NCBI RefSeq assembly: GCF_022788715.1
Contig: NZ_CP085169.1
Location: 124,001-188,000, forward strand
Length of the DNA stretch: 64,000 nt
DNA from: Sulfitobacter sp. DSM 110093
Lineage (GTDB): Bacteria > Pseudomonadota > Alphaproteobacteria > Rhodobacterales > Rhodobacteraceae
Direction of reading: 5' to 3'
The notes under the pieces are model-generated. The model did no database searches and was not told the origin of the DNA. It saw nothing but the letters and a program-made list of their open reading frames with translations. The translations under genes were made by a program, and so were the position numbers. Below are positions 1 to 64,000 of the stretch, in pieces (positions within the stretch are counted from its first letter, which is position 1; each line of letters opens with the position of its first letter).

Positions 1-2
1 CT

Positions 3-149
3 GAAGCGAATCTACCTGAGGGTATCAAGGGCAACCTGACACCCGGGATGCCAGGAGATGCCGTTATTGTAACCGGGGAGCGGACAGTGCTGAATTACCT
101 CGTTTCTCCCTTGTCAGAGGCTGTTTCAAAGAGCTTTCGAGAGGAATGA
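3..149 (+). CDS. HlyD-family type I secretion adaptor, C-terminal end only
   Basis: Frame 3 is open from the window edge to a TGA at 147-149 and gives 48 residues. They include PGMPGDAVIVTGERTVLNYL followed by VSPL, which matches the end of HlyD/PrtE-type membrane fusion proteins (typically 'PGMPAEV.I.TGERT.L.YLL.PL'). These proteins bridge the inner-membrane ABC transporter and the TolC-like outer-membrane channel of type I secretion. Everything upstream, including the start, lies outside the window. Its presence suggests a type I exporter just left of the window that could secrete a repeat protein such as the one at 12763-15183 (inference). Confidence 0.8.
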   Translation, partial: EANLPEGIKGNLTPGMPGDAVIVTGERTVLNYLVSPLSEAVSKSFREE

Positions 150-269
150 GAGGCGTAAGAGCTATGTGCACGTATAAGAGGAGGATAGCGGTCGTAGAGA
201 ATCTTTGAACGTCATTGATGTAGCAGGGAAAATGGTGCTACATTACTTTACGTTTATTGAATCCTAGAT

Positions 270-593
270 ATGGAAGCCAGGCCGATGCTCGCTGATTGCG
301 ACAGTGTAAGAAAGAACGCGCAGGACCAACGCCGTGAAATGGGCGCTTGGCTGAAGTGCCTCCGCGAAACGCAGGGGCTTTCGCAGCGTGATCTCGCGAA
401 CATTTTGTCGCTCGAGTATTACACATTTATTTCTCAGCTTGAGAATGGCCGTGGCAAGATACCTAGCAGCAGGTATGTCGAATGGGCGAATGCGCTTGGC
501 CAAGAGCCTCGTTCGTTCGTAATGACCTTGCTGTCTTATTATGACCCGATCACCCATGATATTTTATTTGGAACAAAGGCGCAGGCCCACTGA
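270..593 (+). CDS. XRE-family helix-turn-helix regulator
   Basis: This is a 107-aa protein. Residues about 24-65 form a Cro/CI-type helix-turn-helix: WLKCLRETQGLSQRDLANIL, then LEYYTFISQLENGRGKIPS with the usual 'S.iE.Gr..iP' end of the DNA-contacting region. The short C-terminal tail carries no recognisable ligand or peptidase domain. It begins about 120 nt after the secretion-adaptor remnant and ends 44 nt before the 585-aa gene on the same strand, so the two may share a transcript. The ATG at 270 has only a weak ribosome site, and a second ATG at 285 is possible. The target is unknown; local regulation of the neighbouring secretion-linked genes is an inference. Confidence 0.8.
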   Translation: MEARPMLADCDSVRKNAQDQRREMGAWLKCLRETQGLSQRDLANILSLEYYTFISQLENGRGKIPSSRYVEWANALGQEPRSFVMTLLSYYDPITHDILFGTKAQAH

Positions 594-637
594 GTTCATA
601 ACTCCGGTCGGTTTGCTTTACACTCTGAGGCACACCT

Positions 638-2395
638 ATGTCGGAAGTCATTAAATTCCCACGCCACAAGACCGATGAAACGACACGCAAACGCGGCGAC
701 AGTGGGACATATTCCCTCTCCAGCCTCGTTGAAGGCGCCATGCCGTTGGAGACTTTCCAAGACAGCCCTCTCTTGCAATTGGGTTCGCGCCAAAAGCGCA
801 TAGCAGGAAGACCGCCTCGCAATAAAGACGCGGCGGCGGGAGTGGCCAGCTATGATTGGTCCAATCAAGAACTCGCCACATTATTCCGCATCAATCGGCT
901 TTTGAACCTAGCTGACCTTACGATTGCAACCGATCGTGGTGTTACTGATGAGGGCGATCCTTGGTTCGTTTTCCTGGACCCGAAAGGTGAGGTTTTTGTT
1001 CACCTTTGCCGTATTCGCGCGATTTATATGCTCGACAGCCCCTCTCAGAGCGCTGTTGTCAAAGGACATAGCCTCAATGATCTTGTTGATGCCTATATTC
1101 AGCAGCTGGGGATGGCCAAAGAGAATAAGTCTAAGGCACGGCAAAACATCATCCAGCTTGCAGAAGCAAAGGATCGCAAAGTAACTGTGCATCCCGCTGC
1201 AGCTTTGGCCGCTTTGATTTGGACAATTTACTTGCAATCGGATGAAGCGAGCGCCGCGGTCACGCCGGAGGAGGATGTCGTTGAGGAGGCTGCGCCTGAG
1301 ATCCTCGCAGAGCCCGTCTTTTTTGACGCCACGGTTCCAGAAGCAATAACAACCTTCTCTCTTGCTGAAGAGGCCACATTGCTTTCGGCAGAGACGCATA
1401 TCGGGCATGATCCAGATCATGCGGAAAAATCAGTAAACCTCACATTGCCTGCAAACTACGTCGGCATGGGCCTCAGCGCCCTTGCACTGACCTATGGTCT
1501 AGATCCGTTCCTCGGAAAGGTTGCGCAGACTGCTGGGTTGTTCTCCAACGGTACTTCTGGAGAAAAAGACAAAATCAGCGAGACAGATCAGAAGTCGCTC
1601 GAGACCATGTTGCTGAGCATCTCTGGTGCCGATTGGAACATCCTGCAGGACTTTGGCGAAAATGCAGAGGGCATCTGGAGCTCTCTGCTGGACTTCGATC
1701 TCTTTGCAAGCAGCCTTGTGAGTTCACAAGTTGAGACCATAGTGTCAGAGCTCATGCAGGCCATGGAAGTCACCGCAAGCCTGTTGACCACCGAGCAACT
1801 CTCGAAAGCGCCTTTATTGGCTCTTGCGGTGGGTAGCGAGGTCTTCAGCAACATGAGGAACAAGGCGTATCCTTTTGAAGATGAAGGAAAAGGGGATTCT
1901 TCTGAGATGGCTCTCACTAAAGCCTCTCAGTTGAAAGAGACCGCTGAAAATGACAGCGTTTCAATGACTGACATGCCAGAAATCCATGTCGAGAGCAGCT
2001 ACGTACTTGCGAATTCCCTGCCTTCTGATGTTGCTGCTGTGTTGAAAGAATTTGGGTTCTCCACCACAGGCAACATCATAACAAATGCCACGGCGCAGGA
2101 TTATCTATCAGACTTTGGTCAGGCTTCGGCAACAAACGACACTGGCGTTATTCGACCTGAGGGCCAGCTTGAGAAGTACGACCAATCTGTAAGGGACTTT
2201 ATCAGCTTTTTGATGGCAAACGCTGAAGATGTACAAATGATCTCTTATGAAACAGAGTTGGTGATCATTGATGAGGCCACACTCCATCAGGACAGCTCGT
2301 TGACGTATATTAAGAGCTGGGATCTTGATGATGGTGGTCGGATTTCCACGATTGGGCTAAAAGCTGATTTTGAAGCTTTTGACCTTATCGCTTGA
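638..2395 (+). CDS. Large protein of unknown function, possibly secretion-associated
   Basis: This is a 585-aa protein that I cannot place in a named family with certainty. The N-terminus is basic and low-complexity. A compact conserved-looking block at about 70-140 (WSNQELATLFRINRLL, then TDRGVTDEGDPWFVFLDPKG and EVFVHLCRI) resembles an N-terminal domain I associate with alphaproteobacterial proteins encoded beside type I secretion genes; this is memory, not a search. Short hydrophobic stretches near 186-200 (AALAALIWTIYL) and 268-285 suggest one or two membrane passes. The remainder is acidic and Ser/Ala-rich with no catalytic motif. It follows the XRE gene on the same strand and is followed by a hairpin. 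The secretion link rests on the adaptor remnant at 3-149. Confidence 0.6.
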   Translation: MSEVIKFPRHKTDETTRKRGDSGTYSLSSLVEGAMPLETFQDSPLLQLGSRQKRIAGRPPRNKDAAAGVASYDWSNQELATLFRINRLLNLADLTIATDRGVTDEGDPWFVFLDPKGEVFVHLCRIRAIYMLDSPSQSAVVKGHSLNDLVDAYIQQLGMAKENKSKARQNIIQLAEAKDRKVTVHPAAALAALIWTIYLQSDEASAAVTPEEDVVEEAAPEILAEPVFFDATVPEAITTFSLAEEATLLSAETHIGHDPDHAEKSVNLTLPANYVGMGLSALALTYGLDPFLGKVAQTAGLFSNGTSGEKDKISETDQKSLETMLLSISGADWNILQDFGENAEGIWSSLLDFDLFASSLVSSQVETIVSELMQAMEVTASLLTTEQLSKAPLLALAVGSEVFSNMRNKAYPFEDEGKGDSSEMALTKASQLKETAENDSVSMTDMPEIHVESSYVLANSLPSDVAAVLKEFGFSTTGNIITNATAQDYLSDFGQASATNDTGVIRPEGQLEKYDQSVRDFISFLMANAEDVQMISYETELVIIDEATLHQDSSLTYIKSWDLDDGGRISTIGLKADFEAFDLIA

Positions 2396-2400
2396 TCAGA

Positions 2401-2429
2401 GCCACCGGCTAGGTCTGACGGCCGGTGGC
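2401..2429 (+). terminator. Hairpin just after the 585-aa gene
   Basis: GCCACCGGC at 2401-2409 pairs perfectly with GCCGGTGGC at 2421-2429 across an 11-nt loop, starting 6 nt after the stop codon. Only a weak T-rich tail follows, so intrinsic termination is plausible but not strong. Confidence 0.5.
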
Positions 2430-2481
2430 AGGCTTTAGATGCCTAGTGGGTGTTGTCACGTTAACTCGCTGGAGGCATTTG

Positions 2482-2589
2482 ATGGACCGGAATGACTTCA
2501 AGAGAAGCATGTTCGCCCATGGCATAATGGACTTCCTGAACATTCGGCCGATCAATATCGGCAAAAAGGTAAGCGCTGTCTTCTTCTAA
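2482..2589 (+). CDS. Small ORF, 35 aa, with a good ribosome-binding site
   Basis: The ATG at 2482 is preceded by GGAGG at 2471-2475, 6 nt away, and the frame runs 35 codons (MDRNDFKRSMFAHGIMDFLN and onward) to TAA at 2587-2589. No homology is recognised. It lies between the putative terminator and the remains of the IS-split gene. The support is the near-ideal ribosome site only; it could be a short real protein or the start of a gene lost when the region was rearranged. Confidence 0.35.
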   Translation: MDRNDFKRSMFAHGIMDFLNIRPINIGKKVSAVFF

Positions 2590-2671
2590 TGCTCAGAGAG
2601 GAATTCCCCGCTCCATCAGCTTAACGGAACCGTGAAAATCAATGGGCCGCAGACGGCGCTTACGGTACACC

Positions 2672-2866
2672 TCATGGGTCTGACCGTTGCAGATACATAG
2701 CGACGTTTTCAGCTGGCATCTTGAAGCCGCGACCGTCGGAGACCCGCTCAGTGCTGATAGGGTATTTTGGTCTGTTAGGGTTGATCCCAACGATCCGGTG
2801 GAGGTCTCCACCGGTTTTAAACGTTCGGCGATAATCAGATGGCTCCAGCCCAAAATGAGGTGCGAG
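2672..2866 (-). pseudogene. C-terminal part of a gene split by the IS66 element
   Basis: On the minus strand, removing the IS66 element (2867-5385) and one 8-bp target copy joins this segment in frame to 5386-5678. The two parts add to exactly 480 nt, a 159-aa protein ending at the TGA at 2672-2674. This half encodes HFGLEPSDYRRTFKTGGDLH and then RIVGINPNRPKYPISTERVS, a basic beta-rich-looking tail. I do not recognise the family; a protein conserved on mobile elements is possible. The insertion falls after about codon 97 and should inactivate the gene. The clean junction indicates a recent event. Confidence 0.75.
2859..2866. repeat. IS66 target-site duplication, left copy (GGTGCGAG)
   Basis: The 8-bp sequence GGTGCGAG lies directly outside the left inverted repeat and is repeated identically at 5386-5393. 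Eight bp is the usual duplication length for IS66 elements. Confidence 0.9.
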
Positions 2867-2911
2867 GTAACCACTCGATTGGGACCACCTGCCTGATCTG
2901 CTGATGATTTG

Positions 2912-2953
2912 CTAAGAGACGTGCTTAACGACGTCGTTAGCGACGTGTCTTAG
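2912..2953. promoter_or_regulatory. 42-bp imperfect palindrome in the IS66 left end
   Basis: Arms at 2912-2932 and 2933-2953 meet in the perfect 14-bp core TAACGACGTCGTTA, and the outer bases (CTAAG/CTTAG) pair again. It lies between the left inverted repeat and the tnpA start at 2967, a natural place for transposase or host regulator binding. The role is inferred. Confidence 0.45.
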
Positions 2954-2966
2954 GTGGGGGTCGGCT

Positions 2967-3341
2967 ATGCGTGGTGAGATACTGGGGTTTGAACGTCGGC
3001 GGCGCTGGAGCGACGAAGAGAAGCTTGGAATTGTCATGTCGGTGGACACGGATGGTGCGACGGTCACGCAGGTGGCGCAGCGCCACGAGATCACGCGGCA
3101 ACAGATCTATGCGTGGCGGCATGATCTGAAGAACAAAGGACTTTGGTCGCCTGACGCAGGTGCGCTCTTCCTTCCTTTCGATATTCCTGAACACGGCGTT
3201 CCCGCCATCGCTGACACACCCACCGTCGCGGCCCCGATGGCTGTCGAACTGCGCTTGCGCAACGGCCGCAGCCTGCACTTCGACAGCAACATGGCTGCCT
3301 TGGCGCTGACGCAGCTAATCCGTGCTGTGGAAGCAGTATGA
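2967..3341 (+). CDS. tnpA: IS66 accessory protein TnpA
   Basis: This 124-aa protein has an N-terminal helix-turn-helix of the IS3/IS911 OrfA type (RRRRWSDEEKLGIVMSVDTD, then VTQVAQRHEITRQQIYAWRHDLK at about 30-52), the DNA-binding part of IS66 TnpA. A GGTGGGGG ribosome site precedes the ATG. The stop overlaps the tnpB start in an ATGA at 3338-3341, the translational-coupling arrangement usual for IS66. TnpA, TnpB and TnpC are together needed for efficient IS66 transposition (family knowledge). Confidence 0.92.
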   Translation: MRGEILGFERRRRWSDEEKLGIVMSVDTDGATVTQVAQRHEITRQQIYAWRHDLKNKGLWSPDAGALFLPFDIPEHGVPAIADTPTVAAPMAVELRLRNGRSLHFDSNMAALALTQLIRAVEAV

Positions 3342-3685
3342 TTGGTCCGGGCACTGGCGTTCGCGTCTACGTGGCTTGCGGTGTCACGGACATGCGCAAG
3401 GGCATTGCTGGTCTTGCTGCGCTGACCCAGGATGTCCTGCGCCAGAAGCCGACGGGCGGTGCGGTCTTCGCCTTTCGCGGCCGCAGGGGAGATCGGCTCA
3501 AGCTTCTGTATTGGGACGGTCAGGGCTTTTGCCTCTATTATAAAGTCCTGGAACGCGGCCGCTTCCCTTGGCCTGCAATGACCGAGGGGGCCGCCCGTCT
3601 GACGTCCGCGCAGCTTGCAATGTTGTGGGAAGGCATTGACTGGCGCAGGCCGGATTGGGGCGCGCCGCCCGCTCGCGTGGGCTGA
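3338..3685 (+). CDS. tnpB: IS66 accessory protein TnpB
   Basis: At 115 aa this is the usual length of IS66 'Orf2'. Signature segments are VACGVTDMRKGIAGLAALTQ and RRGDRLKLLYWDGQGFCLYY followed by KVLERGRFPWP, which define the TnpB family. It overlaps tnpA by 4 nt and is separated from tnpC by about 60 nt. Its biochemical role in transposition is poorly understood across the family. No disruption is seen. Confidence 0.95.
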   Translation: MIGPGTGVRVYVACGVTDMRKGIAGLAALTQDVLRQKPTGGAVFAFRGRRGDRLKLLYWDGQGFCLYYKVLERGRFPWPAMTEGAARLTSAQLAMLWEGIDWRRPDWGAPPARVG

Positions 3686-3747
3686 ATATATAGGCTAAAA
3701 CGCTTTGTTTTTATGGCGCTATCACGTGCATTGTGGTAGCCATGTGC

Positions 3748-5361
3748 ATGTCGAATGTAACGCAAAACCTCCCCGATGATCCCGCCATATTGAAGGCGAT
3801 GATTGCGGCTTTGCAGGCGGAAAATGCCAAGATCTCGGCGACATTGCGGGTCCACGACCAGCTGGTTCAGGCCCTCCGCCTGCGGATCGCAAAGTTGCAG
3901 AAGCTGGCCTTCGGCAAGTCATCGGAAAAGATCGAGCGCGAGATCGAGCAGCTGGAACTGGCCCTTGAAGACTTGCTACTGGCCGTGGCCGAGGGCGATG
4001 AAGCGCCCATCGACGAAGGTCAGGACGAGCCGGCACCGGATGATCCCTCTGCGCCCGCGCTGCGTCGACGTCCACGTGTCTCGGATGCGACACCGCGCGA
4101 GCGTCGTGAACTTGATCCCGGCACATGCTGCGCTGACTGTGGCGGCGATCTGCGCGTGGTGGGTGAGGATGTCAGCGAACTGCTGGACATGATTGCAGCC
4201 CAGATGAAGGTGGTTCAGATCGCCCGGATCAAGAAGTCCTGTCGCCGCTGCGAGCGGATGGTGCAGGAGCCTGCACCCAGCCGTCCGATCCCGGGCAGCA
4301 TGGCAGGCCCGAACCTGCTGGCTCATATTTTAGTCGCGAAGTTTGACGATCATCTTCCCTTATATCGCCAGCACGAGATCTTCGCCCGCATGGGCGCAGA
4401 CATCCCCGAGACCACCCTTGTGGGCTGGTGCGGGCGGGCCATGAAGGCCTTGTCGCCACTGATCGAACGGATCGAGGCTGACATCATGGGCAGCGACCTG
4501 CTGCATGCGGATGACACGCCGATCCGGGTGCTGGACCGATCTTTGCGCGACAAAGGGCTTGGTAAAGGCGTCAGGCAGGGACGGATCTGGGCCTATGTGC
4601 GTGACCAGCGCCCATGGGCGGGGGATGCGCCACCTGGAGCCGTCTATCGGTTTGCGCCGGATTGGAAGGAGGAGCATGTCTTGGACCACCTGGCTAATGC
4701 CAGCGGTATCCTTCAGGCAGACGGTTACAAGGGTTATGCCAAGCTTTACGCGCCTGGACCTGATGGTTTGCCTCGTTTACGCGAGGCTTCCTGTTGGGCG
4801 CACCTGCGCCGTGACTTCCACGACTTCTGGGCATCGACCAAATCCGAGATCGCCCGCGAGGCGCTCGACCAGGTCGGCAAACTCTATGACGTTGAGCGCG
4901 ATATCAGTGGCCAGCCTGCTGACGTCCGTTACGCGGCACGTCAAAAGTTCAGCCTGCCGAAGGTTGAGGCGTTCTTTACTTGGTCCGAGCAACAGCTCTT
5001 GGGCATCCCGGGAAAGAGCAATTTGGCCAAGGCCTTCCGCTATGGCCTCAACCGTCGGGAAGCCTTCAGCTTGTTCCTGGAAGACGGTCGCGTGGCCATC
5101 GACAATAATCCAGCTGAACGCGCCCTGCGACCGATTGGAATCGGAAGAAAGAACTGGCTGTTTGCCGGGGCCGACACCGGTGCAGAAACACTCGCCCGCG
5201 CCATGACGATCATTGAAACCGCAAAGCTAAACGGCCTCAACCCACAGGCCTATCTCGCTGACATCCTCGACCGCATCCATGATCACAAGATCAACCGCTT
5301 AGATGACCTGCTGCCGTGGAACTGGGTGCCGATGGCTGCGCAAAACAATCAAGCTGCATAA
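3748..5361 (+). CDS. tnpC: IS66 transposase TnpC (DDE type)
   Basis: This 537-aa protein has the IS66 domain order. An N-terminal coiled helix region (about 10-75) carries GKSSEKIEREIEQLELALED, followed by a Cys-rich zinc-binding segment (CCADCGG ... CRRCERM, about 125-165). The DDE catalytic core has DLLHADDTPIRVLD, ILQADGYKGYAKLY and the C-terminal block VAIDNNPAERALRPIGIGRK. The frame is open upstream to a GTG at 3733, with ATGs at 3742 and 3748; 3748 gives the usual start 'MSNVT'. It ends 24 nt inside the right terminal repeat boundary. Confidence 0.95.
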   Translation: MSNVTQNLPDDPAILKAMIAALQAENAKISATLRVHDQLVQALRLRIAKLQKLAFGKSSEKIEREIEQLELALEDLLLAVAEGDEAPIDEGQDEPAPDDPSAPALRRRPRVSDATPRERRELDPGTCCADCGGDLRVVGEDVSELLDMIAAQMKVVQIARIKKSCRRCERMVQEPAPSRPIPGSMAGPNLLAHILVAKFDDHLPLYRQHEIFARMGADIPETTLVGWCGRAMKALSPLIERIEADIMGSDLLHADDTPIRVLDRSLRDKGLGKGVRQGRIWAYVRDQRPWAGDAPPGAVYRFAPDWKEEHVLDHLANASGILQADGYKGYAKLYAPGPDGLPRLREASCWAHLRRDFHDFWASTKSEIAREALDQVGKLYDVERDISGQPADVRYAARQKFSLPKVEAFFTWSEQQLLGIPGKSNLAKAFRYGLNRREAFSLFLEDGRVAIDNNPAERALRPIGIGRKNWLFAGADTGAETLARAMTIIETAKLNGLNPQAYLADILDRIHDHKINRLDDLLPWNWVPMAAQNNQAA

Positions 5362-5385
5362 GCGCGGTATCAATGGAGCGGTTAC

Positions 5386-5393
5386 GGTGCGAG
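5386..5393. repeat. IS66 target-site duplication, right copy (GGTGCGAG)
   Basis: Identical to 2859-2866 and directly abutting the right inverted repeat, which ends at 5385. Confidence 0.9.
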
Positions 5394-5678
5394 CACCTCG
5401 AACATGGCTTTGTCCGGCGAGTAGATTGTGCCGTCTTCCATCGGAATGCCGACGCGAAAGCCGATGCTGAAGCTATGACGCAGATCGATATCACTCAATT
5501 CACCGTCTTCGACCATCAGGCCATGTGTTTCCGCCACGGTCAGGCAGGCTTTCATCATATCCCGGCGCAGACGCTCACAAAGCTCGGGCGTCAGATTGCG
5601 CGGCGGTGACATCTTGGTGCTGGTCGGCGCCGGTGGTGTTTCCTTGGGAGGCCTTGGTTTGCGCGTGTTCTTTTTCAT
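5386..5678 (-). pseudogene. N-terminal part of the gene split by the IS66 element
   Basis: The minus-strand ATG at 5676-5678 opens a frame for about 97 codons into the IS66 insertion point. After a basic Pro/Lys-rich leader (MKKNTRKPRPPKETPPAP) comes a helical region, ELCERLRRDMMKACLTVAET, then DGELSDIDLRHSFSIGFRVG and DKAMFEVLAP at the break. Rejoined to 2672-2858 it restores a 159-aa reading frame. The frame remains open further upstream to 5831, but the internal ATG at 5678 looks more natural. Function is unknown. Confidence 0.72.
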
Positions 5679-5975
5679 GGGGTTTCTGCCTCGGTAGTGT
5701 TGATCGCTGAGACCATTTGAGCCTTTGCTTTGTAGACGGTGCCGCTGCCCGCCGGGATTTTCGCGAAACGTTTTTGACCTTGGTGGTATCACATCTGTCG
5801 ATCGAGACGACGGGGCAGTTGGAGCGGGCACTCATTGAGCCGTTAGGGTTGGCATTCAAGGGATGAGCAATACAGACTTCGTAGAGTTTATCGCCTAACA
5901 TGAGCGAAGGTCTGCCGCTGCGGAACTCTAGATGGCGGTAGACCATCGGTCTTATACGTAATCAGAAACCTTCTT
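5679..5975. other. About 300 bp without a recognisable gene
   Basis: Several overlapping short frames exist on the minus strand, but none has a convincing start, ribosome site or recognisable motif. It probably contains the promoter of the split gene and the leader of the DUF2147 gene. Confidence 0.4.
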
Positions 5976-6017
5976 TTTATGGCGAACGATGCGGAATTTA
6001 TGGCGAACGATGCGGAA
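5976..6017 (+). repeat. Perfect 21-bp tandem duplication over a start codon
   Basis: The 21-bp unit beginning TTTATGGCGAACGATG occurs at 5976-5996 and again, immediately adjacent and identical, at 5997-6017. Each copy carries an ATGCGG that can begin the DUF2147 frame (ATGs at 5989 and 6010), so the duplication creates two in-frame starts 7 codons apart. Confidence 0.85.
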
Positions 6018-6396
6018 ACTGACGATCGGCTTTCTTGTTGCAATGGGTATCTCGGCCTCTGATTTGGGGGCCGAGCCCTTTGGAATCTGGCTTACGGAAA
6101 CCGGCCGAACTGGCGCCTATTTGCACGTTGAGGTTGCGCCCTGCAAAGGAAATCGGACGCTGCTTTGCGGGTATATCCATGAAACGTTTAGAACCCCGCA
6201 TACAGAGATCGTCGGGCGGCCAATTTTCTGGGATCTTGAACAAGTAAGCGCAAACCAATGGGTGAATGGCAGGGTTTGGGATGCCGAAAACCGCAAGGTG
6301 TACAGGGCTAAGGTTACCCTACACAAAACCGAACTGCGCGTTGAAGGCTGTCTTGGCATAATATGTGACGGACAAAGCTGGAAACGTGTAAGGTAA
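6010..6396 (+). CDS. DUF2147-family secreted protein
   Basis: This 128-aa protein from the ATG at 6010 has a signal peptide (MRKLTIGFLVAMGISASDLG, then AEP). The mature part has the DUF2147 pattern: GIWLTETGRTGAYLHVEVAP, then C..N..LLCGYI, a central W-containing strand with GRVWDAENRKVYRAKVTL, and the closing EGCLGIICDGQSWKRV with its paired cysteines. The family is periplasmic and of unknown biochemical role. The frame also starts at 5989 because of the 21-bp duplication, adding MRNLWRT; neither start has a good ribosome site. It ends 31 nt before the first condensation gene and may be read with it. Confidence 0.8.
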   Translation: MRKLTIGFLVAMGISASDLGAEPFGIWLTETGRTGAYLHVEVAPCKGNRTLLCGYIHETFRTPHTEIVGRPIFWDLEQVSANQWVNGRVWDAENRKVYRAKVTLHKTELRVEGCLGIICDGQSWKRVR

Positions 6397-6427
6397 TGCA
6401 CACGTCGGGGGAGGATAGAAGAACACC

Positions 6428-7747
6428 ATGACATCCATCGCTCTTCGGTCACGAAAGTACTCTGCGCTCTCAGACTATCAACGCCGCATGCTGTCTGCAG
6501 CGCTTGATCCCGATACGCCTGCTGCATTTCATTTGGATCAAACAATTTCATGGGCCTTGCGGATCACCCCCGGAGTAAGCTTTCGTACTCTGCGCCGCGC
6601 ATTCGATGAGCTGGTTGAAAGGCATGATTCATTGCGGCTGCGCATGGTCGAGATCGGCAGCAGCTGGCATGCTGAGATCCTGCCCAAACATCCACTAGGA
6701 TTGATTGTCGAAGACCTAGGAGAGATGTCCGAAGAGAGACAAAGGGACGTGATCGCAGCCTATTGCGCGACACCGTTGACGGCGTTGTCTGAGGCGATGT
6801 TCGAGATGCAATTGTTGAAGTTCGGGGGCGCGGGAGATGTGATCCTGGCGCGGATCCATCATACGATCATTGATGGTTACAGTCTGGCTTTACTGTTTGA
6901 GGAGCTGCTTAAACATGTGTTGAACATGCCTGTCAGTGAGGCGCCTCTATCCCATGCGGATTTCATGGCCTACCGCAATAATCAGTTGGCGGAGAACGCG
7001 TCTATAAAGGATGACTTTTGGCGCGATGCCCTCTGCCCGCTGCCGCAGCGATTGAAACTTGGGCGCCAGGCAAAAGGACTCCCCCCTTTGTCGATGCGCA
7101 ATACAGGGCCAACAAATACACTAAAAAACTTTCTCAAGCCGCAGACGATTGCCCGGATCGATGCTTTGTCCAAAAGCACCGAAGTGTCAGCTTTTTGCCA
7201 CTTGCACGCGGCGTTTTCAGAGACCCTTTGTGCTCAAGCGGGACAAGATGCGGTGCTGGTTCATAGCATTGTGGGGCGTCGAGATGCAGCAATTGCGTCC
7301 TTCATCGGCGCTGAAATGCTTTTGTTTCCTTTGAAGTATTGCCAAGGATCAGGAGCGGCTTGGGTCTCCCAGCAAGTCGCGGCCTCATCTGAGATGGTGC
7401 CTACCAAAGCGTTCTCTAAGGAGACCAGGCTGGGGCGAGAGCTGCAGACTGAAGAGGGGGATTGGTACCGGTTTCTTGTGCATATCCCTACGCCAACAGG
7501 TCGTATTTCGTCTTCTCCATTTCGCAAGGTTTTTGAGGAGACCCTTGGGGGGAAGATCAGCTTCGGGTTTATCACCTTGGAAAGAATAGAACTGCCCAAG
7601 AGCACAGAGACCGATTTTGAAGCCCAACTTAATATCTATCCAACAAAAAGTGGCCCGCAAGCTTCTCTCGTTGCTGATGCTGCCGGCTGGAGCAATGATG
7701 ACCTTCAGCAACTGGCACAAGAGATAGAGGTGCGCGTGCAAGGTTAA
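6428..7747 (+). CDS. Stand-alone condensation-domain acyltransferase, copy 1
   Basis: This 439-aa protein covers one whole NRPS-type condensation domain with no carrier or adenylation domain. The catalytic motif HHTIIDG is at 144-150, with H145 as the expected general base and D149 structural. YSALSDYQRRMLSAALDPDT at the start matches the usual core 1 'ls..Q..ml'. Such free-standing enzymes (for example mycobacterial PapA proteins) transfer carrier-bound acyl chains to hydroxyl or amine acceptors. GGGGAGGA lies 12 nt before the ATG. It is a close paralogue of the next gene, and its proximity to the PKS suggests it uses PKS products (inference). Confidence 0.88.
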   Translation: MTSIALRSRKYSALSDYQRRMLSAALDPDTPAAFHLDQTISWALRITPGVSFRTLRRAFDELVERHDSLRLRMVEIGSSWHAEILPKHPLGLIVEDLGEMSEERQRDVIAAYCATPLTALSEAMFEMQLLKFGGAGDVILARIHHTIIDGYSLALLFEELLKHVLNMPVSEAPLSHADFMAYRNNQLAENASIKDDFWRDALCPLPQRLKLGRQAKGLPPLSMRNTGPTNTLKNFLKPQTIARIDALSKSTEVSAFCHLHAAFSETLCAQAGQDAVLVHSIVGRRDAAIASFIGAEMLLFPLKYCQGSGAAWVSQQVAASSEMVPTKAFSKETRLGRELQTEEGDWYRFLVHIPTPTGRISSSPFRKVFEETLGGKISFGFITLERIELPKSTETDFEAQLNIYPTKSGPQASLVADAAGWSNDDLQQLAQEIEVRVQG

Positions 7748-7984
7748 AATCCTGACCTGCGATAGTTTCGTAAGGGCTTCACAGAAGGCAAAGCACTTTC
7801 TTATATTTTCGAGGGATCAGCTTCAAAAGCGACGATCTTAACGCTTGGGTTTTGGTAGTGCACTTCTGACAAACTGGGACCAGTTCTCCTTTGTTGCGTG
7901 AAGCAACCTTACCATGCAATGTTTTCTCAATCATGAGATGCCACTATTGAGCGGGCGCACCTGTGGGGAAGACATAGAAAGCAT

Positions 7985-9310
7985 ATGACAGTTCCGACAC
8001 CTGCTCTGCGACAAGGAAAATATTTTCCCCTCTCTTACTACCAGCAGCGTATGTTGGCGGCGGCCCTTGATCCAGAAACCTCGGTGGGGTTTCATATCAA
8101 CCAAACGATTTCATGGGCCGTTCGTATCACGCCTGGTGTGAGTTCTCGCACCCTGCGCCGTGCCTTTGATCAACTTGTGCTCAGACATGATTCCTTGCGG
8201 CTTCGTTTTGTTGAGTTGGGTAATGTCTGGCGCGCCGAGATCCTGCCAAATCACCCGATCGGATTGATCATAGAAGAGTTAGGGGAGATGTCCGAAGCGG
8301 CGCAAAAGAAGGCCATTATGGCGCGCTGTGCAAAACCGCTGACGGCGCTTTCTGATCCAATGTTTGAAATGTGCCTGCTTAAGTTCGGCGGCGCGGGAGA
8401 TGTGATCTTGGTGCGGGTCCATCATGCGATCATCGACGGCTATAGCATTGTCCTGCTGCTTGAAGAGCTGCTCAAACACGCACTGAGCATGCCTGTCTCT
8501 GAAAGCCCTTTGTCTCACGGGGACTTCATTTCCCACCGCGGCAAACAAATACTGACGCGCGCAGAGGAAAAAGATGCATTTTGGAGAGAGGGGTTGTTCC
8601 CCTTGCCGGAGAAGTTGAACATTGGCCGCAAGGCGCAGGGTTTGCCAGATTTGTCCCCAAAAAATATAAGTAAAACCAACACGTTGAATGACGTTCTGGC
8701 GCCTCAGGTCTCCGCTCAGGTGGAGGTCTTAGTCAAAAATACGGGTGTTTCGGCTTTTTGTCATCTGCACGCGGCCTTTTCCGAAACGCTGTGCGCTCAG
8801 GCCGGCCAAGGGGCGGTATTGGTCCACAGCGTTGTGGGGCGGCGAGAAGCGGCGGTAGCTTCTTTTATTGGTGCCGAAATGCTCGAGTTCCCCTTGCGCT
8901 ACTCCTGTGGATCAGGGGCCGGCTGGGTGTCGGAACAGATATCAGCCTCTGCTGAGATGTTGCCGACCTCGGCCTTGGATGATGATACCCTCATGGGACA
9001 AGAAATCCGTGCTAAGGCGGATTGGATGCGGTTTCTCGTTCATATCCGAACCCCTACAGGGCGTTTCTCAACCTCTCCGTTTCGGAAAATCTTTGAAGAG
9101 GCTATGATTGGGAAAATATCTTTCGGCTTTTTAACGATGGAACGCATAGATCTGCCCAAAGAATCTGACAGCGGATTTGAGCTCCAAATGAACGTCACTT
9201 CCAGCCCCCAAGGGCCCCAAGCATCTCTGATTGGGAACGCAGCCTCTTGGGGGCAAGCTGATTTGGGACAATTGGCGCAGGAGATTGATGCCAGAGTGCA
9301 GCGCAACTGA
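7985..9310 (+). CDS. Stand-alone condensation-domain acyltransferase, copy 2
   Basis: This 441-aa tandem paralogue of the preceding gene shares long near-identical blocks, such as SAFCHLHAAFSETLCAQAGQ and VLVHS.VGRR.AA.ASFIGAEML. The motif HHAIIDG is at 146-152, so both copies keep the complete active site. No carrier protein or adenylation domain is attached. A 237-bp gap without a gene separates the copies, so copy 2 may have its own promoter. The two may act on different positions or acceptors of one product, as seen with paired PapA-type enzymes (inference). Confidence 0.88.
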   Translation: MTVPTPALRQGKYFPLSYYQQRMLAAALDPETSVGFHINQTISWAVRITPGVSSRTLRRAFDQLVLRHDSLRLRFVELGNVWRAEILPNHPIGLIIEELGEMSEAAQKKAIMARCAKPLTALSDPMFEMCLLKFGGAGDVILVRVHHAIIDGYSIVLLLEELLKHALSMPVSESPLSHGDFISHRGKQILTRAEEKDAFWREGLFPLPEKLNIGRKAQGLPDLSPKNISKTNTLNDVLAPQVSAQVEVLVKNTGVSAFCHLHAAFSETLCAQAGQGAVLVHSVVGRREAAVASFIGAEMLEFPLRYSCGSGAGWVSEQISASAEMLPTSALDDDTLMGQEIRAKADWMRFLVHIRTPTGRFSTSPFRKIFEEAMIGKISFGFLTMERIDLPKESDSGFELQMNVTSSPQGPQASLIGNAASWGQADLGQLAQEIDARVQRN

Positions 9311-9493
9311 CGAGAATGTTGGCCCTCCATTTATCAATATTTACCGTAGGGGCGTGCCCCCTAGGTTGTCTTGTCTCTTTCCAATCGTTACTTAAGAATG
9401 GCAAGGGAATGAGCAGGTTAGGCGGTTTGCGGTTGCGATGTGTGGTTGCCTCCCGAACCTCATGCAATACTTAGACGCGAACGCTGAACTCTT

Positions 9494-12400
9494 ATGAAAA
9501 CCGCTACAGTATCGCAACTCCTCGACGAACTCATCGCGCGGATATCCCCTCTGCCAGAACCATATCCGTGCTTTGTTGTCTTTGTGTCGGCGACGGATGG
9601 TGACAGCCGCGCACGGGTTAAAACGATCACGGCTTCAACCTTGGTTGAATTGCGCGAGCGGCTAGAGGAAAAGGCGTCCTTGCAGCTGCTTGGCGCGCGC
9701 CATGTGCGTTTGGATTGGGCGACTTCGGTGCAAGCGACGTCCTTTGCCAACTACAAAGCTGCGCTGCAGAAGGTAAAACGCAACTACAGCCGCAAAGGTA
9801 TGTCTCTAGATACGGGATTTACGCAGGCGATAACTGAAGGTGAGCTGAACGGCAGTGCCTTGTTTTATAAAGGCGCGCAAGTTCCGCATTGCGAGATGAA
9901 TCTCAATAACTTTGGAATCTACTGGAAAAGACGTTTTGGAAAAACGTTTGAAGCACCAGCGGATTCCGACACCGTTTATCTTTTTACATCTGATGGGCTG
10001 TTTCGTGATCTTGATCGCAACGAAATTGTTTGCCTCGAGCCTTCTGGGCTTAACGGTGGGCGGCGCATTTTCGACCTCATGGAGCCTGATAACCTTGATT
10101 TCCTGATACGTGAGAGCGCTGAATATCTTGCGGCCCAGGTGAACGAGAACGGCCTATTTCACTATGGCAGACATCCATGTTTTGATCGCTCGATTAACCA
10201 TTACAACACGTTGCGCCACGCCAGCAGTACCTATGCATTGTGCGAAGCCTATGAGTTGCTACAAAGCCATGATTTGCGTGAGGCCATTGATCGGTCTTTA
10301 AGGCAGATCGCGGAACACCTTGTCAAATACCGCAGTGGTCCGGGCGGTGCGTCGGCCTTTTTGATGGACAGGGGCAATGAGATAAAGCTGGGTGGTAATG
10401 CCGTTGCCATTTTGGCGTGCTGCAAGTTCTTCGAAGTGACAGGGGACAAGACTGTGCTCGAACTGGCGCATCGATTGGGCGCCGGAATCTTGTCGATGCA
10501 ACGAACGGATGGCAGCTTTTACCACATTCTGGATGCGGAAACCCTGACCCCGAAAGAGGATTTTCGCACAGTCTATTATGATGGGGAAGCCGCATTTGCG
10601 CTGATGCGCCTGTACGGTGCCACCGGCGATCAACGCTGGTTGGATGCGACGCGGCGTGCTGTCGACTACTTTATCGCCAAGGATTATTGGCAGTACAACG
10701 ATCACTGGCTGGCGTATTGTGTAAACGAGCTGTCTCGTCATTACACGGACCCAAAGTATATCGCATTTGGCGTCCGCAACGTCCGAGACTACTTGCCGTT
10801 TATCCGCGATAGGATCACTACCTTTCCTACCCTTCTGGAACTGTGCTGCGCCACCCGCCTGCTGTTGCAAAGATCGCTGCAGGATGCATCGCTCGTTCCG
10901 GTCATTGATGCGCTGGATCTTGATGCGTTTCGCGAGGCGATGGAACATAGGGCGCAGTATCTAACCAACGGGTTCTTTTTCCCCGAAGTCGCGATGTATT
11001 TCAGAAACCCGGCTTCAGTCACTGGAAGCTTCTTTATTCGCCACCACGGGTTCCGGGTGCGCATTGATGATGTTGAACACTACCTGTCCGGGTTGATCGC
11101 ATATCGCTCTTATCTGAAAGAACGCGACAGTTTTATCAGCCTTTGCGATCAGCAAAAGCGCCGGCGGGTCAGTACGACGGGTCGGGCGCGCTGGTCGACA
11201 GCAGATATAGCCGACCTTTTGCCGGGGTCAGAATGGCTGACTTCCCCAAGTGAAAAGCTGGAGCTGAATGGCGTTTCGATCTTCGCCCCAAGCTTTCGCG
11301 AGGATGATATCGTGTTTGTACGGCATGCAGATGACAGTTTTGGAATTCCCTATAAGGAACTAGAAAGAAAAGGGATTATTCCACGCCTCGCGATTGTGAG
11401 TAACAGCTGCGAAGTCTTTGGCAAAGCGGGCTCTGTCTTACGTGTTCCTGATATGCGCGCCGCGTTGATGGCCTTGGCAAAAGACGCGCGTAGATCACTC
11501 ACTGGGCCGATCGTCGGCGTAACGGGGAGCGCGGGAAAGACCACTGTCACGTCAATGATTGCGCATTGCCTTGGTGCAATCGGCAAAGTTCACGCCACCC
11601 GTTTTAGCGCGAATATGGCGCGCGGTCTTGCTTGGAACCTGTGTTGTGCGCCCACGGATACGCAATATTGTGTTCTGGAAATGGCCATCGGACAAATGCA
11701 AGAGAACAGCCGACTGGCGCGACCAGACATTGCGGTGTTCACCAATATTCATCCTGCACATTTGGCCTATCATACGAACACGGCCACTATCGCTCAAAAA
11801 AAGGCCCGCATTTTTTCAGAGATGCCCGACCAAGGCGTGGCGATCCTCAATCGAGATATGATCGAATATGAGATCGTAGAGGCTGCTGCAAAACTCAAGG
11901 GGTTGAAGATTGTAACTTACGGGTGGTCGGATGCGGCCAATATTTTTCCGACATCTTCAGCCGCATCGGCAACGCAAGTCATGCTGAACGTTTTTGGAGA
12001 ACGTCATATAGTCCCCATACAGGGCCCGGGGCGCTATGCGATTGATAATGTGATGGCTGTCGCCGCTGTCGCCAATGTACTGGGTCAACCGATTGGGCCT
12101 ATGCTTGAGCATTTGACGACCTTTACGAAAGACATCGGGCGCGGCCAGATTATCGAATGGGCCACAACGAAAGGCCCCGCAAAGATACTGGACCATTCTT
12201 ATAATGCAAACCCTGCATCGATGCGGGCAGCGTTGGATGAGATGTTTGCTATGCCATGCAGTGGGAAGCGAGTGGCCATTCTGGGGGATATGGCGGAACT
12301 TGGTGAGGACAGTCGGTCAGAACATGATGCACTTCTTAACCTACTCAAAAACAAACCTTTGGATGCCGTCTATCTTGTCGGTGACGAGCTTAAGGCGAGC

Positions 12401-12559
12401 CTTCCATTGGTTGGCAATGACCGTAGGTTCACCATTTTAGACCCGAAAAATCTTGAGAATATCCTGACTCAACAGGTCTCCACGGGTGACATTATCTTGG
12501 TGAAAGGCTCAAACAGCACAGGCCTTTTCCAGCGCCTTTCGAGATTCAGAAAATCTTAG
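9494..12559 (+). CDS. Fusion: six-hairpin glycosidase-like domain plus MurF-like ligase
   Basis: This 1021-aa protein has two recognisable parts. Residues about 1-190 are unclassified. Residues about 190-560 carry repeated helical hairpins with aromatic and acidic loops (NENGLFHYGRHPCFDRSINH, RTDGSFYHILDAETL, YYDGEAAFALMRLYGATGDQ), as in (alpha/alpha)6-barrel glycosidases and epimerases. Residues about 590-1021 are a Mur-type ligase: P-loop GVTGSAGKTTVTSM with K682, then FTNIHPAHLAYH, LDHSYNANPASMRAALDEMF and LGDMAELGEDSRSEH, all closest to MurF. MurF joins an amino acid or dipeptide to a carboxylate using ATP. This is not the housekeeping MurF because of the fusion and context. It probably forms an amide bond on a saccharide-linked product (inference). 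Confidence 0.82.
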   Translation: MKTATVSQLLDELIARISPLPEPYPCFVVFVSATDGDSRARVKTITASTLVELRERLEEKASLQLLGARHVRLDWATSVQATSFANYKAALQKVKRNYSRKGMSLDTGFTQAITEGELNGSALFYKGAQVPHCEMNLNNFGIYWKRRFGKTFEAPADSDTVYLFTSDGLFRDLDRNEIVCLEPSGLNGGRRIFDLMEPDNLDFLIRESAEYLAAQVNENGLFHYGRHPCFDRSINHYNTLRHASSTYALCEAYELLQSHDLREAIDRSLRQIAEHLVKYRSGPGGASAFLMDRGNEIKLGGNAVAILACCKFFEVTGDKTVLELAHRLGAGILSMQRTDGSFYHILDAETLTPKEDFRTVYYDGEAAFALMRLYGATGDQRWLDATRRAVDYFIAKDYWQYNDHWLAYCVNELSRHYTDPKYIAFGVRNVRDYLPFIRDRITTFPTLLELCCATRLLLQRSLQDASLVPVIDALDLDAFREAMEHRAQYLTNGFFFPEVAMYFRNPASVTGSFFIRHHGFRVRIDDVEHYLSGLIAYRSYLKERDSFISLCDQQKRRRVSTTGRARWSTADIADLLPGSEWLTSPSEKLELNGVSIFAPSFREDDIVFVRHADDSFGIPYKELERKGIIPRLAIVSNSCEVFGKAGSVLRVPDMRAALMALAKDARRSLTGPIVGVTGSAGKTTVTSMIAHCLGAIGKVHATRFSANMARGLAWNLCCAPTDTQYCVLEMAIGQMQENSRLARPDIAVFTNIHPAHLAYHTNTATIAQKKARIFSEMPDQGVAILNRDMIEYEIVEAAAKLKGLKIVTYGWSDAANIFPTSSAASATQVMLNVFGERHIVPIQGPGRYAIDNVMAVAAVANVLGQPIGPMLEHLTTFTKDIGRGQIIEWATTKGPAKILDHSYNANPASMRAALDEMFAMPCSGKRVAILGDMAELGEDSRSEHDALLNLLKNKPLDAVYLVGDELKASLPLVGNDRRFTILDPKNLENILTQQVSTGDIILVKGSNSTGLFQRLSRFRKS

Positions 12560-12714
12560 CCTGCCTTAATACTGGTTGCAGGAGGGGTAGGCGATCTTCA
12601 AAGTCAAAATGTTTGCCTGAAGCCATAGCCGCGACCGGTGCCATCTGATTCCGGCACGTATTTAGCCAGCAGGCGAATGAGAACTTTTCCCAACAGGCGT
12701 CTGGACGGCAAACA

Positions 12715-12737
12715 AGCCCTACATAGCATGTAGGGCT
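12715..12737. terminator. Bidirectional terminator between convergent genes
   Basis: AGCCCTACAT at 12715-12724 pairs perfectly with ATGTAGGGCT at 12728-12737 around a 3-nt loop. It lies between the convergent ends of the MurF-like fusion gene (12559) and the repeat protein (12763). Read on the minus strand, the stem is followed by TGTTTG. Confidence 0.75.
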
Positions 12738-12762
12738 TGTGATTGTTCGATTGATCTGTCGG

Positions 12763-15183
12763 TTAGACGATGTCGTCTTGTCCACCGCCCAAGCCACCAA
12801 GCAAGCCGCCAACGAGACCATCTTCGCCGATTACGCCGTCGAGTAGACCGCTGTCACCGCCGAGCAGACCGCCAACGAGACCTTCTTCACCGGTTACGCC
12901 GTCGAGTAGACCGCTGTCACCGCCGAGCAGGCCACCAAGTAGACCGTCTTCACCGGTTACGCCGTCGAGCAGACCGCTGTCACCGCCGAGCAGGCCGCCA
13001 ACGAGACCGTCTTCACCGGTTACGCCGTCAAGCAGACCGCTGTCACCGCCGAGCAGGCCACCGACGAGACCGTCTTCACCGGTTACGCCGTCGAGCAGAC
13101 CGCTGTCACCGCCGAGCAGGCCACCGACGAGACCGTCTTCACCGGTTACGCCGTCGAGCAGACCGCTGTCACCGCCGAGCAGGCCGCCAACGAGACCGTC
13201 TTCACCGGTTACGCCGTCGAGCAGACCGCTGTCACCGCCGAGCAGGCCACCAAGTAGACCGTCTTCACCGATTACGCCGTCGAGCAGACCGCTGTCACCG
13301 CCGAGCAGGCCGCCAACGAGACCGTCTTCACCGATTACGCCGTCGAGCAGACCGCTGTCACCGCCGAGCAGGCCGCCAACGAGACCGTCTTCACCGGTTA
13401 CGCCGTCGAGTAGACCGCTGTCACCGCCGAGCAGGCCACCAAGTAGGCCGTCTTCGCCACCTTCACCGCCGAGCAAGCCATCGAGAAGGCCGCCGTCACC
13501 GCCGTCACCATCGGTTGCCCCAAGCGTTCCGGTTCCCACCAGACCACCGACCAGACCATCAGCACCGGTGAGATCCGACAAGACACCGTCGTTGCCGACC
13601 AGGTCGCCAAGCAAGCCTTCAGAGCCCGTGACATCACCAAGGATGCCTTCGTTTCCTGTAACAGGACCGAGCAGACCATCGTCAGCAATGACACCGTCAA
13701 CAAGACCAGTATCTTCAGATATCTCTCCGCCTCCGATCACGGGCTGACCTAGCAACTCTTCGCCGACATCACCCAATGGCGTTCCGCTACCAAGGAGGTC
13801 GCCAAGCAAGCCCTCAGAGCCGGTAACCGCACCTAAAAGACCCTCGTTCCCAGTTACATCTCCAAGCAGACCTTCATCGGAAAGGATGGGGTCGACAAAG
13901 CCGTGATCAGCGTCGGCATCCGCATCAGCATCAGCGTCGGCATCCGCATCAGCGTCGGCATCCGCATCGGCATCAGCGTCGGCGTCTGCATCAGCGTCGG
14001 CATCCGCATCTGCATCCGCGTCGGCATCCGCGTCGGCGTCTGCATCAGCATCCGCGTCGGCATCGGCGTCTGCATCCGCATCGGCGTCTGCATCAGCATC
14101 CGCGTCTGCATCGGCATCAGCGTCGGCATCCGCATCAGCATCAGCGTCGGCATCCGCATCAGCGTCGGCATCCGCATCGGCATCAGCGTCGGCGTCTGCA
14201 TCAGCGTCGGCATCCGCATCTGCATCCGCGTCGGCATCCGCGTCGGCGTCTGCATCAGCGTCGGCATCCGCATCAGCGTCGGCATCCGCATCGGCATCAG
14301 CGTCGGCGTCTGCATCAGCGTCGGCATCCGCATCTGCATCCGCGTCGGCATCCGCGTCGGCGTCTGCATCAGCATCGGCGTCCGCATCCGCGTCGGCATC
14401 GGCGTCTGCATCCGCATCGGCGTCTGCATCAGCATCCGCGTCTGCATCGGCATCAGCGTCCGCGTCGGCATCGGCGTCCGCGTCGGCATCCGCATCGGCA
14501 TCAGCGTCCGCGTCTGCATCAGCGTCGGCATCCGCATCAGCGTCGGCATCCGCATCAGCGTCCGCGTCGGCATCAGCGTCGGCATCCGCATCGGCATCAG
14601 CGTCCGCGTCCGCGTCTGCATCCGCATCAGCGTCTGCATCAGCGTCGGCATCAGCATCCGCATCAGCGTCTGCATCAGCATCGGCGTCCGCATCGGCGTC
14701 TGCATCAGCGTCGGCGTCCGCATCTGCATCCGCATCAGCGTCTGCATCAGCGTCGGCGTCCGCATCTGCATCCGCATCAGCGTCGGCATCCGCATCAGCA
14801 TCGGCGTCCGCATCAGCGTCGGCGTCCGCATCGGCGTCCGCATCGGCGTCAGCGTCCCCATCGTCATCATCTCCACCGCCGCCGCCCGACATTGCCAACC
14901 CCAAGCCAGCCAGACCTGCCCCGGCAAGACCAGCCAGCTCTTCTGAGCTGAGTTCTTCTTCGGGCTCGCCTTGAATGTCGACATTGGTGTTATCGCGCAG
15001 CGTGAGGCTGTGCAGAGAGCCATCTACTGCAGGTTTATAGAAATCATTGATGGTGATCGTATCACCATTTTTCAATTGCACGGTCAGCGTATCGCCCTGT
15101 CTGCTATAACGTGCGATGTCTGACTGAAGCGCGTCGACAGGGACGCTGATCTGTGGTCCGGCTTGTAAAACGGTATCGGCCAT
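12763..15183 (-). CDS. BapA-like secreted acidic repeat protein with about 158 Asp-Ala dipeptides
   Basis: This 806-aa protein starts at the ATG at 15183, preceded by AGAGGA; the frame also extends to 15204. Residues about 1-75 look like the BapA-prefix-type domain of biofilm proteins ([20 protein letters not shown]). A glycine-rich hydrophobic hinge and DDDD follow, then an uninterrupted run of about 158 Asp-Ala dipeptides (13905-14856). A Gly/Leu-rich part ends in ten full copies of a 21-aa unit ([20 protein letters not shown], then D) and a partial eleventh. There is no N-terminal signal peptide, so type I secretion is likely; the HlyD remnant at 3-149 supports this loosely. It is probably an extracellular polyanionic adhesin or matrix protein. 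The gene is convergent with the MurF-like fusion and divergent from the PKS. Confidence 0.78.
12835..13464 (-). repeat. Ten tandem 63-bp repeats encoding a 21-aa unit
   Basis: The period is exactly 63 bp. Variation between units is confined to a few codons (Val/Leu at position 3, Thr/Ile at 18, Asp/Glu at 21). The near-identity of DNA as well as protein points to recent expansion or gene conversion. A degenerate eleventh unit forms the C-terminus. Confidence 0.85.
13905..14856 (-). repeat. Asp-Ala coding repeat, about 950 bp, 6-bp period
   Basis: On the minus strand this is an unbroken series of GAY-GCN codon pairs, about 158 in all. Synonymous third positions are mixed in a patterned way, and blocks of 60-150 bp recur (for example near 13903, 14113 and 14263), so it grew by duplication of longer blocks as well as of the 6-bp unit. 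It is a candidate for length variation. Confidence 0.9.
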
Positions 15184-15204
15184 GGGGGTAATTCCTCTCT
15201 TCAC

Positions 15205-16144
15205 CCCATAACAAGGGCGGCACAGTTAATATCAAAAGTATATAAAACATAACTTTGGTATGTTATCAATCGGATATATGTGCTTTTGACGGTAAAAGCT
15301 CCAGGTTAAGGTCCCAGCCTGACGAGTGATGTGTGCGACGTAAGATCAATCCGGCAAGTGGCAGCTGATTGGGTCAGATTGAGAAACAACGCGATATTGA
15401 TCCAGAGCGACTTATTGCAGACATCACTTAGGGATTCGGGCCAGTGCTAGCTTGTTGGGCGGGATTAAAATCCCGGACAAAGCGGATCGTACAGTCAGGA
15501 GAGATATCGGGCCGTGTTGACCTCGAAGGCGACGCGAGAGCAAACAGTAGATTTGTCCAGGAGGCAAACCATTGAAGCCGCTTCAAAGATCTGGTGGTGC
15601 TAACCGGGGTACAATGGCAGCGAGCCAATCAATGCTTGTGGATTTTTGCAGACCTACCTTGGTATGTTGATGCCACCGGTTCGTGATGACATCGTGAAGG
15701 TCGCTCTAATGTTAAAAGGCCTCATCGGCCTTCTTTGCTGGAGCTCAAAACCAGTTTCGAACCGCAGAGGCCCTTCAACAAGTGTATGTACTTTAATGAT
15801 CAGCTGAGATTGCCCAATGAACGCTGCTAGATCGCCCGCCCTTAGGACGATGTGAGCATGCACGTGGGGGAGGGTGGCAAAATCCAGGTCGTGTGATGCG
15901 GCCTAAACGGGCCTCTGCATACAGCCCTCATAGCGCCGTCCCGAGGGCCGGTTCAACTTTGGTCCGCGTGTCGGATCAGGGCAAGATGTCGACTTATTTG
16001 AGAAAAGTCTGGGTAAATTCTCAGTTTTGGTGGAGTATTTACAGAAAAAGCATCGCGATCACTGTCGGCCTAGCGGCCGTAGAACAAGTTCGAGGGGCGC
16101 AATATTCTCTGAGCGCCTCAGATCCGAACAGGGACAGAAGGTAG
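15205..16144. other. About 940-bp divergent intergenic region before the PKS
   Basis: It separates the minus-strand repeat protein from the plus-strand PKS and should hold both promoters. The first 80 bp above the repeat gene are AT-rich. Short frames at 15428-15628 and 15654-15863 on the minus strand have no recognisable motif or ribosome site, and the stretch may contain decayed coding DNA. No RNA gene is seen. Confidence 0.45.
15246..15264. promoter_or_regulatory. Inverted repeat in the promoter region of the repeat-protein gene
   Basis: AACATA at 15246-15251 and TATGTT at 15259-15264 form a dyad of regulator-site size in AT-rich DNA, 60-80 bp upstream of the minus-strand start at 15183. 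The binding protein is unknown. Confidence 0.35.
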
Positions 16145-19100
16145 ATGAGATCTATGCCATTCGCAGCAAACGATAGTACCAAACCTCATAATTCCACCAA
16201 GATCGCAATCGTCGGCATGGCGTTTCGGTTTCCCGGCGCAGAAGACAATCCAGACAGCTTATGGCAGATGCTTTGTGAGCAAGGCACCGGGATTGTTGAG
16301 ATCCCCAACGAGCGTTTTTCAACCGAAAAGTTCTATGATTCCAACCCCGAAACTCTAGGGAAATCCTATACGAAATGGGCCGGAATCCTGCCGCAGATTG
16401 ATCAATTTGACCCTAAGTTCTTTGGCCTTGCACCTCGAGAAGCCGCCAGCATGGACCCCCAGCAACGGCTCGTTTTGCAAGCCGTCTATGGGGCACTTGA
16501 GAACGCGCACATTAAGATGGATGACGTGGTAAGTCAGCGTACCGGCGTCTTTGTTGGGGTCTCCCAATCTGACTACAAAACCATTCGCGAGATGAACACG
16601 GCGGATGAGGAAAAATATGCAGGCACTGGCTATGCAATGTCCATCGTCGCCAACAGGGTGTCTCACCGTCTCAATCTGACGGGTCCCAGCGTATCGGTCG
16701 ATACGGCCTGTTCATCTTCTTTGGTCGCCTTGGATGAGGGGGTGCGTCATCTGCAGGCGGGCAGTTGCGACATGGCATTCGTCAGCGGCGTGAACGTAAT
16801 CGCTCACCCTGGGGCTTTCGTCGCTTTCTCAAAAGCTGGCATGCTATCGCCCACAGGACAGTTGTCGGCTTTTGATAAGACGGCAAATGGATATGTGCGA
16901 GGTGAGGGGGTAGGGGCATTGCTCCTGAAACCTTTGGATGCGGCTATGCGCGATGGCAACCGTATCCATGCGGTGATCGAAGCCACAGCGGTCAATCAAG
17001 ATGGCCAGACGGGTACAATGACGGCTCCCAGCCCGGAGGCCCAGATAGATGTTATCGAACAGCTGTTCGCAAAGTCAGGACGTGTCCCATCTGAGGTTGG
17101 CTATGCTGAAGCACATGGGACCGGTACGCCGATCGGTGATCCCATTGAAGCAGGGTCCATCGGCCAAGCTATTGGACGACGCATTCCAGACCGCAAATTG
17201 TATATTGGCTCAATCAAGCCCAATGTGGGTCACCTTGAATCAGCGGCGGGTATGGCCGGTATCATCAAGGCAGTTCTCTCCCTACAAAAAGGAGAGATCC
17301 CGCCCAATCGCCGGTTTGACGATCCCAATCCGGCGATCCCGCTGGATGCACTTAATCTAGAAGTTCCTCGGAACATCACCCCGTTCCCAGCGGTTGGAGG
17401 GGAGCGGCGTGCGATCGTAAATTCCTTTGGCTTTGGTGGCACCAATGCCTCTACCCTTATCGCTTCGGCGCCAAGCACGGCGGTAAAGGTTCAAAAAGAC
17501 ACGGCCGCTGCTTTAGTGTCGACTGCTTCACCAACAGATGAGCCTGTTTTGATCCCTTTGACCGCCGCCTCCCCCAAGGCGCTTTCGGGGGCCGCGCGCA
17601 ATCTTTTGAAGGCCCGCAAAAATGGTCCTTTGGCAGAAGTTTCCCTAAGCCGCTTGGCGGCAAGCTTAGCAGATGGTCCGGCAATGTATTCCTACCGGGC
17701 GGTTATCTTATGCAAAACCGAACAGGATCTGCTCTCAGGCCTTGAGGCGCTTAGTGCGGAAGATCTGCCCGATATGTTACCCGAACATGTTCACATAGGG
17801 CAGGTCAAACATGCGCCGAAGCTGGTGTTTACCTATTCAGGGCAGGGCAACCAATCATGGGATATGGTGCGTGATTTGATGGCTCATGCGCCTATTTTCA
17901 GGGCGGCCATTGAGGATTTTGACGCGGCCTACGCCGCTGTGAGTGGATGGTCAGTGCTGGCAGAAATGGCCAAAGATAAAGAGACCAGTAATATTGATAA
18001 GACATGGGTGACCCAGCCCGCTCTTGTTGCTGTGCAGTATGGGTTGTCTGCCTTATGGCGCCACTGGGGTGTTACGCCGAACATAGTCTTGGGCCATAGC
18101 GTCGGCGAAGTTGCTGCCACCATTGAGTGTGGGGCCACGTCACTCGAGGATGCGGTCCGTTACTTGTCCAAGCGCAGTACAATTTTGGATCATATAACAA
18201 GCATGGGCGCGATGGCTGCAGTGGGGCTGCCGCCAGAGGATGTCGAGGCGATGCTGCCTGACAACGGCCTGATTGATATTGCAGGACGCAATGGGCCGGG
18301 GGCTACGACCATAAGTGGTCAAAAGGCTGCGGTTGAGGATTTTGTCGCTCACTTCGAGGCCACTTATCCTGACACCTTCATCCGTTTGTTGAAAATTGAT
18401 GGCGCTTGGCACTCCTACCAGCTGGAAGAAGCAGAGGACTGGTTGCGACACGAAGTCGGAGAGATCAGCTGGTCTCAGCCTAAAATTGACTTTTTGTCCA
18501 CTGTGACAGGCAAATTAGAAACCCGCCTAGATTTGGATTATTGCTGGCAAAACCTGCGTCAATCCGTGCGCTACATGGATGCGATTGAGGCCGCAATTGA
18601 GATGGGCGCTACGACCTTTCTCGAAATAGGACCCCACACAACACTCAAACCTTTGACCGCGAGCACTGCCCTGGCCTGTGGGGCGGCTATCGATGTGGTT
18701 TCATCCATGAGCCATAAGTTTCCTGATCTGGATTATTTTGCAGCCTCGGCAGCTGAGCTTTTTGTACATGGTGTCGAGCTCGACTGGCGGGCCCTTTATG
18801 GTCCAGGCGATAGCAGCATTTCGCTTCCAAGCTATGCTTGGGATACTGACCGGTATTGGGCGGATTCCGAGGATTCAAGCTACCAACTCTTCACCTGCGC
18901 CGATCATCCTCTTCTGGGGCTACGTACCCGGGGACCAGCAGATGTTTGGGTTCAAGACATCAACATATCCTCCCCCTCTTTTCTTAAAGATCACCGCTAT
19001 GTGGGAGAGGCATTGTTTCCAGCCGCCGGGTATGTGGATGTTATGCTGGCTGCAGGGCAGGTTTTGTTTCCCGACAAAGTGCTCGAGCTGGAAAACGTTG

Positions 19101-22100
19101 GCTTTCATAAGGCGCTATTTTTACCTCCTCAGGGGACGGTACAGCTGCAAACGGTCTTTGTATCCGACCGCGGTCGGATCGAAGTAAGCAGCCGGTTGCG
19201 AAACAGCAGCGAAGAATGGGTGTTGCGCGCCAGCGCGGTGTTGCGCCCAGTGGATGTGGCCCCACCTGGGAAACTGCAGAAGCTGCATCAAGAGGATGCA
19301 AAACTGCGCACCCCGGACATTTCTGCGTTCTACGAAGGGTTAGAGAATGCTGCTGCTGTCACATACGGTCCCGCCTTTGCTACGATTCAAAACCTTGTGG
19401 TAGACAGCGATCGCGGCGTTGGCGTGATTGCCGCGCATGAAAGTTGCCGGGCGACTTTAGATAAATATGTGGCCCATCCGGCGCTTTTAGATGGATGTAT
19501 GCAGACCCTATCGGGGCAGCTTTGGGTCGATAGCGACGTGGCGGCCGAGCATCAGCTCGCGCTGCTACCTACCGGAATTGCACGGGTACGGTGCTATGGT
19601 CGTCTGCCTGCGGATGTCACCGCGAACATATCCATTGGGGAGGGCATCTCCTTTGAGCAAGGGCGCGGTAAAATAGATATTGCTGGGGCCGATGGCACTA
19701 TTTTGTTGAGCGTTTCGGGCTTGAGAGCCAAAGAGATGCCCCAGGCCTCCGCGGTCCAGGAAGACGTGCAAACGCCGCCTGACTTTATTGTCGAGGAACT
19801 CGATTTGGTCGATCTGGATCTGAGTTTGAAAGAGACGCCTGGGCGCTGGCTCGTCTTGGGGGAGCAAACAGCGCAAACCGTAGGTCTTATCGAGGCGCTG
19901 CAAAAGCAAGGCGCAGATGTTACCCGCTTGGGTCATGATACGCTTGGCGAGGATATCACGGATGCTTTGGCCGATCTCCTCATGCCTGCTGCCAGCAAAG
20001 ATGATGCAACTCTTGCTATTGAGGGCGTTGTTTTTGCTTGGCCGCTGTCTGCACCGGATTTAGCCGAGGATTGCACACCGGCTGAGATCTATGATGCTGT
20101 GCGCGGACCGGTACAAACGCTTCTTGAGATGGGGGTTGCGCTGCATGACATACGGGGGCTTCACGCCTTACCGCGTATCATTATTGCGACCACAAACGTG
20201 CGCCCGACTGCTGAAAGCTGTTTGACACCCTCCAGTGTGGCGGGTGCTTCCGTGATGGCCACAATGCGCACCCTTTCAACAGAGCTACCCGAACTTAACT
20301 TCCGCCATATCGATGTATCCAAGGGGCACAGCGACATGGAAGCGCGGCTGGCGTCAGCCATTTTGTGCCCGATGGAAGAGACCGAGATCGCACTGCACGG
20401 AGACGCGATTTATGCTGCGCGGCTAAAAGTGCGAGCACGCGATGACCTCCCGCAGCGTCAGCTGACCATCGGAGCAGAAGATGCGCACAATTTTAAAGTC
20501 ACCATGCCCCAGCCTGGGGTCATTGACCGGCTAGATCTTTTTGAATGCCCTCGCCACCCTCTGGGGGCGGATGAGGTCCGCATTAAGGTGCGGGCAGTTG
20601 GGTTAAATTTCAGAGACATCATGGCAGTGACGGCCTTGTTGCCAGAAGATGCGGAAGCAGAGCCTGCTTGGCAAAACCTGGGGTTAGAGTTTTCTGGAGA
20701 TATTGTCGAAGTAGGCGAGAAGGTCACAGCTTTTGCCCTGGGAGACAGGGTTATGGGTATGGGGCGCAATTGCTTGCAGCGTTTTCTTGCGATCAGCGCG
20801 GAGGGGTTGATCCCGATGCATGATGCTTTGGATTATGATGCTGCAGTCACAATCCCTTCAGCTTTCGCGACGGCCCATTATGCCCTCAAAGAGGTGGGGC
20901 GGTTGTCTGAAGGTGACAAGGTTCTGATCCATGTGGCTACAGGTGGCGTCGGGTTGGCCGCGCTTCAGATTGCTCAAGCCGCAGGGGCAGAAGTGTTCGC
21001 AACCGCAGGCAATGACGACAAACGTGCCTTGCTACGCGAGCGAGGTGTCGCGCATGTGATGAACTCGCGCAGCCTCGATTACGCAGATGAAATCATGGCG
21101 CTTACCCAAGGCACAGGGGTGGATCTGATCCTGAACTCTCTACCGGGAAGCAATATTGATAAAGGGCTAGACATCCTCGCCCCTTACGGTCGGTTTTTAG
21201 AAATCGGCAAACGTGACGTCTATGCGGATCATGCGGTGGGTATGAAGGCCATGCGCCGCAATCAGTCCTTCAATATCATCGATCTCGCCGCCATGGGTAC
21301 GGAGCGTCCCGAGCTTCTAGCAAGTCAGATGCATGCCGTCATGAGCGATATTCGCGAGGGCCGCTTGCTGCCACTGCCCACAACTAACTTCCCCCTTTCA
21401 AAGGTGCGTACCGCCTTTCGCTATATGTCTCAGGCGCAGCATGTGGGCAAAGTGGTGGTGACCTTTGATGAAGAGACGTTTGTCGTCCGCGAAGACCGCG
21501 ACAAACCAATCACCTTTCGAAAAAATGCTAGCTATCTGATCACCGGCGGGACACGGGGTTTCACCTTGGCGATGGCTGACTGGATGAGCCGCCAGGGAGC
21601 GGGTCGGCTATTACTTGCATCTCGGTCAGGGCGGCTGGCAGAAGAAGACAAACCGCTTCTTGAAGCAATGCGCGCGCGTGGCACAGACGTGCGCGAGCAA
21701 GTGCTAGATACGACAGATGCCATCGCCGTTCATGATGCCGTACTGACGGCTGCTGGCGATCAAGACAAGCCCCTTGCGGGCATCTTACACGGTGCTGCGG
21801 TGATCAAGGACACTCTGATCACCATGATGACGCCAGAAGTTCTGGAGGCGGTTCTAGGGCCTAAAGTCATTGGCGCTTGGGCTTTGCATCAAGCAGAGCA
21901 AGCCCTCGATGAGCCTCTTGATTTCCTAATAAGCTTCTCTTCCATATCCCAAACTTTTGGGGCCATGGGGCAAAGCAACTATGTCGCGGCGAATGGCTTT
22001 CTGTCCGCTTTGGCGGACTATCGATCGGCGCGTGGTAACCAGGGCGGTACGATAGACTGGGGGGCTATTGCAGATACGGGCTTTGTGGCGCGCGACGAGC

Positions 22101-23842
22101 AGTTGGCAAGTTATCTTGAGACCTCGGGAATGGCTGGGCTTTACACGGCAGAGGCCGAGGTTGCGCTTGGCACTCTTTTGCGAACCGGGCTGGGGCGGAT
22201 TTGCTATGGGCGTGGAGACTGGGAGAAAGCGGGTCGAACCAATATAGCGCTCTCACGTGCACCGCGGTTTGCCAGTATGATCAGTGGCAGAGGGCGGGAT
22301 GATAGTGATCTGGCCAAACGCTTGTCTTCGCTCACGGGCGATGCGCTTGTCGCTGAGATCGCAGGTTTCGTGACAGCCACCTTGTCCGATCTGCTTAAGG
22401 TTAGCCTGAGCCCGGACGATCTGGATATGCCCATGAGCGAAGCGGGGTTGGACTCACTCTCCTCATTTGAGCTCAAAATGCGGTTGGAGACAGAACTCGG
22501 CGTCTCCATCATGGCGTCGCATTTCCTCAAAGCCCCCACGGTGGGAGAGCTCTCAAAGGTGTTGGCGCATGAGTTTGAAGCCCATCAAGCGCGCCTCGCA
22601 GACAATACAGAAGATGGAAAGGATGAAGGGCAGGGGGCATCTGCAGCCATTTACCAAAAACGTGCATTTACAGATGGGCAAGCCGGTATGATTGCTACAA
22701 CGCTGGCGCGGTTCAGCTCAGCGTCAACACGCCGTGCGTTTGAACATCGCTTGGTGTTTGATGCACCTGAAGGCGTAGAAAGCGGGGATCTGCAAAAAGC
22801 AATTTATGCTACATTCATGCAATTCCCTTTGATGGGTTTGACATGCGATATCCCGCGGGGCTCTAAACCTAACTTTGCTCTGGGCGAAGCCCCTCAGCTG
22901 ACCAGCGGACATTTGAAACCTGAAGAACTTCTGGATGTGGCGCGAGGCGAATTGCTGCGGTTTGGCCAGATCGCCAAAGAATCCGGACTGCAGGTACAGA
23001 TTGCGATGCATGCCGCTTTGGGCGACGCGCAGGCATTAGAGTTTCTAAAAGACGCACTTTGGGCTGAGCTTTGTGCCGCGCCCACTGCGGTAATTCCTGG
23101 CAAGTTTGATGCCTCAGCCCATCTTAGCACGCTTGCTTATCATGCAGACACGCCCCAAGGGCTTCGTGATCGATCCTTTTGGAGCCATGTTTTACGCAAA
23201 GTACCGGGCCCAGTGGCCTTTAGTAACCGCGGGCGTGCTTTGGGGCCTGAAGCCATGGGTCGAGATCATGGAGCTGCACAGGTAAAGGACGGTCATCTAA
23301 AGAACACCTTGTCGGAGGCGGATATGTTGCTGGCCTACGCAGGTGCTCTGCAAAAGGCCAAAAACGGGGCGCAAGCCGTTGTGATCGCAAGAGATGTATC
23401 AGCTCGTCCGTCGGGCATGGCCGAAGGTTTTGGCCCCTTTACGGCCACTTTGCCGATCATCGTTCCAGTCAATGAACGCAATGAGTGGGAGGCCGCAGAC
23501 TTCAAGCGCATTCTGTCTGCGAGCAATGATCACATCGCTTTTGATGTATTCAACGCAGCAGAGGAATTCGACGGGCGACTTCAGGCCTCAGGAGCACGTC
23601 TGAACCAGATCGGCTTCGCCTTGCAAAACCAATTGCCACCTTCACGCGACGGCGCCACATACAACGATGTACGGCTAGATGTGGCGGCCAACGAAAAGGG
23701 GACATCCTATCAATTTACCTTTGATAGCGCGGTGGTCACAGAGGTAGAGCAGCAAGCTATTATCGCTGCGTTTGAAGCACAACTGGAAGGCATGCTGGTT
23801 TCTCCGAACCGTGCGCCGGTAGATGCCGTGGTTGCAAGCTAG
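16145..23842 (+). CDS. Highly reducing type I polyketide synthase with C-terminal condensation-like domain
   Basis: This is a 2565-aa single-module synthase. Domain order, with key residues: KS about 15-440 (VDTACSSS, C189; EAHGTGTPIGDPIEAG; NVGHLESAAG). AT about 555-850 (GHSVGE, S652; GAWHS in the substrate loop). DH about 915-1200 (H950 in HRYVGEALFP; D1116 in HPALLD). A structural non-catalytic KR half about 1240-1440. ER about 1455-1775 (VGLNFRD; HVATGGVGLAALQIAQ). KR about 1795-1990 (GGTRG; Y1946 in QSNYVAANGF). ACP about 2070-2140 (GLDSL, S2104). Residues about 2190-2560 are a condensation-like domain whose motif reads MHAALGD (H2289). All reducing domains look active, so the product should be a saturated acyl chain built iteratively or by extending a starter. 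No thioesterase is present. AAGG lies just before the ATGs at 16145 and 16154. Confidence 0.93.
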   Translation: MRSMPFAANDSTKPHNSTKIAIVGMAFRFPGAEDNPDSLWQMLCEQGTGIVEIPNERFSTEKFYDSNPETLGKSYTKWAGILPQIDQFDPKFFGLAPREAASMDPQQRLVLQAVYGALENAHIKMDDVVSQRTGVFVGVSQSDYKTIREMNTADEEKYAGTGYAMSIVANRVSHRLNLTGPSVSVDTACSSSLVALDEGVRHLQAGSCDMAFVSGVNVIAHPGAFVAFSKAGMLSPTGQLSAFDKTANGYVRGEGVGALLLKPLDAAMRDGNRIHAVIEATAVNQDGQTGTMTAPSPEAQIDVIEQLFAKSGRVPSEVGYAEAHGTGTPIGDPIEAGSIGQAIGRRIPDRKLYIGSIKPNVGHLESAAGMAGIIKAVLSLQKGEIPPNRRFDDPNPAIPLDALNLEVPRNITPFPAVGGERRAIVNSFGFGGTNASTLIASAPSTAVKVQKDTAAALVSTASPTDEPVLIPLTAASPKALSGAARNLLKARKNGPLAEVSLSRLAASLADGPAMYSYRAVILCKTEQDLLSGLEALSAEDLPDMLPEHVHIGQVKHAPKLVFTYSGQGNQSWDMVRDLMAHAPIFRAAIEDFDAAYAAVSGWSVLAEMAKDKETSNIDKTWVTQPALVAVQYGLSALWRHWGVTPNIVLGHSVGEVAATIECGATSLEDAVRYLSKRSTILDHITSMGAMAAVGLPPEDVEAMLPDNGLIDIAGRNGPGATTISGQKAAVEDFVAHFEATYPDTFIRLLKIDGAWHSYQLEEAEDWLRHEVGEISWSQPKIDFLSTVTGKLETRLDLDYCWQNLRQSVRYMDAIEAAIEMGATTFLEIGPHTTLKPLTASTALACGAAIDVVSSMSHKFPDLDYFAASAAELFVHGVELDWRALYGPGDSSISLPSYAWDTDRYWADSEDSSYQLFTCADHPLLGLRTRGPADVWVQDINISSPSFLKDHRYVGEALFPAAGYVDVMLAAGQVLFPDKVLELENVGFHKALFLPPQGTVQLQTVFVSDRGRIEVSSRLRNSSEEWVLRASAVLRPVDVAPPGKLQKLHQEDAKLRTPDISAFYEGLENAAAVTYGPAFATIQNLVVDSDRGVGVIAAHESCRATLDKYVAHPALLDGCMQTLSGQLWVDSDVAAEHQLALLPTGIARVRCYGRLPADVTANISIGEGISFEQGRGKIDIAGADGTILLSVSGLRAKEMPQASAVQEDVQTPPDFIVEELDLVDLDLSLKETPGRWLVLGEQTAQTVGLIEALQKQGADVTRLGHDTLGEDITDALADLLMPAASKDDATLAIEGVVFAWPLSAPDLAEDCTPAEIYDAVRGPVQTLLEMGVALHDIRGLHALPRIIIATTNVRPTAESCLTPSSVAGASVMATMRTLSTELPELNFRHIDVSKGHSDMEARLASAILCPMEETEIALHGDAIYAARLKVRARDDLPQRQLTIGAEDAHNFKVTMPQPGVIDRLDLFECPRHPLGADEVRIKVRAVGLNFRDIMAVTALLPEDAEAEPAWQNLGLEFSGDIVEVGEKVTAFALGDRVMGMGRNCLQRFLAISAEGLIPMHDALDYDAAVTIPSAFATAHYALKEVGRLSEGDKVLIHVATGGVGLAALQIAQAAGAEVFATAGNDDKRALLRERGVAHVMNSRSLDYADEIMALTQGTGVDLILNSLPGSNIDKGLDILAPYGRFLEIGKRDVYADHAVGMKAMRRNQSFNIIDLAAMGTERPELLASQMHAVMSDIREGRLLPLPTTNFPLSKVRTAFRYMSQAQHVGKVVVTFDEETFVVREDRDKPITFRKNASYLITGGTRGFTLAMADWMSRQGAGRLLLASRSGRLAEEDKPLLEAMRARGTDVREQVLDTTDAIAVHDAVLTAAGDQDKPLAGILHGAAVIKDTLITMMTPEVLEAVLGPKVIGAWALHQAEQALDEPLDFLISFSSISQTFGAMGQSNYVAANGFLSALADYRSARGNQGGTIDWGAIADTGFVARDEQLASYLETSGMAGLYTAEAEVALGTLLRTGLGRICYGRGDWEKAGRTNIALSRAPRFASMISGRGRDDSDLAKRLSSLTGDALVAEIAGFVTATLSDLLKVSLSPDDLDMPMSEAGLDSLSSFELKMRLETELGVSIMASHFLKAPTVGELSKVLAHEFEAHQARLADNTEDGKDEGQGASAAIYQKRAFTDGQAGMIATTLARFSSASTRRAFEHRLVFDAPEGVESGDLQKAIYATFMQFPLMGLTCDIPRGSKPNFALGEAPQLTSGHLKPEELLDVARGELLRFGQIAKESGLQVQIAMHAALGDAQALEFLKDALWAELCAAPTAVIPGKFDASAHLSTLAYHADTPQGLRDRSFWSHVLRKVPGPVAFSNRGRALGPEAMGRDHGAAQVKDGHLKNTLSEADMLLAYAGALQKAKNGAQAVVIARDVSARPSGMAEGFGPFTATLPIIVPVNERNEWEAADFKRILSASNDHIAFDVFNAAEEFDGRLQASGARLNQIGFALQNQLPPSRDGATYNDVRLDVAANEKGTSYQFTFDSAVVTEVEQQAIIAAFEAQLEGMLVSPNRAPVDAVVAS

Positions 23843-23899
23843 CAAGCATGAAAATACCTATAAAAATGCCCTCTGCAGCTATGAAGACGGCCGGCACTC

Positions 23900-26200
23900 A
23901 TGCGTGTTAAGCACAAGGCGCATGAGGGTCGCTTAAGCACGCGTCGGATCGCACATTATATCGTCACCCATGATGTGATGTTTTTCATGCTGGGAGCTGT
24001 GATCTTACTGATCGCCAGCCTCGGCCTGCTACGCTTAAGCTTTTCCAGTGATAACCGTGATTTTTTTGGTGCAAGCAACCCAGATATAAACGCTGTTCTC
24101 CAACTCGAGGATACCTATTCAAAATCTGACACGCTGATTTTCGCCGTCGTGGGCGAGGAAGATATATGCACACCGCAAGGTTTGACGCGGCTGAGAGCCT
24201 TCACCGAAGAAGCTTGGTTGCTACCTGATGTGTTGCGGGTGGATTCTGTAGCCAATTTTAACCACAGCTATGCAGATGGCGATGATATCATCATCGAGCC
24301 ATTGCTCTCCGAAGATACCGATTTGGGCCCGGAAGATGCGCAACGAGTCAAAGACATCGCATTGACGTCGACTGAGTTGGTGCATCGCTTGGTCGCGCCT
24401 GATTGCAATGCTTTTGGCATCTTTATTGACCTTGTCCCCTCTGAGAATGCGTCAATCGACCGATTGGACATGGCAGAACGTGCGCGCGCGCTAAAAGCCG
24501 ACTGGCAGGCACGCGCCCCTGACTTGAATATACATGTCAGTGGCGGGGTCATTGGGGGTGTCTCCATCAATGAGGCGGCGCAACGGGATATGCGCCAACT
24601 GGTGCCCCTGTCCTTTGCGGTGGTGACGCTTTTGATGTTGCTGGGATTAGGCACGATCAGCGGATGGCTGGCAACAACCCTTGTGACCTTAGGCGGCACG
24701 CTCGCGACCTTAGGCTTTGCTGGTTGGATGGGCATCGCGCTTATCCCTGCTACGGCAACCAGCCCATTGGCCGTCATGGTGTTGATTACGGCGTCTTGTG
24801 TGCATGTGGTCTTGGGATGGGCGCGCCGCATGGCACAAAATCAAGATCGCTTGCGAGCGACTTATGAGGCGGTGGAAGAAAACCTCACCGCAGTGTCAGT
24901 CACCAATATTACGACCGCCATCGGGTTCTTATGTTTGAACTTCTCTGAATCGCCTCCCCTGGCCCAAATGGGAACTATCGTGGCCTTTGGCATTGTTGTT
25001 GGCTGGCTGCTCACAGGAATGTTCTTACCGTTGATTTTGCGGCGGGCCCCGGCTTTGTGTTTCAAACCAGTACATATTCCTGGGCATCAATTGGAAAAGC
25101 TTGCGTCTTTTGCCCTGCACAAGCGTGGATTGGTGAGCCTATTTGGCCTCGCGACGGTGCTTGCTTTACTCGGCCTCTCCCAGATCCGGTTCAACGATAG
25201 CGCGCTTCGATACTTCGATGAGAGTTTTAGCTTCCGTACGGATAATGATGCCATTGAGGAGCATCTAACTGGTATGGAGAGCGTGCATTTTTCCTTTCAA
25301 GCGCCGGAAGGTCACAGTGTTTTCTCTCCAGAGTTTTTGAGCCGTGTCGACAATTTTACAAACTGGGTGCGCACGCAAGATAAAGTCCTTTTTGTAGGCA
25401 CGGTAACAGACGTCTTGAAACGACTTAACCAAACCTTGGATGGGGGGGCGCAAGACAGCTATCAATTAGCTCCGACACAGCAGGGCAATGCCCAAGCTAT
25501 GATGCTATACGAATTGTCGCTGCCCGTTGGGCAAGACATGAACCAGATGATGAATATTGACCGGAGTAAAACCCGTCTGACGGTGGTCCTACGCGGGGCG
25601 GATGGTCAAGATATTGCTCAATTTGCGCAGCGTTCTGAGGCTTGGTTGCGCGAGAATGAGCCCCAAATCGCGACTGATGCCGTAGGGGTCGGGGTCGCGT
25701 TCTCCAAGCTCACACAGCGCAACAATCAGGCAATGATCTATGGTATGCTAACAGTACTGGTGTTGGTCTCGGCCTTGATGACGTTGTCATTGCGAAATCT
25801 ACGCTTGGGGCTGATCAGTCTTGTGCCAAATGTTGTGCCTGCCATTCTCGCTTTCGGCCTGTGGGGGTGGCTGATCGGCGATGTCAATCTGGGGTCTACT
25901 GTGGTGACAACCATGACCTTTGGCATTGTTGTGGATGATACGGTGCACATCATGATACATTACAACCGTCATCGTCGCCGTGGTTTGGACCGCGAAGCCG
26001 CCTTACGTCTGACGTTTCGGACCGTAGGTACGGCTCTCATGGTCACGTCTGTCGCAATCAGTAGCGGGTTCTTTATCATGACCCAGAGCGGTTTTTTGAT
26101 CAACCAGCACCTTGGAGGCTTAACGACCATTGTTATTGTGCTGGCGCTCTTCACAGACCTAATCTTGTTACCTGCCGTTCTCGAAAGGACAAAGCTATGA
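23900..26200 (+). CDS. MMPL/RND-family lipid exporter
   Basis: This 766-aa inner-membrane protein has two repeated halves, each with one leading transmembrane helix, a periplasmic loop and a five-helix bundle (first bundle about 225-390, second about 600-766). GIVVDDTVHIMIHYNRHRRR in the second half matches the conserved proton-relay helix region of MMPL/RND lipid transporters, and LAVMVLITASCVHVVLGWAR is its equivalent in the first half. Relatives (MmpL, HpnN) move polyketide-derived lipids or hopanoids out of the inner membrane. It starts 57 nt after the PKS and overlaps the next gene by 4 nt, a strong sign that it exports the PKS product. Confidence 0.9.
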   Translation: MRVKHKAHEGRLSTRRIAHYIVTHDVMFFMLGAVILLIASLGLLRLSFSSDNRDFFGASNPDINAVLQLEDTYSKSDTLIFAVVGEEDICTPQGLTRLRAFTEEAWLLPDVLRVDSVANFNHSYADGDDIIIEPLLSEDTDLGPEDAQRVKDIALTSTELVHRLVAPDCNAFGIFIDLVPSENASIDRLDMAERARALKADWQARAPDLNIHVSGGVIGGVSINEAAQRDMRQLVPLSFAVVTLLMLLGLGTISGWLATTLVTLGGTLATLGFAGWMGIALIPATATSPLAVMVLITASCVHVVLGWARRMAQNQDRLRATYEAVEENLTAVSVTNITTAIGFLCLNFSESPPLAQMGTIVAFGIVVGWLLTGMFLPLILRRAPALCFKPVHIPGHQLEKLASFALHKRGLVSLFGLATVLALLGLSQIRFNDSALRYFDESFSFRTDNDAIEEHLTGMESVHFSFQAPEGHSVFSPEFLSRVDNFTNWVRTQDKVLFVGTVTDVLKRLNQTLDGGAQDSYQLAPTQQGNAQAMMLYELSLPVGQDMNQMMNIDRSKTRLTVVLRGADGQDIAQFAQRSEAWLRENEPQIATDAVGVGVAFSKLTQRNNQAMIYGMLTVLVLVSALMTLSLRNLRLGLISLVPNVVPAILAFGLWGWLIGDVNLGSTVVTTMTFGIVVDDTVHIMIHYNRHRRRGLDREAALRLTFRTVGTALMVTSVAISSGFFIMTQSGFLINQHLGGLTTIVIVLALFTDLILLPAVLERTKL

Positions 26201-26988
26201 TATTCAAGAAATTGCTTATACCGCTTGTGATTATCTGCTCGAGCGCTGCTTCGGGATTTGCACAAGACGCGCAAAAAGGACAACAGATTGCACAGCGTGC
26301 AGAAGCTGCCGGAAACGGCTATGGTGACTTTGCTGTGCAAGGGGATATGACCTTGCGCACGGCAGGGGGCGCCACCAGTAAACGCCGCTTTGCAGCAAAG
26401 AACTTAGAGCTAAACGGCGGTCGTGCCACACGCTACATGATGGTGTTTGATTGGCCGGGTGATATCCGGGGAACAGCTTTGCTTACCCACTCATTCGACA
26501 CCAAACAAGACAGCCAATGGCTGTACCTCCCTGCCGCAAGCCGGGTGAAGAAAATATCTGGGAGCGGACGTTCGGGCTCATTCGTCGGCAGTGAGTTTTC
26601 CTATGAAGATATGGTCGAGCAAGATGCATCCAGCTACCGGCATGTGTGGCTAAGGGATGAAGCCTGCCCCAATGGCGCGGGCACCTGCCATCTCTTGCAA
26701 CGGACCCCCGTCTACAAATCAGGATACTCTCAGCAAGCAGTATGGATAGATACAAATGCTCTGCGATATCAGCTGATTCAGTACTACAATCGCCAAGGGC
26801 AGCTGAATAAAACGCTCACCATGAAAAATTATAAGAAATACAAAGGCCGTTTTTGGCGCCCGTCACAAATGACGATGGTCAACCACCTGACTGGGAAGAG
26901 TACAACGTTGAACTGGAAGAACTACCGGTTCAATATAGGGCTTCAACCCAATCAACTGACCCGGGAGGCTATGACCCGCGCGCAGTGA
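26197..26988 (+). CDS. LolA-like outer-membrane lipoprotein-sorting protein
   Basis: This 263-aa protein has a signal peptide (MIFKKLLIPLVIICSSAASG, then FAQ). The mature domain is of the LolA-like type often encoded beside RND/MMPL exporters: DWPGDIRGTALLTHSF, QWLYLPAASRVKKISGSGRS, then GSFVGSEFSYEDM and a late KYKGRFWRPSQMTMVNHLTG. Such proteins form an open beta-barrel half that shields lipids in the periplasm. The start ATG overlaps the MMPL stop (ATGA, 26197-26200), so the two are translationally coupled. It most likely carries the exported lipid from MMPL toward the outer membrane. Confidence 0.88.
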   Translation: MIFKKLLIPLVIICSSAASGFAQDAQKGQQIAQRAEAAGNGYGDFAVQGDMTLRTAGGATSKRRFAAKNLELNGGRATRYMMVFDWPGDIRGTALLTHSFDTKQDSQWLYLPAASRVKKISGSGRSGSFVGSEFSYEDMVEQDASSYRHVWLRDEACPNGAGTCHLLQRTPVYKSGYSQQAVWIDTNALRYQLIQYYNRQGQLNKTLTMKNYKKYKGRFWRPSQMTMVNHLTGKSTTLNWKNYRFNIGLQPNQLTREAMTRAQ

Positions 26989-27108
26989 AACGGCTTTTTT
27001 AAATGCTTCTGCCTCCTGGGTGATATGTCCCGGGCAGCGCTCAAAGGTTTGTTTGCAAAGCATCACGCGAGTAGATACGGCGACGCAGCAGCGCAGTGGA
27101 AGGCTAAT

Positions 27109-28092
27109 ATGAATAAAGTGCTCGTAACCGGCGGCGCCGGATATATTGGCTCGCATGCGTGTAAGGCATTGAAAGCTGCGGGCTTCACACCTGTTACTTT
27201 TGATAATCTCGTAACCGGGTGGCGCGACGCGGTGAAATTCGGCCCGTTTGAGCAAGGTGATCTACTGGACCGAGTGCGACTGGATGAGGTGTTCGCCAAA
27301 CATCAGCCGATTGCGGTGATGCATTTTGCAGCACTTAGCCAAGTGGGCGAGAGCATGAGCCAGCCCGGCCTCTACTGGCGCAATAACGTCGGCGGATCAC
27401 TGACGTTGATTGAAGCAGCCGTAGCGGCGGGCTGTAAGCAGTTTGTTTTTTCCTCCACTTGTGCGACCTATGGCGATCAAGACAATGTCATCTTAGACGA
27501 AAACAGTGCCCAATACCCGATCAACGCCTATGGCGCATCGAAACGTGCGATTGAAGATATCCTACGTGATTTTGAAGCTGCGCATGAGCTGCAGCATGTG
27601 ATCTTCCGCTATTTCAACGTGGCCGGGGCCGACCCAGAAAGCGAAGTGGGCGAGTTCCACCAGCCAGAGACACATTTAATCCCACTGATGCTCGATGCTA
27701 TCGCCGGAAAACGTTCGGCGCTGACGATCTATGGTGATGACTATGCCACGCCCGACGGCACCTGCATTCGTGACTATGTGCATGTCTGCGATCTGGTTGA
27801 CGCACATGTCTTGGGCCTGAAATGGCTCCAATCCGACAAAGGCAGCCGGGTGTTCAATCTTGGTACCGGCAGCGGTTTTTCGGTGCGCGAGGTCCTAGAT
27901 CACAGTCGTGCAGTAACCAATCAAACGGTCCCCCATCACATTGGCGCGCGCCGCCCGGGCGATTGCACCAAGCTGGTGTCAGGCTCTTTCCGCGCGGTCG
28001 AGGAACTGGGTTGGCAGCCCAAGCGCTCAACGCTGGAACAGATGATTTCCGACGCTTGGCGGTGGCATCAAACCGGCCACTACAGCGGGTGA
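27109..28092 (+). CDS. galE: UDP-glucose 4-epimerase
   Basis: This 327-aa short-chain dehydrogenase-type epimerase interconverts UDP-glucose and UDP-galactose. It has NAD motif TGGAGYIGSH at 7-16, FSSTCATYG before the active site, catalytic pair Y141 and K145 (YGASK), and GTGSGFSVREVLDH near the end. The frame is open upstream to 27025, but the ATG at 27109 is preceded by GGAAGG and gives the standard GalE N-terminus MNKVLVTGG. It follows the LolA-like gene by 120 nt. It may supply galactose for a glycolipid head group or for the downstream glycan genes. Confidence 0.94.
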   Translation: MNKVLVTGGAGYIGSHACKALKAAGFTPVTFDNLVTGWRDAVKFGPFEQGDLLDRVRLDEVFAKHQPIAVMHFAALSQVGESMSQPGLYWRNNVGGSLTLIEAAVAAGCKQFVFSSTCATYGDQDNVILDENSAQYPINAYGASKRAIEDILRDFEAAHELQHVIFRYFNVAGADPESEVGEFHQPETHLIPLMLDAIAGKRSALTIYGDDYATPDGTCIRDYVHVCDLVDAHVLGLKWLQSDKGSRVFNLGTGSGFSVREVLDHSRAVTNQTVPHHIGARRPGDCTKLVSGSFRAVEELGWQPKRSTLEQMISDAWRWHQTGHYSG

Positions 28093-28463
28093 CCGTAGCC
28101 GCCCTCGAGCATGTCTGCGCGAAGGTCGGGAGAAACAGTGTGCAACAGAGTGCCTTCAAGCCCGCGGTTTTGATCTGGTCACGGTCTTCGAACAACATCT
28201 GGCCCGCGGCATGTATGAGGCTGCAAACGAGGCCGGATACATGTCAGCACCCAGTGACGCGCCCAAATAAGGCCTGGAGATACCTCTTGTGCCAAGGGCG
28301 GATATACAACATGCCCCCCTTCAGGTCGGCCCCAACAAGCCAATAAGCATCGCTTTTGCGTGTTCCTAAACACACAAGCTCAATAATTGCGACCTAGGCA
28401 CCCTCCAATTTGTTTTCAAATTGAATAGAACCGTTCATCAAGTGTGAGACCGGGCATTCTTGG
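28093..28463. other. 370-bp gap with a small hairpin
   Basis: No convincing gene is seen. CAATTTG at 28406-28412 and CAAATTG at 28417-28423 form a perfect 7-bp dyad with a TTTT centre about 40 bp before the next gene, a possible regulator site or small terminator. The rest is featureless. Confidence 0.4.
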
Positions 28464-29840
28464 ATGGGCACTTCGATGCGCAGAATACTTAAACCCTGGA
28501 AAGTTGGGATCTGCGGCCTTGGCGTTGCGCTGGCTAGCTCTGCAACTGCGCAAAACATTACGTTTGAAGGGGAGGCGGGCCTGATCGCTCGTAGCTTCCT
28601 GCATGACGGAAAATTGCCCGAACAAAGTACGCAGGGGACTCACACAATTGCCAGCCTCCGGCTTGCTGCGTCCGGAGATCTCTCTTTCGGGCGATGGGTG
28701 ACCGAGCTGAACGGCAGTAACGATCTGCGCCTTGGCACCCAGTCATTTGATGTAACTAAAGCCTATGTCGAAGGGCGCGCGGGCAGGCTTCGGTACCTGA
28801 TTGGCAGCGATGTCGTACACTGGGGCGTGACTGAAGCAGCAAACCCGGTCAACATTATCAATCAGTACGGCTCGTTTTTCGAGACAGACGAAGAGCAGCG
28901 GTTAGGCCAACCGATGGCCGTCTTATCTTTTGACACGCAAACCTATGGGTCATTTAGCTTCTTCGCACTCGCGGGCTTTCGAGAGCAGGACTATGCGACC
29001 GCCTCTGAGCGGCTGCGCTTTAACGCGGTTCCTGACGATAATCGCACCATGTTTGAAGACAAAGATGACCTAGATATCGCCCTGCGTCACACCCATACGT
29101 TCAGTTTTGCGGAAGGGTCATTGGACTATGGTCTTTCGTTTTTCTCAGGTACGGACCGGCAACCAGTCTATTTACCTGGCTGCTCATTTCGCTCCTCCAC
29201 TGTTTCTGAAGCAACCTGCACGGCGATCAATGCAGATATTCGCGGCGCATATGAAAATTTAGGGCAGGGGAGTGACGACCCTTTGGCGCAGCAGGTCTTT
29301 GACGCGGCCAATCCTGCTACGCAAGGTTTTTTAGCTTCCGGTGATAGTGTCGGTTCAATTGCTTATTATCAAAACATTCACCAAGTCGGGCTTGAGCTGG
29401 CTTATACTACTGGTGACTGGCAGCTGAAGTTTGAAGGCGCGCAGAAATTCACCGATCGGGAGGATTACTTTTCCGGAGTGGTCGGCGCAGAATACAGCTT
29501 TGGAGATGCATTTCGGACAGGAGGCGACCTACGCGCGGCCGCCGAGTATATCTACGATGGGCGGTCCAGCCGGCAACCCCAGACGTTCTTAGACAACGAT
29601 TTGTTCGCTACAATACGGTATGATTTTAATGACTTCAGGGATACAACGATTGCTATGAGCGGGCTCTATGATGTCCATACAGATAGCAACGTCCTAAACG
29701 TAAACCTGTCGTTCCGTTTGTCCGATAGCGCCCGCATGGAGCTCTCTTCGACCTTTGTCGATGCCGATGACCCAGAAGATCCATTGACGTCTCTGGATGG
29801 GGATGACTTCTTTGAGCTGGGCGTTAAGTACTTTTTCTAA
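28464..29840 (+). CDS. Outer-membrane beta-barrel protein of the export locus
   Basis: This 458-aa protein has a signal peptide (KVGICGLGVALASSATAQ) and ends with alternating aromatic strands and a terminal phenylalanine (FFELGVKYFF), the signature recognised by BamA for barrel insertion. The interior repeats amphipathic strands (YGSFSFFALAGFREQDY, LQLKFEGAQKFTDRED-like stretches). It resembles the barrel proteins found with RND/MMPL plus LolA-like pairs, but no family name is assigned. Starts at 28464 or 28476 are possible; neither has a strong ribosome site. It is a plausible outer-membrane receiver or pore for the MMPL substrate. Confidence 0.75.
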   Translation: MGTSMRRILKPWKVGICGLGVALASSATAQNITFEGEAGLIARSFLHDGKLPEQSTQGTHTIASLRLAASGDLSFGRWVTELNGSNDLRLGTQSFDVTKAYVEGRAGRLRYLIGSDVVHWGVTEAANPVNIINQYGSFFETDEEQRLGQPMAVLSFDTQTYGSFSFFALAGFREQDYATASERLRFNAVPDDNRTMFEDKDDLDIALRHTHTFSFAEGSLDYGLSFFSGTDRQPVYLPGCSFRSSTVSEATCTAINADIRGAYENLGQGSDDPLAQQVFDAANPATQGFLASGDSVGSIAYYQNIHQVGLELAYTTGDWQLKFEGAQKFTDREDYFSGVVGAEYSFGDAFRTGGDLRAAAEYIYDGRSSRQPQTFLDNDLFATIRYDFNDFRDTTIAMSGLYDVHTDSNVLNVNLSFRLSDSARMELSSTFVDADDPEDPLTSLDGDDFFELGVKYFF

Positions 29841-29871
29841 TACCAGCCTCTAAAAACTTCTGCGGTATTGC

Positions 29872-30012
29872 TTAGTGTTTTCGCTCAGGCGGCGCGGCTT
29901 TGGCCTCCCAATTTTTTATATAATACTCGCGTGCCTCGTCGATAAGGCCGTATAACTCGACGTATTTTATCAGCGCTTTTTCCAAGAGCTCTATCCGTTC
30001 CTCTTCACTCAT
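29872..30012 (-). CDS. Small acidic helical protein, 46 aa
   Basis: The minus-strand frame from the ATG at 30010-30012 to TAA at 29872-29874 encodes 46 residues beginning MSEEERIELLEKALIKYVEL and ending AKAAPPERKH. The composition is that of a folded helical microprotein (regular heptad-like Leu/Ile spacing, charged surface), and a purine-rich GAGAG precedes the start. It lies convergent to the barrel gene, in otherwise empty DNA. Family and function are unknown. Confidence 0.5.
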   Translation of the reverse strand: MSEEERIELLEKALIKYVELYGLIDEAREYYIKNWEAKAAPPERKH

Positions 30013-30390
30013 AATTCGTAACTCTCTGGTTTCCAGTAGTCCATATATCCCTAACAGTTGCGGGCCGCCTTTGGTAAGCTACTTAAGCGCGCCAGGTGTA
30101 TTTTATCCTAGGCACTCAGTCTCTTTGCGCTCAAAGCCACTTTAACTTTGCGTTATAATGTAATGTAATTTAACGGTTTATAGGAAAATGCGCTCCCTTC
30201 AATTCAATCGCGGTGCGTTGGGGCGCCAAGTCGCAAAGACAAACATGGCTGAGAATTTCGGGCGCACCGATAGTACCGATTTCTATCCGAGTGGGGCAGC
30301 CCTGCCGACCCCTTCTACGCACAACAAAAGCCGAATTTCACCGTGCATGCCCTGCAATACCAGTTTAGAGATTGAGCATAGGAGAGCCAA

Positions 30391-31005
30391 ATGCGTATTT
30401 TAATTGCGGATGACCACAACTTGCTGATGGACACACTTATAATGTTCTTCCAAACGCAGAGCGATATTGAGGTAACCGTCGCCTCAGACCTGCCATCCGC
30501 CTGCAAAATGATTGTAAATGACTTGCCCTATGATTTGATTTTGCTGGATTTGAATATGCCGGGCATGAACGGTTTGGAAGGCTTAAAGCATGCACTATCG
30601 CTTGAGGGAGGGCAACGAGTAGCCCTGCTTTCTGGTGAAGCGACCCGAGAAATCGTGGAAGAAGCTTTGGAAGCTGGGGCCGCAGGGTACATCCCCAAAA
30701 CCTTGCCTGCAAAATCCATGATTAATGCTGTCAAGTTCATGGCGATGGGCGAACAATATGCCCCGTTCGACTTCATAAACGCATTAGAAGATACCCCCGT
30801 TCACCCGTTGATCGAAAAACTCTCGCCCCGTGAACTGCAGATGCTGAAAGGCCTGACTGAAGGTAAGACTAATAAAGAAATCGGGCGAGACCTTCATATT
30901 ACCGAGCCGACGGTTAAGCTGCACATGAAGACGCTCTATCGCAAAATTGGGGCTGCGAACCGCACGCAGGCGGCACTTATCGCACGAGAGATAGAGCTTT
31001 TCTAA
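30391..31005 (+). CDS. NarL/FixJ-type response regulator
   Basis: This 204-aa protein has a receiver domain at 1-120 with acidic pair D7/D8, phospho-acceptor D53 (LLDLNMPG) and K103 in PKTLPAKS. The LuxR-type DNA-binding domain is at about 140-204 (LSPRELQMLKGLTEGKTNKE, then IGRDLHITEPTVKLHMKTLYRKIGA). It is convergent with the histidine kinase gene at 31117-32490, which ends 112 nt away, so the two probably form a pair. It also follows the export locus on the same strand and could regulate it (inference). Confidence 0.9.
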   Translation: MRILIADDHNLLMDTLIMFFQTQSDIEVTVASDLPSACKMIVNDLPYDLILLDLNMPGMNGLEGLKHALSLEGGQRVALLSGEATREIVEEALEAGAAGYIPKTLPAKSMINAVKFMAMGEQYAPFDFINALEDTPVHPLIEKLSPRELQMLKGLTEGKTNKEIGRDLHITEPTVKLHMKTLYRKIGAANRTQAALIAREIELF

Positions 31006-31116
31006 CAATCCTATCGACTAAGGCTAAGGCGAAACGATGGAGAGCGGGGCAGGTGGATTTCTGAGATGAGATCGCCATACTATCGCGCCGAGACTGGCCG
31101 AGCCATTAAACCCACT

Positions 31117-32490
31117 TCATGGTTCGGATAAGAGCTCAAGCTCCATCCAAAACACTGACCCCTCTCCCTCCACAGAGCTGAAGCCGACATTTCCACCAAG
31201 CAGGTCCATTAGTTGCTTTGTGATGTTCAATCCAAGACCACTGCTCTTGTTTGCGCCCGTTGTACCGGGATTGATCTGGTGGAAGGCGCTGAAGATATCA
31301 TTCTGTCTCTCTATAGGTATGCCAATCCCATGGTCAGCCACTTCAATCCGGGCTTTGTGCCCAATCCGCTGCAGGCGGACGGTGACCACATCCCCTGAAG
31401 ATGTAAATTTTGCGGCATTGGAGAGGAAGTTGCTCAAGACCTGAGAGACACGCGCACTGTCGGTAAGAGCCAAGGTTTTTCCTGGTGCCGTAGACACTTC
31501 GTAGCTGACCCCGAGGGTCTCGGCATAGGTTCGGCAACTTTCCGCGGCAGCCTCGACCACTTCAGTAAGGTCGGTGGGCTCTTGTTTGACTGAGACTTTC
31601 CCTTCGCTCAGAGCTTGGGCATCTAAAATGTCATTAACAAGGGTGAGAAGTCGGTCTCCATTGCGACTGGCAACATCTAAAAGTTTAAGAGCGGTTTTGT
31701 CTTCCAGTGTGGCGCCAACCTTGGCTTTCAATAGCGCCAGCCCACCAAGCAGCGACGTAAGCGGGGTGCGTAGCTCATGGCTAACAACGCTCATGAAGTT
31801 CATTTTTAGGCGCGACGCGGAAGTTGCTTCTTCCGCGAGAGCGCGCATCTCTCTTTCCCTTTTCCCGGCGAGTCGGAGGTCAATCAGAAGCAACATTATG
31901 AAAATGAAGAAGAGCACTAGGATCGTTGCGCCAAGATACGCAATGGCCTGCGACAGGGAAAGCAGACCCGTTCTGAATTCTGTTAGTGAACTGGTTTTTG
32001 CCTGTGCGAGCGAAAGCAGAAAATCCCTGAGGGAGCTGTCGAAGCCATCGAGTGCGTTCAAAATGTCCTCCACCATTTGTCTGCGCTTCACCTCACTCAT
32101 ATCTTGAGTGGCAAACTCTGTGATCTGAGGCTCCAGAACTTCAAATCTGTCTTGCAGGGCGGAAAGGACACTTTGGTCGATGTTGAAGGCTGTAATAAGC
32201 TCTGCCAGCTTGCCCTCTTGAAGGATGGTGATCCGGCTCCAAGCGATGTCAAAGCGCAACGCGATGTCGGCCGCAGGTTTGGAACCGAGCGCCACTTCGC
32301 TGAGTTCCTTCTCAAGCCGAAGCATCTCAAACTGCAATTGCGAACCGATCCATAGAGGATCGCTTTGTTCTGCTGTTTGGATATTCTCGACCCGCTCGCT
32401 AAGCTTAAAGATCACGCCTATCCCGAAGAATACGGCCCCTACGAACAATACGAGGAGTGCCGTTCGGATGATTCTGTTTTTTTTCTTCAC
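31117..32490 (-). CDS. Membrane-bound sensor histidine kinase
   Basis: This 457-aa protein has a transmembrane helix at about 7-29, a periplasmic helical sensor about 30-175, a second helix at about 178-202, and then the kinase. H238 lies in the H-box MSVVSHELRTPLTSLLGGLA. The ATPase domain has the N-box VLSNFLSNAAKFTSSGD and G boxes EVADHGIGIP and SSGLGLNITKQLMDLLGG. There is no receiver or PAS domain. It overlaps the upstream periplasmic gene by 4 nt (ATGA), so the partner at 32487-32960 is probably part of the sensing complex. The likely cognate regulator is the convergent gene at 30391. Confidence 0.92.
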   Translation of the reverse strand: MKKKNRIIRTALLVLFVGAVFFGIGVIFKLSERVENIQTAEQSDPLWIGSQLQFEMLRLEKELSEVALGSKPAADIALRFDIAWSRITILQEGKLAELITAFNIDQSVLSALQDRFEVLEPQITEFATQDMSEVKRRQMVEDILNALDGFDSSLRDFLLSLAQAKTSSLTEFRTGLLSLSQAIAYLGATILVLFFIFIMLLLIDLRLAGKREREMRALAEEATSASRLKMNFMSVVSHELRTPLTSLLGGLALLKAKVGATLEDKTALKLLDVASRNGDRLLTLVNDILDAQALSEGKVSVKQEPTDLTEVVEAAAESCRTYAETLGVSYEVSTAPGKTLALTDSARVSQVLSNFLSNAAKFTSSGDVVTVRLQRIGHKARIEVADHGIGIPIERQNDIFSAFHQINPGTTGANKSSGLGLNITKQLMDLLGGNVGFSSVEGEGSVFWMELELLSEP

Positions 32491-32960
32491 TCGACAGAGA
32501 TTTCTTTAAGCTGCCAAACTAACCGATTATTGTAAGCATCGTCCCGAAGTTCAGGGTGTTCGTCCATTGGGTAAATGACCCAAATTGGTCCCTTGTTGCG
32601 CACCGTCATACCTTCGCCATCGCGTAGCACCGCCAGTATGACATCGTAGTCAAAGGCATCTGCAGCTGGCACAGTCGAGTTGAAATCGTTAAGTGCGATC
32701 ATGTTCAGATCAGCATGGCGGTCGATTTCAAAGGTTTCCAAAATGGCGCGGAGAAGCGGCCCTTGAAACGCTGCGGGGTGATCGACGTAGTCGTTTTTTG
32801 TGACCACGGTCGTCTGAGGCATCTCTAGCAGCTCTTCCAAGGTGAAGGATGCTGATTGCTCTGGAGTTGTGATCGTCAAAATGGCCTGCGCGAAACCAAA
32901 GCTCGGCAGAGTAAGCAAAAATGCCGCAAAGGCTGATCCCGATATTTTCTGCATTCGCAT
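32487..32960 (-). CDS. Periplasmic molybdopterin-oxidoreductase-domain-like protein
   Basis: This 157-aa protein has a signal peptide (MRMQKISGSAFAAFLLTLPS, then FGFAQA). The mature part follows the small SUOX-type fold pattern (FTLEELLEMPQTTVVTKNDY, then QGPLLRAILE and GPIWVIYPMD). Family members this short lack the Cys that binds molybdopterin; none is seen here, so it is probably a ligand-binding or regulatory domain, not an enzyme. AGAGG lies 6 nt before the ATG at 32960; a TTG at 32966 is less likely. Translational coupling to the kinase suggests a sensory role. Confidence 0.75.
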   Translation of the reverse strand: MRMQKISGSAFAAFLLTLPSFGFAQAILTITTPEQSASFTLEELLEMPQTTVVTKNDYVDHPAAFQGPLLRAILETFEIDRHADLNMIALNDFNSTVPAADAFDYDVILAVLRDGEGMTVRNKGPIWVIYPMDEHPELRDDAYNNRLVWQLKEISVE

Positions 32961-32985
32961 TGCCAACCTCTTTCTGTGCTTTTAC

Positions 32986-33090
32986 TCAGGAAAACTTACC
33001 ACAGTTTTGGGCGATTTTACGGCGCGCGTGAGAGGTTCCAATGTCGATGCGGCCTGTCTGCGCGGCGGGCAAGACAACTAGCTTTGCCAC
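32986..33090 (-). pseudogene. Truncated ParE-type toxin remnant
   Basis: A GTG start at 33090, 2 nt after the antitoxin stop, opens a 34-codon frame beginning VAKLVVLPAAQTGRIDIGTS, which resembles the N-terminal strand and helix of ParE/RelE-fold toxins ('v.kl..spaA..dl..I...'). It stops at 32986-32988, about 60 residues short of a normal toxin, so the active region is absent. The antitoxin gene is intact. This appears to be a toxin-antitoxin pair whose toxin has decayed. Confidence 0.6.
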
Positions 33091-33092
33091 GA

Positions 33093-33356
33093 TCAGGACT
33101 TGTCGGTGTAACGCGCGCGCAGCTCGGCAAATACCTGACCGGCTGGAATACCTAGCCCGCTGTCCAGCCCGGCCTTGATGGCACTCCGCAGAGCCTCAAG
33201 ATCGCGCAGCTCGGCATCACGGCTGCGGGTCCAGTCGCGTAGCGCCTCACGGACAATCTCACTGGTTGAAGCATACTCGCCACCGGCCACGGTTTGGCGC
33301 AGCGTCTCGGCCATGTCGGATGGCAGCGTGATGGTCATTCGTTCAGCTGAAGGCAT
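33093..33356 (-). CDS. ParD-family antitoxin
   Basis: This 87-aa protein has a ribbon-helix-helix N-terminus (MTITLPSDMAETLRQTVAGG, then EYASTSEIVREALRDW) followed by the extended ParD tail (LRSAIKAGLDSGLGIPAGQV). The frame extends upstream to 33482, but the ATG at 33356 follows AAAGGA and gives the usual ParD length. ParD represses its own operon and neutralises ParE. Only a stump of the partner remains (32986-33090). It starts 23 nt downstream of the glycosyltransferase stop. Confidence 0.88.
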   Translation of the reverse strand: MPSAERMTITLPSDMAETLRQTVAGGEYASTSEIVREALRDWTRSRDAELRDLEALRSAIKAGLDSGLGIPAGQVFAELRARYTDKS

Positions 33357-33378
33357 GGCATATCCTTTCGAGGTTAGG

Positions 33379-34803
33379 TCACCGGAGTGCCTGCATGAAT
33401 TCTTCAGCGACATCATCCCATGTCCGAAGCTTTGCCCGCGCGATATGCTGCTCGAGAGCTTTGCGACGTGTCGCATCGACAATCAGTGCCTTACAGGCTG
33501 TCGCAATGCTCTCCACATTCAGAGGGTCGCAATACTCTACCAGGTCTCCGCCCACTTCTGGCATCGAGGTAGACTTTGCCACGACCGCAGTTTTTCCCAT
33601 AGAGAGGCTCTCCCCGATAGGGAGTCCCCACCCCTCATAGAGGCTGACCATAGCGGTGAAAAGGCAGCCATTATAAAGGGCTGCGAGTTCTATATCAGAT
33701 GGCCGGTTAACAATCTCGATCATGCCATCAAGGCTTTTCGTTCGCCTTATGAAGTCGGTGAAGTCTGGGCTCTGCCAGTTCTGTTTTCCTGCAAAGATCA
33801 GCCTTGGTGTGGTGATGGTTTCATCTGCGCACAGATGTTGCCAAGCTATGGCCAGCCGCAGTAGGTTTTTACGGTCCTCTAAGGTGCCAACAACCAATAC
33901 AAATGGGTGATCGAGTATTTGGCGGGCCTGATCGCTGAGGGCACCTCCTTCGGCCTTCTCGGGTCGATGGAACTGCTGAGCCAACGGCACCACTTTCACC
34001 GGCTTCGGTGTGCCTTGCTCTTCGAGATAACTTTGGAGGTCGCCGCGGGTATGGCAAGAGTTGGCCACGTAGTTTGTGCAATAATTGGTGGAACTTTTCA
34101 GCCAGCTGTCAAATTTGTGGGAGAAGCCCCCATGCATGTATTCCTGAGCGAGAATAGGGATGAGATCGTGTACAAAGATGGTGACATCAACCTGCTTATC
34201 ATTCTTCAGGCGCTCTAGCTCTTTTGCCAGCTTGCTTAAGCCGAACACAGCACCCAAGACAACAACTTGGTCGCCAGGCCGTGCCAAATCGTCCACCAGT
34301 TGCCCCTTCGGCTGTGGTGGGAGCGGAGTTACCGTATGATTGCGTCTGCCTGCATGATAGCTCTTCCATTCCGCAATGGAGCTTCCCTTTTTAGAGAAAT
34401 GTGCTTCGTCGCCAATCGCGGCTTTGAAATGTCGAACAAGTGAGTAAACCCAGTACTTTAATGGTCTCAAGCGATACCGCCCAAGCGTCGGGGCTGTTTG
34501 CTCCATAAGGCGCGCTTTAGACCCAAAGAACATATGACTAAGCCGATCAGTATCAAAATCGGGCATATCTGTAAGGTGGGAAGCTGGCAGTGCGATGTAA
34601 TGGTTATCAGGCGTCCAAAATGAGATCATGATGTTCTCGGGGCCAGCTTGCTCCGCGATGCGCTTAATCAAAGCGAGGGACACCCGTTGGATCCCCGAAA
34701 TTGAAGATTCCGTGCGTACATAACTTAGGATGTCAGATACGTCGAAGAAGTAAGTCGGGGCCACCGTTGTTCGCCTTTGTGATTTAGCTGCTAACTCTCG
34801 CAT
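33379..34803 (-). CDS. Family 4-type glycosyltransferase (copy A)
   Basis: This 474-aa protein is of the GT-B fold. The C-terminal half has the GT4 donor-site pattern: VLVVGTLEDRKNLLRLAIAW, then LFTAMVSLYEGWGLPIGESL with the two glutamates of the EX7E motif, and STSMPEVGGDLVEYCDP. The N-terminal part begins YFFDVSDILSYVRTESSISG, then IQRVSLALIKRIAE. It is clearly homologous to the gene at 36842-38275. No signal or membrane helix is seen, so it probably acts at the inner face of the membrane on a lipid-linked glycan. The acceptor is unknown. Confidence 0.88.
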   Translation of the reverse strand: MRELAAKSQRRTTVAPTYFFDVSDILSYVRTESSISGIQRVSLALIKRIAEQAGPENIMISFWTPDNHYIALPASHLTDMPDFDTDRLSHMFFGSKARLMEQTAPTLGRYRLRPLKYWVYSLVRHFKAAIGDEAHFSKKGSSIAEWKSYHAGRRNHTVTPLPPQPKGQLVDDLARPGDQVVVLGAVFGLSKLAKELERLKNDKQVDVTIFVHDLIPILAQEYMHGGFSHKFDSWLKSSTNYCTNYVANSCHTRGDLQSYLEEQGTPKPVKVVPLAQQFHRPEKAEGGALSDQARQILDHPFVLVVGTLEDRKNLLRLAIAWQHLCADETITTPRLIFAGKQNWQSPDFTDFIRRTKSLDGMIEIVNRPSDIELAALYNGCLFTAMVSLYEGWGLPIGESLSMGKTAVVAKSTSMPEVGGDLVEYCDPLNVESIATACKALIVDATRRKALEQHIARAKLRTWDDVAEEFMQALR

Positions 34804-34876
34804 ATGGTTTTCGGGCTCGGAGCTTCTGGAGGGTTTTGCGCGCTATAGCTAAATGCCTTTACCCAAGAAAACGACG

Positions 34877-36673
34877 TCAACCATAGCTATTGCGCTGAGC
34901 GGTAAACATAGCGGCGTAGAGCCCATCAAGCGCCATCAGTTCGCTATGAGAGCCCTTTTCTACGACGGTCCCTTCATCCAGCACATAGATCACATCGGCA
35001 TGAGTAACGGTGGACAGCCTATGCGCGACGATGATGGTGGTCTTATCCACTGCCAATGTATCGATAGCGCCGCGGACTTTTTCTTCTGTGCGCTGATCAA
35101 GGGCCGAGGTGGCTTCATCGAGCAGCAAAATGGGCGCGGAGCGCAGGAAGGCGCGCGCGAGAGCAATACGTTGTTTTTGCCCCCCTGATAGCTGTGAGCC
35201 TTTCGGCCCCAAGGGGGCATCCCCTCGGCTTCGCATCAATGTGTCGATACCCACCAGTTCAGCGGCGCGCCAAATCTCTTCTTCGGTTGCTTCTGGTCGC
35301 ACATAGCGAATATTTTCGTAGATCGAGTTGTTGAAAATAACGATGTCTTGAGCCACCACAGAGAACGACTGCCGCAGCTTATCAATGCGCAGTTGATCGA
35401 CGCAATCCTCTCCGATCTTAACCGCACCTTTGCTGACGTCATAAAGACGTGCAATCAGGCTCAGTACAGTCGTTTTCCCCGATCCTGTGGCCCCAACGAT
35501 TGCAGTGATCTTGCCACCTTCAAAGGTCATGTTCACCCCTTCGAAGAGAGGTTGGTCTTCTTTGTAAGAGAAAGAGACATCTTCCAAAACGATGTCGGCA
35601 CGGGGATCGAAGGTTTCTTTCGCATCAGGCGCATTGGTGATCGTTGGCCGCTCGCGATAAAGCGCTTGCAGGCTGTCCAAGATGATCAAGCTTGCCTGCA
35701 GGCTCACAAAGAAACTGGTCATGCGGCGCGCGGGATCGAATATCAGCGCCATGCCGACCATGAAGGCGATAATGGATGCACCATCCATATCAAAGCCAGG
35801 GTTGAGCGCCATGTAGCCACCCACACCAATGATCAAAACGTAAATGATGGCCGCTAGAATATCGACCGAGGGGCTCATCAGAGCTTGTACTGCCTGCAGG
35901 CGAATTGTTAGGCGTCGGATTTCCGTCGTGGCCTTGTTAAGGCGCATCCGTTCCACGGGCTCTTGGTTGGAAATCTTAACCGTGCGCATGCCATTGCTCA
36001 TCTCTTCAATGCCAGACATGTAGTCGCCCATGGCATTCTCAGCGCTTGCCTGCACTTCTTTGACGCCGTGTGAAATGTGGCGCACAAGAATGGTCACTGT
36101 GGGCATGACAAGGATGACTAGGAGAAACAGCAGAGGGTTTTTCCAAGTCAGATAACCCGAGACAATAACCACCGTGACGGCATCGCGCGCTGCATTGACT
36201 GTGGTTTGTCCGATAAAGCCACTAAGGTCCTGGGCCTGATTGACCAAGCGCAAGATGATCTCACCGGATTTAGTGCGCTCAAAATATGCCAAATCGAGGG
36301 TCATCATGTGGTCAATTAGATCACGGCGCACTTTGTAGACCGCATCACTTGCCAACCAAGTCGATAAGCGGGGCACGGTGTATGACATCAGCGCTCTTAC
36401 CGAAAAGATACCCATAACCATGGCGCAGACACCGACCAAGCCTCCAATCGAGCCATTGTCAAAGATAACGCGCAAGCCATCCTCGGTCAGTCGAATGAAT
36501 TGCTGATAGGCCACCCCTTGTATCAGGATCATCCCCATTACGAGGCCAAGCCAGGGCGTCTTCTGCTTGAAGTAGCCATGCCAGAACCACGAAATATTCT
36601 TCTTATCCTGATCGGTAAATAAGGGGCGTCGGCCATTCTTCCGGAACATTTTGGATAACCTGATCATGGGCAT
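34877..36673 (-). CDS. MsbA-like ABC exporter (fused permease and ATPase)
   Basis: The six-helix transmembrane domain spans about 40-330 and the ATPase domain about 370-600. Walker A is GATGSGKTT, the signature is LSGGQKQRIALARAFLR, Walker B is ILLLDEATSALD, and the switch is in IIVAHRLSTVTHADVIYVLD. Such half-transporters dimerise to flip lipids, lipid-linked saccharides or peptides. The frame is open to a TTG at 36739; ATGs at 36673 and 36667 give more typical starts, but no strong ribosome site decides. It is flanked by two homologous glycosyltransferases, so a lipid-linked glycan is the likely substrate (inference). Confidence 0.9.
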   Translation of the reverse strand: MPMIRLSKMFRKNGRRPLFTDQDKKNISWFWHGYFKQKTPWLGLVMGMILIQGVAYQQFIRLTEDGLRVIFDNGSIGGLVGVCAMVMGIFSVRALMSYTVPRLSTWLASDAVYKVRRDLIDHMMTLDLAYFERTKSGEIILRLVNQAQDLSGFIGQTTVNAARDAVTVVIVSGYLTWKNPLLFLLVILVMPTVTILVRHISHGVKEVQASAENAMGDYMSGIEEMSNGMRTVKISNQEPVERMRLNKATTEIRRLTIRLQAVQALMSPSVDILAAIIYVLIIGVGGYMALNPGFDMDGASIIAFMVGMALIFDPARRMTSFFVSLQASLIILDSLQALYRERPTITNAPDAKETFDPRADIVLEDVSFSYKEDQPLFEGVNMTFEGGKITAIVGATGSGKTTVLSLIARLYDVSKGAVKIGEDCVDQLRIDKLRQSFSVVAQDIVIFNNSIYENIRYVRPEATEEEIWRAAELVGIDTLMRSRGDAPLGPKGSQLSGGQKQRIALARAFLRSAPILLLDEATSALDQRTEEKVRGAIDTLAVDKTTIIVAHRLSTVTHADVIYVLDEGTVVEKGSHSELMALDGLYAAMFTAQRNSYG

Positions 36674-36841
36674 GAAAGTTGCGTTTTCTGACAAGTACGG
36701 GCTCTCTATAAGAGAGTGAGGATAAAGTGTATCCCTCAACTGCCCGCCAGACCGCTGACCGCCGCAGGGGCGGGGCTTCTCCTAGAGATCGCTTGCAATG
36801 AAGCAAAGCGCCTAGGCCTCTCGACTGAGGCCATCGTTGCG

Positions 36842-38275
36842 TTAAGCAATCAGCTTTAGAAGATCGCGCCCCACATCATCCCAGCTCCGCATGGATGCCT
36901 TAGCAATTTTGGCCTCCAAAGAGGCGCGGTGATCCGGATCGGCAATAAGTCTGAGGCAGGCCGTTTTGATGGAAAAGAGATCATGTGGATCGCAATATTC
37001 CACCATGTCGCCACCAACCTCTGGCATTGATGATGTTTGGGAGACGACCCCGGTTTTGCCGTAGCTGAGCCCTTCACCGATCGGCAAACCCCAGCCCTCG
37101 TAGAAACTGGGTGTGGCAGTGAACAAGCAGTGGCGATAGAGGAAATCCAGTTCCAGATCTGTGGGACTCTCGCAGATCTCTACCCAGCCCCCCAAACGCC
37201 CGGTGGCTTGCATCAGCGCATCGAAATCAGCGTTTAGCCACCCCCTGCGGCCTGCGAACACCAACTTAGGCAGGCGGACACCTGGATCATCGCGCAACTG
37301 ATCCCAGACCTGCGCTAAGGCCCAAAGGTTTTTGCGTGCTTCCATTGTACCAACGCAAAGAACAAACGGCCATTTAAGCAAGGCGCGAATGTTTTCATCC
37401 AGATTCCAGCTGGTCGCCAAGACATCATAGGGGGCGGGTATAAGCGTGTCGGTCCCTGCCGCAGAAGTGGACGGCCGGGGCAGGGCCTCTTGTGCCAACG
37501 GCAGAACAGCAACTTCCCGCTCTGCTTCGTGGCTTGTTAGAAATGCGCGAAAATCTTTTGCGGTCGCCTGAGAGTTGGCCAGATATAGATCGGTGTTCTT
37601 CAAGGTGCTCAGGAGCCATTTATAAAACCGCATCGGGTCCGTCCCCGAGATGTACTCGGGGTTCTGCATCTGGATCAGGTCGTGCACCATTAAGGCGATT
37701 TTAACGCCTTTTTCACGCAAGTCGTCGCGCCAATTTTCCGCAACATTCCAGCTTGGATCAAGCCAGCCGGCATCCAAGAGGATCACCCAGTCACCCGGAG
37801 CGCATACCTTTGAAGCAGCTTGGGTTTCGAAGGCTGGCGTGTGGGAGGCCCGCCGCGGGCTTGACGCTTGCCATTCTTCTATCGTCAGGTTCCGTTTGCG
37901 GAAATGATCTGCATTTCCTGCTTTGGCATTAAGGTCGCGCAAGAGCGTATGGATAAGGCGTTTAGCAGGTTTTTGCGCGTAGCCTTCAAGCGAAGGGCGT
38001 TGCGTATTTGTCGGGGCAACGTCAAGCACATGGGCGAGCTTTTGCAGATCGGCGGCTCCCTCTGGAGCCAACACGCGATAAGGTAGAACGCGGTAGTCGC
38101 TCGCATCATTCCCGCAATATCCAAGCCAGAGGTCATCGGGAGGGTAATGAGCTGCCAACGCTTCAATCAGCATTACCATAACCCGCTGGATGCCGCTCAG
38201 TTGCGCGTGTTTAGAAATATAGTTACGCAGCTCAGTTACATCGACAACTATTTTTGTCATATGTGCAAATGCCAT
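36842..38275 (-). CDS. Family 4-type glycosyltransferase (copy B)
   Basis: This 477-aa homologue of the gene at 33379-34803 has the same plan: IVVDVTELRNYISKHAQLSG, then IQRVMVMLIEAL near the start, FVLCVGTMEARKNLWALAQV, and FYEGWGLPIGEGLSYGKTGV with the EX7E glutamates, then MPEVGGDMVEYCDP. The likely start is either 38275 or the ATG at 38260 (MTKIVVDVTEL). It is divergent from the methyltransferase-glycosyltransferase fusion. Two related enzymes around an ABC exporter suggest successive sugar additions to one glycan. Confidence 0.88.
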   Translation of the reverse strand: MAFAHMTKIVVDVTELRNYISKHAQLSGIQRVMVMLIEALAAHYPPDDLWLGYCGNDASDYRVLPYRVLAPEGAADLQKLAHVLDVAPTNTQRPSLEGYAQKPAKRLIHTLLRDLNAKAGNADHFRKRNLTIEEWQASSPRRASHTPAFETQAASKVCAPGDWVILLDAGWLDPSWNVAENWRDDLREKGVKIALMVHDLIQMQNPEYISGTDPMRFYKWLLSTLKNTDLYLANSQATAKDFRAFLTSHEAEREVAVLPLAQEALPRPSTSAAGTDTLIPAPYDVLATSWNLDENIRALLKWPFVLCVGTMEARKNLWALAQVWDQLRDDPGVRLPKLVFAGRRGWLNADFDALMQATGRLGGWVEICESPTDLELDFLYRHCLFTATPSFYEGWGLPIGEGLSYGKTGVVSQTSSMPEVGGDMVEYCDPHDLFSIKTACLRLIADPDHRASLEAKIAKASMRSWDDVGRDLLKLIA

Positions 38276-38387
38276 GGCTAGGATAGAATGGTGGCTCTAT
38301 TGGCAGACTGCCTGCCTCTTAGCAAGCAGTGCCTAAGGCCCTCCTGCGGCTGGATAGGGTAAAATAAAGCCAGAGTTGAGGGCAAAT

Positions 38388-41300
38388 ATGGACCGGGACC
38401 TTTTCTATCGTGATTTTGAAGCGGCCTTCCGAGGACCACGTGAAGAAATTATCGCCCGCTTAGGCTTTTATGCGCCCTTTGTGCAGCCGTTACGGGAACT
38501 CTCAGAGATGCCGCAAGCGGCCTTTGATATGGGCTGCGGGCGGGGCGAGTGGCTGGAAGCTTTAGGAAGCTGGGGGTTTGACGCATGCGGTGTTGATCTG
38601 GACCAAGGGATGTTGCTGGAGGCCCGCGATCTCGGTCTAGAAGTAATCTGCGCCGACGCGCTCGAGACATTGTCCACATTACCCGACAATAGCCAAGCCG
38701 TCATCTCGGCGTTCCATCTTGCCGAGCATATCCCTCAGGATATGTTGCTTACTCTTTTGGAAGGGTCGGTTCGGGCACTTGCACCCGGCGGCATTTTGAT
38801 CATTGAAACCCCCAATCCAGAAGCGATTGGCGTGGCGACTCTAACGTTCCACAATGATGCGACACATCAAAGCCCAATCCCGCCGGAAGTGTTAAAATTC
38901 CTCTTTGGGTACCATGGGCTTGCACCGGTAAGTCGCTTCAGACTGAATGGGCCACAGGGGGCTGAGCCCCCAGGTTTGAAAGACGTGCTCTATGGGGCCG
39001 CTCCCGATTACGCTGTTATAGGTCAAAAGCCGGGGAACGAGGCGGCAACACAAGCCCTCGCTCAGCCGCTCTCCTTGAACATTGGTGCCTCGAGTGAAGA
39101 CCTTGCCCAAACGTATGATGACAGACAGAAACAGCAGGCCGAACAGATCAGAATATTGGATGATCAGTTGCACCAGCTGCGCAATCAGACAAGCGCGATG
39201 CAAGCAGATATAGTCCTTCTGCACCGTCTCAAAAAAACCAAGTTTATGCAAAGATCGCGTAAGTTGCGCAATTTTGCCGCTTGGCTAAAGGGACCCAAAA
39301 GGCTGCGCCCGGCGCGACTGAAGAGCCGCCGCCCGACCTCCGCGCCATTGATGTCTTCCATGACCCTTCCTCAAGGCCCCCTCAGTTGGCAGTTGGAAGG
39401 GCCTTTTGACAGCTCTTATTCTTTGGCTTTGGTTAATCGAGAGTTGGCCCGCGCATTAGATCGGGCCGGACAAGACGTGTCCTTAATCTCGGCTGAAGGA
39501 CCGGGGGCCTTTGATCCGAGTGTAGAGTTTCTCAAAGCTGAGCCCGATCTTGCCGCTATGTTTAGACGCTCCAGCGATGGTGCAACCGTCATCACCCGCA
39601 ATATGTACCCTCCTCGTGTCGAGGACTTGCCTAAAGGCTCGAGTAAAAAACCGATTGTCGGCGGACTTCATTGCTACGCATGGGAAGAAACTGGACTTCC
39701 CGTAGATTACGTTGATCACTTTAACGCACACTTACGGCTCATGACTGTAACCTCTGCGCATGTGCAAAGGGTAATGATCGATAACGGTGTGCGTGTGCCA
39801 GCTTATGTGGTCGGAAATGGCGTAGACCACTTGCCGCTCAATGTAGCTCCTGAGCGGGCTCCCATTTTGCCGCCTCGGATTAAGAACGCCAAACGGGTGT
39901 TCATCCATGTCTCTTCTTGCTTTCCACGCAAAGGTGCTGATGTTCTGCTCAAAGCTTGGTCACAGGCCTTTGGAGATCGCGAAGATGTAGCTCTGATCAT
40001 TAAAACCTTTGATAATCCACACAACGACATTGCGGCACAGATTGCCTCCAAACCGGGGTTATCACAGGTCCATCTGATCTCAGAGGATATGTCTGCCATA
40101 GAGATGTCTGCTCTTATGACCGCCGCTCATGTCGCCGTATTGCCGAGCCGTGCAGAGGGCTTTGGCCTTCCTGTCGCAGAGGGCTTGATGGCAGGGTGCA
40201 GGGTAATCACCACCGGGTGGAGTGGCCAGACAGTCTTTGAGGGCTGCCCGCTCCTCCGCTTCATCGACTATGATTTGGTGCAAGCAGATAGTCATCTGGG
40301 AGCCGGCGACAGTCTTTGGGCAGAGCCAAAACTGCCGGATTTAATCAACGCGCTAAACGAAGCTGCGGACGCCGATTTACCCACCTCTGCGCAGCAGCAA
40401 GAGGCGCGCGACTGGTTGCTTGGACGGTTTACTTGGGATGCTGTTGCACAACGCAGTATTGCGGCTGTCAAACATGCTGCCGCTAAACCAATAACGCCGC
40501 CCCGCATTGGTTGGATCAGTACATTCAACACCCGCTGCGGGATTGCGACATATTCAGAGCACCTGCTCGATCACATGCCTAATGATGATATTCTTGTCTT
40601 GGCTTCTGATAGTGACAACACTGCCCAGCCTGATGAGAGCCTGCCGCACCCAGTGGTCCGATGCTGGAGTGAAGGGCAAGGTGGTCTCGACCGTCTTACA
40701 GCTCAGATCAATGCGGCGAACCTTGATGTTCTCGTGGTGCAGTTCAACTACGCGTTTTTCGACATGTCTCAGCTGGGCGCCTTTTTGGATGCACAGCGCG
40801 CCGCGGGCCGCCGAGTGGTGGTCATGCTTCATGGCAGCAATGATGCGCGCGCGCCTGCAGATCGCCAATTGCGGCAAATCACTTCAGCGCTTCGGGGGTG
40901 CGACCGCCTGTTAGTACATACATCGGCGGATATGTCCCGACTGCGAGAGATGGGTGTTGCAGAAAATGTGACCTTGGTGCCTCATGGCATTTTGGTACCC
41001 GCGAAAGCAGCAGCTTTGCCTGCGCGTAAAGGACCGATTGTACTGGGCACCTATGGCTTCTTCCTCCCAGGGAAAGGCTTGGTTGATCTCATTGATACCA
41101 TTGCCGTATTGCGCAGGCGGGGCCATAATGTAGCACTACGTATGATCAATGCCGAATACCCCCAACCCGTTTCACGGGCCGAAATTGATCTCGCACAGGA
41201 CCGTGTAGCCTATCACCAGATAGAAGACGCGGTTCAAATCAATACTGAGTTTACGAGCGACGCAGTGGCTATGGCAGCCCTTCAAGATTGTGATCTCATC

Positions 41301-41654
41301 GTATTTCCCTATCAATCCAGCGCGGAGTCGGCCTCAGGCGCTGTGCGCTACGGACTGGCAAGCGGGCGTCCGGTGGCGGTTACGCCCTTGGAGATTTTTT
41401 CCGACGTTGCAGACATCACTCTGACCCTGCCGGGCCGTTCAGTTACCGATATGGCAATGGGAATCGAAAGCTGGTTAAAGGGCTTGCGTTCAGGGCCTAA
41501 CGGCATTCCGAACAGTGCTATTGAAGATGTGCAAAAACGGGGCGCCGAATGGTGTGCAGCGCGGTCCTACACTCGCACCGGGGCACGTCTTTCAGGAATG
41601 TTAACTGCATTGCACAACACCCCTCCGTCCTCTCTGTTCGACGTAGACAGCTAA
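38388..41654 (+). CDS. Methyltransferase fused to two glycosyltransferase domains
   Basis: This 1088-aa protein starts at the ATG at 38388, preceded by GAGGG; an upstream TTG at 38376 is less likely. Residues about 40-190 are a SAM methyltransferase (AFDMGCGRGEWLEALGSWGF). A coiled-coil linker follows at about 240-285 (QQAEQIRILDDQLHQLRNQT). Two GT4-type modules come next: about 325-690 (VFIHVSSCFPRKGADVLLKA; LPSRAEGFGLPVAEGLMAG) and about 700-1065 (GWISTFNTRCGIATYSEHLL; IVLGTYGFFLPGKGLVDLID). Similar multidomain enzymes assemble and cap O-antigen or capsule repeats, the methyl group often terminating the chain. It is divergent from glycosyltransferase B. Confidence 0.88.
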   Translation: MDRDLFYRDFEAAFRGPREEIIARLGFYAPFVQPLRELSEMPQAAFDMGCGRGEWLEALGSWGFDACGVDLDQGMLLEARDLGLEVICADALETLSTLPDNSQAVISAFHLAEHIPQDMLLTLLEGSVRALAPGGILIIETPNPEAIGVATLTFHNDATHQSPIPPEVLKFLFGYHGLAPVSRFRLNGPQGAEPPGLKDVLYGAAPDYAVIGQKPGNEAATQALAQPLSLNIGASSEDLAQTYDDRQKQQAEQIRILDDQLHQLRNQTSAMQADIVLLHRLKKTKFMQRSRKLRNFAAWLKGPKRLRPARLKSRRPTSAPLMSSMTLPQGPLSWQLEGPFDSSYSLALVNRELARALDRAGQDVSLISAEGPGAFDPSVEFLKAEPDLAAMFRRSSDGATVITRNMYPPRVEDLPKGSSKKPIVGGLHCYAWEETGLPVDYVDHFNAHLRLMTVTSAHVQRVMIDNGVRVPAYVVGNGVDHLPLNVAPERAPILPPRIKNAKRVFIHVSSCFPRKGADVLLKAWSQAFGDREDVALIIKTFDNPHNDIAAQIASKPGLSQVHLISEDMSAIEMSALMTAAHVAVLPSRAEGFGLPVAEGLMAGCRVITTGWSGQTVFEGCPLLRFIDYDLVQADSHLGAGDSLWAEPKLPDLINALNEAADADLPTSAQQQEARDWLLGRFTWDAVAQRSIAAVKHAAAKPITPPRIGWISTFNTRCGIATYSEHLLDHMPNDDILVLASDSDNTAQPDESLPHPVVRCWSEGQGGLDRLTAQINAANLDVLVVQFNYAFFDMSQLGAFLDAQRAAGRRVVVMLHGSNDARAPADRQLRQITSALRGCDRLLVHTSADMSRLREMGVAENVTLVPHGILVPAKAAALPARKGPIVLGTYGFFLPGKGLVDLIDTIAVLRRRGHNVALRMINAEYPQPVSRAEIDLAQDRVAYHQIEDAVQINTEFTSDAVAMAALQDCDLIVFPYQSSAESASGAVRYGLASGRPVAVTPLEIFSDVADITLTLPGRSVTDMAMGIESWLKGLRSGPNGIPNSAIEDVQKRGAEWCAARSYTRTGARLSGMLTALHNTPPSSLFDVDS

Positions 41655-41891
41655 ATATCTTTGGGAAGGTGACATCATTCGGTAGAGAATGTTCATATCC
41701 GCGGGCCGAGTGCGAAAGGCTGAGAACAAAAAAATCCGACTTGTGTGACCGCACCCAACAACAAGTGAATGCGAGGCGACAGCGTGACATTTGCTGAGGT
41801 TGCACCAAGCCATCTACCTGCAGACCAGCAATCTTCACGCGGCTCAGTTGCTGCTCGGTCACGCCAGCATTGAAAGCCGAGCATGCCGAGA

Positions 41892-42926
41892 TCAATCCAT
41901 TTGGGCAACCCAAACGATATCAAGAAGTATCCGACGCAAAACGGCCGTTTGTCCGTTGGCTCCAGTTTTGGCATAGATCTGCTTGGAGCAGCTCCGGGTC
42001 GTCTCTAGCGTCCAGCCAAGAGCTTGCCCGGCGTCACGCAAGCTGAACCCGTCACAAAGATGGGCCGCCAAACGCGCCTCACTGCGGCTGAGGCCAAAGC
42101 GACTGGCAAGTTGGGCCTCAGGAATGTCGCGCGTGGCTAAACTTTGGCGCAGGCGTCCCACAAGCACCGGCTCACCTGCCAAAGATTCTGCACGGATGAC
42201 CATTTGCACCACAGGTCTGCGTGACAGTTCGACGAATTGCGCCTCTCCTTCGTGCAGTGTGGCTGCCGCTATGCCCCGACGCAGCGCTTCTGCAGCGTTG
42301 TCATCGGGTGCGAACAACCTTCTGTCAGCGCGCAAGTACACACCTGCCGCCGTCGCTAGCCGATCGGCCATCCCAGGAGCCATCTGCTGCACCTTTCCAG
42401 ATTGCGAGAAAATGATCCAACCCGCGCCTAGAGCGCGACATATATGACGGTCCAACGCTGCGATGCTGCGGCTTTGCTCAAGTTCCTTCCACCCTTTCAG
42501 GGCGGGGCCAATGTAAGGAACCAAAGAAGATAATCGCGACGCGTCCGTCGCTCGAAAATCCGCCCCCTCGCGTTGCAGCATTAACAGTGCCACTCCCTCC
42601 TGCCCGATTATCACCTTCAGCGCCCGCACGGCGCGGCCGGGCGCATCAGAACCGGATATCGCTGCAGCAGGCAGATCGGTCGTGGAATAAACCCGTCCGG
42701 CCCGCATACGCACTATCGTTGCTAGGTCCGGCGCACTCCAGTTGGCACCCACCTGCCAGAGCACAGGCGACCCACTCCGCCATTGGATTTGCAGCATCGC
42801 GCTCTCGGCGTGGCTGCTCTGTGCCAACAGATCAAGGAAATCCAGCCAGAATGTCGACGAATTACCTTCGCTGTCACCCATGGCAGCCGCGAAAAGCGCT
42901 GTCAAAATCTCGGATTCGCTGGGCAT
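41892..42926 (-). CDS. LuxR-type transcriptional regulator
   Basis: This 344-aa protein has a C-terminal LuxR/GerE helix-turn-helix at about 275-340 (FGLSRSEARLAAHLCDGFSL, then RDAGQALGWTLETTRSCSKQ and IYAKTGANGQTAVLRRIL). The N-terminal about 250 residues are PAS-like or ligand-binding with no receiver aspartate, so it is not a two-component regulator. It is divergent from cysD with about 95 bp between starts, placing a shared control region over both. It could sense a small molecule and control sulfate activation (inference). Confidence 0.85.
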   Translation of the reverse strand: MPSESEILTALFAAAMGDSEGNSSTFWLDFLDLLAQSSHAESAMLQIQWRSGSPVLWQVGANWSAPDLATIVRMRAGRVYSTTDLPAAAISGSDAPGRAVRALKVIIGQEGVALLMLQREGADFRATDASRLSSLVPYIGPALKGWKELEQSRSIAALDRHICRALGAGWIIFSQSGKVQQMAPGMADRLATAAGVYLRADRRLFAPDDNAAEALRRGIAAATLHEGEAQFVELSRRPVVQMVIRAESLAGEPVLVGRLRQSLATRDIPEAQLASRFGLSRSEARLAAHLCDGFSLRDAGQALGWTLETTRSCSKQIYAKTGANGQTAVLRRILLDIVWVAQMD

Positions 42927-43022
42927 GGGGCCTCACCTTGTCACTTTGCCCCCCATATGGGGGAGGTTTTGAGTGGGAAGCAAGACTAGGTCACTGGCAA
43001 CGAAGTTCTGAAAGAGGCGCTT

Positions 43023-43928
43023 ATGACGACCAAGACATTGACCCATTTGCAGCGCCTAGAGGCGGAAAGCATTCACATCCTGCGCGAGGTTGCCGCCGAG
43101 TCAGAAAACCCCGTCATGCTGTACAGCGTCGGCAAGGACAGCGCCGTCATGCTGCATCTGGCCAAAAAAGCATTCTATCCGGCATCCCCTCCGTTTCCGT
43201 TGCTGCACGTCGACACAACGTGGAAGTTCCGCGATATGTACGCGTTGCGCAACAAGGCGGCGCAAGATGCGGGCATGAAACTGCTGGTCCATCAGAACCC
43301 CGAAGCACTGGAAAAGTGCATTAACCCGTTTGATCATGGCTCCCTACATACAGATATGTGGAAGACCGAAGGTCTGAAACAGGCGCTCGACAAGCACGGC
43401 TTTGACGTAGCCTTTGGCGGGGCCCGTCGCGACGAGGAAAAATCACGCGCCAAGGAGCGAGTATTCTCTTTCCGCTCGGCCAACCACCGCTGGGACCCGA
43501 AAAATCAGCGCCCAGAGCTTTGGCGCTTATACAACGCTCAGAAGGCTAAGGGCGAAAGTGTGCGTGTCTTCCCAATCTCGAATTGGACGGAATTGGACAT
43601 TTGGCAGTATATCCACCTTGAAAATATCGAAATTGTTCCGCTGTATATGTCAGCCTCCCGCCCAACTGTAGAGCGTGATGGAATGATCCTGATGGTGGAT
43701 GACGACCGCTTCCCACTCAGGGATGGCGAAACACCGCAGATGCGATCAATCCGGTTCCGCACCTTGGGCTGCTATCCACTGACGGGTGCGATCGAAAGCA
43801 CCGCGACAACCTTGCCTGAAGTTATCCAAGAAATGCTACTGACCACCACCTCGGAACGTCAGGGGCGCGCCATCGACCACGACCAGACCGCTTCGATGGA
43901 GAAGAAGAAGCAGGAAGGCTACTTCTAA
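43023..43928 (+). CDS. cysD: Sulfate adenylyltransferase subunit 2
   Basis: This 301-aa protein of the PP-loop ATP pyrophosphatase family has [17 protein letters not shown] near residue 37, [20 protein letters not shown], and [20 protein letters not shown]. With CysN it makes adenosine 5'-phosphosulfate from sulfate and ATP. It starts with the standard '[20 protein letters not shown]' and is 47 nt upstream of cysNC. The context is glycan synthesis; there is no assimilatory reductase nearby, so supply of PAPS for sulfation is possible. Confidence 0.96.
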
Positions 43929-43975
43929 CCGCTTCGCATTCCCCAACCCAGTTCAAGCATTCAGGTATCCATCCA

Positions 43976-45883
43976 ATGACCACCACAGACACCTTTTATA
44001 AACCAGACTCCCTCGTTTCCGAGAACATTGATGCCTATCTGCAGATGCACCAACACAAGACGATGCTGCGCTTTATCACCTGCGGCTCTGTTGACGATGG
44101 CAAATCCACGCTGATCGGGCGGCTGCTGTATGATAGCAAAATGATCTTCGAAGATCAGCTTGCAGCGCTTAAGGCCGACAGCGAACGTGTTGGCACCCAA
44201 GGGCAAGATATCGACTTTGCGCTGCTGGTCGACGGCCTCGCTGCCGAACGCGAGCAAGGCATCACCATCGACGTCGCCTATCGCTTTTTCGCAACCGAAA
44301 AGCGCAAGTTCATCGTCGCCGACACCCCCGGCCACGAGCAGTATACCCGCAACATGGTCACCGGTGCCTCGACCGCCGACCTGGCGGTTATCCTAATCGA
44401 CGCGCGCAAGGGTATCCTGACCCAGACCCGCCGACATAGCCACCTGGTACACCTGCTGGGCATCCGCAATATCGTGCTGGCCGTCAACAAAATGGACCTC
44501 GTGGATTACGACGAGGCCACCTTTAACCGCATCGTTTCCGAATACCGCGCCTTCGCTGACAGCATCGGAATTGAGGCCTTCACCGCAATACCTATCTCCG
44601 GGTTCAAGGGCGACAACATCACCAGCCAAAGCGAAAATACTGGCTGGTTTACTGGCAGCCCCCTACTGCCCTATCTTGAAACGGTCGAGGTCAAGGACGA
44701 CCGCGACCAGCACGGGCCGTTCCGTATGCCCGTTCAATGGGTCAACCGGCCCAATCTGGATTTCCGCGGCTTTGCCGGTTTGATTGCAGGCGGCACCGTG
44801 AAACCGGGCGATCCAGTGCGCGTGTTGCCGTCGGGCAAGACATCGACCATCGCGCGCATCGTCAGTCTGGAAGGCGATCGCGAAGAGGCTGTCGCGGGCG
44901 AATCCGTTACGCTGACCCTGGCCGATGAGATCGATTGTTCTCGCGGTCAGGTCATTGTCGCCGCACAGTCGCCACTTGAGGTGGCTGACCAGTTCGAAGC
45001 CAAACTGGTATGGATGGACGAGGCCGAACTGGTCGCCGGACGCGCCTATTGGTTGAAGATAGGAACCCAAACCGTATCGGCCACAGCGCAGGCCCCGAAA
45101 TACGAGATCAACGTCAACACCCAAGAACACCTTGCGGCCAAGTCGTTGGACCTGAACGCAATTGGTGTGACCAACATCACAACCGACCGTGAAATTCCAT
45201 TTTCCAGCTATGCCGAAAACCGCGATCTGGGTGGCTTTATCTTGATCGACAAGATCACCCACCAGACGGTTGCGGCTGGTATGATCCACTTTGCCCTGCG
45301 TCGCGCCCAGAATATCCACTGGCAGGCGACCGACATCGGGCGTGAACACCATGCTTCAATGAAGCACCAAAAACCTGCCGTGCTTTGGCTGACAGGGCTT
45401 TCTGGTTCGGGAAAGTCCACAATTGCCAATATGGTTGAAAAGCAGTTGGCGCGCATGAACCGCCACACCTTCTTGCTGGACGGCGACAATGTGCGTCATG
45501 GCTTGAATAAGGACCTTGGCTTTACCGAAGCCGACCGCGTTGAGAACATCCGCCGTATTGGCGAAGTTGCGAAACTGATGACCGATGCCGGACTGATTGT
45601 GATCACGGCGTTCATCTCACCGTTCCGGTCGGAACGCGACATGGTGCGCAGCATTATGCAACCCGGTGAGTTCATTGAAGTTTTCGTCGACACACCACTT
45701 GAAGTGGCCGAGCAACGTGATGTCAAAGGGCTTTATGCCAAGGCGCGGGCGGGAGAATTGAAGAACTTCACAGGCATCGACTCACCTTATGAGCATCCAG
45801 AAGCCCCGGAGCTTCGCATCGACACGACAGAAATCACCGCGGAAGAAGCTGCAGCGATGATTGTCTCGCGTTTAATTCCTTAG
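43976..45883 (+). CDS. cysNC: Bifunctional sulfate adenylyltransferase subunit 1 / APS kinase
   Basis: This 635-aa fusion has an EF-Tu-like GTPase at about 1-440: G1 [15 protein letters not shown]3 [18 protein letters not shown]4 NKMDLV. From about 460 to the end is APS kinase, with P-loop [36 protein letters not shown] and [20 protein letters not shown]. The GTPase drives APS synthesis by CysD, and the kinase phosphorylates APS to PAPS, the donor for sulfotransferases or reductive assimilation. No sulfotransferase is seen in the window. Confidence 0.96.
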
Positions 45884-45929
45884 TATCCCACTCTCATCGT
45901 TGAGGACTGAAAAATCTGCCCGCCCCACG

Positions 45930-46372
45930 CATCACAACCCTTCCTTTGGTTATGGTGGCTATTGCTTGCCTAAAGACAGCAAACAACTCTTGGCGAACTG
46001 CTCTGAGGTACCGCAAAATAGCTCCGCACCATCGTTGACGCTAACCGCACGCGCAAGGATTTTATTGCCGAACAGATACTCGCTCAAAAACCACGCCGTG
46101 TTGGCGTTTGCCGTTTGGTCATGAAGTCCGGCTCAGGCAATTTTCGGCAAAGTTCAATCCAAGGCGTGATGAAGCGGATCAAAGCCAAGAGCATTGAGGT
46201 AATCGTCTATGAGCCTGAAATGCAGGATGAGGATTTTGTCGGATCACAGGTGGAGCGTGATCTTTCTAAATCTAAAAAAGACTGCGACATCATACTCGCA
46301 AACCGCCGAACGCGCGATCTTGAAGACGTCATGGATTAAATTTTTACCCGCGATCTATTTGGATCAGATTGA
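45930..46372 (+). pseudogene. ugd: Broken UDP-glucose 6-dehydrogenase, C-terminal part
   Basis: The first frame encodes [20 protein letters not shown] with the catalytic Cys of UGDs. A frameshift near 46020 moves homology to the next frame ([20 protein letters not shown], then SIQGVMKRIKAKSIEVIVYE and PEMQDEDFVGSQVERDL). A premature TAA at 46337-46339 is followed in frame by IFTRDLFGSD and a TGA at 46370-46372, the normal UGD end. The N-terminal about 240 residues with the NAD domain are missing. The gene once made UDP-glucuronate for a glycan; activity must now come from elsewhere or be lost. Confidence 0.88.
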
Positions 46373-46873
46373 TCGAAGCCAAAATACGGTCCGCGACATA
46401 GCCTTCTTGAGTTTGGCGAGAACCGCCGATTTTCCTATCCAACAAAACAATCAACTAAAATTGTACTAAGCGCTATCGTCCATAAAAATATAGAGATAAC
46501 CATAGCGGTTCGACGGCGCCGCTTTGATCGCGCCAATATATTGGATATCCTATTTAACATATGGGTTTTTCTAAAAATGTGGCTGTATTGTCCGTCAGAA
46601 CAAATGTGTAGCGCTTGATAATATGCCCCGTCAATGAGACCAGCTGCGCAGGTTCTGCTTGATACCAATCCATGACATTATAAGCGCACGCCAAAGCAGT
46701 TGAGATTGAATTTATACAATAAAATCATTAGACCCAGTCACCACGCTCGCTGCGCGTGGAAGCCGCCTAACCCCGTCTCCAACCAAAATTCCAAGCCAAA
46801 GCTGAGCTTGGCTTGTGGCTTCTAGAAGGGCAGGGTGCTATTGTTACAGATAGTATTTACCGAGGAACGATAG
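46373..46873. other. About 500 bp of probable decayed sequence before manC
   Basis: No intact gene is seen. A minus-strand frame from about 46557 down to 46435 encodes a basic segment followed by one hydrophobic helix (RSKRRRRTAMVISIFLWTIA), which could be the N-terminal stump of a membrane glycan enzyme; this is a guess. The manC promoter should lie at the right end. Confidence 0.35.
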
Positions 46874-48322
46874 ATGACACACATCGTGCACCCTATTTTG
46901 CTGTGCGGCGGTTCTGGCACCCGGCTTTGGCCGCTGTCCCGCAAAAGCTATCCAAAACAGTTTGCGAAGCTGATGGGGGCATACAGCTTATTTCAAAGCT
47001 CGGCAGAACGCATGATAGGGCAGGGCTTTGCCCCGCCAGTACTATTAACGGGATCAGACTTCCGCTTTGTGGTAACTGAGCAGCTTGCGGCAGTAGAGAT
47101 TTCCCCCGCGGAGATTTTAATCGAGCCAGAAGGCAAAAATACTGCGCCGGCAATTCTGGCCGCAGCTTTGAGTCTGGCAGAGCGCGCTCCAGAAGCACTG
47201 ATGCTTGTCGCTCCCTCAGACCATGTTATCCCAGATGCGGAGGCATTCCGCAGCGCGGTGCAAGCCGCTACACCTGCGGCACAAGCAGGCCAGCTGGTCA
47301 CCTTCGGTATACACCCTGACCGCGCAGAGACTGGCTATGGCTGGCTGGAGATCAACGGCGCATTGGCAGAAGAGCTGGATGCTACACCTCAGCCATTAAA
47401 GCGCTTCGTCGAAAAGCCAGACAAACCTACTGCAGAGGCTATGCTCGCCGATGGTCAGCATTTGTGGAATGCGGGTATCTTCCTCTTTTCCGTAAAGGCG
47501 ATCATTGCGGCTTTCGAAACCCATGCGCCCGAGATGTTGATGCAAGTGCGTACCGCCCTGGAAGAGGCGGAGAAAGATCTAGGCTTTACGCGGCTGGCGC
47601 CAGATGCCTGGGCCCAAGTTGACAACATTTCCATCGATTATGCCGTGATGGAAAAAGCAGATAACCTCAGTGTTATGCCCTACTCGGGGGCGTGGTCAGA
47701 TTTAGGAGGCTGGGATGCTGTCTGGCGCGAATCCGGGCCAGATGAAGCCGGAGTGGTAACTTCCAACTCTGCGACGGCCATCGATTGTCATGATACACTG
47801 CTGCGTGCAGAAGACCCACGCCAGCACCTTGTCGGCATTGGCTTGCAAGATATCATCGCAGTTGCCATGCCTGATGCAGTGCTGGTCGCCCACAAAGATC
47901 GTGCGCAGGATGTTAAAGAGGCCGTGGCGGCTCTCAAGAAGAAAGGCGCCGCACAAGCCGAAACTCTGCCTCGCGACTATCGGCCATGGGGGTGGTTCGA
48001 AAGCTTGGTCTCGGGATCGCGCTTTCAAGTCAAACGTATTGTAGTGCACCCAGGCGCGGCGCTCTCACTGCAAAGCCATCATCATCGCTCTGAGCATTGG
48101 ATCGTTGTCGAAGGTACCGCAAAAGTTACGATCGGAGAGGATGTGCAGCTCGTAAGCGAAAACCAGTCAGTCTACATTCCCCTCGGCACGGTCCACCGTA
48201 TGGAAAACCCCGGAAAGATTCCCATGGTACTCATTGAAGTGCAGACAGGAAGTTATGTGGGTGAAGACGATATCATCCGCTACGAAGACGTTTACGCCCG
48301 CGGCCAAGGCGCTAAGGGCTAG
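46874..48322 (+). CDS. manC: Mannose-1-phosphate guanylyltransferase / mannose-6-phosphate isomerase
   Basis: This 482-aa bifunctional type II enzyme makes GDP-mannose. The nucleotidyltransferase half has PILLCGGSGTRLWPLSRKSY followed by PKQF, LIEPEGKNTAPAILAAAL, VAPSDHVIPD and FVEKPDKPTAEAML. The C-terminal cupin isomerase half has RPWGWFESLVSGSRFQVKRI, then HHHRSEHWIVVEGTAKVTIG. Length and domain order are standard. It provides GDP-mannose-derived sugars for the glycan genes to its left. Confidence 0.95.
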   Translation: MTHIVHPILLCGGSGTRLWPLSRKSYPKQFAKLMGAYSLFQSSAERMIGQGFAPPVLLTGSDFRFVVTEQLAAVEISPAEILIEPEGKNTAPAILAAALSLAERAPEALMLVAPSDHVIPDAEAFRSAVQAATPAAQAGQLVTFGIHPDRAETGYGWLEINGALAEELDATPQPLKRFVEKPDKPTAEAMLADGQHLWNAGIFLFSVKAIIAAFETHAPEMLMQVRTALEEAEKDLGFTRLAPDAWAQVDNISIDYAVMEKADNLSVMPYSGAWSDLGGWDAVWRESGPDEAGVVTSNSATAIDCHDTLLRAEDPRQHLVGIGLQDIIAVAMPDAVLVAHKDRAQDVKEAVAALKKKGAAQAETLPRDYRPWGWFESLVSGSRFQVKRIVVHPGAALSLQSHHHRSEHWIVVEGTAKVTIGEDVQLVSENQSVYIPLGTVHRMENPGKIPMVLIEVQTGSYVGEDDIIRYEDVYARGQGAKG

Positions 48323-48378
48323 ATCCATAAACTTAAGTGACGGCTGTATGGCCGCACAATCAATCTGAGATTGCCCCC

Positions 48379-48531
48379 ATGAAACGACTTATCTTGATAC
48401 CTTTCCTGCTTCTCTCTGCTTGCGGCTCAACGCCCGGCAAAGAACCACCAATGCACTATGACCGCACCACTGGTGAGATGCGGCCCTGTGCTCACATTGG
48501 CATGTTAGGAGACTGCAAGCATTTCATGTGA
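48379..48531 (+). CDS. Small lipoprotein, 50 aa
   Basis: The ATG at 48379 begins a lipoprotein signal (MKRLILIPFLLLSAC) with lipobox LSAC and a short mature part of about 36 residues (GSTPGKEPPMHYDRTTGEMR, then PCAHIGMLGDCKHF) with two further cysteines. The frame is open to 48337, but the signal peptide fixes the start. It lies 57 nt after manC. Anchoring in the inner or outer membrane cannot be decided; residue +2 is Gly, which favours outer-membrane sorting. Function is unknown. Confidence 0.72.
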   Translation: MKRLILIPFLLLSACGSTPGKEPPMHYDRTTGEMRPCAHIGMLGDCKHFM

Positions 48532-49303
48532 GGACGACTTAGGCAGCGCCGAAAGGGGGCGTCCTTCAAACTCTTTATTTCCGACGGAAACCACAATGTT
48601 TCCGCAGGACAAAGCCCGGACAAATTGGCCTTGGATGTGAATATACTTGCTGATGAGAACGGTGCGGATCATGGCAGACCTCGAGCTTTAAGTGGGTAAG
48701 TCTTACCTATAAGTACCGCTTGGCCATGCGTAAAGACGCAAAGGCTAGATACCTGCGCAAGAGCGCCAGCGTCAAGCTGGGTGCCCTTGGAGCAAAGCCA
48801 TCCTTTGACACCATATCCGCTCAAATGAGCAATCGTACTGTTAGATTCCAGCTCGTTTAGATCCTGAACTTATTGAGTGGCCCAAAACAGATCTCGAGGG
48901 GACTGCAAGGGCCGCTTAAGGAGTGGGCGGAAGATTTTCTGCAGCCGTCCCATCTAAGCGATAACGGGTCCTCAACGTTCAGATGGCGCGTCAAACTTGG
49001 GGGAGGGCACCTCTCAATCTGCTTCAACTGAAGCTCGCAACTATATAATATCATTGTTATTTTATTATTGATTAAATCCACCCTCATGTAAGCGAGGCCT
49101 GAGGCAAGGCTGTTGTTCGGAGGGGCAGAATGCGCAGAACGGGTACCCTGCGGTATTATGCCGTCTCAAATGATCGGGGATCGTTCGTGTTATTGAGCTA
49201 TGGTAGGCACGCCCGCAGCGCACATTCACCATGTCGGTCGCCTTTAGGCCAGTGGGGTATCTATGCGCCTTGCTTTCCAAAATTTTGAGCTGAAAACACC
49301 AAG
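48532..49303. other. About 770 bp without a recognised gene
   Basis: Short frames on both strands lack ribosome sites, motifs or a consistent coding pattern. Two AT-rich patches (near 49040-49075 and 48640) could be promoters. Decayed coding sequence is likely but not identified. Confidence 0.4.
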
Positions 49304-49711
49304 ATGAGAGACAGACCCAAACCTCAATCAACGCCGCTGAGCGTTAAGCAGCGCCGATTGATTGCAATTTGGTTAACTGCCGGTCTGGCCGCTGGCATCG
49401 CGGCGTTGACGTTGATGCCCTTAAACACACCTCAAGCCATCCCGGGCACCGACAAAATCCATCACATTATCGCATTCATGGCGCTAACGTTGCCTTGCGC
49501 TGCCTTCTATCCAAAGGCTCTCTTCCAAGTGATGGTTGCGGCTGTCACCTACGGTGCTCTGATTGAGGTAATCCAACCCTATATCGGACGATCCGGCGAA
49601 CTCACAGATTTCTTCGCAGACTTGGCAGGGATAGGGCTTGGCGTCAGCATTGGGCTTCTCTTGAACATAATTCTAAAGAGTTCAGCCCTGCTGCGTCCGC
49701 TGCGAGGATAA
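49304..49711 (+). CDS. VanZ-like small membrane protein
   Basis: This 135-aa protein has four hydrophobic segments (about 20-42, 55-75, 78-95, 108-128). The family signature is TDKIHHIIAFMALTLPCAAF, then YGALIEVIQPYIGRSGELTD and FFADLAGIGLG, typical of VanZ/YoaI-type proteins with a conserved D..HH and E..Q....R..e..D pattern. The family sits in the inner membrane; its biochemical role is unclear, though some members affect envelope or teicoplanin resistance. It is not in an obvious operon. Confidence 0.8.
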   Translation: MRDRPKPQSTPLSVKQRRLIAIWLTAGLAAGIAALTLMPLNTPQAIPGTDKIHHIIAFMALTLPCAAFYPKALFQVMVAAVTYGALIEVIQPYIGRSGELTDFFADLAGIGLGVSIGLLLNIILKSSALLRPLRG

Positions 49712-49842
49712 CACAGACTTCAGTTGCCGGCTCAATGAGGTACAAAAAATCGACCGGGCCCACACTTAAGCCTTATAGGCGGCCCCTTATTGCCCCATTG
49801 CTGGTCAACAATCACGAGCATAGAGCAGGATTGGAGCAAAAA

Positions 49843-49932
49843 ATGACACATCACTCAAAAACCGATCTTTTCCATATGATTGGATACAGCCTGATCGCCG
49901 CAGTCGTCGTTTGCGTCACACTATATACTTGA
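49843..49932 (+). CDS. Single-helix membrane microprotein, 29 aa
   Basis: The ATG at 49843 follows GGAG with 6-nt spacing. The product is a short polar N-terminus (MTHHSKTDLFH) and one hydrophobic helix (MIGYSLIAAVVVCVTLYT). The frame is open upstream to 49735, but that part has no ribosome site. Small one-helix proteins of this kind often tune larger membrane complexes; no partner is evident. Confidence 0.45.
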   Translation: MTHHSKTDLFHMIGYSLIAAVVVCVTLYT

Positions 49933-49997
49933 TAGCGCGTTCTTGGTGGATGAGCAGGAAACCTATAGTCTGAGGTGGGTTGGTAGTGTCTTAGGAC

Positions 49998-50060
49998 ATG
50001 AAGAAAAGCCGTTTCAGCGAAGAGAAGAAGGGCATTGGGGTATTACCTCGAGCACTTTGA
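49998..50060 (+). pseudogene. IS3-family OrfA N-terminal scar
   Basis: ATG at 49998 opens MKKSRFSEEK..., the characteristic first residues of IS3-family (IS407-like) OrfA transposases, and is followed by unrelated residues and a stop at 50058-50060. Only about 10 codons are preserved, so this is a small relic of an insertion sequence. Confidence 0.6.
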
Positions 50061-50063
50061 GGG

Positions 50064-51422
50064 CTACTGACCAATCTGCTTTGCTAAGAAGCGCAAAAAC
50101 CGAGGATCGCTAGTGCGAGTGATGTTGAGCCTAATGCCGGCATTCCCACTGTTTTCCTGCGCTGAGAAGAAAGTAGAGGGGGCTAGGAAAATATCCTCTG
50201 TTGCGGCCTTGCGGGCGAGTTCAGTATCGCTCACCCCCTCGGGCAATTCCAGCCAAGCGTAATAGCCCTGTCCTGGGTCAAACTTGCACCGCAAATTCAG
50301 ATCGGCCAAATCATTTTTTAACTTCTCCGACGCGTCCTGCAATCTTCCTGCCAGTCTGTTGAGATGACGGGCATAGCGGCGGCTTCGGATCGCCTCAGCA
50401 ATAATCATTTCTGACATGCGTGATGAGTTGACGGTTGTGATCATCTTCAGTTCAGCAAGTTCTTCGGCAATGCCACGCGGGGCCGCGATATAGCCGGTTC
50501 GGAATGAAGCAGAGAGTGTCTTAGAAAATGTGCCGACGAAGATCACCCGGTCAAAGCCATCAAGCGCCGCAAGCCTTACCCCTTTCGGGTCTGGCAGATC
50601 GATGAAGGGGTCGTCATCTACGACCATGAACCCCGATGATTCAGCCAGCTTCAAAACTCCATGAGCTGTCATTAGGCTCATTGAAGTGCCCGTCGGGTTC
50701 TGAGCAAGGGACTGCGTGAAAAAAAGTTTGGGCCGATGCTGGGCAGCCAAATTACGCAATTGCTCCAGGTCCGGTCCGTCAGCACCGCGCGGCACCCCGA
50801 TATAGCTCACTTGAGCGAGCCGTAATTTCGCAAATAAAGGGTAGTACCCGGGGTCATCAACCAAGACTGTGTCGCCTGCCTTTAGATAGCGTCGCACAAT
50901 CAGGTCCAGGCCGTGGTTTGCGCCAAATGTCGTGACAATCTGGTTCGCATCAAGCGCAATACCATCGGCGTAGTGATGCGCTGCAATTAAGGAACGTAGC
51001 GGCTGATACCCCATGTGGGAACCGTATCCCGACGTGTCGCTATCCTGATCCGGCAATTGGCGCATGGGAATGCCAGCCATCCACGAGGCGGGTGGGCGAC
51101 CATCACCGACCCGAACTGCGTAGTTCTGGTCAAGCTGCGCGCGCAGCAGCGAGATACTGTCTACCGCTTCGATCAGATGACGCGGCGCCTCGTCTTCTCG
51201 CAAGGTTTGATGTTGGCTTGCCACGGTAAAGCCAGCCCCTTGTCGAGCTGCGATAAGCCCGCGCGCGACCAGCCTATCATACGCCTCGACTATAGTGTTC
51301 TTGGACACGGAGTGATCCTGCGCTGCCGCTCGGATAGAAGGGAGACGCTCTCCTGCCTTTAGATCGTCATTAGCGATGCGATCGGTAAGGATTTGTACGA
51401 TAGTATCGATTTTGTTCACCAC
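50064..51422 (-). CDS. MocR-type regulator (GntR helix-turn-helix with aminotransferase-like domain)
   Basis: This 452-aa protein has an N-terminal winged helix-turn-helix at about 10-70 (LKAGERLPSIRAAAQDHSVS, then KNTIVEAYDRLVARGLIAAR). A fold-type-I PLP aminotransferase domain follows, with the expected PLP lysine in VGTFSKTLSASFRTGYIA and DDPGYYPLFAKLRLAQV upstream. MocR proteins bind PLP or a PLP adduct as effector. The start is a GTG at 51422. It is divergent from the HMG-CoA reductase and TRAP operon, with a dyad between them, so it most likely controls that operon. Confidence 0.9.
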   Translation of the reverse strand: MVNKIDTIVQILTDRIANDDLKAGERLPSIRAAAQDHSVSKNTIVEAYDRLVARGLIAARQGAGFTVASQHQTLREDEAPRHLIEAVDSISLLRAQLDQNYAVRVGDGRPPASWMAGIPMRQLPDQDSDTSGYGSHMGYQPLRSLIAAHHYADGIALDANQIVTTFGANHGLDLIVRRYLKAGDTVLVDDPGYYPLFAKLRLAQVSYIGVPRGADGPDLEQLRNLAAQHRPKLFFTQSLAQNPTGTSMSLMTAHGVLKLAESSGFMVVDDDPFIDLPDPKGVRLAALDGFDRVIFVGTFSKTLSASFRTGYIAAPRGIAEELAELKMITTVNSSRMSEMIIAEAIRSRRYARHLNRLAGRLQDASEKLKNDLADLNLRCKFDPGQGYYAWLELPEGVSDTELARKAATEDIFLAPSTFFSAQENSGNAGIRLNITRTSDPRFLRFLAKQIGQ

Positions 51423-51431
51423 GGAACCCTT

Positions 51432-51459
51432 ACTGTACCCTCTTTAGTACCAGTACAGT
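51432..51459. promoter_or_regulatory. Dyad operator between the MocR gene and the HMG-CoA reductase gene
   Basis: ACTGTAC at 51432-51438 and GTACAGT at 51453-51459 are a perfect 7-bp inverted repeat with a 14-bp centre that contains a third GTAC. It lies just upstream of the MocR start and about 85 bp before the reductase start, the usual position of a MocR operator. Confidence 0.6.
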
Positions 51460-51543
51460 GCGCAGCTGTTTTCCACAATTGTCCCTATAAAGCTTCTCCC
51501 AGTTCTGCATATGCTTCGCTCTGAATAAGGGGGGATATTCTAA

Positions 51544-52839
51544 ATGGCTGACGGCACCACAGTGCAGATCAATTCACGGCTCGAAAACCTGCGCAATCTT
51601 GAGCCAGAGGCGCGGCTGGACCTACTAGCAAAGGCAGTCGGCCTCGCCGATACCGATCAGGCCGCACTAGCAGGGCGTGATGTCTTGCCAATGTCGCTTG
51701 CAAACGGGATGATTGAGAATGTGATAGGGAAGTTTGAGCTTCCGCTTGGCGTCGCCTCCAACTTTACGATTAATGACAAGGACTACCTGATCCCGATGGT
51801 AGTTGAAGAGCCCTCTGTGGTGGCTGCAGCCTCCTATATGGCCAAAATTGCTCGTGGCTGCGGCGGCTTTCACACATCCTCCGACCAGCCGGTGATGCGC
51901 GCGCAGATACAAGTGGCAGGCCTGACGGACCCAAGCGGAGCCCGTCATCGGCTGCTTGCTGCAGAAACCGAACTGCGCGAGATGTGTAATGCGCGCGATG
52001 AGGTTCTGGTATCGCTGGGCGGCGGCTGCATTGGGATCGAAGTTCATGTGTTTGAAAACACAGCTGTCGGGCCCATGGCAGTGCTCCATATTCTAGTCGA
52101 TGTGCGCGATGCGATGGGGGCAAACGCCGTTAACTCGATGGCAGAAACAATCGCGCCACGCGTCGCTGAAATTGCCGGTGGGCATACCCGCCTGCGTATC
52201 TTGTCCAATCTGGCTGATCGTCGCTTAGCGCGAGCGCATGTCACCTTAACGCCCGAAGCCATGACCACAAAAGCAATGGACGGGCGAGAAGTGATCACTG
52301 GCATGATCGAGGCTTATGCACTGGCGCAGATTGATCCTTACCGCGCAGCAACCCATAACAAGGGCATCATGAACGGGATCGACCCTGTGGTTGTGGCCAC
52401 CGGCAACGACTGGCGAGCGATTGAGGCGGGAGCCCATGCTTGGGCCGCGCGCAAGGGCAGCTATACTTCGTTAACTACGTGGGAACGTGGTCAGGATGGC
52501 ACACTCACCGGTACGATTGAGATGCCTATGGCGCTCGGTCTGGTTGGGGGAGCAACCAAAACGCATCCGGCGGCACAAGCGGCATTGCGCGTACTGAACG
52601 TCGAGACGGCGCAAGAGCTTGCAGAAGTCACCGTCGCAGTAGGGCTGGCGCAAAACATGGCCGCCCTGCGTGCGCTGGCGACAGAGGGCATTCAAAAGGG
52701 GCATATGGCGCTGCACGCGCGCAATATCGCCATTCTCGCAGGCGCCACAGGATCGCAGATTGAAGCGGTAGCTAAGGCCATCGCGGGGGAGGGGCATGTC
52801 AGCGTCCAGGCGGCAAAGAGAGTATTGTCTGAACTTTAA
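51544..52839 (+). CDS. mvaA: Degradative (class II) HMG-CoA reductase
   Basis: This 431-aa protein is of the class II bacterial length. In the breakdown direction it oxidises mevalonate with NAD+ and CoA to HMG-CoA. Motifs: [16 protein letters not shown] with the catalytic Glu (88-91), [32 protein letters not shown] with catalytic Lys and Asp, and the late [11 protein letters not shown] with catalytic His. A strong AGGGGGGA ribosome site precedes the ATG. It leads an operon with a TRAP transporter, which points to growth on external mevalonate, not isoprenoid synthesis. HMG-CoA lyase is not in the window. Confidence 0.93.
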
Positions 52840-52878
52840 GACGACACACAGCATTCAGGTTTCTAGGGAGGATAACCA

Positions 52879-53934
52879 ATGACAAATAGTTTCAACAAAA
52901 GCGCCACGCGCCGGCATTTCATGCGCGGTGCCGCGGCGGCAGGTTTGGCTGCTCCGGCAATTGTCGCGGCAAGCTCAGTCCGCGCTCAAGGTAAAATTGA
53001 GTGGCGGATGCAGGCCCTTTGGGGCGGCGGCACCACACCAATGCTTTATGAAGAAAAGTTCTGCGACCGGGTGCGCGAACTGACCGGCGGAAGCCTCGAT
53101 ATCACGCCTTTTGCGGGCGGCCAGATTGTACCGGCCGCGCAGTCTTTCGATGCCGTACGCGGTGGCGCATTCCAGTTGATGAAAACCTTTGACGGTTATA
53201 CCGCCGGCAAGATTCCGGCGCATGGGTTCTCTTCCACTGTGCCCTTCGGGTTCCCCGAAGCGGATCAATACGAAGCATGGTTTTACGAACGCGGCGGCAT
53301 GGAGCTTGCAGCCCAATCCTATGCCCCTGCCGGCCTTACTTATGTAGCCCCGACGGTTTACGGCGAAGAGCCGCTACATTCGAAAGTCGAAATTCGCAAG
53401 ATGGCGGATATGGAAGGCCTTAAAGGTCGTTTTGTTGGTCTGGCTGCTGCCGTAATGGCAGATTTTGGCGTTGCTGTCTCTCCGCTGCCCACGTCCGAAG
53501 TCTATTCCGCCCTCGATAAGGGCCTCATTGATCTTGCCGACCGCGGCGACATCAAAGCAAACTACGAAGAGGGCCTTCACGAGGTCGCAAAATACCTCAT
53601 CCTACCGGGTATCCACCAGCCATCCACCGCGACTTGCTATGTGGCCAATACGGCGGCCTATGGTCAATTGGATGATCAGCAACGGGCTGCCCTAGCTGTA
53701 GCCGCGCGCGAAGTGTCTGGGGCGCTGCGTCAGAACATCATCGTGGACAACGCCGAATACCTTGCGAAGTTTGAGGAAGCCGGTGTCGAGATCATCACCC
53801 TCGATCCCGCAGATGTTGCTGAGGCGCGCAGCAAAGCTGTGGCCTCTTGGGAGAAAGCGACCAACGGCGATGCCCTCGCAACGGAAATGATGGAAAGCCA
53901 AAAACAGCTTCTCTCGGATCTCCGACTCCTCTAG
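52879..53934 (+). CDS. dctP: TRAP transporter solute-binding protein (DctP family)
   Basis: This 351-aa periplasmic protein has a twin-arginine signal (ATRRHFMRGAAAAGLAAPAI). The mature domain is DctP-type: MLYEEKFCDRVRELTGGSLD, then GGQIVPAAQSFDAVRGGAFQ and SPLPTSEVYSALDKGLIDLA. A GGGAGGA ribosome site is present. It is 40 nt downstream of the HMG-CoA reductase, so mevalonate or a related hydroxy acid is the most likely ligand (inference from context). The binding-site arginine that contacts carboxylates cannot be assigned without alignment. Confidence 0.92.
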   Translation: MTNSFNKSATRRHFMRGAAAAGLAAPAIVAASSVRAQGKIEWRMQALWGGGTTPMLYEEKFCDRVRELTGGSLDITPFAGGQIVPAAQSFDAVRGGAFQLMKTFDGYTAGKIPAHGFSSTVPFGFPEADQYEAWFYERGGMELAAQSYAPAGLTYVAPTVYGEEPLHSKVEIRKMADMEGLKGRFVGLAAAVMADFGVAVSPLPTSEVYSALDKGLIDLADRGDIKANYEEGLHEVAKYLILPGIHQPSTATCYVANTAAYGQLDDQQRAALAVAAREVSGALRQNIIVDNAEYLAKFEEAGVEIITLDPADVAEARSKAVASWEKATNGDALATEMMESQKQLLSDLRLL

Positions 53935-53955
53935 TCCCCCTAAACAAGCCACAGA

Positions 53956-53989
53956 ACGGCCCGAGCCAGCGAGCATCGGGCCGTTTTTG
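53956..53989 (+). terminator. Intrinsic terminator/attenuator between dctP and dctQ
   Basis: ACGGCCCGA at 53956-53964 pairs perfectly with TCGGGCCGT at 53976-53984 around an 11-nt loop and runs into TTTTT. It sits inside the operon, so partial readthrough would give more binding protein than permease, a common TRAP arrangement. Confidence 0.8.
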
Positions 53990-54007
53990 TAACACAGGGA
54001 GGTGCCA

Positions 54008-54496
54008 ATGCTTCGCGCGGCTCAAGCTATTACCACGTTCAATCGCTGGACATTTGAGACCACCAAATGGCTGGTCTATGTCATTGCAGCACTCATGCTT
54101 TTCGAAGTCATCTCCCGCTATTCGTTTCATAGCCCGACCAGTTGGGGGCCTGAGCTGGCCACTTTGCTGTTCGGTCCATTTTTCCTTCTTGGCGGGCCCT
54201 ATTTACTTCACATCGGAGGGCATGTGGCGGTCGATATTCTCTCGGCTGCAGCACGGGGCAGACTGCGCACGATCCTCGCGGTTGCGGCCGCTTTGCTGGC
54301 GCTTCTTTTCGGCTTGATCTTGGTACGGTTCAGCTTGCCGCTAGCATGGCAGGCGTTCGAATATGGTGAGACCAGTTACTCCGCATGGAACCCCGTAGTC
54401 TGGCCCGCCAAGATGGTTCTCCCTCTGGCAGGGTTACTGCTCATCTTGCAGTCACTTGCCGAAGTGGTCTTCGCTCTGAAAGTGAGGACCACCTGA
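54008..54496 (+). CDS. dctQ: TRAP transporter small permease (DctQ family)
   Basis: This 162-aa membrane protein has four predicted helices (about 20-42, 50-70, 85-108, 128-150). GPELATLLFGPFFLLGGPYL and GEVSY-like AFEYGETSYSAWNPVVWPAK match the DctQ family. The ATG at 54008 has GGGAGG 5 nt before it; a GTG at 54002 is less likely. It precedes dctM with stop and start overlapping by one base (TGATG). Confidence 0.88.
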   Translation: MLRAAQAITTFNRWTFETTKWLVYVIAALMLFEVISRYSFHSPTSWGPELATLLFGPFFLLGGPYLLHIGGHVAVDILSAAARGRLRTILAVAAALLALLFGLILVRFSLPLAWQAFEYGETSYSAWNPVVWPAKMVLPLAGLLLILQSLAEVVFALKVRTT

Positions 54497-55818
54497 TGGA
54501 AAGCAGTCTTGTCCTGTTCGGGATGTTTGCCTCGCTCATCGTACTGATGCTCAGCGGCGCGGGGCTTGCCTTCGTGTTAGGTGCCATCGCTTTTCTGGCG
54601 ACCGCTACTTTATGGGGGCCCAGTGCGCTGATCGTCACGGTGCTTAATACCTTTGAGACAATGACGTCAGAAGCACTCATGGCGATCCCGCTTTACGTCT
54701 TGATGGCGGCGATATTGCAGAAATCCCGGATCATTGATGATCTTTATACTGCGATGGAAACATGGTTCGGGGGGGTGTCAGGTGGCTTGGCGATTGGAAC
54801 CGTGGTCATCTGCACAATCATGGCTGCAATGACGGGCGTTGTCGGTGCAGCGGTTGCCGCGATGGGCATTCTTGCGCTGCCCTCCATGCTGTCGCGCGGA
54901 TACCACCCTCCATTGGCGTTGGGGGCGATCTGCGCAGGCGGTACATTGGGCATTTTGATCCCACCATCAGTGGTTACGATCGTCTATGCGATCACAGCAC
55001 AGATCTCGATTGGTCAGATGTTCATTGCAGGGATTATACCTGGTCTTGTCCTTGCGGTGGGATATTGCAGCTACATTTGGGTGCGCGTAGCTTTGAACCC
55101 CAAGCTCGCGCCTAAGCCGGTGGATGAAACCACCATACCGCTCTCTCAAAAGGTTGCTTCTCTGAGGCATCTGGCCTTGCCTGCGCTCGTGATCCTGTCT
55201 GTTCTAGGCTCAATCTATGCAGGGATTGCGACGCCTACCGAAGCTGCCGCGGTCGGCGTTCTCGGCGCGCTGCTTTCTGCAATCTTCTCTGGCCGCCTTG
55301 AGCTGTCGAGCCTCAATGCGGCGGCGACAGACACGTTGCGCGTCACGGCGATGATTTTGTGGATCACGTTGGGCGCCAAGGCATTCATCTCAGTGTTTGT
55401 GGCGACTGGGGGCGCGGACAGCGTCTTGAGCTTTGTCGAAAGCTTAGATTCCTCTCGCTATGTGGTTTTGCTGGCAATGCTTTTAGTTCTGATATTCTTG
55501 GGGCTTTTTCTGGACGAGATCGGCATCATTCTGCTGTGCGTTCCAGTATTCGTGCCAATCATTAAAACACTGGGGTTTGATCCACTTTGGTTTGGCGTGC
55601 TGTTTATGGTGACCGCCCAAATGGCCTACATCACCCCGCCCTTCGGCTACACGCTATTCTATCTCAAGGGGGTGTTGCCCGATGGGATTGGCATTGGTCA
55701 GGTTTACCGTGGTGTGATCCCGTTTTTCCTTATTCAGGTGGTTGTCCTGATCCTCTTTGTCGCATTTCCTGAAATCGTTACCTGGTTGCCAGAGCAGGCG
55801 GCTGCTCGACTCAAATGA
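54496..55818 (+). CDS. dctM: TRAP transporter large permease (DctM family)
   Basis: This 440-aa protein has about 11-12 hydrophobic segments. DctM signatures include MTGVVGAAVAAMGILALPSM, GAICAGGTLGILIPPSVVTI followed by VYAIT, and ITPPFGYTLFYLKGVLPDG. The frame continues upstream within dctQ, but the ATG at 54496, overlapping the dctQ stop, gives the usual start MESSLVLFGMFASLIVLM. It forms the sodium-coupled translocation unit for the ligand delivered by DctP. Confidence 0.93.
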   Translation: MESSLVLFGMFASLIVLMLSGAGLAFVLGAIAFLATATLWGPSALIVTVLNTFETMTSEALMAIPLYVLMAAILQKSRIIDDLYTAMETWFGGVSGGLAIGTVVICTIMAAMTGVVGAAVAAMGILALPSMLSRGYHPPLALGAICAGGTLGILIPPSVVTIVYAITAQISIGQMFIAGIIPGLVLAVGYCSYIWVRVALNPKLAPKPVDETTIPLSQKVASLRHLALPALVILSVLGSIYAGIATPTEAAAVGVLGALLSAIFSGRLELSSLNAAATDTLRVTAMILWITLGAKAFISVFVATGGADSVLSFVESLDSSRYVVLLAMLLVLIFLGLFLDEIGIILLCVPVFVPIIKTLGFDPLWFGVLFMVTAQMAYITPPFGYTLFYLKGVLPDGIGIGQVYRGVIPFFLIQVVVLILFVAFPEIVTWLPEQAAARLK

Positions 55819-56449
55819 ATGCGCAAATGGCACATGGAAATGAAACCCTCAAAACCGGCCGCATCGGCACCCCCAAGGTTGCGGAGCACTGGCGATGCGC
55901 CTCAGCTACTCCGACTAGGCGTTTAAAGCCTTATAGTAGGAAACATGTTTTTCGTCTGATGGAACGACAGAGGCATCTTCAATGCGGTTTGCTTGGCAAG
56001 GCCGAGTTCAAGTAAGCTGTGCCGCTCTATCCGATCGCGGAGCGTCTTATCGCCTTACCTGAGCGGAGGTCTGTCTTGACTCTCCAACCGGAATAAATCA
56101 CCTGTTAGCAAGGCAGTCTGAACCGGCTCACCGGCTTTAGGTTTGGGTTGCTTAGAGAAGGCGCCGATAGTTCTCGTCAAAAAATTGTTGTTGGCGCCTT
56201 CTCGTTCTTTGCTCCTGTTGCTGCCCCCGGGGACGAAGCCAAACATCCAACCTTCTCGAAGCTCAGCCTTATTTCCAGTGACCCTGATGCTAGGAGGATA
56301 AGCGCGGTTCCAGCGCTACGACACACACTGCACGACCCTGTAGTAAAATACGCTTCTGTTGAGGCCGTGGAGAAACAATCTTACGCTTGCTCCGATTGAA
56401 GAGCTGCCGCAAGATCACTGTACAATTTCTGTGTTAGAAGGGAGAGCCA
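55819..56449. other. About 630-bp gap with one stem-loop
   Basis: No convincing gene is seen. AGAAGGCGCC at 56156-56165 pairs perfectly with GGCGCCTTCT at 56193-56202 over a 27-nt loop, without a T tract; it may be a structured leader or recombination trace. A frame from 55815 to 56015 beginning near the dctM stop has no recognisable motif. Confidence 0.4.
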
Positions 56450-56767
56450 TTGCCCGCATTTCTGGTTTCATATGACACCATGGCTTTCCCAACCGCGAAG
56501 GATGGGGCGAAAGTCATGAATGCGCTTAAAGCGGTTTTGATTGCTCGCGACCTCTGGGGCGTGGAAATAGACGCAGATGAAGCAGAGCTTCGCAAACGGC
56601 TTACGTCACAGTTAGGCGCAGACTGCCCAATGACCATCGTAGAGATAGACCCTATTGGACAAGGCGTGAGACCGGAGGTGGCTGCGTGGTTTGAACGTTC
56701 CCTGACGTCTCGGAGTAAAAGACGTACCATACTAATGTCGGCAGTGCCGAAGAAAGCTATTCTCTAA
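56450..56767 (+). CDS. Small protein with possible Cas2/SinR-like fold
   Basis: This 105-aa protein uses a TTG start at 56450, justified by GGGAGAG ending 4 nt upstream. The first strand and following helix (MPAFLVSYDTMAFPTAKDGA, then KVMNALKAVLIA) and the later TIVEIDPIGQGVR resemble the ferredoxin-like fold of SinR/Cas2-type small proteins, which begin 'm..flisYDl' and end with a strand like 'l.v.ei.'. This is a pattern judgement and not a secure family call. No cas genes or repeats are nearby. Confidence 0.5.
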   Translation: MPAFLVSYDTMAFPTAKDGAKVMNALKAVLIARDLWGVEIDADEAELRKRLTSQLGADCPMTIVEIDPIGQGVRPEVAAWFERSLTSRSKRRTILMSAVPKKAIL

Positions 56768-56948
56768 ATCCGCCGATGTGGAGGTGAGTGCCTCTCTGGA
56801 TAGAGGATCGCGAAAATAAGAGCTTTCACTGCAATCTTCGCGAAGCATCGCGCGGTTGATGCATGCAACAGCCCCCAATTTTTTAGGTTTCTATGCAGCC
56901 CTTGGCGCCGAAATCCATTATGCGAGAACGAATAATTTGAGGTTCGGT

Positions 56949-57875
56949 ATGCAAAATATAGAGAATTATAGAGGGCTTGATATCAAGCATTTGACGGCCT
57001 TCCGCGCAGCTATACTCCATGGAACATTGTCGGCCGCAGCACACTCCATGGGAGTAAGCCAATCAACTGTGACGCGCATGCTGACAGAGTTGGAAGAAAG
57101 TCTAGGGTTTGCTCTTTTCACACGGCGAAAGGGGCGGGTGAGTGCGACAACACGCGCCTTAGAATTTCATGCCCTTACGGATGACTTTTTTGAAGCACAT
57201 GCGAGATTGCGAGCTGGAACTTCGCGTCTCGGAGGCATGCTCAGCGAGGAAATACGCATCGTATCGATTTCTGTTCTGGCGATGACCATTGTTCCTGAAA
57301 TCTCTGAACGGTTTCTGGCTCAAGACGGCGCTTCCCGTCTTCATGTCGAGTCCCGCGGTATAACGGGCTATTTTCGTAAGATCCGAGATGTCAAAACTCA
57401 TATCGGGTTTGGTTACCGGCTAGGGGATCAACCTGGGATCGAGCAAGTTCAACTGGGTCGAATTCCTTTTGTTTGCGCGTTGCCACCAGAACACCCTCTA
57501 TCGGGCCAAGCACGCATTCACGTGAAAGACCTTGTTGGAGAACCTGTTATTTCACTTGCTGAAGACGAGCTCGACCTCTTCCAAAAGCAGGAGGAGTACC
57601 TTCTTGAGCATGGGGTAACGACGCGTGCGCGTGTTTCAACACAAAGCTCAGCAAATGCATACTCCATGGTACTCAGAGGGCTTGGCATCGGCTTAATTGA
57701 CCCATTTTCCGCTGATCTCTGGAGGAAAAATGGTGTGGTGGTCAAACCCCTTGATCCTATCTTGTCGTTTGACTGTACAGCTAGTTTCAGCCGCAATCTG
57801 GCGCACACGCCCGCAGTAAAGAAGTTACTTCGCATCGCTAAAGAGGTAGTCGCCCGCTACGCCCTTACAACATAA
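56949..57875 (+). CDS. LysR-family transcriptional regulator
   Basis: This 308-aa protein has a LysR winged helix-turn-helix at about 10-68 (LDIKHLTAFRAAILHGTLSA, then AAHSMGVSQSTVTRMLTELE and ESLGFALFTRRKGR). The rest is the periplasmic-binding-like effector domain (IPFVCALPPEHPLSG; VSTQSSANAYSMVLRGLGIG). The frame is open to 56856, but the ATG at 56949 follows GAGG with 7-nt spacing and starts close to the helix-turn-helix. It directly precedes the operon 57965-61777 on the same strand and probably activates it through the dyad at 57876-57893. Confidence 0.9.
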   Translation: MQNIENYRGLDIKHLTAFRAAILHGTLSAAAHSMGVSQSTVTRMLTELEESLGFALFTRRKGRVSATTRALEFHALTDDFFEAHARLRAGTSRLGGMLSEEIRIVSISVLAMTIVPEISERFLAQDGASRLHVESRGITGYFRKIRDVKTHIGFGYRLGDQPGIEQVQLGRIPFVCALPPEHPLSGQARIHVKDLVGEPVISLAEDELDLFQKQEEYLLEHGVTTRARVSTQSSANAYSMVLRGLGIGLIDPFSADLWRKNGVVVKPLDPILSFDCTASFSRNLAHTPAVKKLLRIAKEVVARYALTT

Positions 57876-57893
57876 ATGCATAACTTTATGCAT
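57876..57893. promoter_or_regulatory. 18-bp palindrome, candidate LysR operator
   Basis: ATGCATAACTTTATGCAT starts immediately after the LysR stop codon and is a perfect 8-bp dyad around CT. It fits the T-N11-A form of LysR sites and lies about 70 bp before the dehydratase start. Confidence 0.6.
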
Positions 57894-57964
57894 CATTATC
57901 TATATGCTGGGAGCCTTTAAGGAGCCAGTCTCCGCTGCGAAGATGGCAGCATAGGAGAGCCAGG

Positions 57965-58936
57965 ATGTATTCCCCACCTATGGACGAGCTCCAAGCCGCC
58001 CACGAGGCGCTGATGGGCCGCGTGGTTCGAACGCCGAGCTTGTTATTGGCGCAAGATACGCTACAGGCACATCTGCCACCGAACGCAAGCGTAAAGGCAA
58101 AGCTTGAACTTTTCCAACAAGCTGGATCCTTCAAGGCACGCGGTGCAATTCTCGGAATTATGGGCCTCTCCCAGGAGCAACGAGCGGCCGGTGTAGTGGC
58201 GGCCAGTGGTGGAAATCACGCAATGGCCGTGTCTTGGGCCGCGCAAGCTGAAGGCGTCGACGCTTCAATCATTATGCCTGAGACTGCCGACCCTTTACGT
58301 ATCGAAAGCTGCCGCAAACTTGGCGCAACAGTAACTTTAGTTCCCGATATAGCCGCCGCCTTTGAACTGATGCAGGCGCTCGAGAGCCGCGAGGGCCGCA
58401 CTATTATGCATCCTTTCGATGCTAAACACATGACTTTAGGCGCAGGTAGCTGTGGACTAGAGATGCTAGAAGATGTCGGTGACGCCGATATCTATGTTAT
58501 TCCCGTCGGTGGGGGCGGATTGATCAGCGGCATGTCCGCAGTCATTCGCAAAGCGCGCCCGAATGCTCTGATTTTTGGCGTTGAGCCTGAAGGGGCGGAC
58601 AGTATGGCGCGCAGCTTTGAAAGCGGGAAACCCGCCAAGCTCGCTTCTGTGGCTACAATTGCTGACAGTTTGGGCTCCCCATATGCGATGGCATATTCCT
58701 TCGGCATCACAAAAGAGAATGTCGACGCGATCATACGCGTCTCCGACAATGCCCTGCGCGATGCCATGCGGCTTTATTACAGCACTCTGAGGTTGATCGC
58801 TGAACCAGCATGCGCCGCCACTCTTGCGGCAATCTGCGGGCCGCTCCGAGACAAATGTGAGGGTAAGAAAGTCGCGATCCTTGCTTGCGGATCAAATATC
58901 TCAATTGAGCGATATCAAGAAATATTAGGGGGTTGA
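57965..58936 (+). CDS. Threonine/serine dehydratase-like PLP enzyme (EutB-type)
   Basis: This 323-aa fold-type-II PLP enzyme has the PLP lysine in QQAGSFKARGAILG, the phosphate loop IPVGGGGLISGM, substrate loop AASGGNHAMAVSWA, and a C-terminal CGSNIS. There is no regulatory ACT domain, as in catabolic dehydratases and the EutB enzyme of ectoine utilisation. It eliminates water from a beta-hydroxy amino acid to give an enamine that becomes a keto acid and ammonia. It is followed 1 nt later by a RidA-family gene, which would hydrolyse that enamine. Confidence 0.88.
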   Translation: MYSPPMDELQAAHEALMGRVVRTPSLLLAQDTLQAHLPPNASVKAKLELFQQAGSFKARGAILGIMGLSQEQRAAGVVAASGGNHAMAVSWAAQAEGVDASIIMPETADPLRIESCRKLGATVTLVPDIAAAFELMQALESREGRTIMHPFDAKHMTLGAGSCGLEMLEDVGDADIYVIPVGGGGLISGMSAVIRKARPNALIFGVEPEGADSMARSFESGKPAKLASVATIADSLGSPYAMAYSFGITKENVDAIIRVSDNALRDAMRLYYSTLRLIAEPACAATLAAICGPLRDKCEGKKVAILACGSNISIERYQEILGG

Positions 58937-58937
58937 G

Positions 58938-59354
58938 GTGGACTTAGAAATCAAAACCGTAAGCGGGCAGGGCGTGGCCCCTGCAGTTGGCCCATACTCT
59001 CACGCCGCAGTTTATGGCGACCTCGTATTCGTCTCTGGGAATGTGGCTCTGGACGTGAACGGCACGCTTCGCAAAGGTAGCGCCGCTCAAGAAGCACGGC
59101 ACGCCCTAACGAACCTCCGTAAGGTTCTGCGAAGCGCAGGTTGCGATCTTTCCGACGTGATTAAGACAACAATCTTTATCACAGATATGGCCGACTATTC
59201 TGAGGTGAATGCCGTCTACCAAGAAGAATTCGAGTCTCATGCCCCAGCACGGTCCTGCGTGGGCGTTGCTGAACTCCCATTAGGGGCGCGGGTCGAGATC
59301 GAAGCGATCGCAAGGCATCGTGCCGTGCAAGATCGGACAAAAGAGGACACTTAA
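58938..59354 (+). CDS. RidA-family enamine/imine deaminase
   Basis: This 138-aa protein from a GTG start at 58938 has the family pattern AVGPYSHAAVYGDLVFVSGN, then EARHALTNLRKVLRSAGCDL and the closing APARSCVGVAELPLGARVEI with the conserved Arg and Glu. RidA enzymes speed hydrolysis of reactive enamines released by PLP dehydratases. Its position 1 nt after such a dehydratase gene fits that job. Confidence 0.92.
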   Translation: MDLEIKTVSGQGVAPAVGPYSHAAVYGDLVFVSGNVALDVNGTLRKGSAAQEARHALTNLRKVLRSAGCDLSDVIKTTIFITDMADYSEVNAVYQEEFESHAPARSCVGVAELPLGARVEIEAIARHRAVQDRTKEDT

Positions 59355-59355
59355 A

Positions 59356-60195
59356 TTGCCCTATCCTAACGAAGCTGCGCCCAAGGCGCGCACTGCGATT
59401 TCGTGGCATGCCCTGACAGATTGGCGCCTGCATGTTGGCGTTGCCGTTATTACCATTCTTGCGGAGCTGGTCGGCATCATACAGATCCCCATCGGGATAG
59501 GTTCGATCCTGCTACTTCCATTGTTTTATAGTTTCATCCTTGGGCTCTTGCTCAACCCGCAGATTATTAAGTGGGCGGCATCATGGACAACGCCACGCCA
59601 GCAGAAAGCAGCTTCTTCTATTATTTTGATCTCTATCCTGCCGTTCATGGCAAAGTTTGGAACGATTATCGGGCCAGCTATGAATACCATCTACGAGGCC
59701 GGGCCAGCTCTCATCCTGCAGGAGATCGGGAACTTGGGGACGGTCGTCCTTGCCTTGCCGCTTGCTGTGATCATGCTTGGAATGGGGCGTGAAGCAATTG
59801 GAGCTTGTTTCTCGGTTGCGCGCGAACCCAACATCGGCGTGATCGCTGAGAAGTACGGCCTCAAAAGTGCCGAAGGCACCGGCGTTCTAGGGGTTTACGT
59901 CGTTGGCACGCTTGTGGGCACCTTCATCTTCGCCATCCTTGCCTCTCTCTTCGGCTCGCTCGGATTGTTTGATCCTGCAGCTCTTGCCATGGCCTGTGGC
60001 GTTGGTTCGGGAAGCATGATGCTAGCCTGTACGGGGTCGTTGACAGAATTATTTCCCGACCGCGCGGACGAGTTGGCCGCTCTTGCCGGCGCCAGCAACC
60101 TAATGACCTACGCCACCGGACTTTATGTGTGCATCTTTGTGGCACTGCCGCTGTGCAACATTCTTTATCCAATCTTAAAAAGGGTACGGCCATGA
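59356..60195 (+). CDS. DUF3100 membrane transporter
   Basis: This 279-aa membrane protein has about eight hydrophobic segments. LLLPLFYSFILGLLLNPQII, LPFMAKFGTIIGPAMNTIYE and MACGVGSGSMMLACTGSLTE, then LAALAGASNLMTYATGLYV, fit the DUF3100 family of putative transporters. The likely start is a TTG at 59356 with AGAGGA upstream, placing it 1 nt after the RidA stop. It overlaps the next gene by 4 nt. It probably imports the operon's substrate together with the following small membrane protein. Confidence 0.82.
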   Translation: MPYPNEAAPKARTAISWHALTDWRLHVGVAVITILAELVGIIQIPIGIGSILLLPLFYSFILGLLLNPQIIKWAASWTTPRQQKAASSIILISILPFMAKFGTIIGPAMNTIYEAGPALILQEIGNLGTVVLALPLAVIMLGMGREAIGACFSVAREPNIGVIAEKYGLKSAEGTGVLGVYVVGTLVGTFIFAILASLFGSLGLFDPAALAMACGVGSGSMMLACTGSLTELFPDRADELAALAGASNLMTYATGLYVCIFVALPLCNILYPILKRVRP

Positions 60196-60671
60196 CCGCG
60201 ATATCTGACGACACGCAGCCACCGGCAGACGAGCCGTACCTCAACTTTAAACAAAATATCTTCATTCTGTCTGTGGTTGGAGTAATCTGCTGGATTGGCA
60301 ATGTGATCGGTCCGGGTATGCCGCCGCTTGGCGCGGCTATCGGTATTCTGTTGCTCGTAGCCATCTCATTAGTGGGGCTTTTAATTGCTAGGTTCGTACC
60401 ATTGCGACTACCTGCTGTGGCGTGGATTTCGTTATTGGCCATTCTCGTTTGCCTGCCCGGCATGCCAACGGCAGATTTTGTGCTCAGATGGACGAACGAT
60501 GTGAACTTTATTGCACTGGGTACACCCTGCGTCGCCTATGCAGGACTGGCAATCGCCGAACATGAGGTGGCAATCGCCAAACGGTCAGGATGGAAAATCT
60601 TAATCGTGGCACTGTTGGTAATGATCGGGACCTTCCTTGGGTCAGCGATCATCGCACAGATGTTTTTATAG
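60192..60671 (+). CDS. Small membrane protein, probable partner of the DUF3100 transporter
   Basis: This 159-aa protein has four to five hydrophobic segments (about 22-40, 44-68, 76-95, 105-122, 138-158; e.g. NIFILSVVGVICWIGNVIGP). No family name is assigned with confidence. The ATG at 60192 overlaps the DUF3100 stop (ATGA, 60192-60195), implying a stoichiometric complex. A longer frame from 60129 is possible but would overlap further. Confidence 0.72.
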   Translation: MTAISDDTQPPADEPYLNFKQNIFILSVVGVICWIGNVIGPGMPPLGAAIGILLLVAISLVGLLIARFVPLRLPAVAWISLLAILVCLPGMPTADFVLRWTNDVNFIALGTPCVAYAGLAIAEHEVAIAKRSGWKILIVALLVMIGTFLGSAIIAQMFL

Positions 60672-60766
60672 AGCCAAAGCAGCAGTCAAACGCCATGGGC
60701 AAACCGGTAGGACCGGCGACGCCCCCTGCGAATTAGACCAAGCCGTGAGATTAAAGGAGCGACCGG

Positions 60767-61777
60767 ATGGCCATTAAACAAACTATGATCAGCACGAGCA
60801 TCGATTTGGATAAAGATGGGCGCCATGTCGGGCACTTGAAGTTGCCAAATTCCGTACATCGTTCAGCCTATGGGCACATCCCAATTCCTATTGCTACGAT
60901 TAAGAACGGCGAAGGGCCGACAGTCTTACTTACTGGAGGTGTACATGGTGATGAATATGAGGGGCCTATCGCGCTTACACGCTTGGTCCGTGAGGTTGAG
61001 GCTAAGCAAGTTGCCGGCCGCATCATTGTTGTACCCATGTTGAACCAACCGGCCTTTGCGGCAGGGACACGCACGTCTCCGATTGACGATATTAACCTGA
61101 ATCGCACCTTTCCAGGTCGCCCTGATGGCACCGCAACCGAAATGATTGCCCACTATGTAGTAAGCGAATTGCTTCCTCGCGCAGACTACATGATCGACCT
61201 ACACGCTGGTGGCAGCTCGCTACAATACGTTCCCACGCTGCTCGCGCCCCGCTGGGACGATTCAGCAGCAACAGACCGAACTGAAGACTTGGTTCAGGCA
61301 TTCGGCGCAGAGAAGGTAATCTACTTCGACTCGATCAGAGCCTTAAGTGGAGAAGATCGGGTCATGGGAAACCATGCCCATCAAAATGGCGTCGAATTTC
61401 TCACGGGCGAATTTGGTGGTGGAGCGAGTGTTAATCTTGGCGGTTTGGCAATGGTGGAACGCGGTATTCGCGGAGTACTCTCCCATCTTGGTGTCTTGAA
61501 AGTAGACTTGCCCCCAGCCCCCCAAAGCCGAAAGTTTGTGATGGACGCTCCCGGGCTCTATGCATTTGCTGATCGTGCAGGTTTCTTTGAACCTCAATAC
61601 GTTCTGGGTGAAACTGTAGAGGCGGGAGCGATCGCGGGCCTAATCCATAATATTGATGCGCCTTGGGACGATCCAGTACCAGTTCATTTTCAAGCTGGTG
61701 GCGTCGCGATTTGCATCCGTACACATGCTTTGGTGGAAGCTGGCGATTGTTTGGGCCATCTTGCAACTGAACTGTGA
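60767..61777 (+). CDS. Aspartoacylase/succinylglutamate desuccinylase-family deacylase (DoeB/EutE-like)
   Basis: This 336-aa zinc carboxypeptidase-fold enzyme has metal ligands in GGVHGDEYEGPIALTRLV (His and Glu) and MIDLHAGGSS (His). It also has the loop DDINLNRTFPGRPDG with substrate-binding Asn-Arg, and the later GEFGGG with the catalytic Glu. Length and motifs match DoeB/EutE, which deacetylates N-acetyl-diaminobutyrate in ectoine breakdown, and related N-acyl amino acid deacylases. AGGAG precedes the ATG. As the last gene of the operon it likely frees the amino acid that the dehydratase then degrades. Confidence 0.87.
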   Translation: MAIKQTMISTSIDLDKDGRHVGHLKLPNSVHRSAYGHIPIPIATIKNGEGPTVLLTGGVHGDEYEGPIALTRLVREVEAKQVAGRIIVVPMLNQPAFAAGTRTSPIDDINLNRTFPGRPDGTATEMIAHYVVSELLPRADYMIDLHAGGSSLQYVPTLLAPRWDDSAATDRTEDLVQAFGAEKVIYFDSIRALSGEDRVMGNHAHQNGVEFLTGEFGGGASVNLGGLAMVERGIRGVLSHLGVLKVDLPPAPQSRKFVMDAPGLYAFADRAGFFEPQYVLGETVEAGAIAGLIHNIDAPWDDPVPVHFQAGGVAICIRTHALVEAGDCLGHLATEL

Positions 61778-62059
61778 GAACTTCTCAACAGGCCGATGTT
61801 AAATCAGGCATATCGTGAAGAGCAGATACATTGCCCTAGTAACCCTAGAATATTAGATGCTGAGCGCGATTACACACACCCGCCTTCGCCGAGACCGAGT
61901 GGGCGGCAAATAGACCATCTATCTCGATATAGTGAAGCGCTGGTCACGAAATGAACCCCTCGGTTGACGGAGAAGCATGCCTGAAGGGTAACGTTTTTCG
62001 GATGCCATTTAGACGTATATTTGGCCCACAGTTACCAGCACAACTTACAGTGTATATCA
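61778..62059. other. 280-bp gap, no gene seen
   Basis: Mixed sequence with stops in all frames; nothing recognisable. It contains the end of the deacylase transcript and lies downstream of the minus-strand gene at 62060. Confidence 0.4.
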
Positions 62060-62290
62060 TCAGGAAAGAAAATTCTTAATAGGGCTGTTCTCAAAGTCTT
62101 TTAATGCCGCGCCAAGCGCGTCCTCCTCCGTTGGAAACAGTTCATCCCAAACAAAGCTGGTCCCTTTGGCATTGACTATTTCGAGGGACCATTGGGTATC
62201 TTCCCCACGATAAATCTGTATTTCGAAGCGATTGCCTTCCACCACGACTGCCTGGCTCAGCGGGCTACAGATAATCTCGAAGTGGGTCAC
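62060..62290 (-). CDS. Small conserved-looking protein, 76 aa
   Basis: A compact 76-residue protein with alternating strands (FEIQIYRGEDTQWSLEIVNA, then KGTSFVWDELFPTEEDALGA) and a final helix (ALKDFENSPIKNFL). The pattern 'W.lEivn..G.s..Wde.Fpte..Al..al..f' resembles small cytoplasmic proteins common in Rhodobacterales, with no known function. It is read toward the deacylase gene and is not in an operon with it. Confidence 0.6.
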   Translation of the reverse strand: MTHFEIICSPLSQAVVVEGNRFEIQIYRGEDTQWSLEIVNAKGTSFVWDELFPTEEDALGAALKDFENSPIKNFLS

Positions 62291-62362
62291 CGGAGCATCC
62301 TCAAGGCAAAATTGGACCGCCGACCTCGCCTTAGATAGCCGAAGGAGCGTGCGTCATAGGCC

Positions 62363-62440
62363 TTATATGGCGTACCCCACAAAAAGCAGCACAGACAAAA
62401 AAGCCACGACTCCAGCGATATATAATCGTAAAATCTTCAT
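62363..62440 (-). CDS. Single-helix membrane microprotein, 25 aa
   Basis: From the minus-strand ATG at 62438-62440, 25 codons encode MKILRLYIAGVVAFLSVLLF and a short end (VGYAI). This is a basic start followed by one hydrophobic helix. The start is preceded by GAGGTGA with suitable spacing, a near-perfect ribosome site. The size and form match one-helix accessory subunits, but no partner is visible. Confidence 0.5.
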   Translation of the reverse strand: MKILRLYIAGVVAFLSVLLFVGYAI

Positions 62441-62922
62441 GTAGTCACCTCTATATGAGAGGAGATAGTTAACTTGTAACGAATTGACCATAGGCAACCT
62501 AGAGGTTAACTCAACAAAAAGTTTTTAAACCTAAGCGTGCGCCCAAAGATTCAGCACTTGCTCCGGTTGGTCAGAAGAAAAGACCATGGCCTACGCACTC
62601 TTGAACGGCTGTGGGAAGTTCGATCAAGCTTCTACGTTCAAGCGGTCAATACGCGTGTCTGGAAGCTCGTTTTCATCTCGAATGGCGAAGTAACGCTGAA
62701 AGAAAAGCTGGCCTCGGAAAGGCTCAAAATTGAGTACCCCCCCAACATCGGAAGGTGTGGCTGTACACAGCCGCATCACACCTTCCTTCTAGTTATCGGA
62801 TAAGTGGGTTGCACCCTGTTATCCGATAACAAATAGTTGAAATGGCATATCTTCAGGGGCTTGGGCTTATTCAAAGGGTCAAATGCTTTGGCTTCATTTA
62901 CATAGTTCTTAAAGGAAATATT
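62441..62922. other. About 480 bp without a supported gene
   Basis: A plus-strand frame at 62537-62803 has no motif or ribosome site. The dyad TTATCCGATAACAAATAGTT lies near 62819-62838, with a second copy of TTATCGGATAA near 62795. The rest is AT-rich and may hold promoters. Confidence 0.35.
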
Positions 62923-63204
62923 ATGCTTCGCACCCTTCGCAACACAGCAATCATGTTCTGTGCAATCACTGCGACATCAGCTTCAGCAGAGCCAGCTGGT
63001 CCTTTGGCACTCGGCTTGGGTGCAATCATTGCTGTCGGAGCGGTCCATTCCGGCGCGCCAGAATCATCGCCCGAAGCCCCCGCACGCGCTACGATTGACG
63101 TTACGCATTCGCAAACTGAAGAGAAGAAAGCTCAGGCCAAGGGTCAGGGTTTCACGCCGGTCGCAGGTGCCGCTCTCGGGATTGCAGCTCGACCTGAAGA
63201 CTAA
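62923..63204 (+). CDS. Small exported protein, 93 aa, possibly truncated by a stop
   Basis: The ATG at 62923 follows AAAGGA and begins a signal peptide (MLRTLRNTAIMFCAITATSA, then SAEPA). A glycine/alanine-rich hydrophobic stretch (PLALGLGAIIAVGAVHSGAP) and a charged tail (TEEKKAQAKGQGFTPVAGAA) follow. After the TAA at 63202-63204 the same frame stays open for 22 more codons to TGA at 63271-63273 and repeats the motif GFTPVA. This suggests the protein was once 116 aa with two such motifs. Family and function are unknown. Confidence 0.55.
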   Translation: MLRTLRNTAIMFCAITATSASAEPAGPLALGLGAIIAVGAVHSGAPESSPEAPARATIDVTHSQTEEKKAQAKGQGFTPVAGAALGIAARPED

Positions 63205-63244
63205 ACACCTCAGATCACAGGCCCGGGTTTCACGCCGGTCGCAG
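63147..63244 (+). repeat. Direct repeat of 20 bp, two copies
   Basis: GGGTTTCACGCCGGTCGCAG occurs at 63147-63166 and 63225-63244, 78 bp apart (a multiple of 3), so both copies read GFTPVA in one frame. The TAA at 63202 lies between them. Confidence 0.8.
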
Positions 63245-63273
63245 ACGCAGCATTCATTAAGAATGAAAAATGA

Positions 63274-64000
63274 GAAGCTGGCGGCATAAATCTTCTATAG
63301 CTATCGCCCGTTGTACAATCGAAGCTCTGGCAGCAGCCGTTCGCCGCATGTGTGCAAATGGCTGCTTTGTCCGCACTGAGTGATTTCATGCGCAGCGCAG
63401 CGAATGGCGGCTTCCACAAACGCAGGTTTGTGAAACGGATGTAAAATAGGCTCTCAGATAGCGAAGTCGTGCATCTCAGTTCGTGTCTCAATGTAAATTC
63501 CGCAAAGGGTGTCAGCGTCAGGGAAAAATATTCCTTAACGTAGGATTTTGCACTGAGCCGGAGCAGACCCCTCAATACGTCATATGCTTGAGCGAAGTGG
63601 CACGGACTTGTCGGATTTGTCGGAAAATATAGCAAAAATTCCGACAAATCCGACACTTTGAAACACGTAGGGCATATTTTAAATATGCCAGCCCCGAAGC
63701 TGCAGGCAAGGTCTAACTTCTAGAAGACTTTTCGATCAAACGTCATTACGGCAACAACCTGATGAAGCTGCGACGCAATGTTCCATGCTGCTTACGAATT
63801 ACAGGAAAAGAATAGCTATGATGCCATATGTCGTGCCGCTTCCTCCCCATCGCTCGGCAAAATTGCGGCGGCCTACCTTGTCAAAAAAGGCATGGTGGCG
63901 CGGATCCGGTGGGAAGACCCGCGCCTTTTCCTTCTGTCTTTGAAAACTGGGCTGCGACAGAAGAAATAACTGGATTTAGGGATCAACTTTGTTCCCGGAG
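63274..64000. other. Right-end stretch without a confident gene
   Basis: A 148-codon minus-strand frame (63210-63656) has a composition unlike a folded protein and no ribosome site. A 63-codon plus frame at 63778-63969 is equally unsupported. The only clear structure is the long hairpin at 63609-63655. Confidence 0.4.
63609..63655. repeat. Perfect 17-bp inverted repeat with 13-nt loop
   Basis: TGTCGGATTTGTCGGAA at 63609-63625 is exactly complementary to TTCCGACAAATCCGACA at 63639-63655. Each arm itself contains TGTCGGA twice, 9 bp apart, so the site holds four copies of one 7-mer in two orientations. It could be a recombination, partition or regulator site. Confidence 0.8.

Follow-up and report, generated by a model that had tools for sequence, protein, structure and literature searches.

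What does the locus at 6428-29840 in Sulfitobacter sp. DSM 110093 make, and where is its product taken? The window is the 64,000-nt stretch of NZ_CP085169.1 from 124,001 to 188,000, and all coordinates are positions in it. The locus is plasmid-borne and probably (probability roughly 0.6) encodes a pathway making a polyketide-type acyl lipid and moving it to the outer membrane; the evidence comprises the genes present, their catalytic motifs, the recurrence of the set and its gene fusions in relatives, and purifying selection. A first-pass annotation had listed a polyketide synthase (PKS), two condensation acyltransferases, a MurF-like fusion, an MMPL exporter and an overlapping LolA-like carrier; Pfam matches confirm all of these, with open frames at every position given. 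The features are as follows.

6428..7747, forward strand: condensation-domain acyltransferase 1, PapA-like by role (HHTIIDG; PF00668, 1.7e-22; omega 0.143 vs S. dubius)
7985..9310, forward strand: condensation-domain acyltransferase 2 (HHAIIDG; PF00668, 2e-26; omega 0.151 vs S. dubius)
9494-12559, forward strand: accessory fusion of 1021 aa, with an N-terminal ~640 aa outside any Pfam family and a C-terminal MurF-like ligase (Mur_ligase_M and Mur_ligase_C)
12763-15204, reverse strand: large BapA-like repeat gene
16145..23842, forward strand: type I PKS of 2565 aa, KS-AT-DH-ER-KR-ACP with a degenerate condensation-like C-terminal domain (Pfam)
about 22577-23842, forward strand: the condensation-like PKS tail, 415 aa, weakly related in sequence to condensation domains
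23900-26200, forward strand: MMPL (RND superfamily) inner-membrane transporter (PF03176, 4.4e-22; 39-47% identity to 8 orthologues)
26197-26988, forward strand: LolA-like periplasmic carrier (PF17131, 9.7e-52)
27025..28092, forward strand: GalE, UDP-glucose 4-epimerase, accessory (TIGR01179, 411.6 bits vs a cut-off of 262.3)
28464..29840, forward strand: probable outer-membrane beta-barrel (homologue in 13/13 complete loci; omega 0.035 vs S. dubius)

Five of these genes recur together. The PKS, a PapA-like condensation enzyme, MMPL, the LolA-like carrier and the barrel are found in all 13 distinct loci with a whole neighbourhood, and their order is largely kept across different genera; by sequence comparison they form a conserved unit. 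This count uses matches above 60 bits, leaves out L068 and L083, whose contigs end inside the PKS, and takes duplicate contigs once (L148 = L066, L067 = G049, L070 = G035). Omega values against S. dubius are 0.035-0.20 for the PKS, condensation, MurF, MMPL, LolA, GalE and barrel genes, and the core genes are under purifying selection. The conserved unit covers less than the original gene list and differs from it in part. Co-occurrence in relatives, which the first-pass annotation proposed as a check on its idea of one lipid locus, holds for the core; it does not extend to the MurF-like fusion and GalE, which were found beside the set only in DSM 110093 and S. dubius. In DSM 110093 the reverse-strand gene and the MurF fusion lie between the condensation genes and the PKS.

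The PKS carries KS, AT, DH, ER, KR and ACP in that order on one chain and deserves its earlier description as a complete reducing PKS. Its best PDB match is mycobacterial mycocerosic acid synthase (MAS, 9d2y), which covers query residues 18-2149 from KS to ACP at 1.1e-281; a MAS-like architecture is thus supported. The KS Cys, AT Ser, DH His, ER and KR cofactor loops, KR YxxxN and ACP Ser are all present by a check against known sequence patterns, some of which fail in the PKSs of relatives (the DH pattern in most). As regards methylmalonyl extender specificity, the AT motif is GAWH in DSM 110093 and TAWH in 11 sequences from relatives; malonyl ATs have an aromatic residue at the third position of this motif, and the PKS appears nearer to them. 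Pfam finds neither a thioesterase domain nor a methyltransferase in the PKS. There are two PPTase-family genes in the genome.

The 415-aa tail, overlooked in the first-pass annotation, has a best condensation-domain match of only 1.2e-4. A condensation-type domain after the ACP is shared with fungal highly reducing PKSs of the LovB type; LovB carries a condensation domain, and its chain 7cpx matches PKS query residues 18-1002. Unlike LovB-type enzymes, the PKS has an ER and no methyltransferase match, and 11 of the 13 sequences aligned (alignment A6, S. dubius left out) no longer have the catalytic (second) His of the tail. An active condensation domain was rejected because of this loss. The tail also evolves faster (omega 0.353 vs S. 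dubius), and any role assigned to it is a guess.

Both stand-alone condensation proteins have the HHxxxDG motif of PapA-type acyltransferases and are 65% identical to each other. HHxxxD is present in 15/15 stand-alone condensation proteins across the loci, and in the Roseitalea condensation enzyme, which forms one protein with the PKS. Their best solved-structure matches are NRPS C domains, while the phthiocerol dimycocerosyl transferase 8s6l matches at E 0.003 only; they are best regarded as PapA-like by role only, not by closest sequence. At E <= 0.001 the genome holds just these two Condensation-family proteins and their second copy, and an NRPS reading was rejected since no further family member was found. 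A weak condensation-type match also lies near 15 of 72 other PKS loci, so such proximity is not rare by itself.

The MMPL protein matches PF03176 over two stretches with 78.9 bits, above the cut-off of 20.5. Its gene starts 57 nt after the PKS stop, which bears out the tight linkage claimed for the pair, and it overlaps the LolA-like gene by 4 nt, as had been noted. The LolA-like protein matches PF17131 above its cut-off (175.7 bits, profile positions 3-184 of 184), and in loci L162 and L165 MMPL and LolA are fused. NCBIfam HAE3 and HpnN profiles also match the MMPL protein, and the HpnN hopanoid transporter (HAE-3 RND family) is likewise a Gram-negative RND lipid transporter; the scores are far below the cut-offs, at 127 of 351.9 bits for HAE3 and 90.4 of 751.85 bits for HpnN.

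The barrel is the weakest label of the locus. Features seen by eye speak for the outer-membrane barrel proposed earlier: a signal-like N-terminus, short amphipathic strands and, at the C-terminal end, an aromatic residue in 10 of the 11 homologues aligned, the other one running into the end of its contig (alignment A7, excluding S. dubius and L151, which has an in-frame stop before its start). Against it, no Pfam family recognises the protein at 0.01; a scan of 11 homologues with E values allowed up to 1 gave a single marginal match, to capsule-assembly Wzi at 0.22. The protein is probably an outer-membrane barrel.

MMPL, LolA-like carrier and barrel, the export trio, are not confined to the PKS pathway. 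The trio is found without a PKS as well, with MMPL and barrel together in many genera; 17 of 23 genomes with both have no PKS-tail match. Once, in the gammaproteobacterium Pseudomaricurvus, the trio lies beside a different PKS-NRPS with a thioesterase. Among 388 sampled genomes without the PKS tail, MMPL occurs in 18, the barrel in 20 and both in 17 (p about 1e-25, ancestry ignored). Genome co-occurrence tests use only MMPL matches above 300 bits, which drops G323, G479, G207, G210 and G075, so that 24 of 29 MMPL genomes entered. A corresponding test of PKS against MMPL or barrel (p 3e-8 and 5e-8; 4e-7 and 7e-7 without the DSM 110093 genome) was not used as evidence, because the loci behind both profiles come in part from the six PKS genomes, so that matches to these are built in; the 388-genome test is free of this fault. 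Since the trio occurs without a PKS and beside a different PKS-NRPS, it has the look of a general module for lipid transport acquired by megasynthases, and only neighbourhood links it to the PKS product.

Additional enzymes differ between loci. The MurF fusion scores 259 bits against the TIGR01143 cut-off of 288.6, and a separate chromosomal murF exists with 348 bits. MurF fusion and GalE were rejected as core parts because they were found to adjoin the PKS only in DSM 110093 and S. dubius. A sulfotransferase accompanies the core more often, in 9 of 13 complete loci; it was missed by the first-pass annotation, as was the BapA-like repeat gene within the interval. The DSM 110093 gene set has no sulfotransferase; its genome encodes a single PF13469 protein, located on contig C1. 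Pfam finds no AMP-ligase among the genes scanned at 5989-31005. An earlier proposal of a glycolipid or lipoamide product is not demonstrated: there is no glycosyltransferase among the five core genes, and the sulfotransferase is the commoner addition.

These parts suggest the following pathway. The ACP would be activated by a PPTase whose gene lies elsewhere in the genome. The MAS-like PKS, acting iteratively, would lengthen an acyl starter, with full reduction in each cycle, to give a long, mainly saturated chain. As the PKS has no thioesterase, this chain would be handed to the stand-alone condensation enzymes, perhaps docking via the degenerate tail, for transfer to a hydroxyl or amine acceptor; the Roseitalea fusion ties chain synthesis to the transfer step. 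Head-group tailoring would vary: most relatives would use the sulfotransferase, and the S. dubius branch may use the MurF-like ligase and GalE. From the inner membrane, MMPL would then pass the lipid to the LolA-like protein, which would carry it across the periplasm to the barrel, its receiver in the outer membrane; the MMPL-LolA fusions tie pump to carrier.

Known systems share some of these parts. The mycobacterial sulfolipid PKS is Pks2. Stf0, PapA, Pks and MmpL8/MmpL10 are parts of mycobacterial sulfolipid and acyltrehalose pathways, according to the available text of PMC4183827. A MAS-like PKS, a stand-alone condensation-fold acyltransferase and MMPL are common to both, and the sulfotransferase-bearing loci resemble the sulfolipid pathway in their parts list, with Gram-negative outer-membrane delivery added. 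Unlike the mycobacterial pathways, these loci have a Gram-negative host, a LolA-like carrier, a probable barrel and an extra condensation-like PKS domain; the DSM 110093 set also lacks an AMP-ligase and a sulfotransferase. Aryl polyene, xanthomonadin and flexirubin clusters make Gram-negative fatty-acid-like products and have an MMPL-type exporter and a LolA-type protein, with separate (type II) synthase proteins; the single type I PKS sets the present locus apart by description, not by sequence. In Thalassolituus, TOL_3187 (MMPL and LolA-like domains, a fusion as in L162 and L165) and TOL_3188 (porin) rose on long alkanes, and inward passage is discussed (PMC6304351, available part); MMPL, LolA-like and porin-type proteins again stand together, though the setting is alkane growth, no PKS is reported alongside in that part, and the likeness is by description, not sequence.

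It is tentatively possible, at somewhat less than even odds, that the locus is the Gram-negative equivalent of the sulfolipid machinery of mycobacteria. MAS-like PKS, acyltransferase and sulfotransferase would produce a sulfated (in DSM 110093, differently capped) polyketide lipid, and MMPL, LolA-like protein and dedicated barrel would be a complete inner-to-outer-membrane lipid conduit, recruited independently by different megasynthases.

Several other explanations compete with the envelope-lipid pathway. The product may instead be a small natural product that leaves the cell via the trio and acts as a signal, antibiotic or surfactant. This is unlikely but deserves weight: PKS-tail matches are sporadic (6 of 394 sampled family genomes), and such a distribution and a plasmid location are typical of secondary metabolites; the Pseudomaricurvus PKS-NRPS with thioesterase points the same way. 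However, a long hydrophobic chain is what the full reducing domain set and the MAS-like architecture suggest, the PKS has no thioesterase domain, and a LolA-type carrier would be expected for molecules unable to cross the periplasm unaided. It is more doubtful still that the trio takes up or maintains hydrophobic compounds and is beside the PKS by chance. MMPL and barrel do occur without a PKS in many genera, and related kinds of protein, likened by description, rose on n-C28 alkane in Thalassolituus, with uptake discussed in the available part of PMC6304351; yet the trio accompanies 13/13 PKS loci and only 1 of 72 other PKS loci (flanks up to 10 kb), and mycobacterial MmpL proteins export lipids or siderophores, according to the accessible parts of PMC4183827 and PMC8277102.

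The genes could also be unrelated neighbours gathered on a plasmid, some of them decaying. An IS66-type transposase lies upstream of the locus, IS256 separates the two condensation genes of S. dubius, a large identical block is common to two plasmids of DSM 110093, and MurF and GalE are not conserved with the set; the gene order largely conserved across genera, the fusions in relatives and core omega values well below 1 make such a chance collection very improbable. Equally hard to credit is a MurF-like fusion acting as the key step towards a lipoamide or lipopeptide. The ligase does directly follow the condensation genes in DSM 110093 and S. dubius, and its omega is 0.204, but neither it nor GalE was found in the sequence retrieved around the other 11 complete loci, and at E <= 1e-60 the fusion is found in one of 394 sampled family genomes, that of DSM 110093 itself.

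No description of such a gene set was found in open-licence PMC literature; the available part of PMC10221251 mentions Sulfitobacter T1PKS and T1PKS-NRPS-like clusters without it. If the envelope-lipid pathway is correct, some Roseobacters carry an envelope lipid class so far undescribed in that literature; its parts would be of the kind that makes surface lipids in mycobacteria, its hosts culturable marine bacteria. The locus would also offer a natural complete set of pump, periplasmic carrier and outer-membrane barrel for studying MMPL lipid handover to the outer membrane, which is still unclear in mycobacteria too (PMC4183827, available text).

DSM 110093 has two copies of the PKS; S. mediterraneus DSM 12244 shows one at full length, and the plasmid of S. 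dubius DSM 109990 carries one. The second copy in DSM 110093 may be an assembly error; against this, Table 1 of PMC9025767 lists the two plasmids as distinct replicons, each at 1.1 copies. In the available main text of that paper, 'polyketide' and 'duplicat' have zero occurrences. The annotated start of galE in S. dubius corresponds to position 27109 of the window.

In Sulfitobacter sp. DSM 110093, a type I PKS gene lies with condensation-type acyltransferase genes and an export trio, which consists of an MMPL transporter, a LolA-like carrier (PF17131) and a putative outer-membrane barrel, so assigned from its sequence. The genes named at this locus (6428-29840) in the first-pass annotation are all present at the positions given. 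The PKS stop is 57 nt from the MMPL start, and the MMPL and LolA-like genes overlap by 4 nt. Also in the interval are:

9494-12559, MurF-like fusion
12763-15204, minus strand, BapA-like repeat gene
27025-28092, GalE

The BapA-prefix gene is situated between the condensation genes and the PKS. It encodes two repeat regions, the first a long Asp-Ala repeat and the second rich in glycine; its repeat DNA resembles Agrobacterium genes annotated as large adhesins. The N-terminal half of the MurF-like fusion (9494-11400) has no Pfam family. A match to the LanM lanthipeptide synthetase profile (1.3e-6, far under the cut-off) spans its residues 243-393, which are perhaps, at a guess, an alpha/alpha toroid. 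Glycosyltransferases and an ABC transporter are found past the locus (33379-41654).

A full-length PKS counterpart (~44% identity) occurs in three of 144 other genomes, all of the same genus (G022, S. mediterraneus DSM 12244 and G049); nearly all the remainder give partial matches only, of the kind that PKS, synthase or reductase genes give. The PKS tail, the degenerate condensation-like C-terminal domain, was made into a profile; of the 394 genomes sampled from the family six match it, and the window's own is one of these. Contigs were also scanned with the PKS, and among the best 80 of 483 matches complete loci are found in Pseudooceanicola antarcticus, two Rhodobacteraceae assemblies, the G049 record, S. 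mediterraneus DSM 12244 and Roseitalea; those of Oceanicola sp. S124 and Aestuariivita boseongensis are interrupted by contig ends.

Thirteen distinct loci with whole neighbourhoods were compared: the window, S. dubius, G022, S. mediterraneus, G049, P. antarcticus, isolate 3-368, the MAG P03SWT1, Roseitalea and the genomes G495, G394, G181 and G356. G394, in which the PKS begins at a contig end and the downstream side is complete, is counted among them. PKS, MMPL, LolA-like and barrel genes are each present in 13/13, as is a condensation protein (two apiece in the window, S. dubius and G049). The loci were selected for having the PKS, so these counts describe conservation around it; independent tests come from the sampled genomes that lack the PKS and from 72 other PKS loci.

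Gene order varies. The barrel gene is upstream on the opposite strand in G022, S. mediterraneus and G049, and follows LolA in the other ten loci, with GalE in between in the window and S. dubius. In G394 the condensation gene is reversed, ~1 kb past the barrel. The MurF fusion, BapA-like gene and GalE are confined to two of the 13 loci (window and S. dubius) in the stretches fetched. Roseitalea has a single 251-aa gene between LolA and barrel (L072:22530-23285) which looks PPTase-like by eye; it has no Pfam match at 0.001.

Nine of the 13 loci carry a sulfotransferase gene between the condensation gene or PKS and MMPL; none was found in the sets of the window, S. dubius, G049 and Roseitalea. 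A Sulfotransfer_3 domain is recognised in the protein from G022 (6e-36). An RSGT motif occurs in 9/9 of the proteins and an RDP motif in 7/9.

The PKS has KS, AT, DH, ER, KR and ACP domains followed by ~415 residues without a Pfam family; Pfam gives no thioesterase. Its top solved match is mycocerosic acid synthase (residues 18-2149, 1.1e-281). Catalytic motifs were assessed by pattern; the DH motif Gly is Ser in two aligned relatives. At the AT motif the window has GAWH and its relatives mostly TAWH, compared with YASH in modular methylmalonyl ATs and HAFH in others. Malonyl ATs have an aromatic third position in this motif, so malonyl would be slightly favoured as extender.

The tail, its fold assigned from sequence, weakly resembles condensation domains (1.2e-4); 11/13 sequences no longer have the second His. 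In Roseitalea the condensation protein is fused to the PKS, whose chain of 3087 aa has a true Condensation domain (121 bits) beyond this degenerate tail. HHxxxD is conserved throughout the 15 stand-alone condensation proteins encoded at the 13 loci. Among solved structures, NRPS C domains match them best, and a mycobacterial PapA5-type chain matches only at 0.003; these proteins are therefore PapA-like by role rather than by demonstrated descent. The genome contains two PPTase-family genes and no further Condensation protein at E <= 0.001.

The sulfolipid PKS of mycobacteria is Pks2. Acyltrehalose and sulfolipid pathways there use Pks, PapA and MmpL, with Stf0 added for sulfolipid (PMC4183827). 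In Thalassolituus grown on n-C28, an MMPL-LolA protein and a porin increased together (PMC6304351), and hopanoid exporters are assigned to the HAE-3 RND family in a review (PMC8277102). No description of a Gram-negative PKS-condensation-sulfotransferase-MMPL-LolA-barrel set was found in the open-licence library of papers searched.

The trio extends beyond this PKS. Barrel and MMPL profiles match 26 and 29 of the 394 genomes (24 MMPL matches exceed 500 bits), and both match 23. All six PKS-tail genomes are among the 23; this overlap carries little weight because the profiles were built in part from their proteins, and p-values for co-occurrence with the PKS are not used as evidence. Among the 388 genomes without the tail, MMPL is found in 18, barrel in 20 and both in 17 (p ~1e-25, shared ancestry ignored); dropping G250, which is too fragmented to judge, leaves 16 with both (p 2e-24). 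The two genes are <=10 kb apart on one contig in 18 of the 23 genomes, 12 of them without the tail. Four genomes lacking this PKS have an MMPL frame of 1061-1103 aa; the two scanned are both MMPL followed by LolA_like. Neighbours of the trio differ; at locus L161, for instance, they include a squalene/phytoene synthase and a protein resembling oxygenases.

Only one of the 72 other PKS loci (from the best 80 of 483) has all three trio genes, in the gammaproteobacterium Pseudomaricurvus alcaniphilus:

L106:8663-26246, PPTase, PKS, C-A-PCP-TE NRPS, MMPL, LolA-like, barrel relative, thioesterase

Condensation matches, all weak (46-66 bits), are present in 15/72, so a PKS with a condensation gene alone is not special; a sulfotransferase match is present in 2/72. 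In L078, L075, L103, L105 and L099 (several planctomycete, others not) the weak match directly follows the PKS, perhaps as another PKS-acyltransferase pairing.

Several hydrophobic products seem to be served by the trio, as a transport module. The first-pass annotation proposed a polyketide-derived glycolipid or lipoamide as product. In our reading the locus probably makes a polyketide-type acyl lipid and moves it to the outer membrane, where the product, its acceptor and the transport direction are inferred. The case for this reading is carried by the fusions, by the 13 loci and by the co-occurrence in the 388 genomes without the PKS tail.

Against the syntenic S. dubius copy, omega is 0.110 for the PKS (KS to ACP 0.068, tail 0.353), 0.081 for MMPL, 0.040 for LolA, 0.035 for the barrel and 0.053 for GalE. 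The condensation proteins give 0.143 and 0.151, and the MurF fusion 0.204. DUF2147, which shows no synonymous change, and LuxR, whose value of 0.898 comes from four changes, are uninformative.

The genome is 4.34 Mb, and the window corresponds to 179071-243070 of C2 (G+C 55.3%). A second, 100% identical copy of the entire window is found on C3 (54.9%). The two replicons have a block of 175 kb in common (C2 87845-262797, C3 32757-207727; 99.951% identity), in which every difference is confined to the first 1.6 kb. C2 and C3 correspond to pDSM110093_a and pDSM110093_b of PMC9025767 (Table 1); as two plasmids of one strain carry the block, the entire locus is present twice. The word stem 'duplicat' is absent from the main text of that paper. 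The syntenic copy in S. dubius DSM 109990 is on plasmid pDSM109990_a (24.9-kb query 91% covered at 96.6%); both strains came from sediment near Roscoff (PMC9025767). IS66-family transposase genes are situated upstream of the locus (2967-5361).
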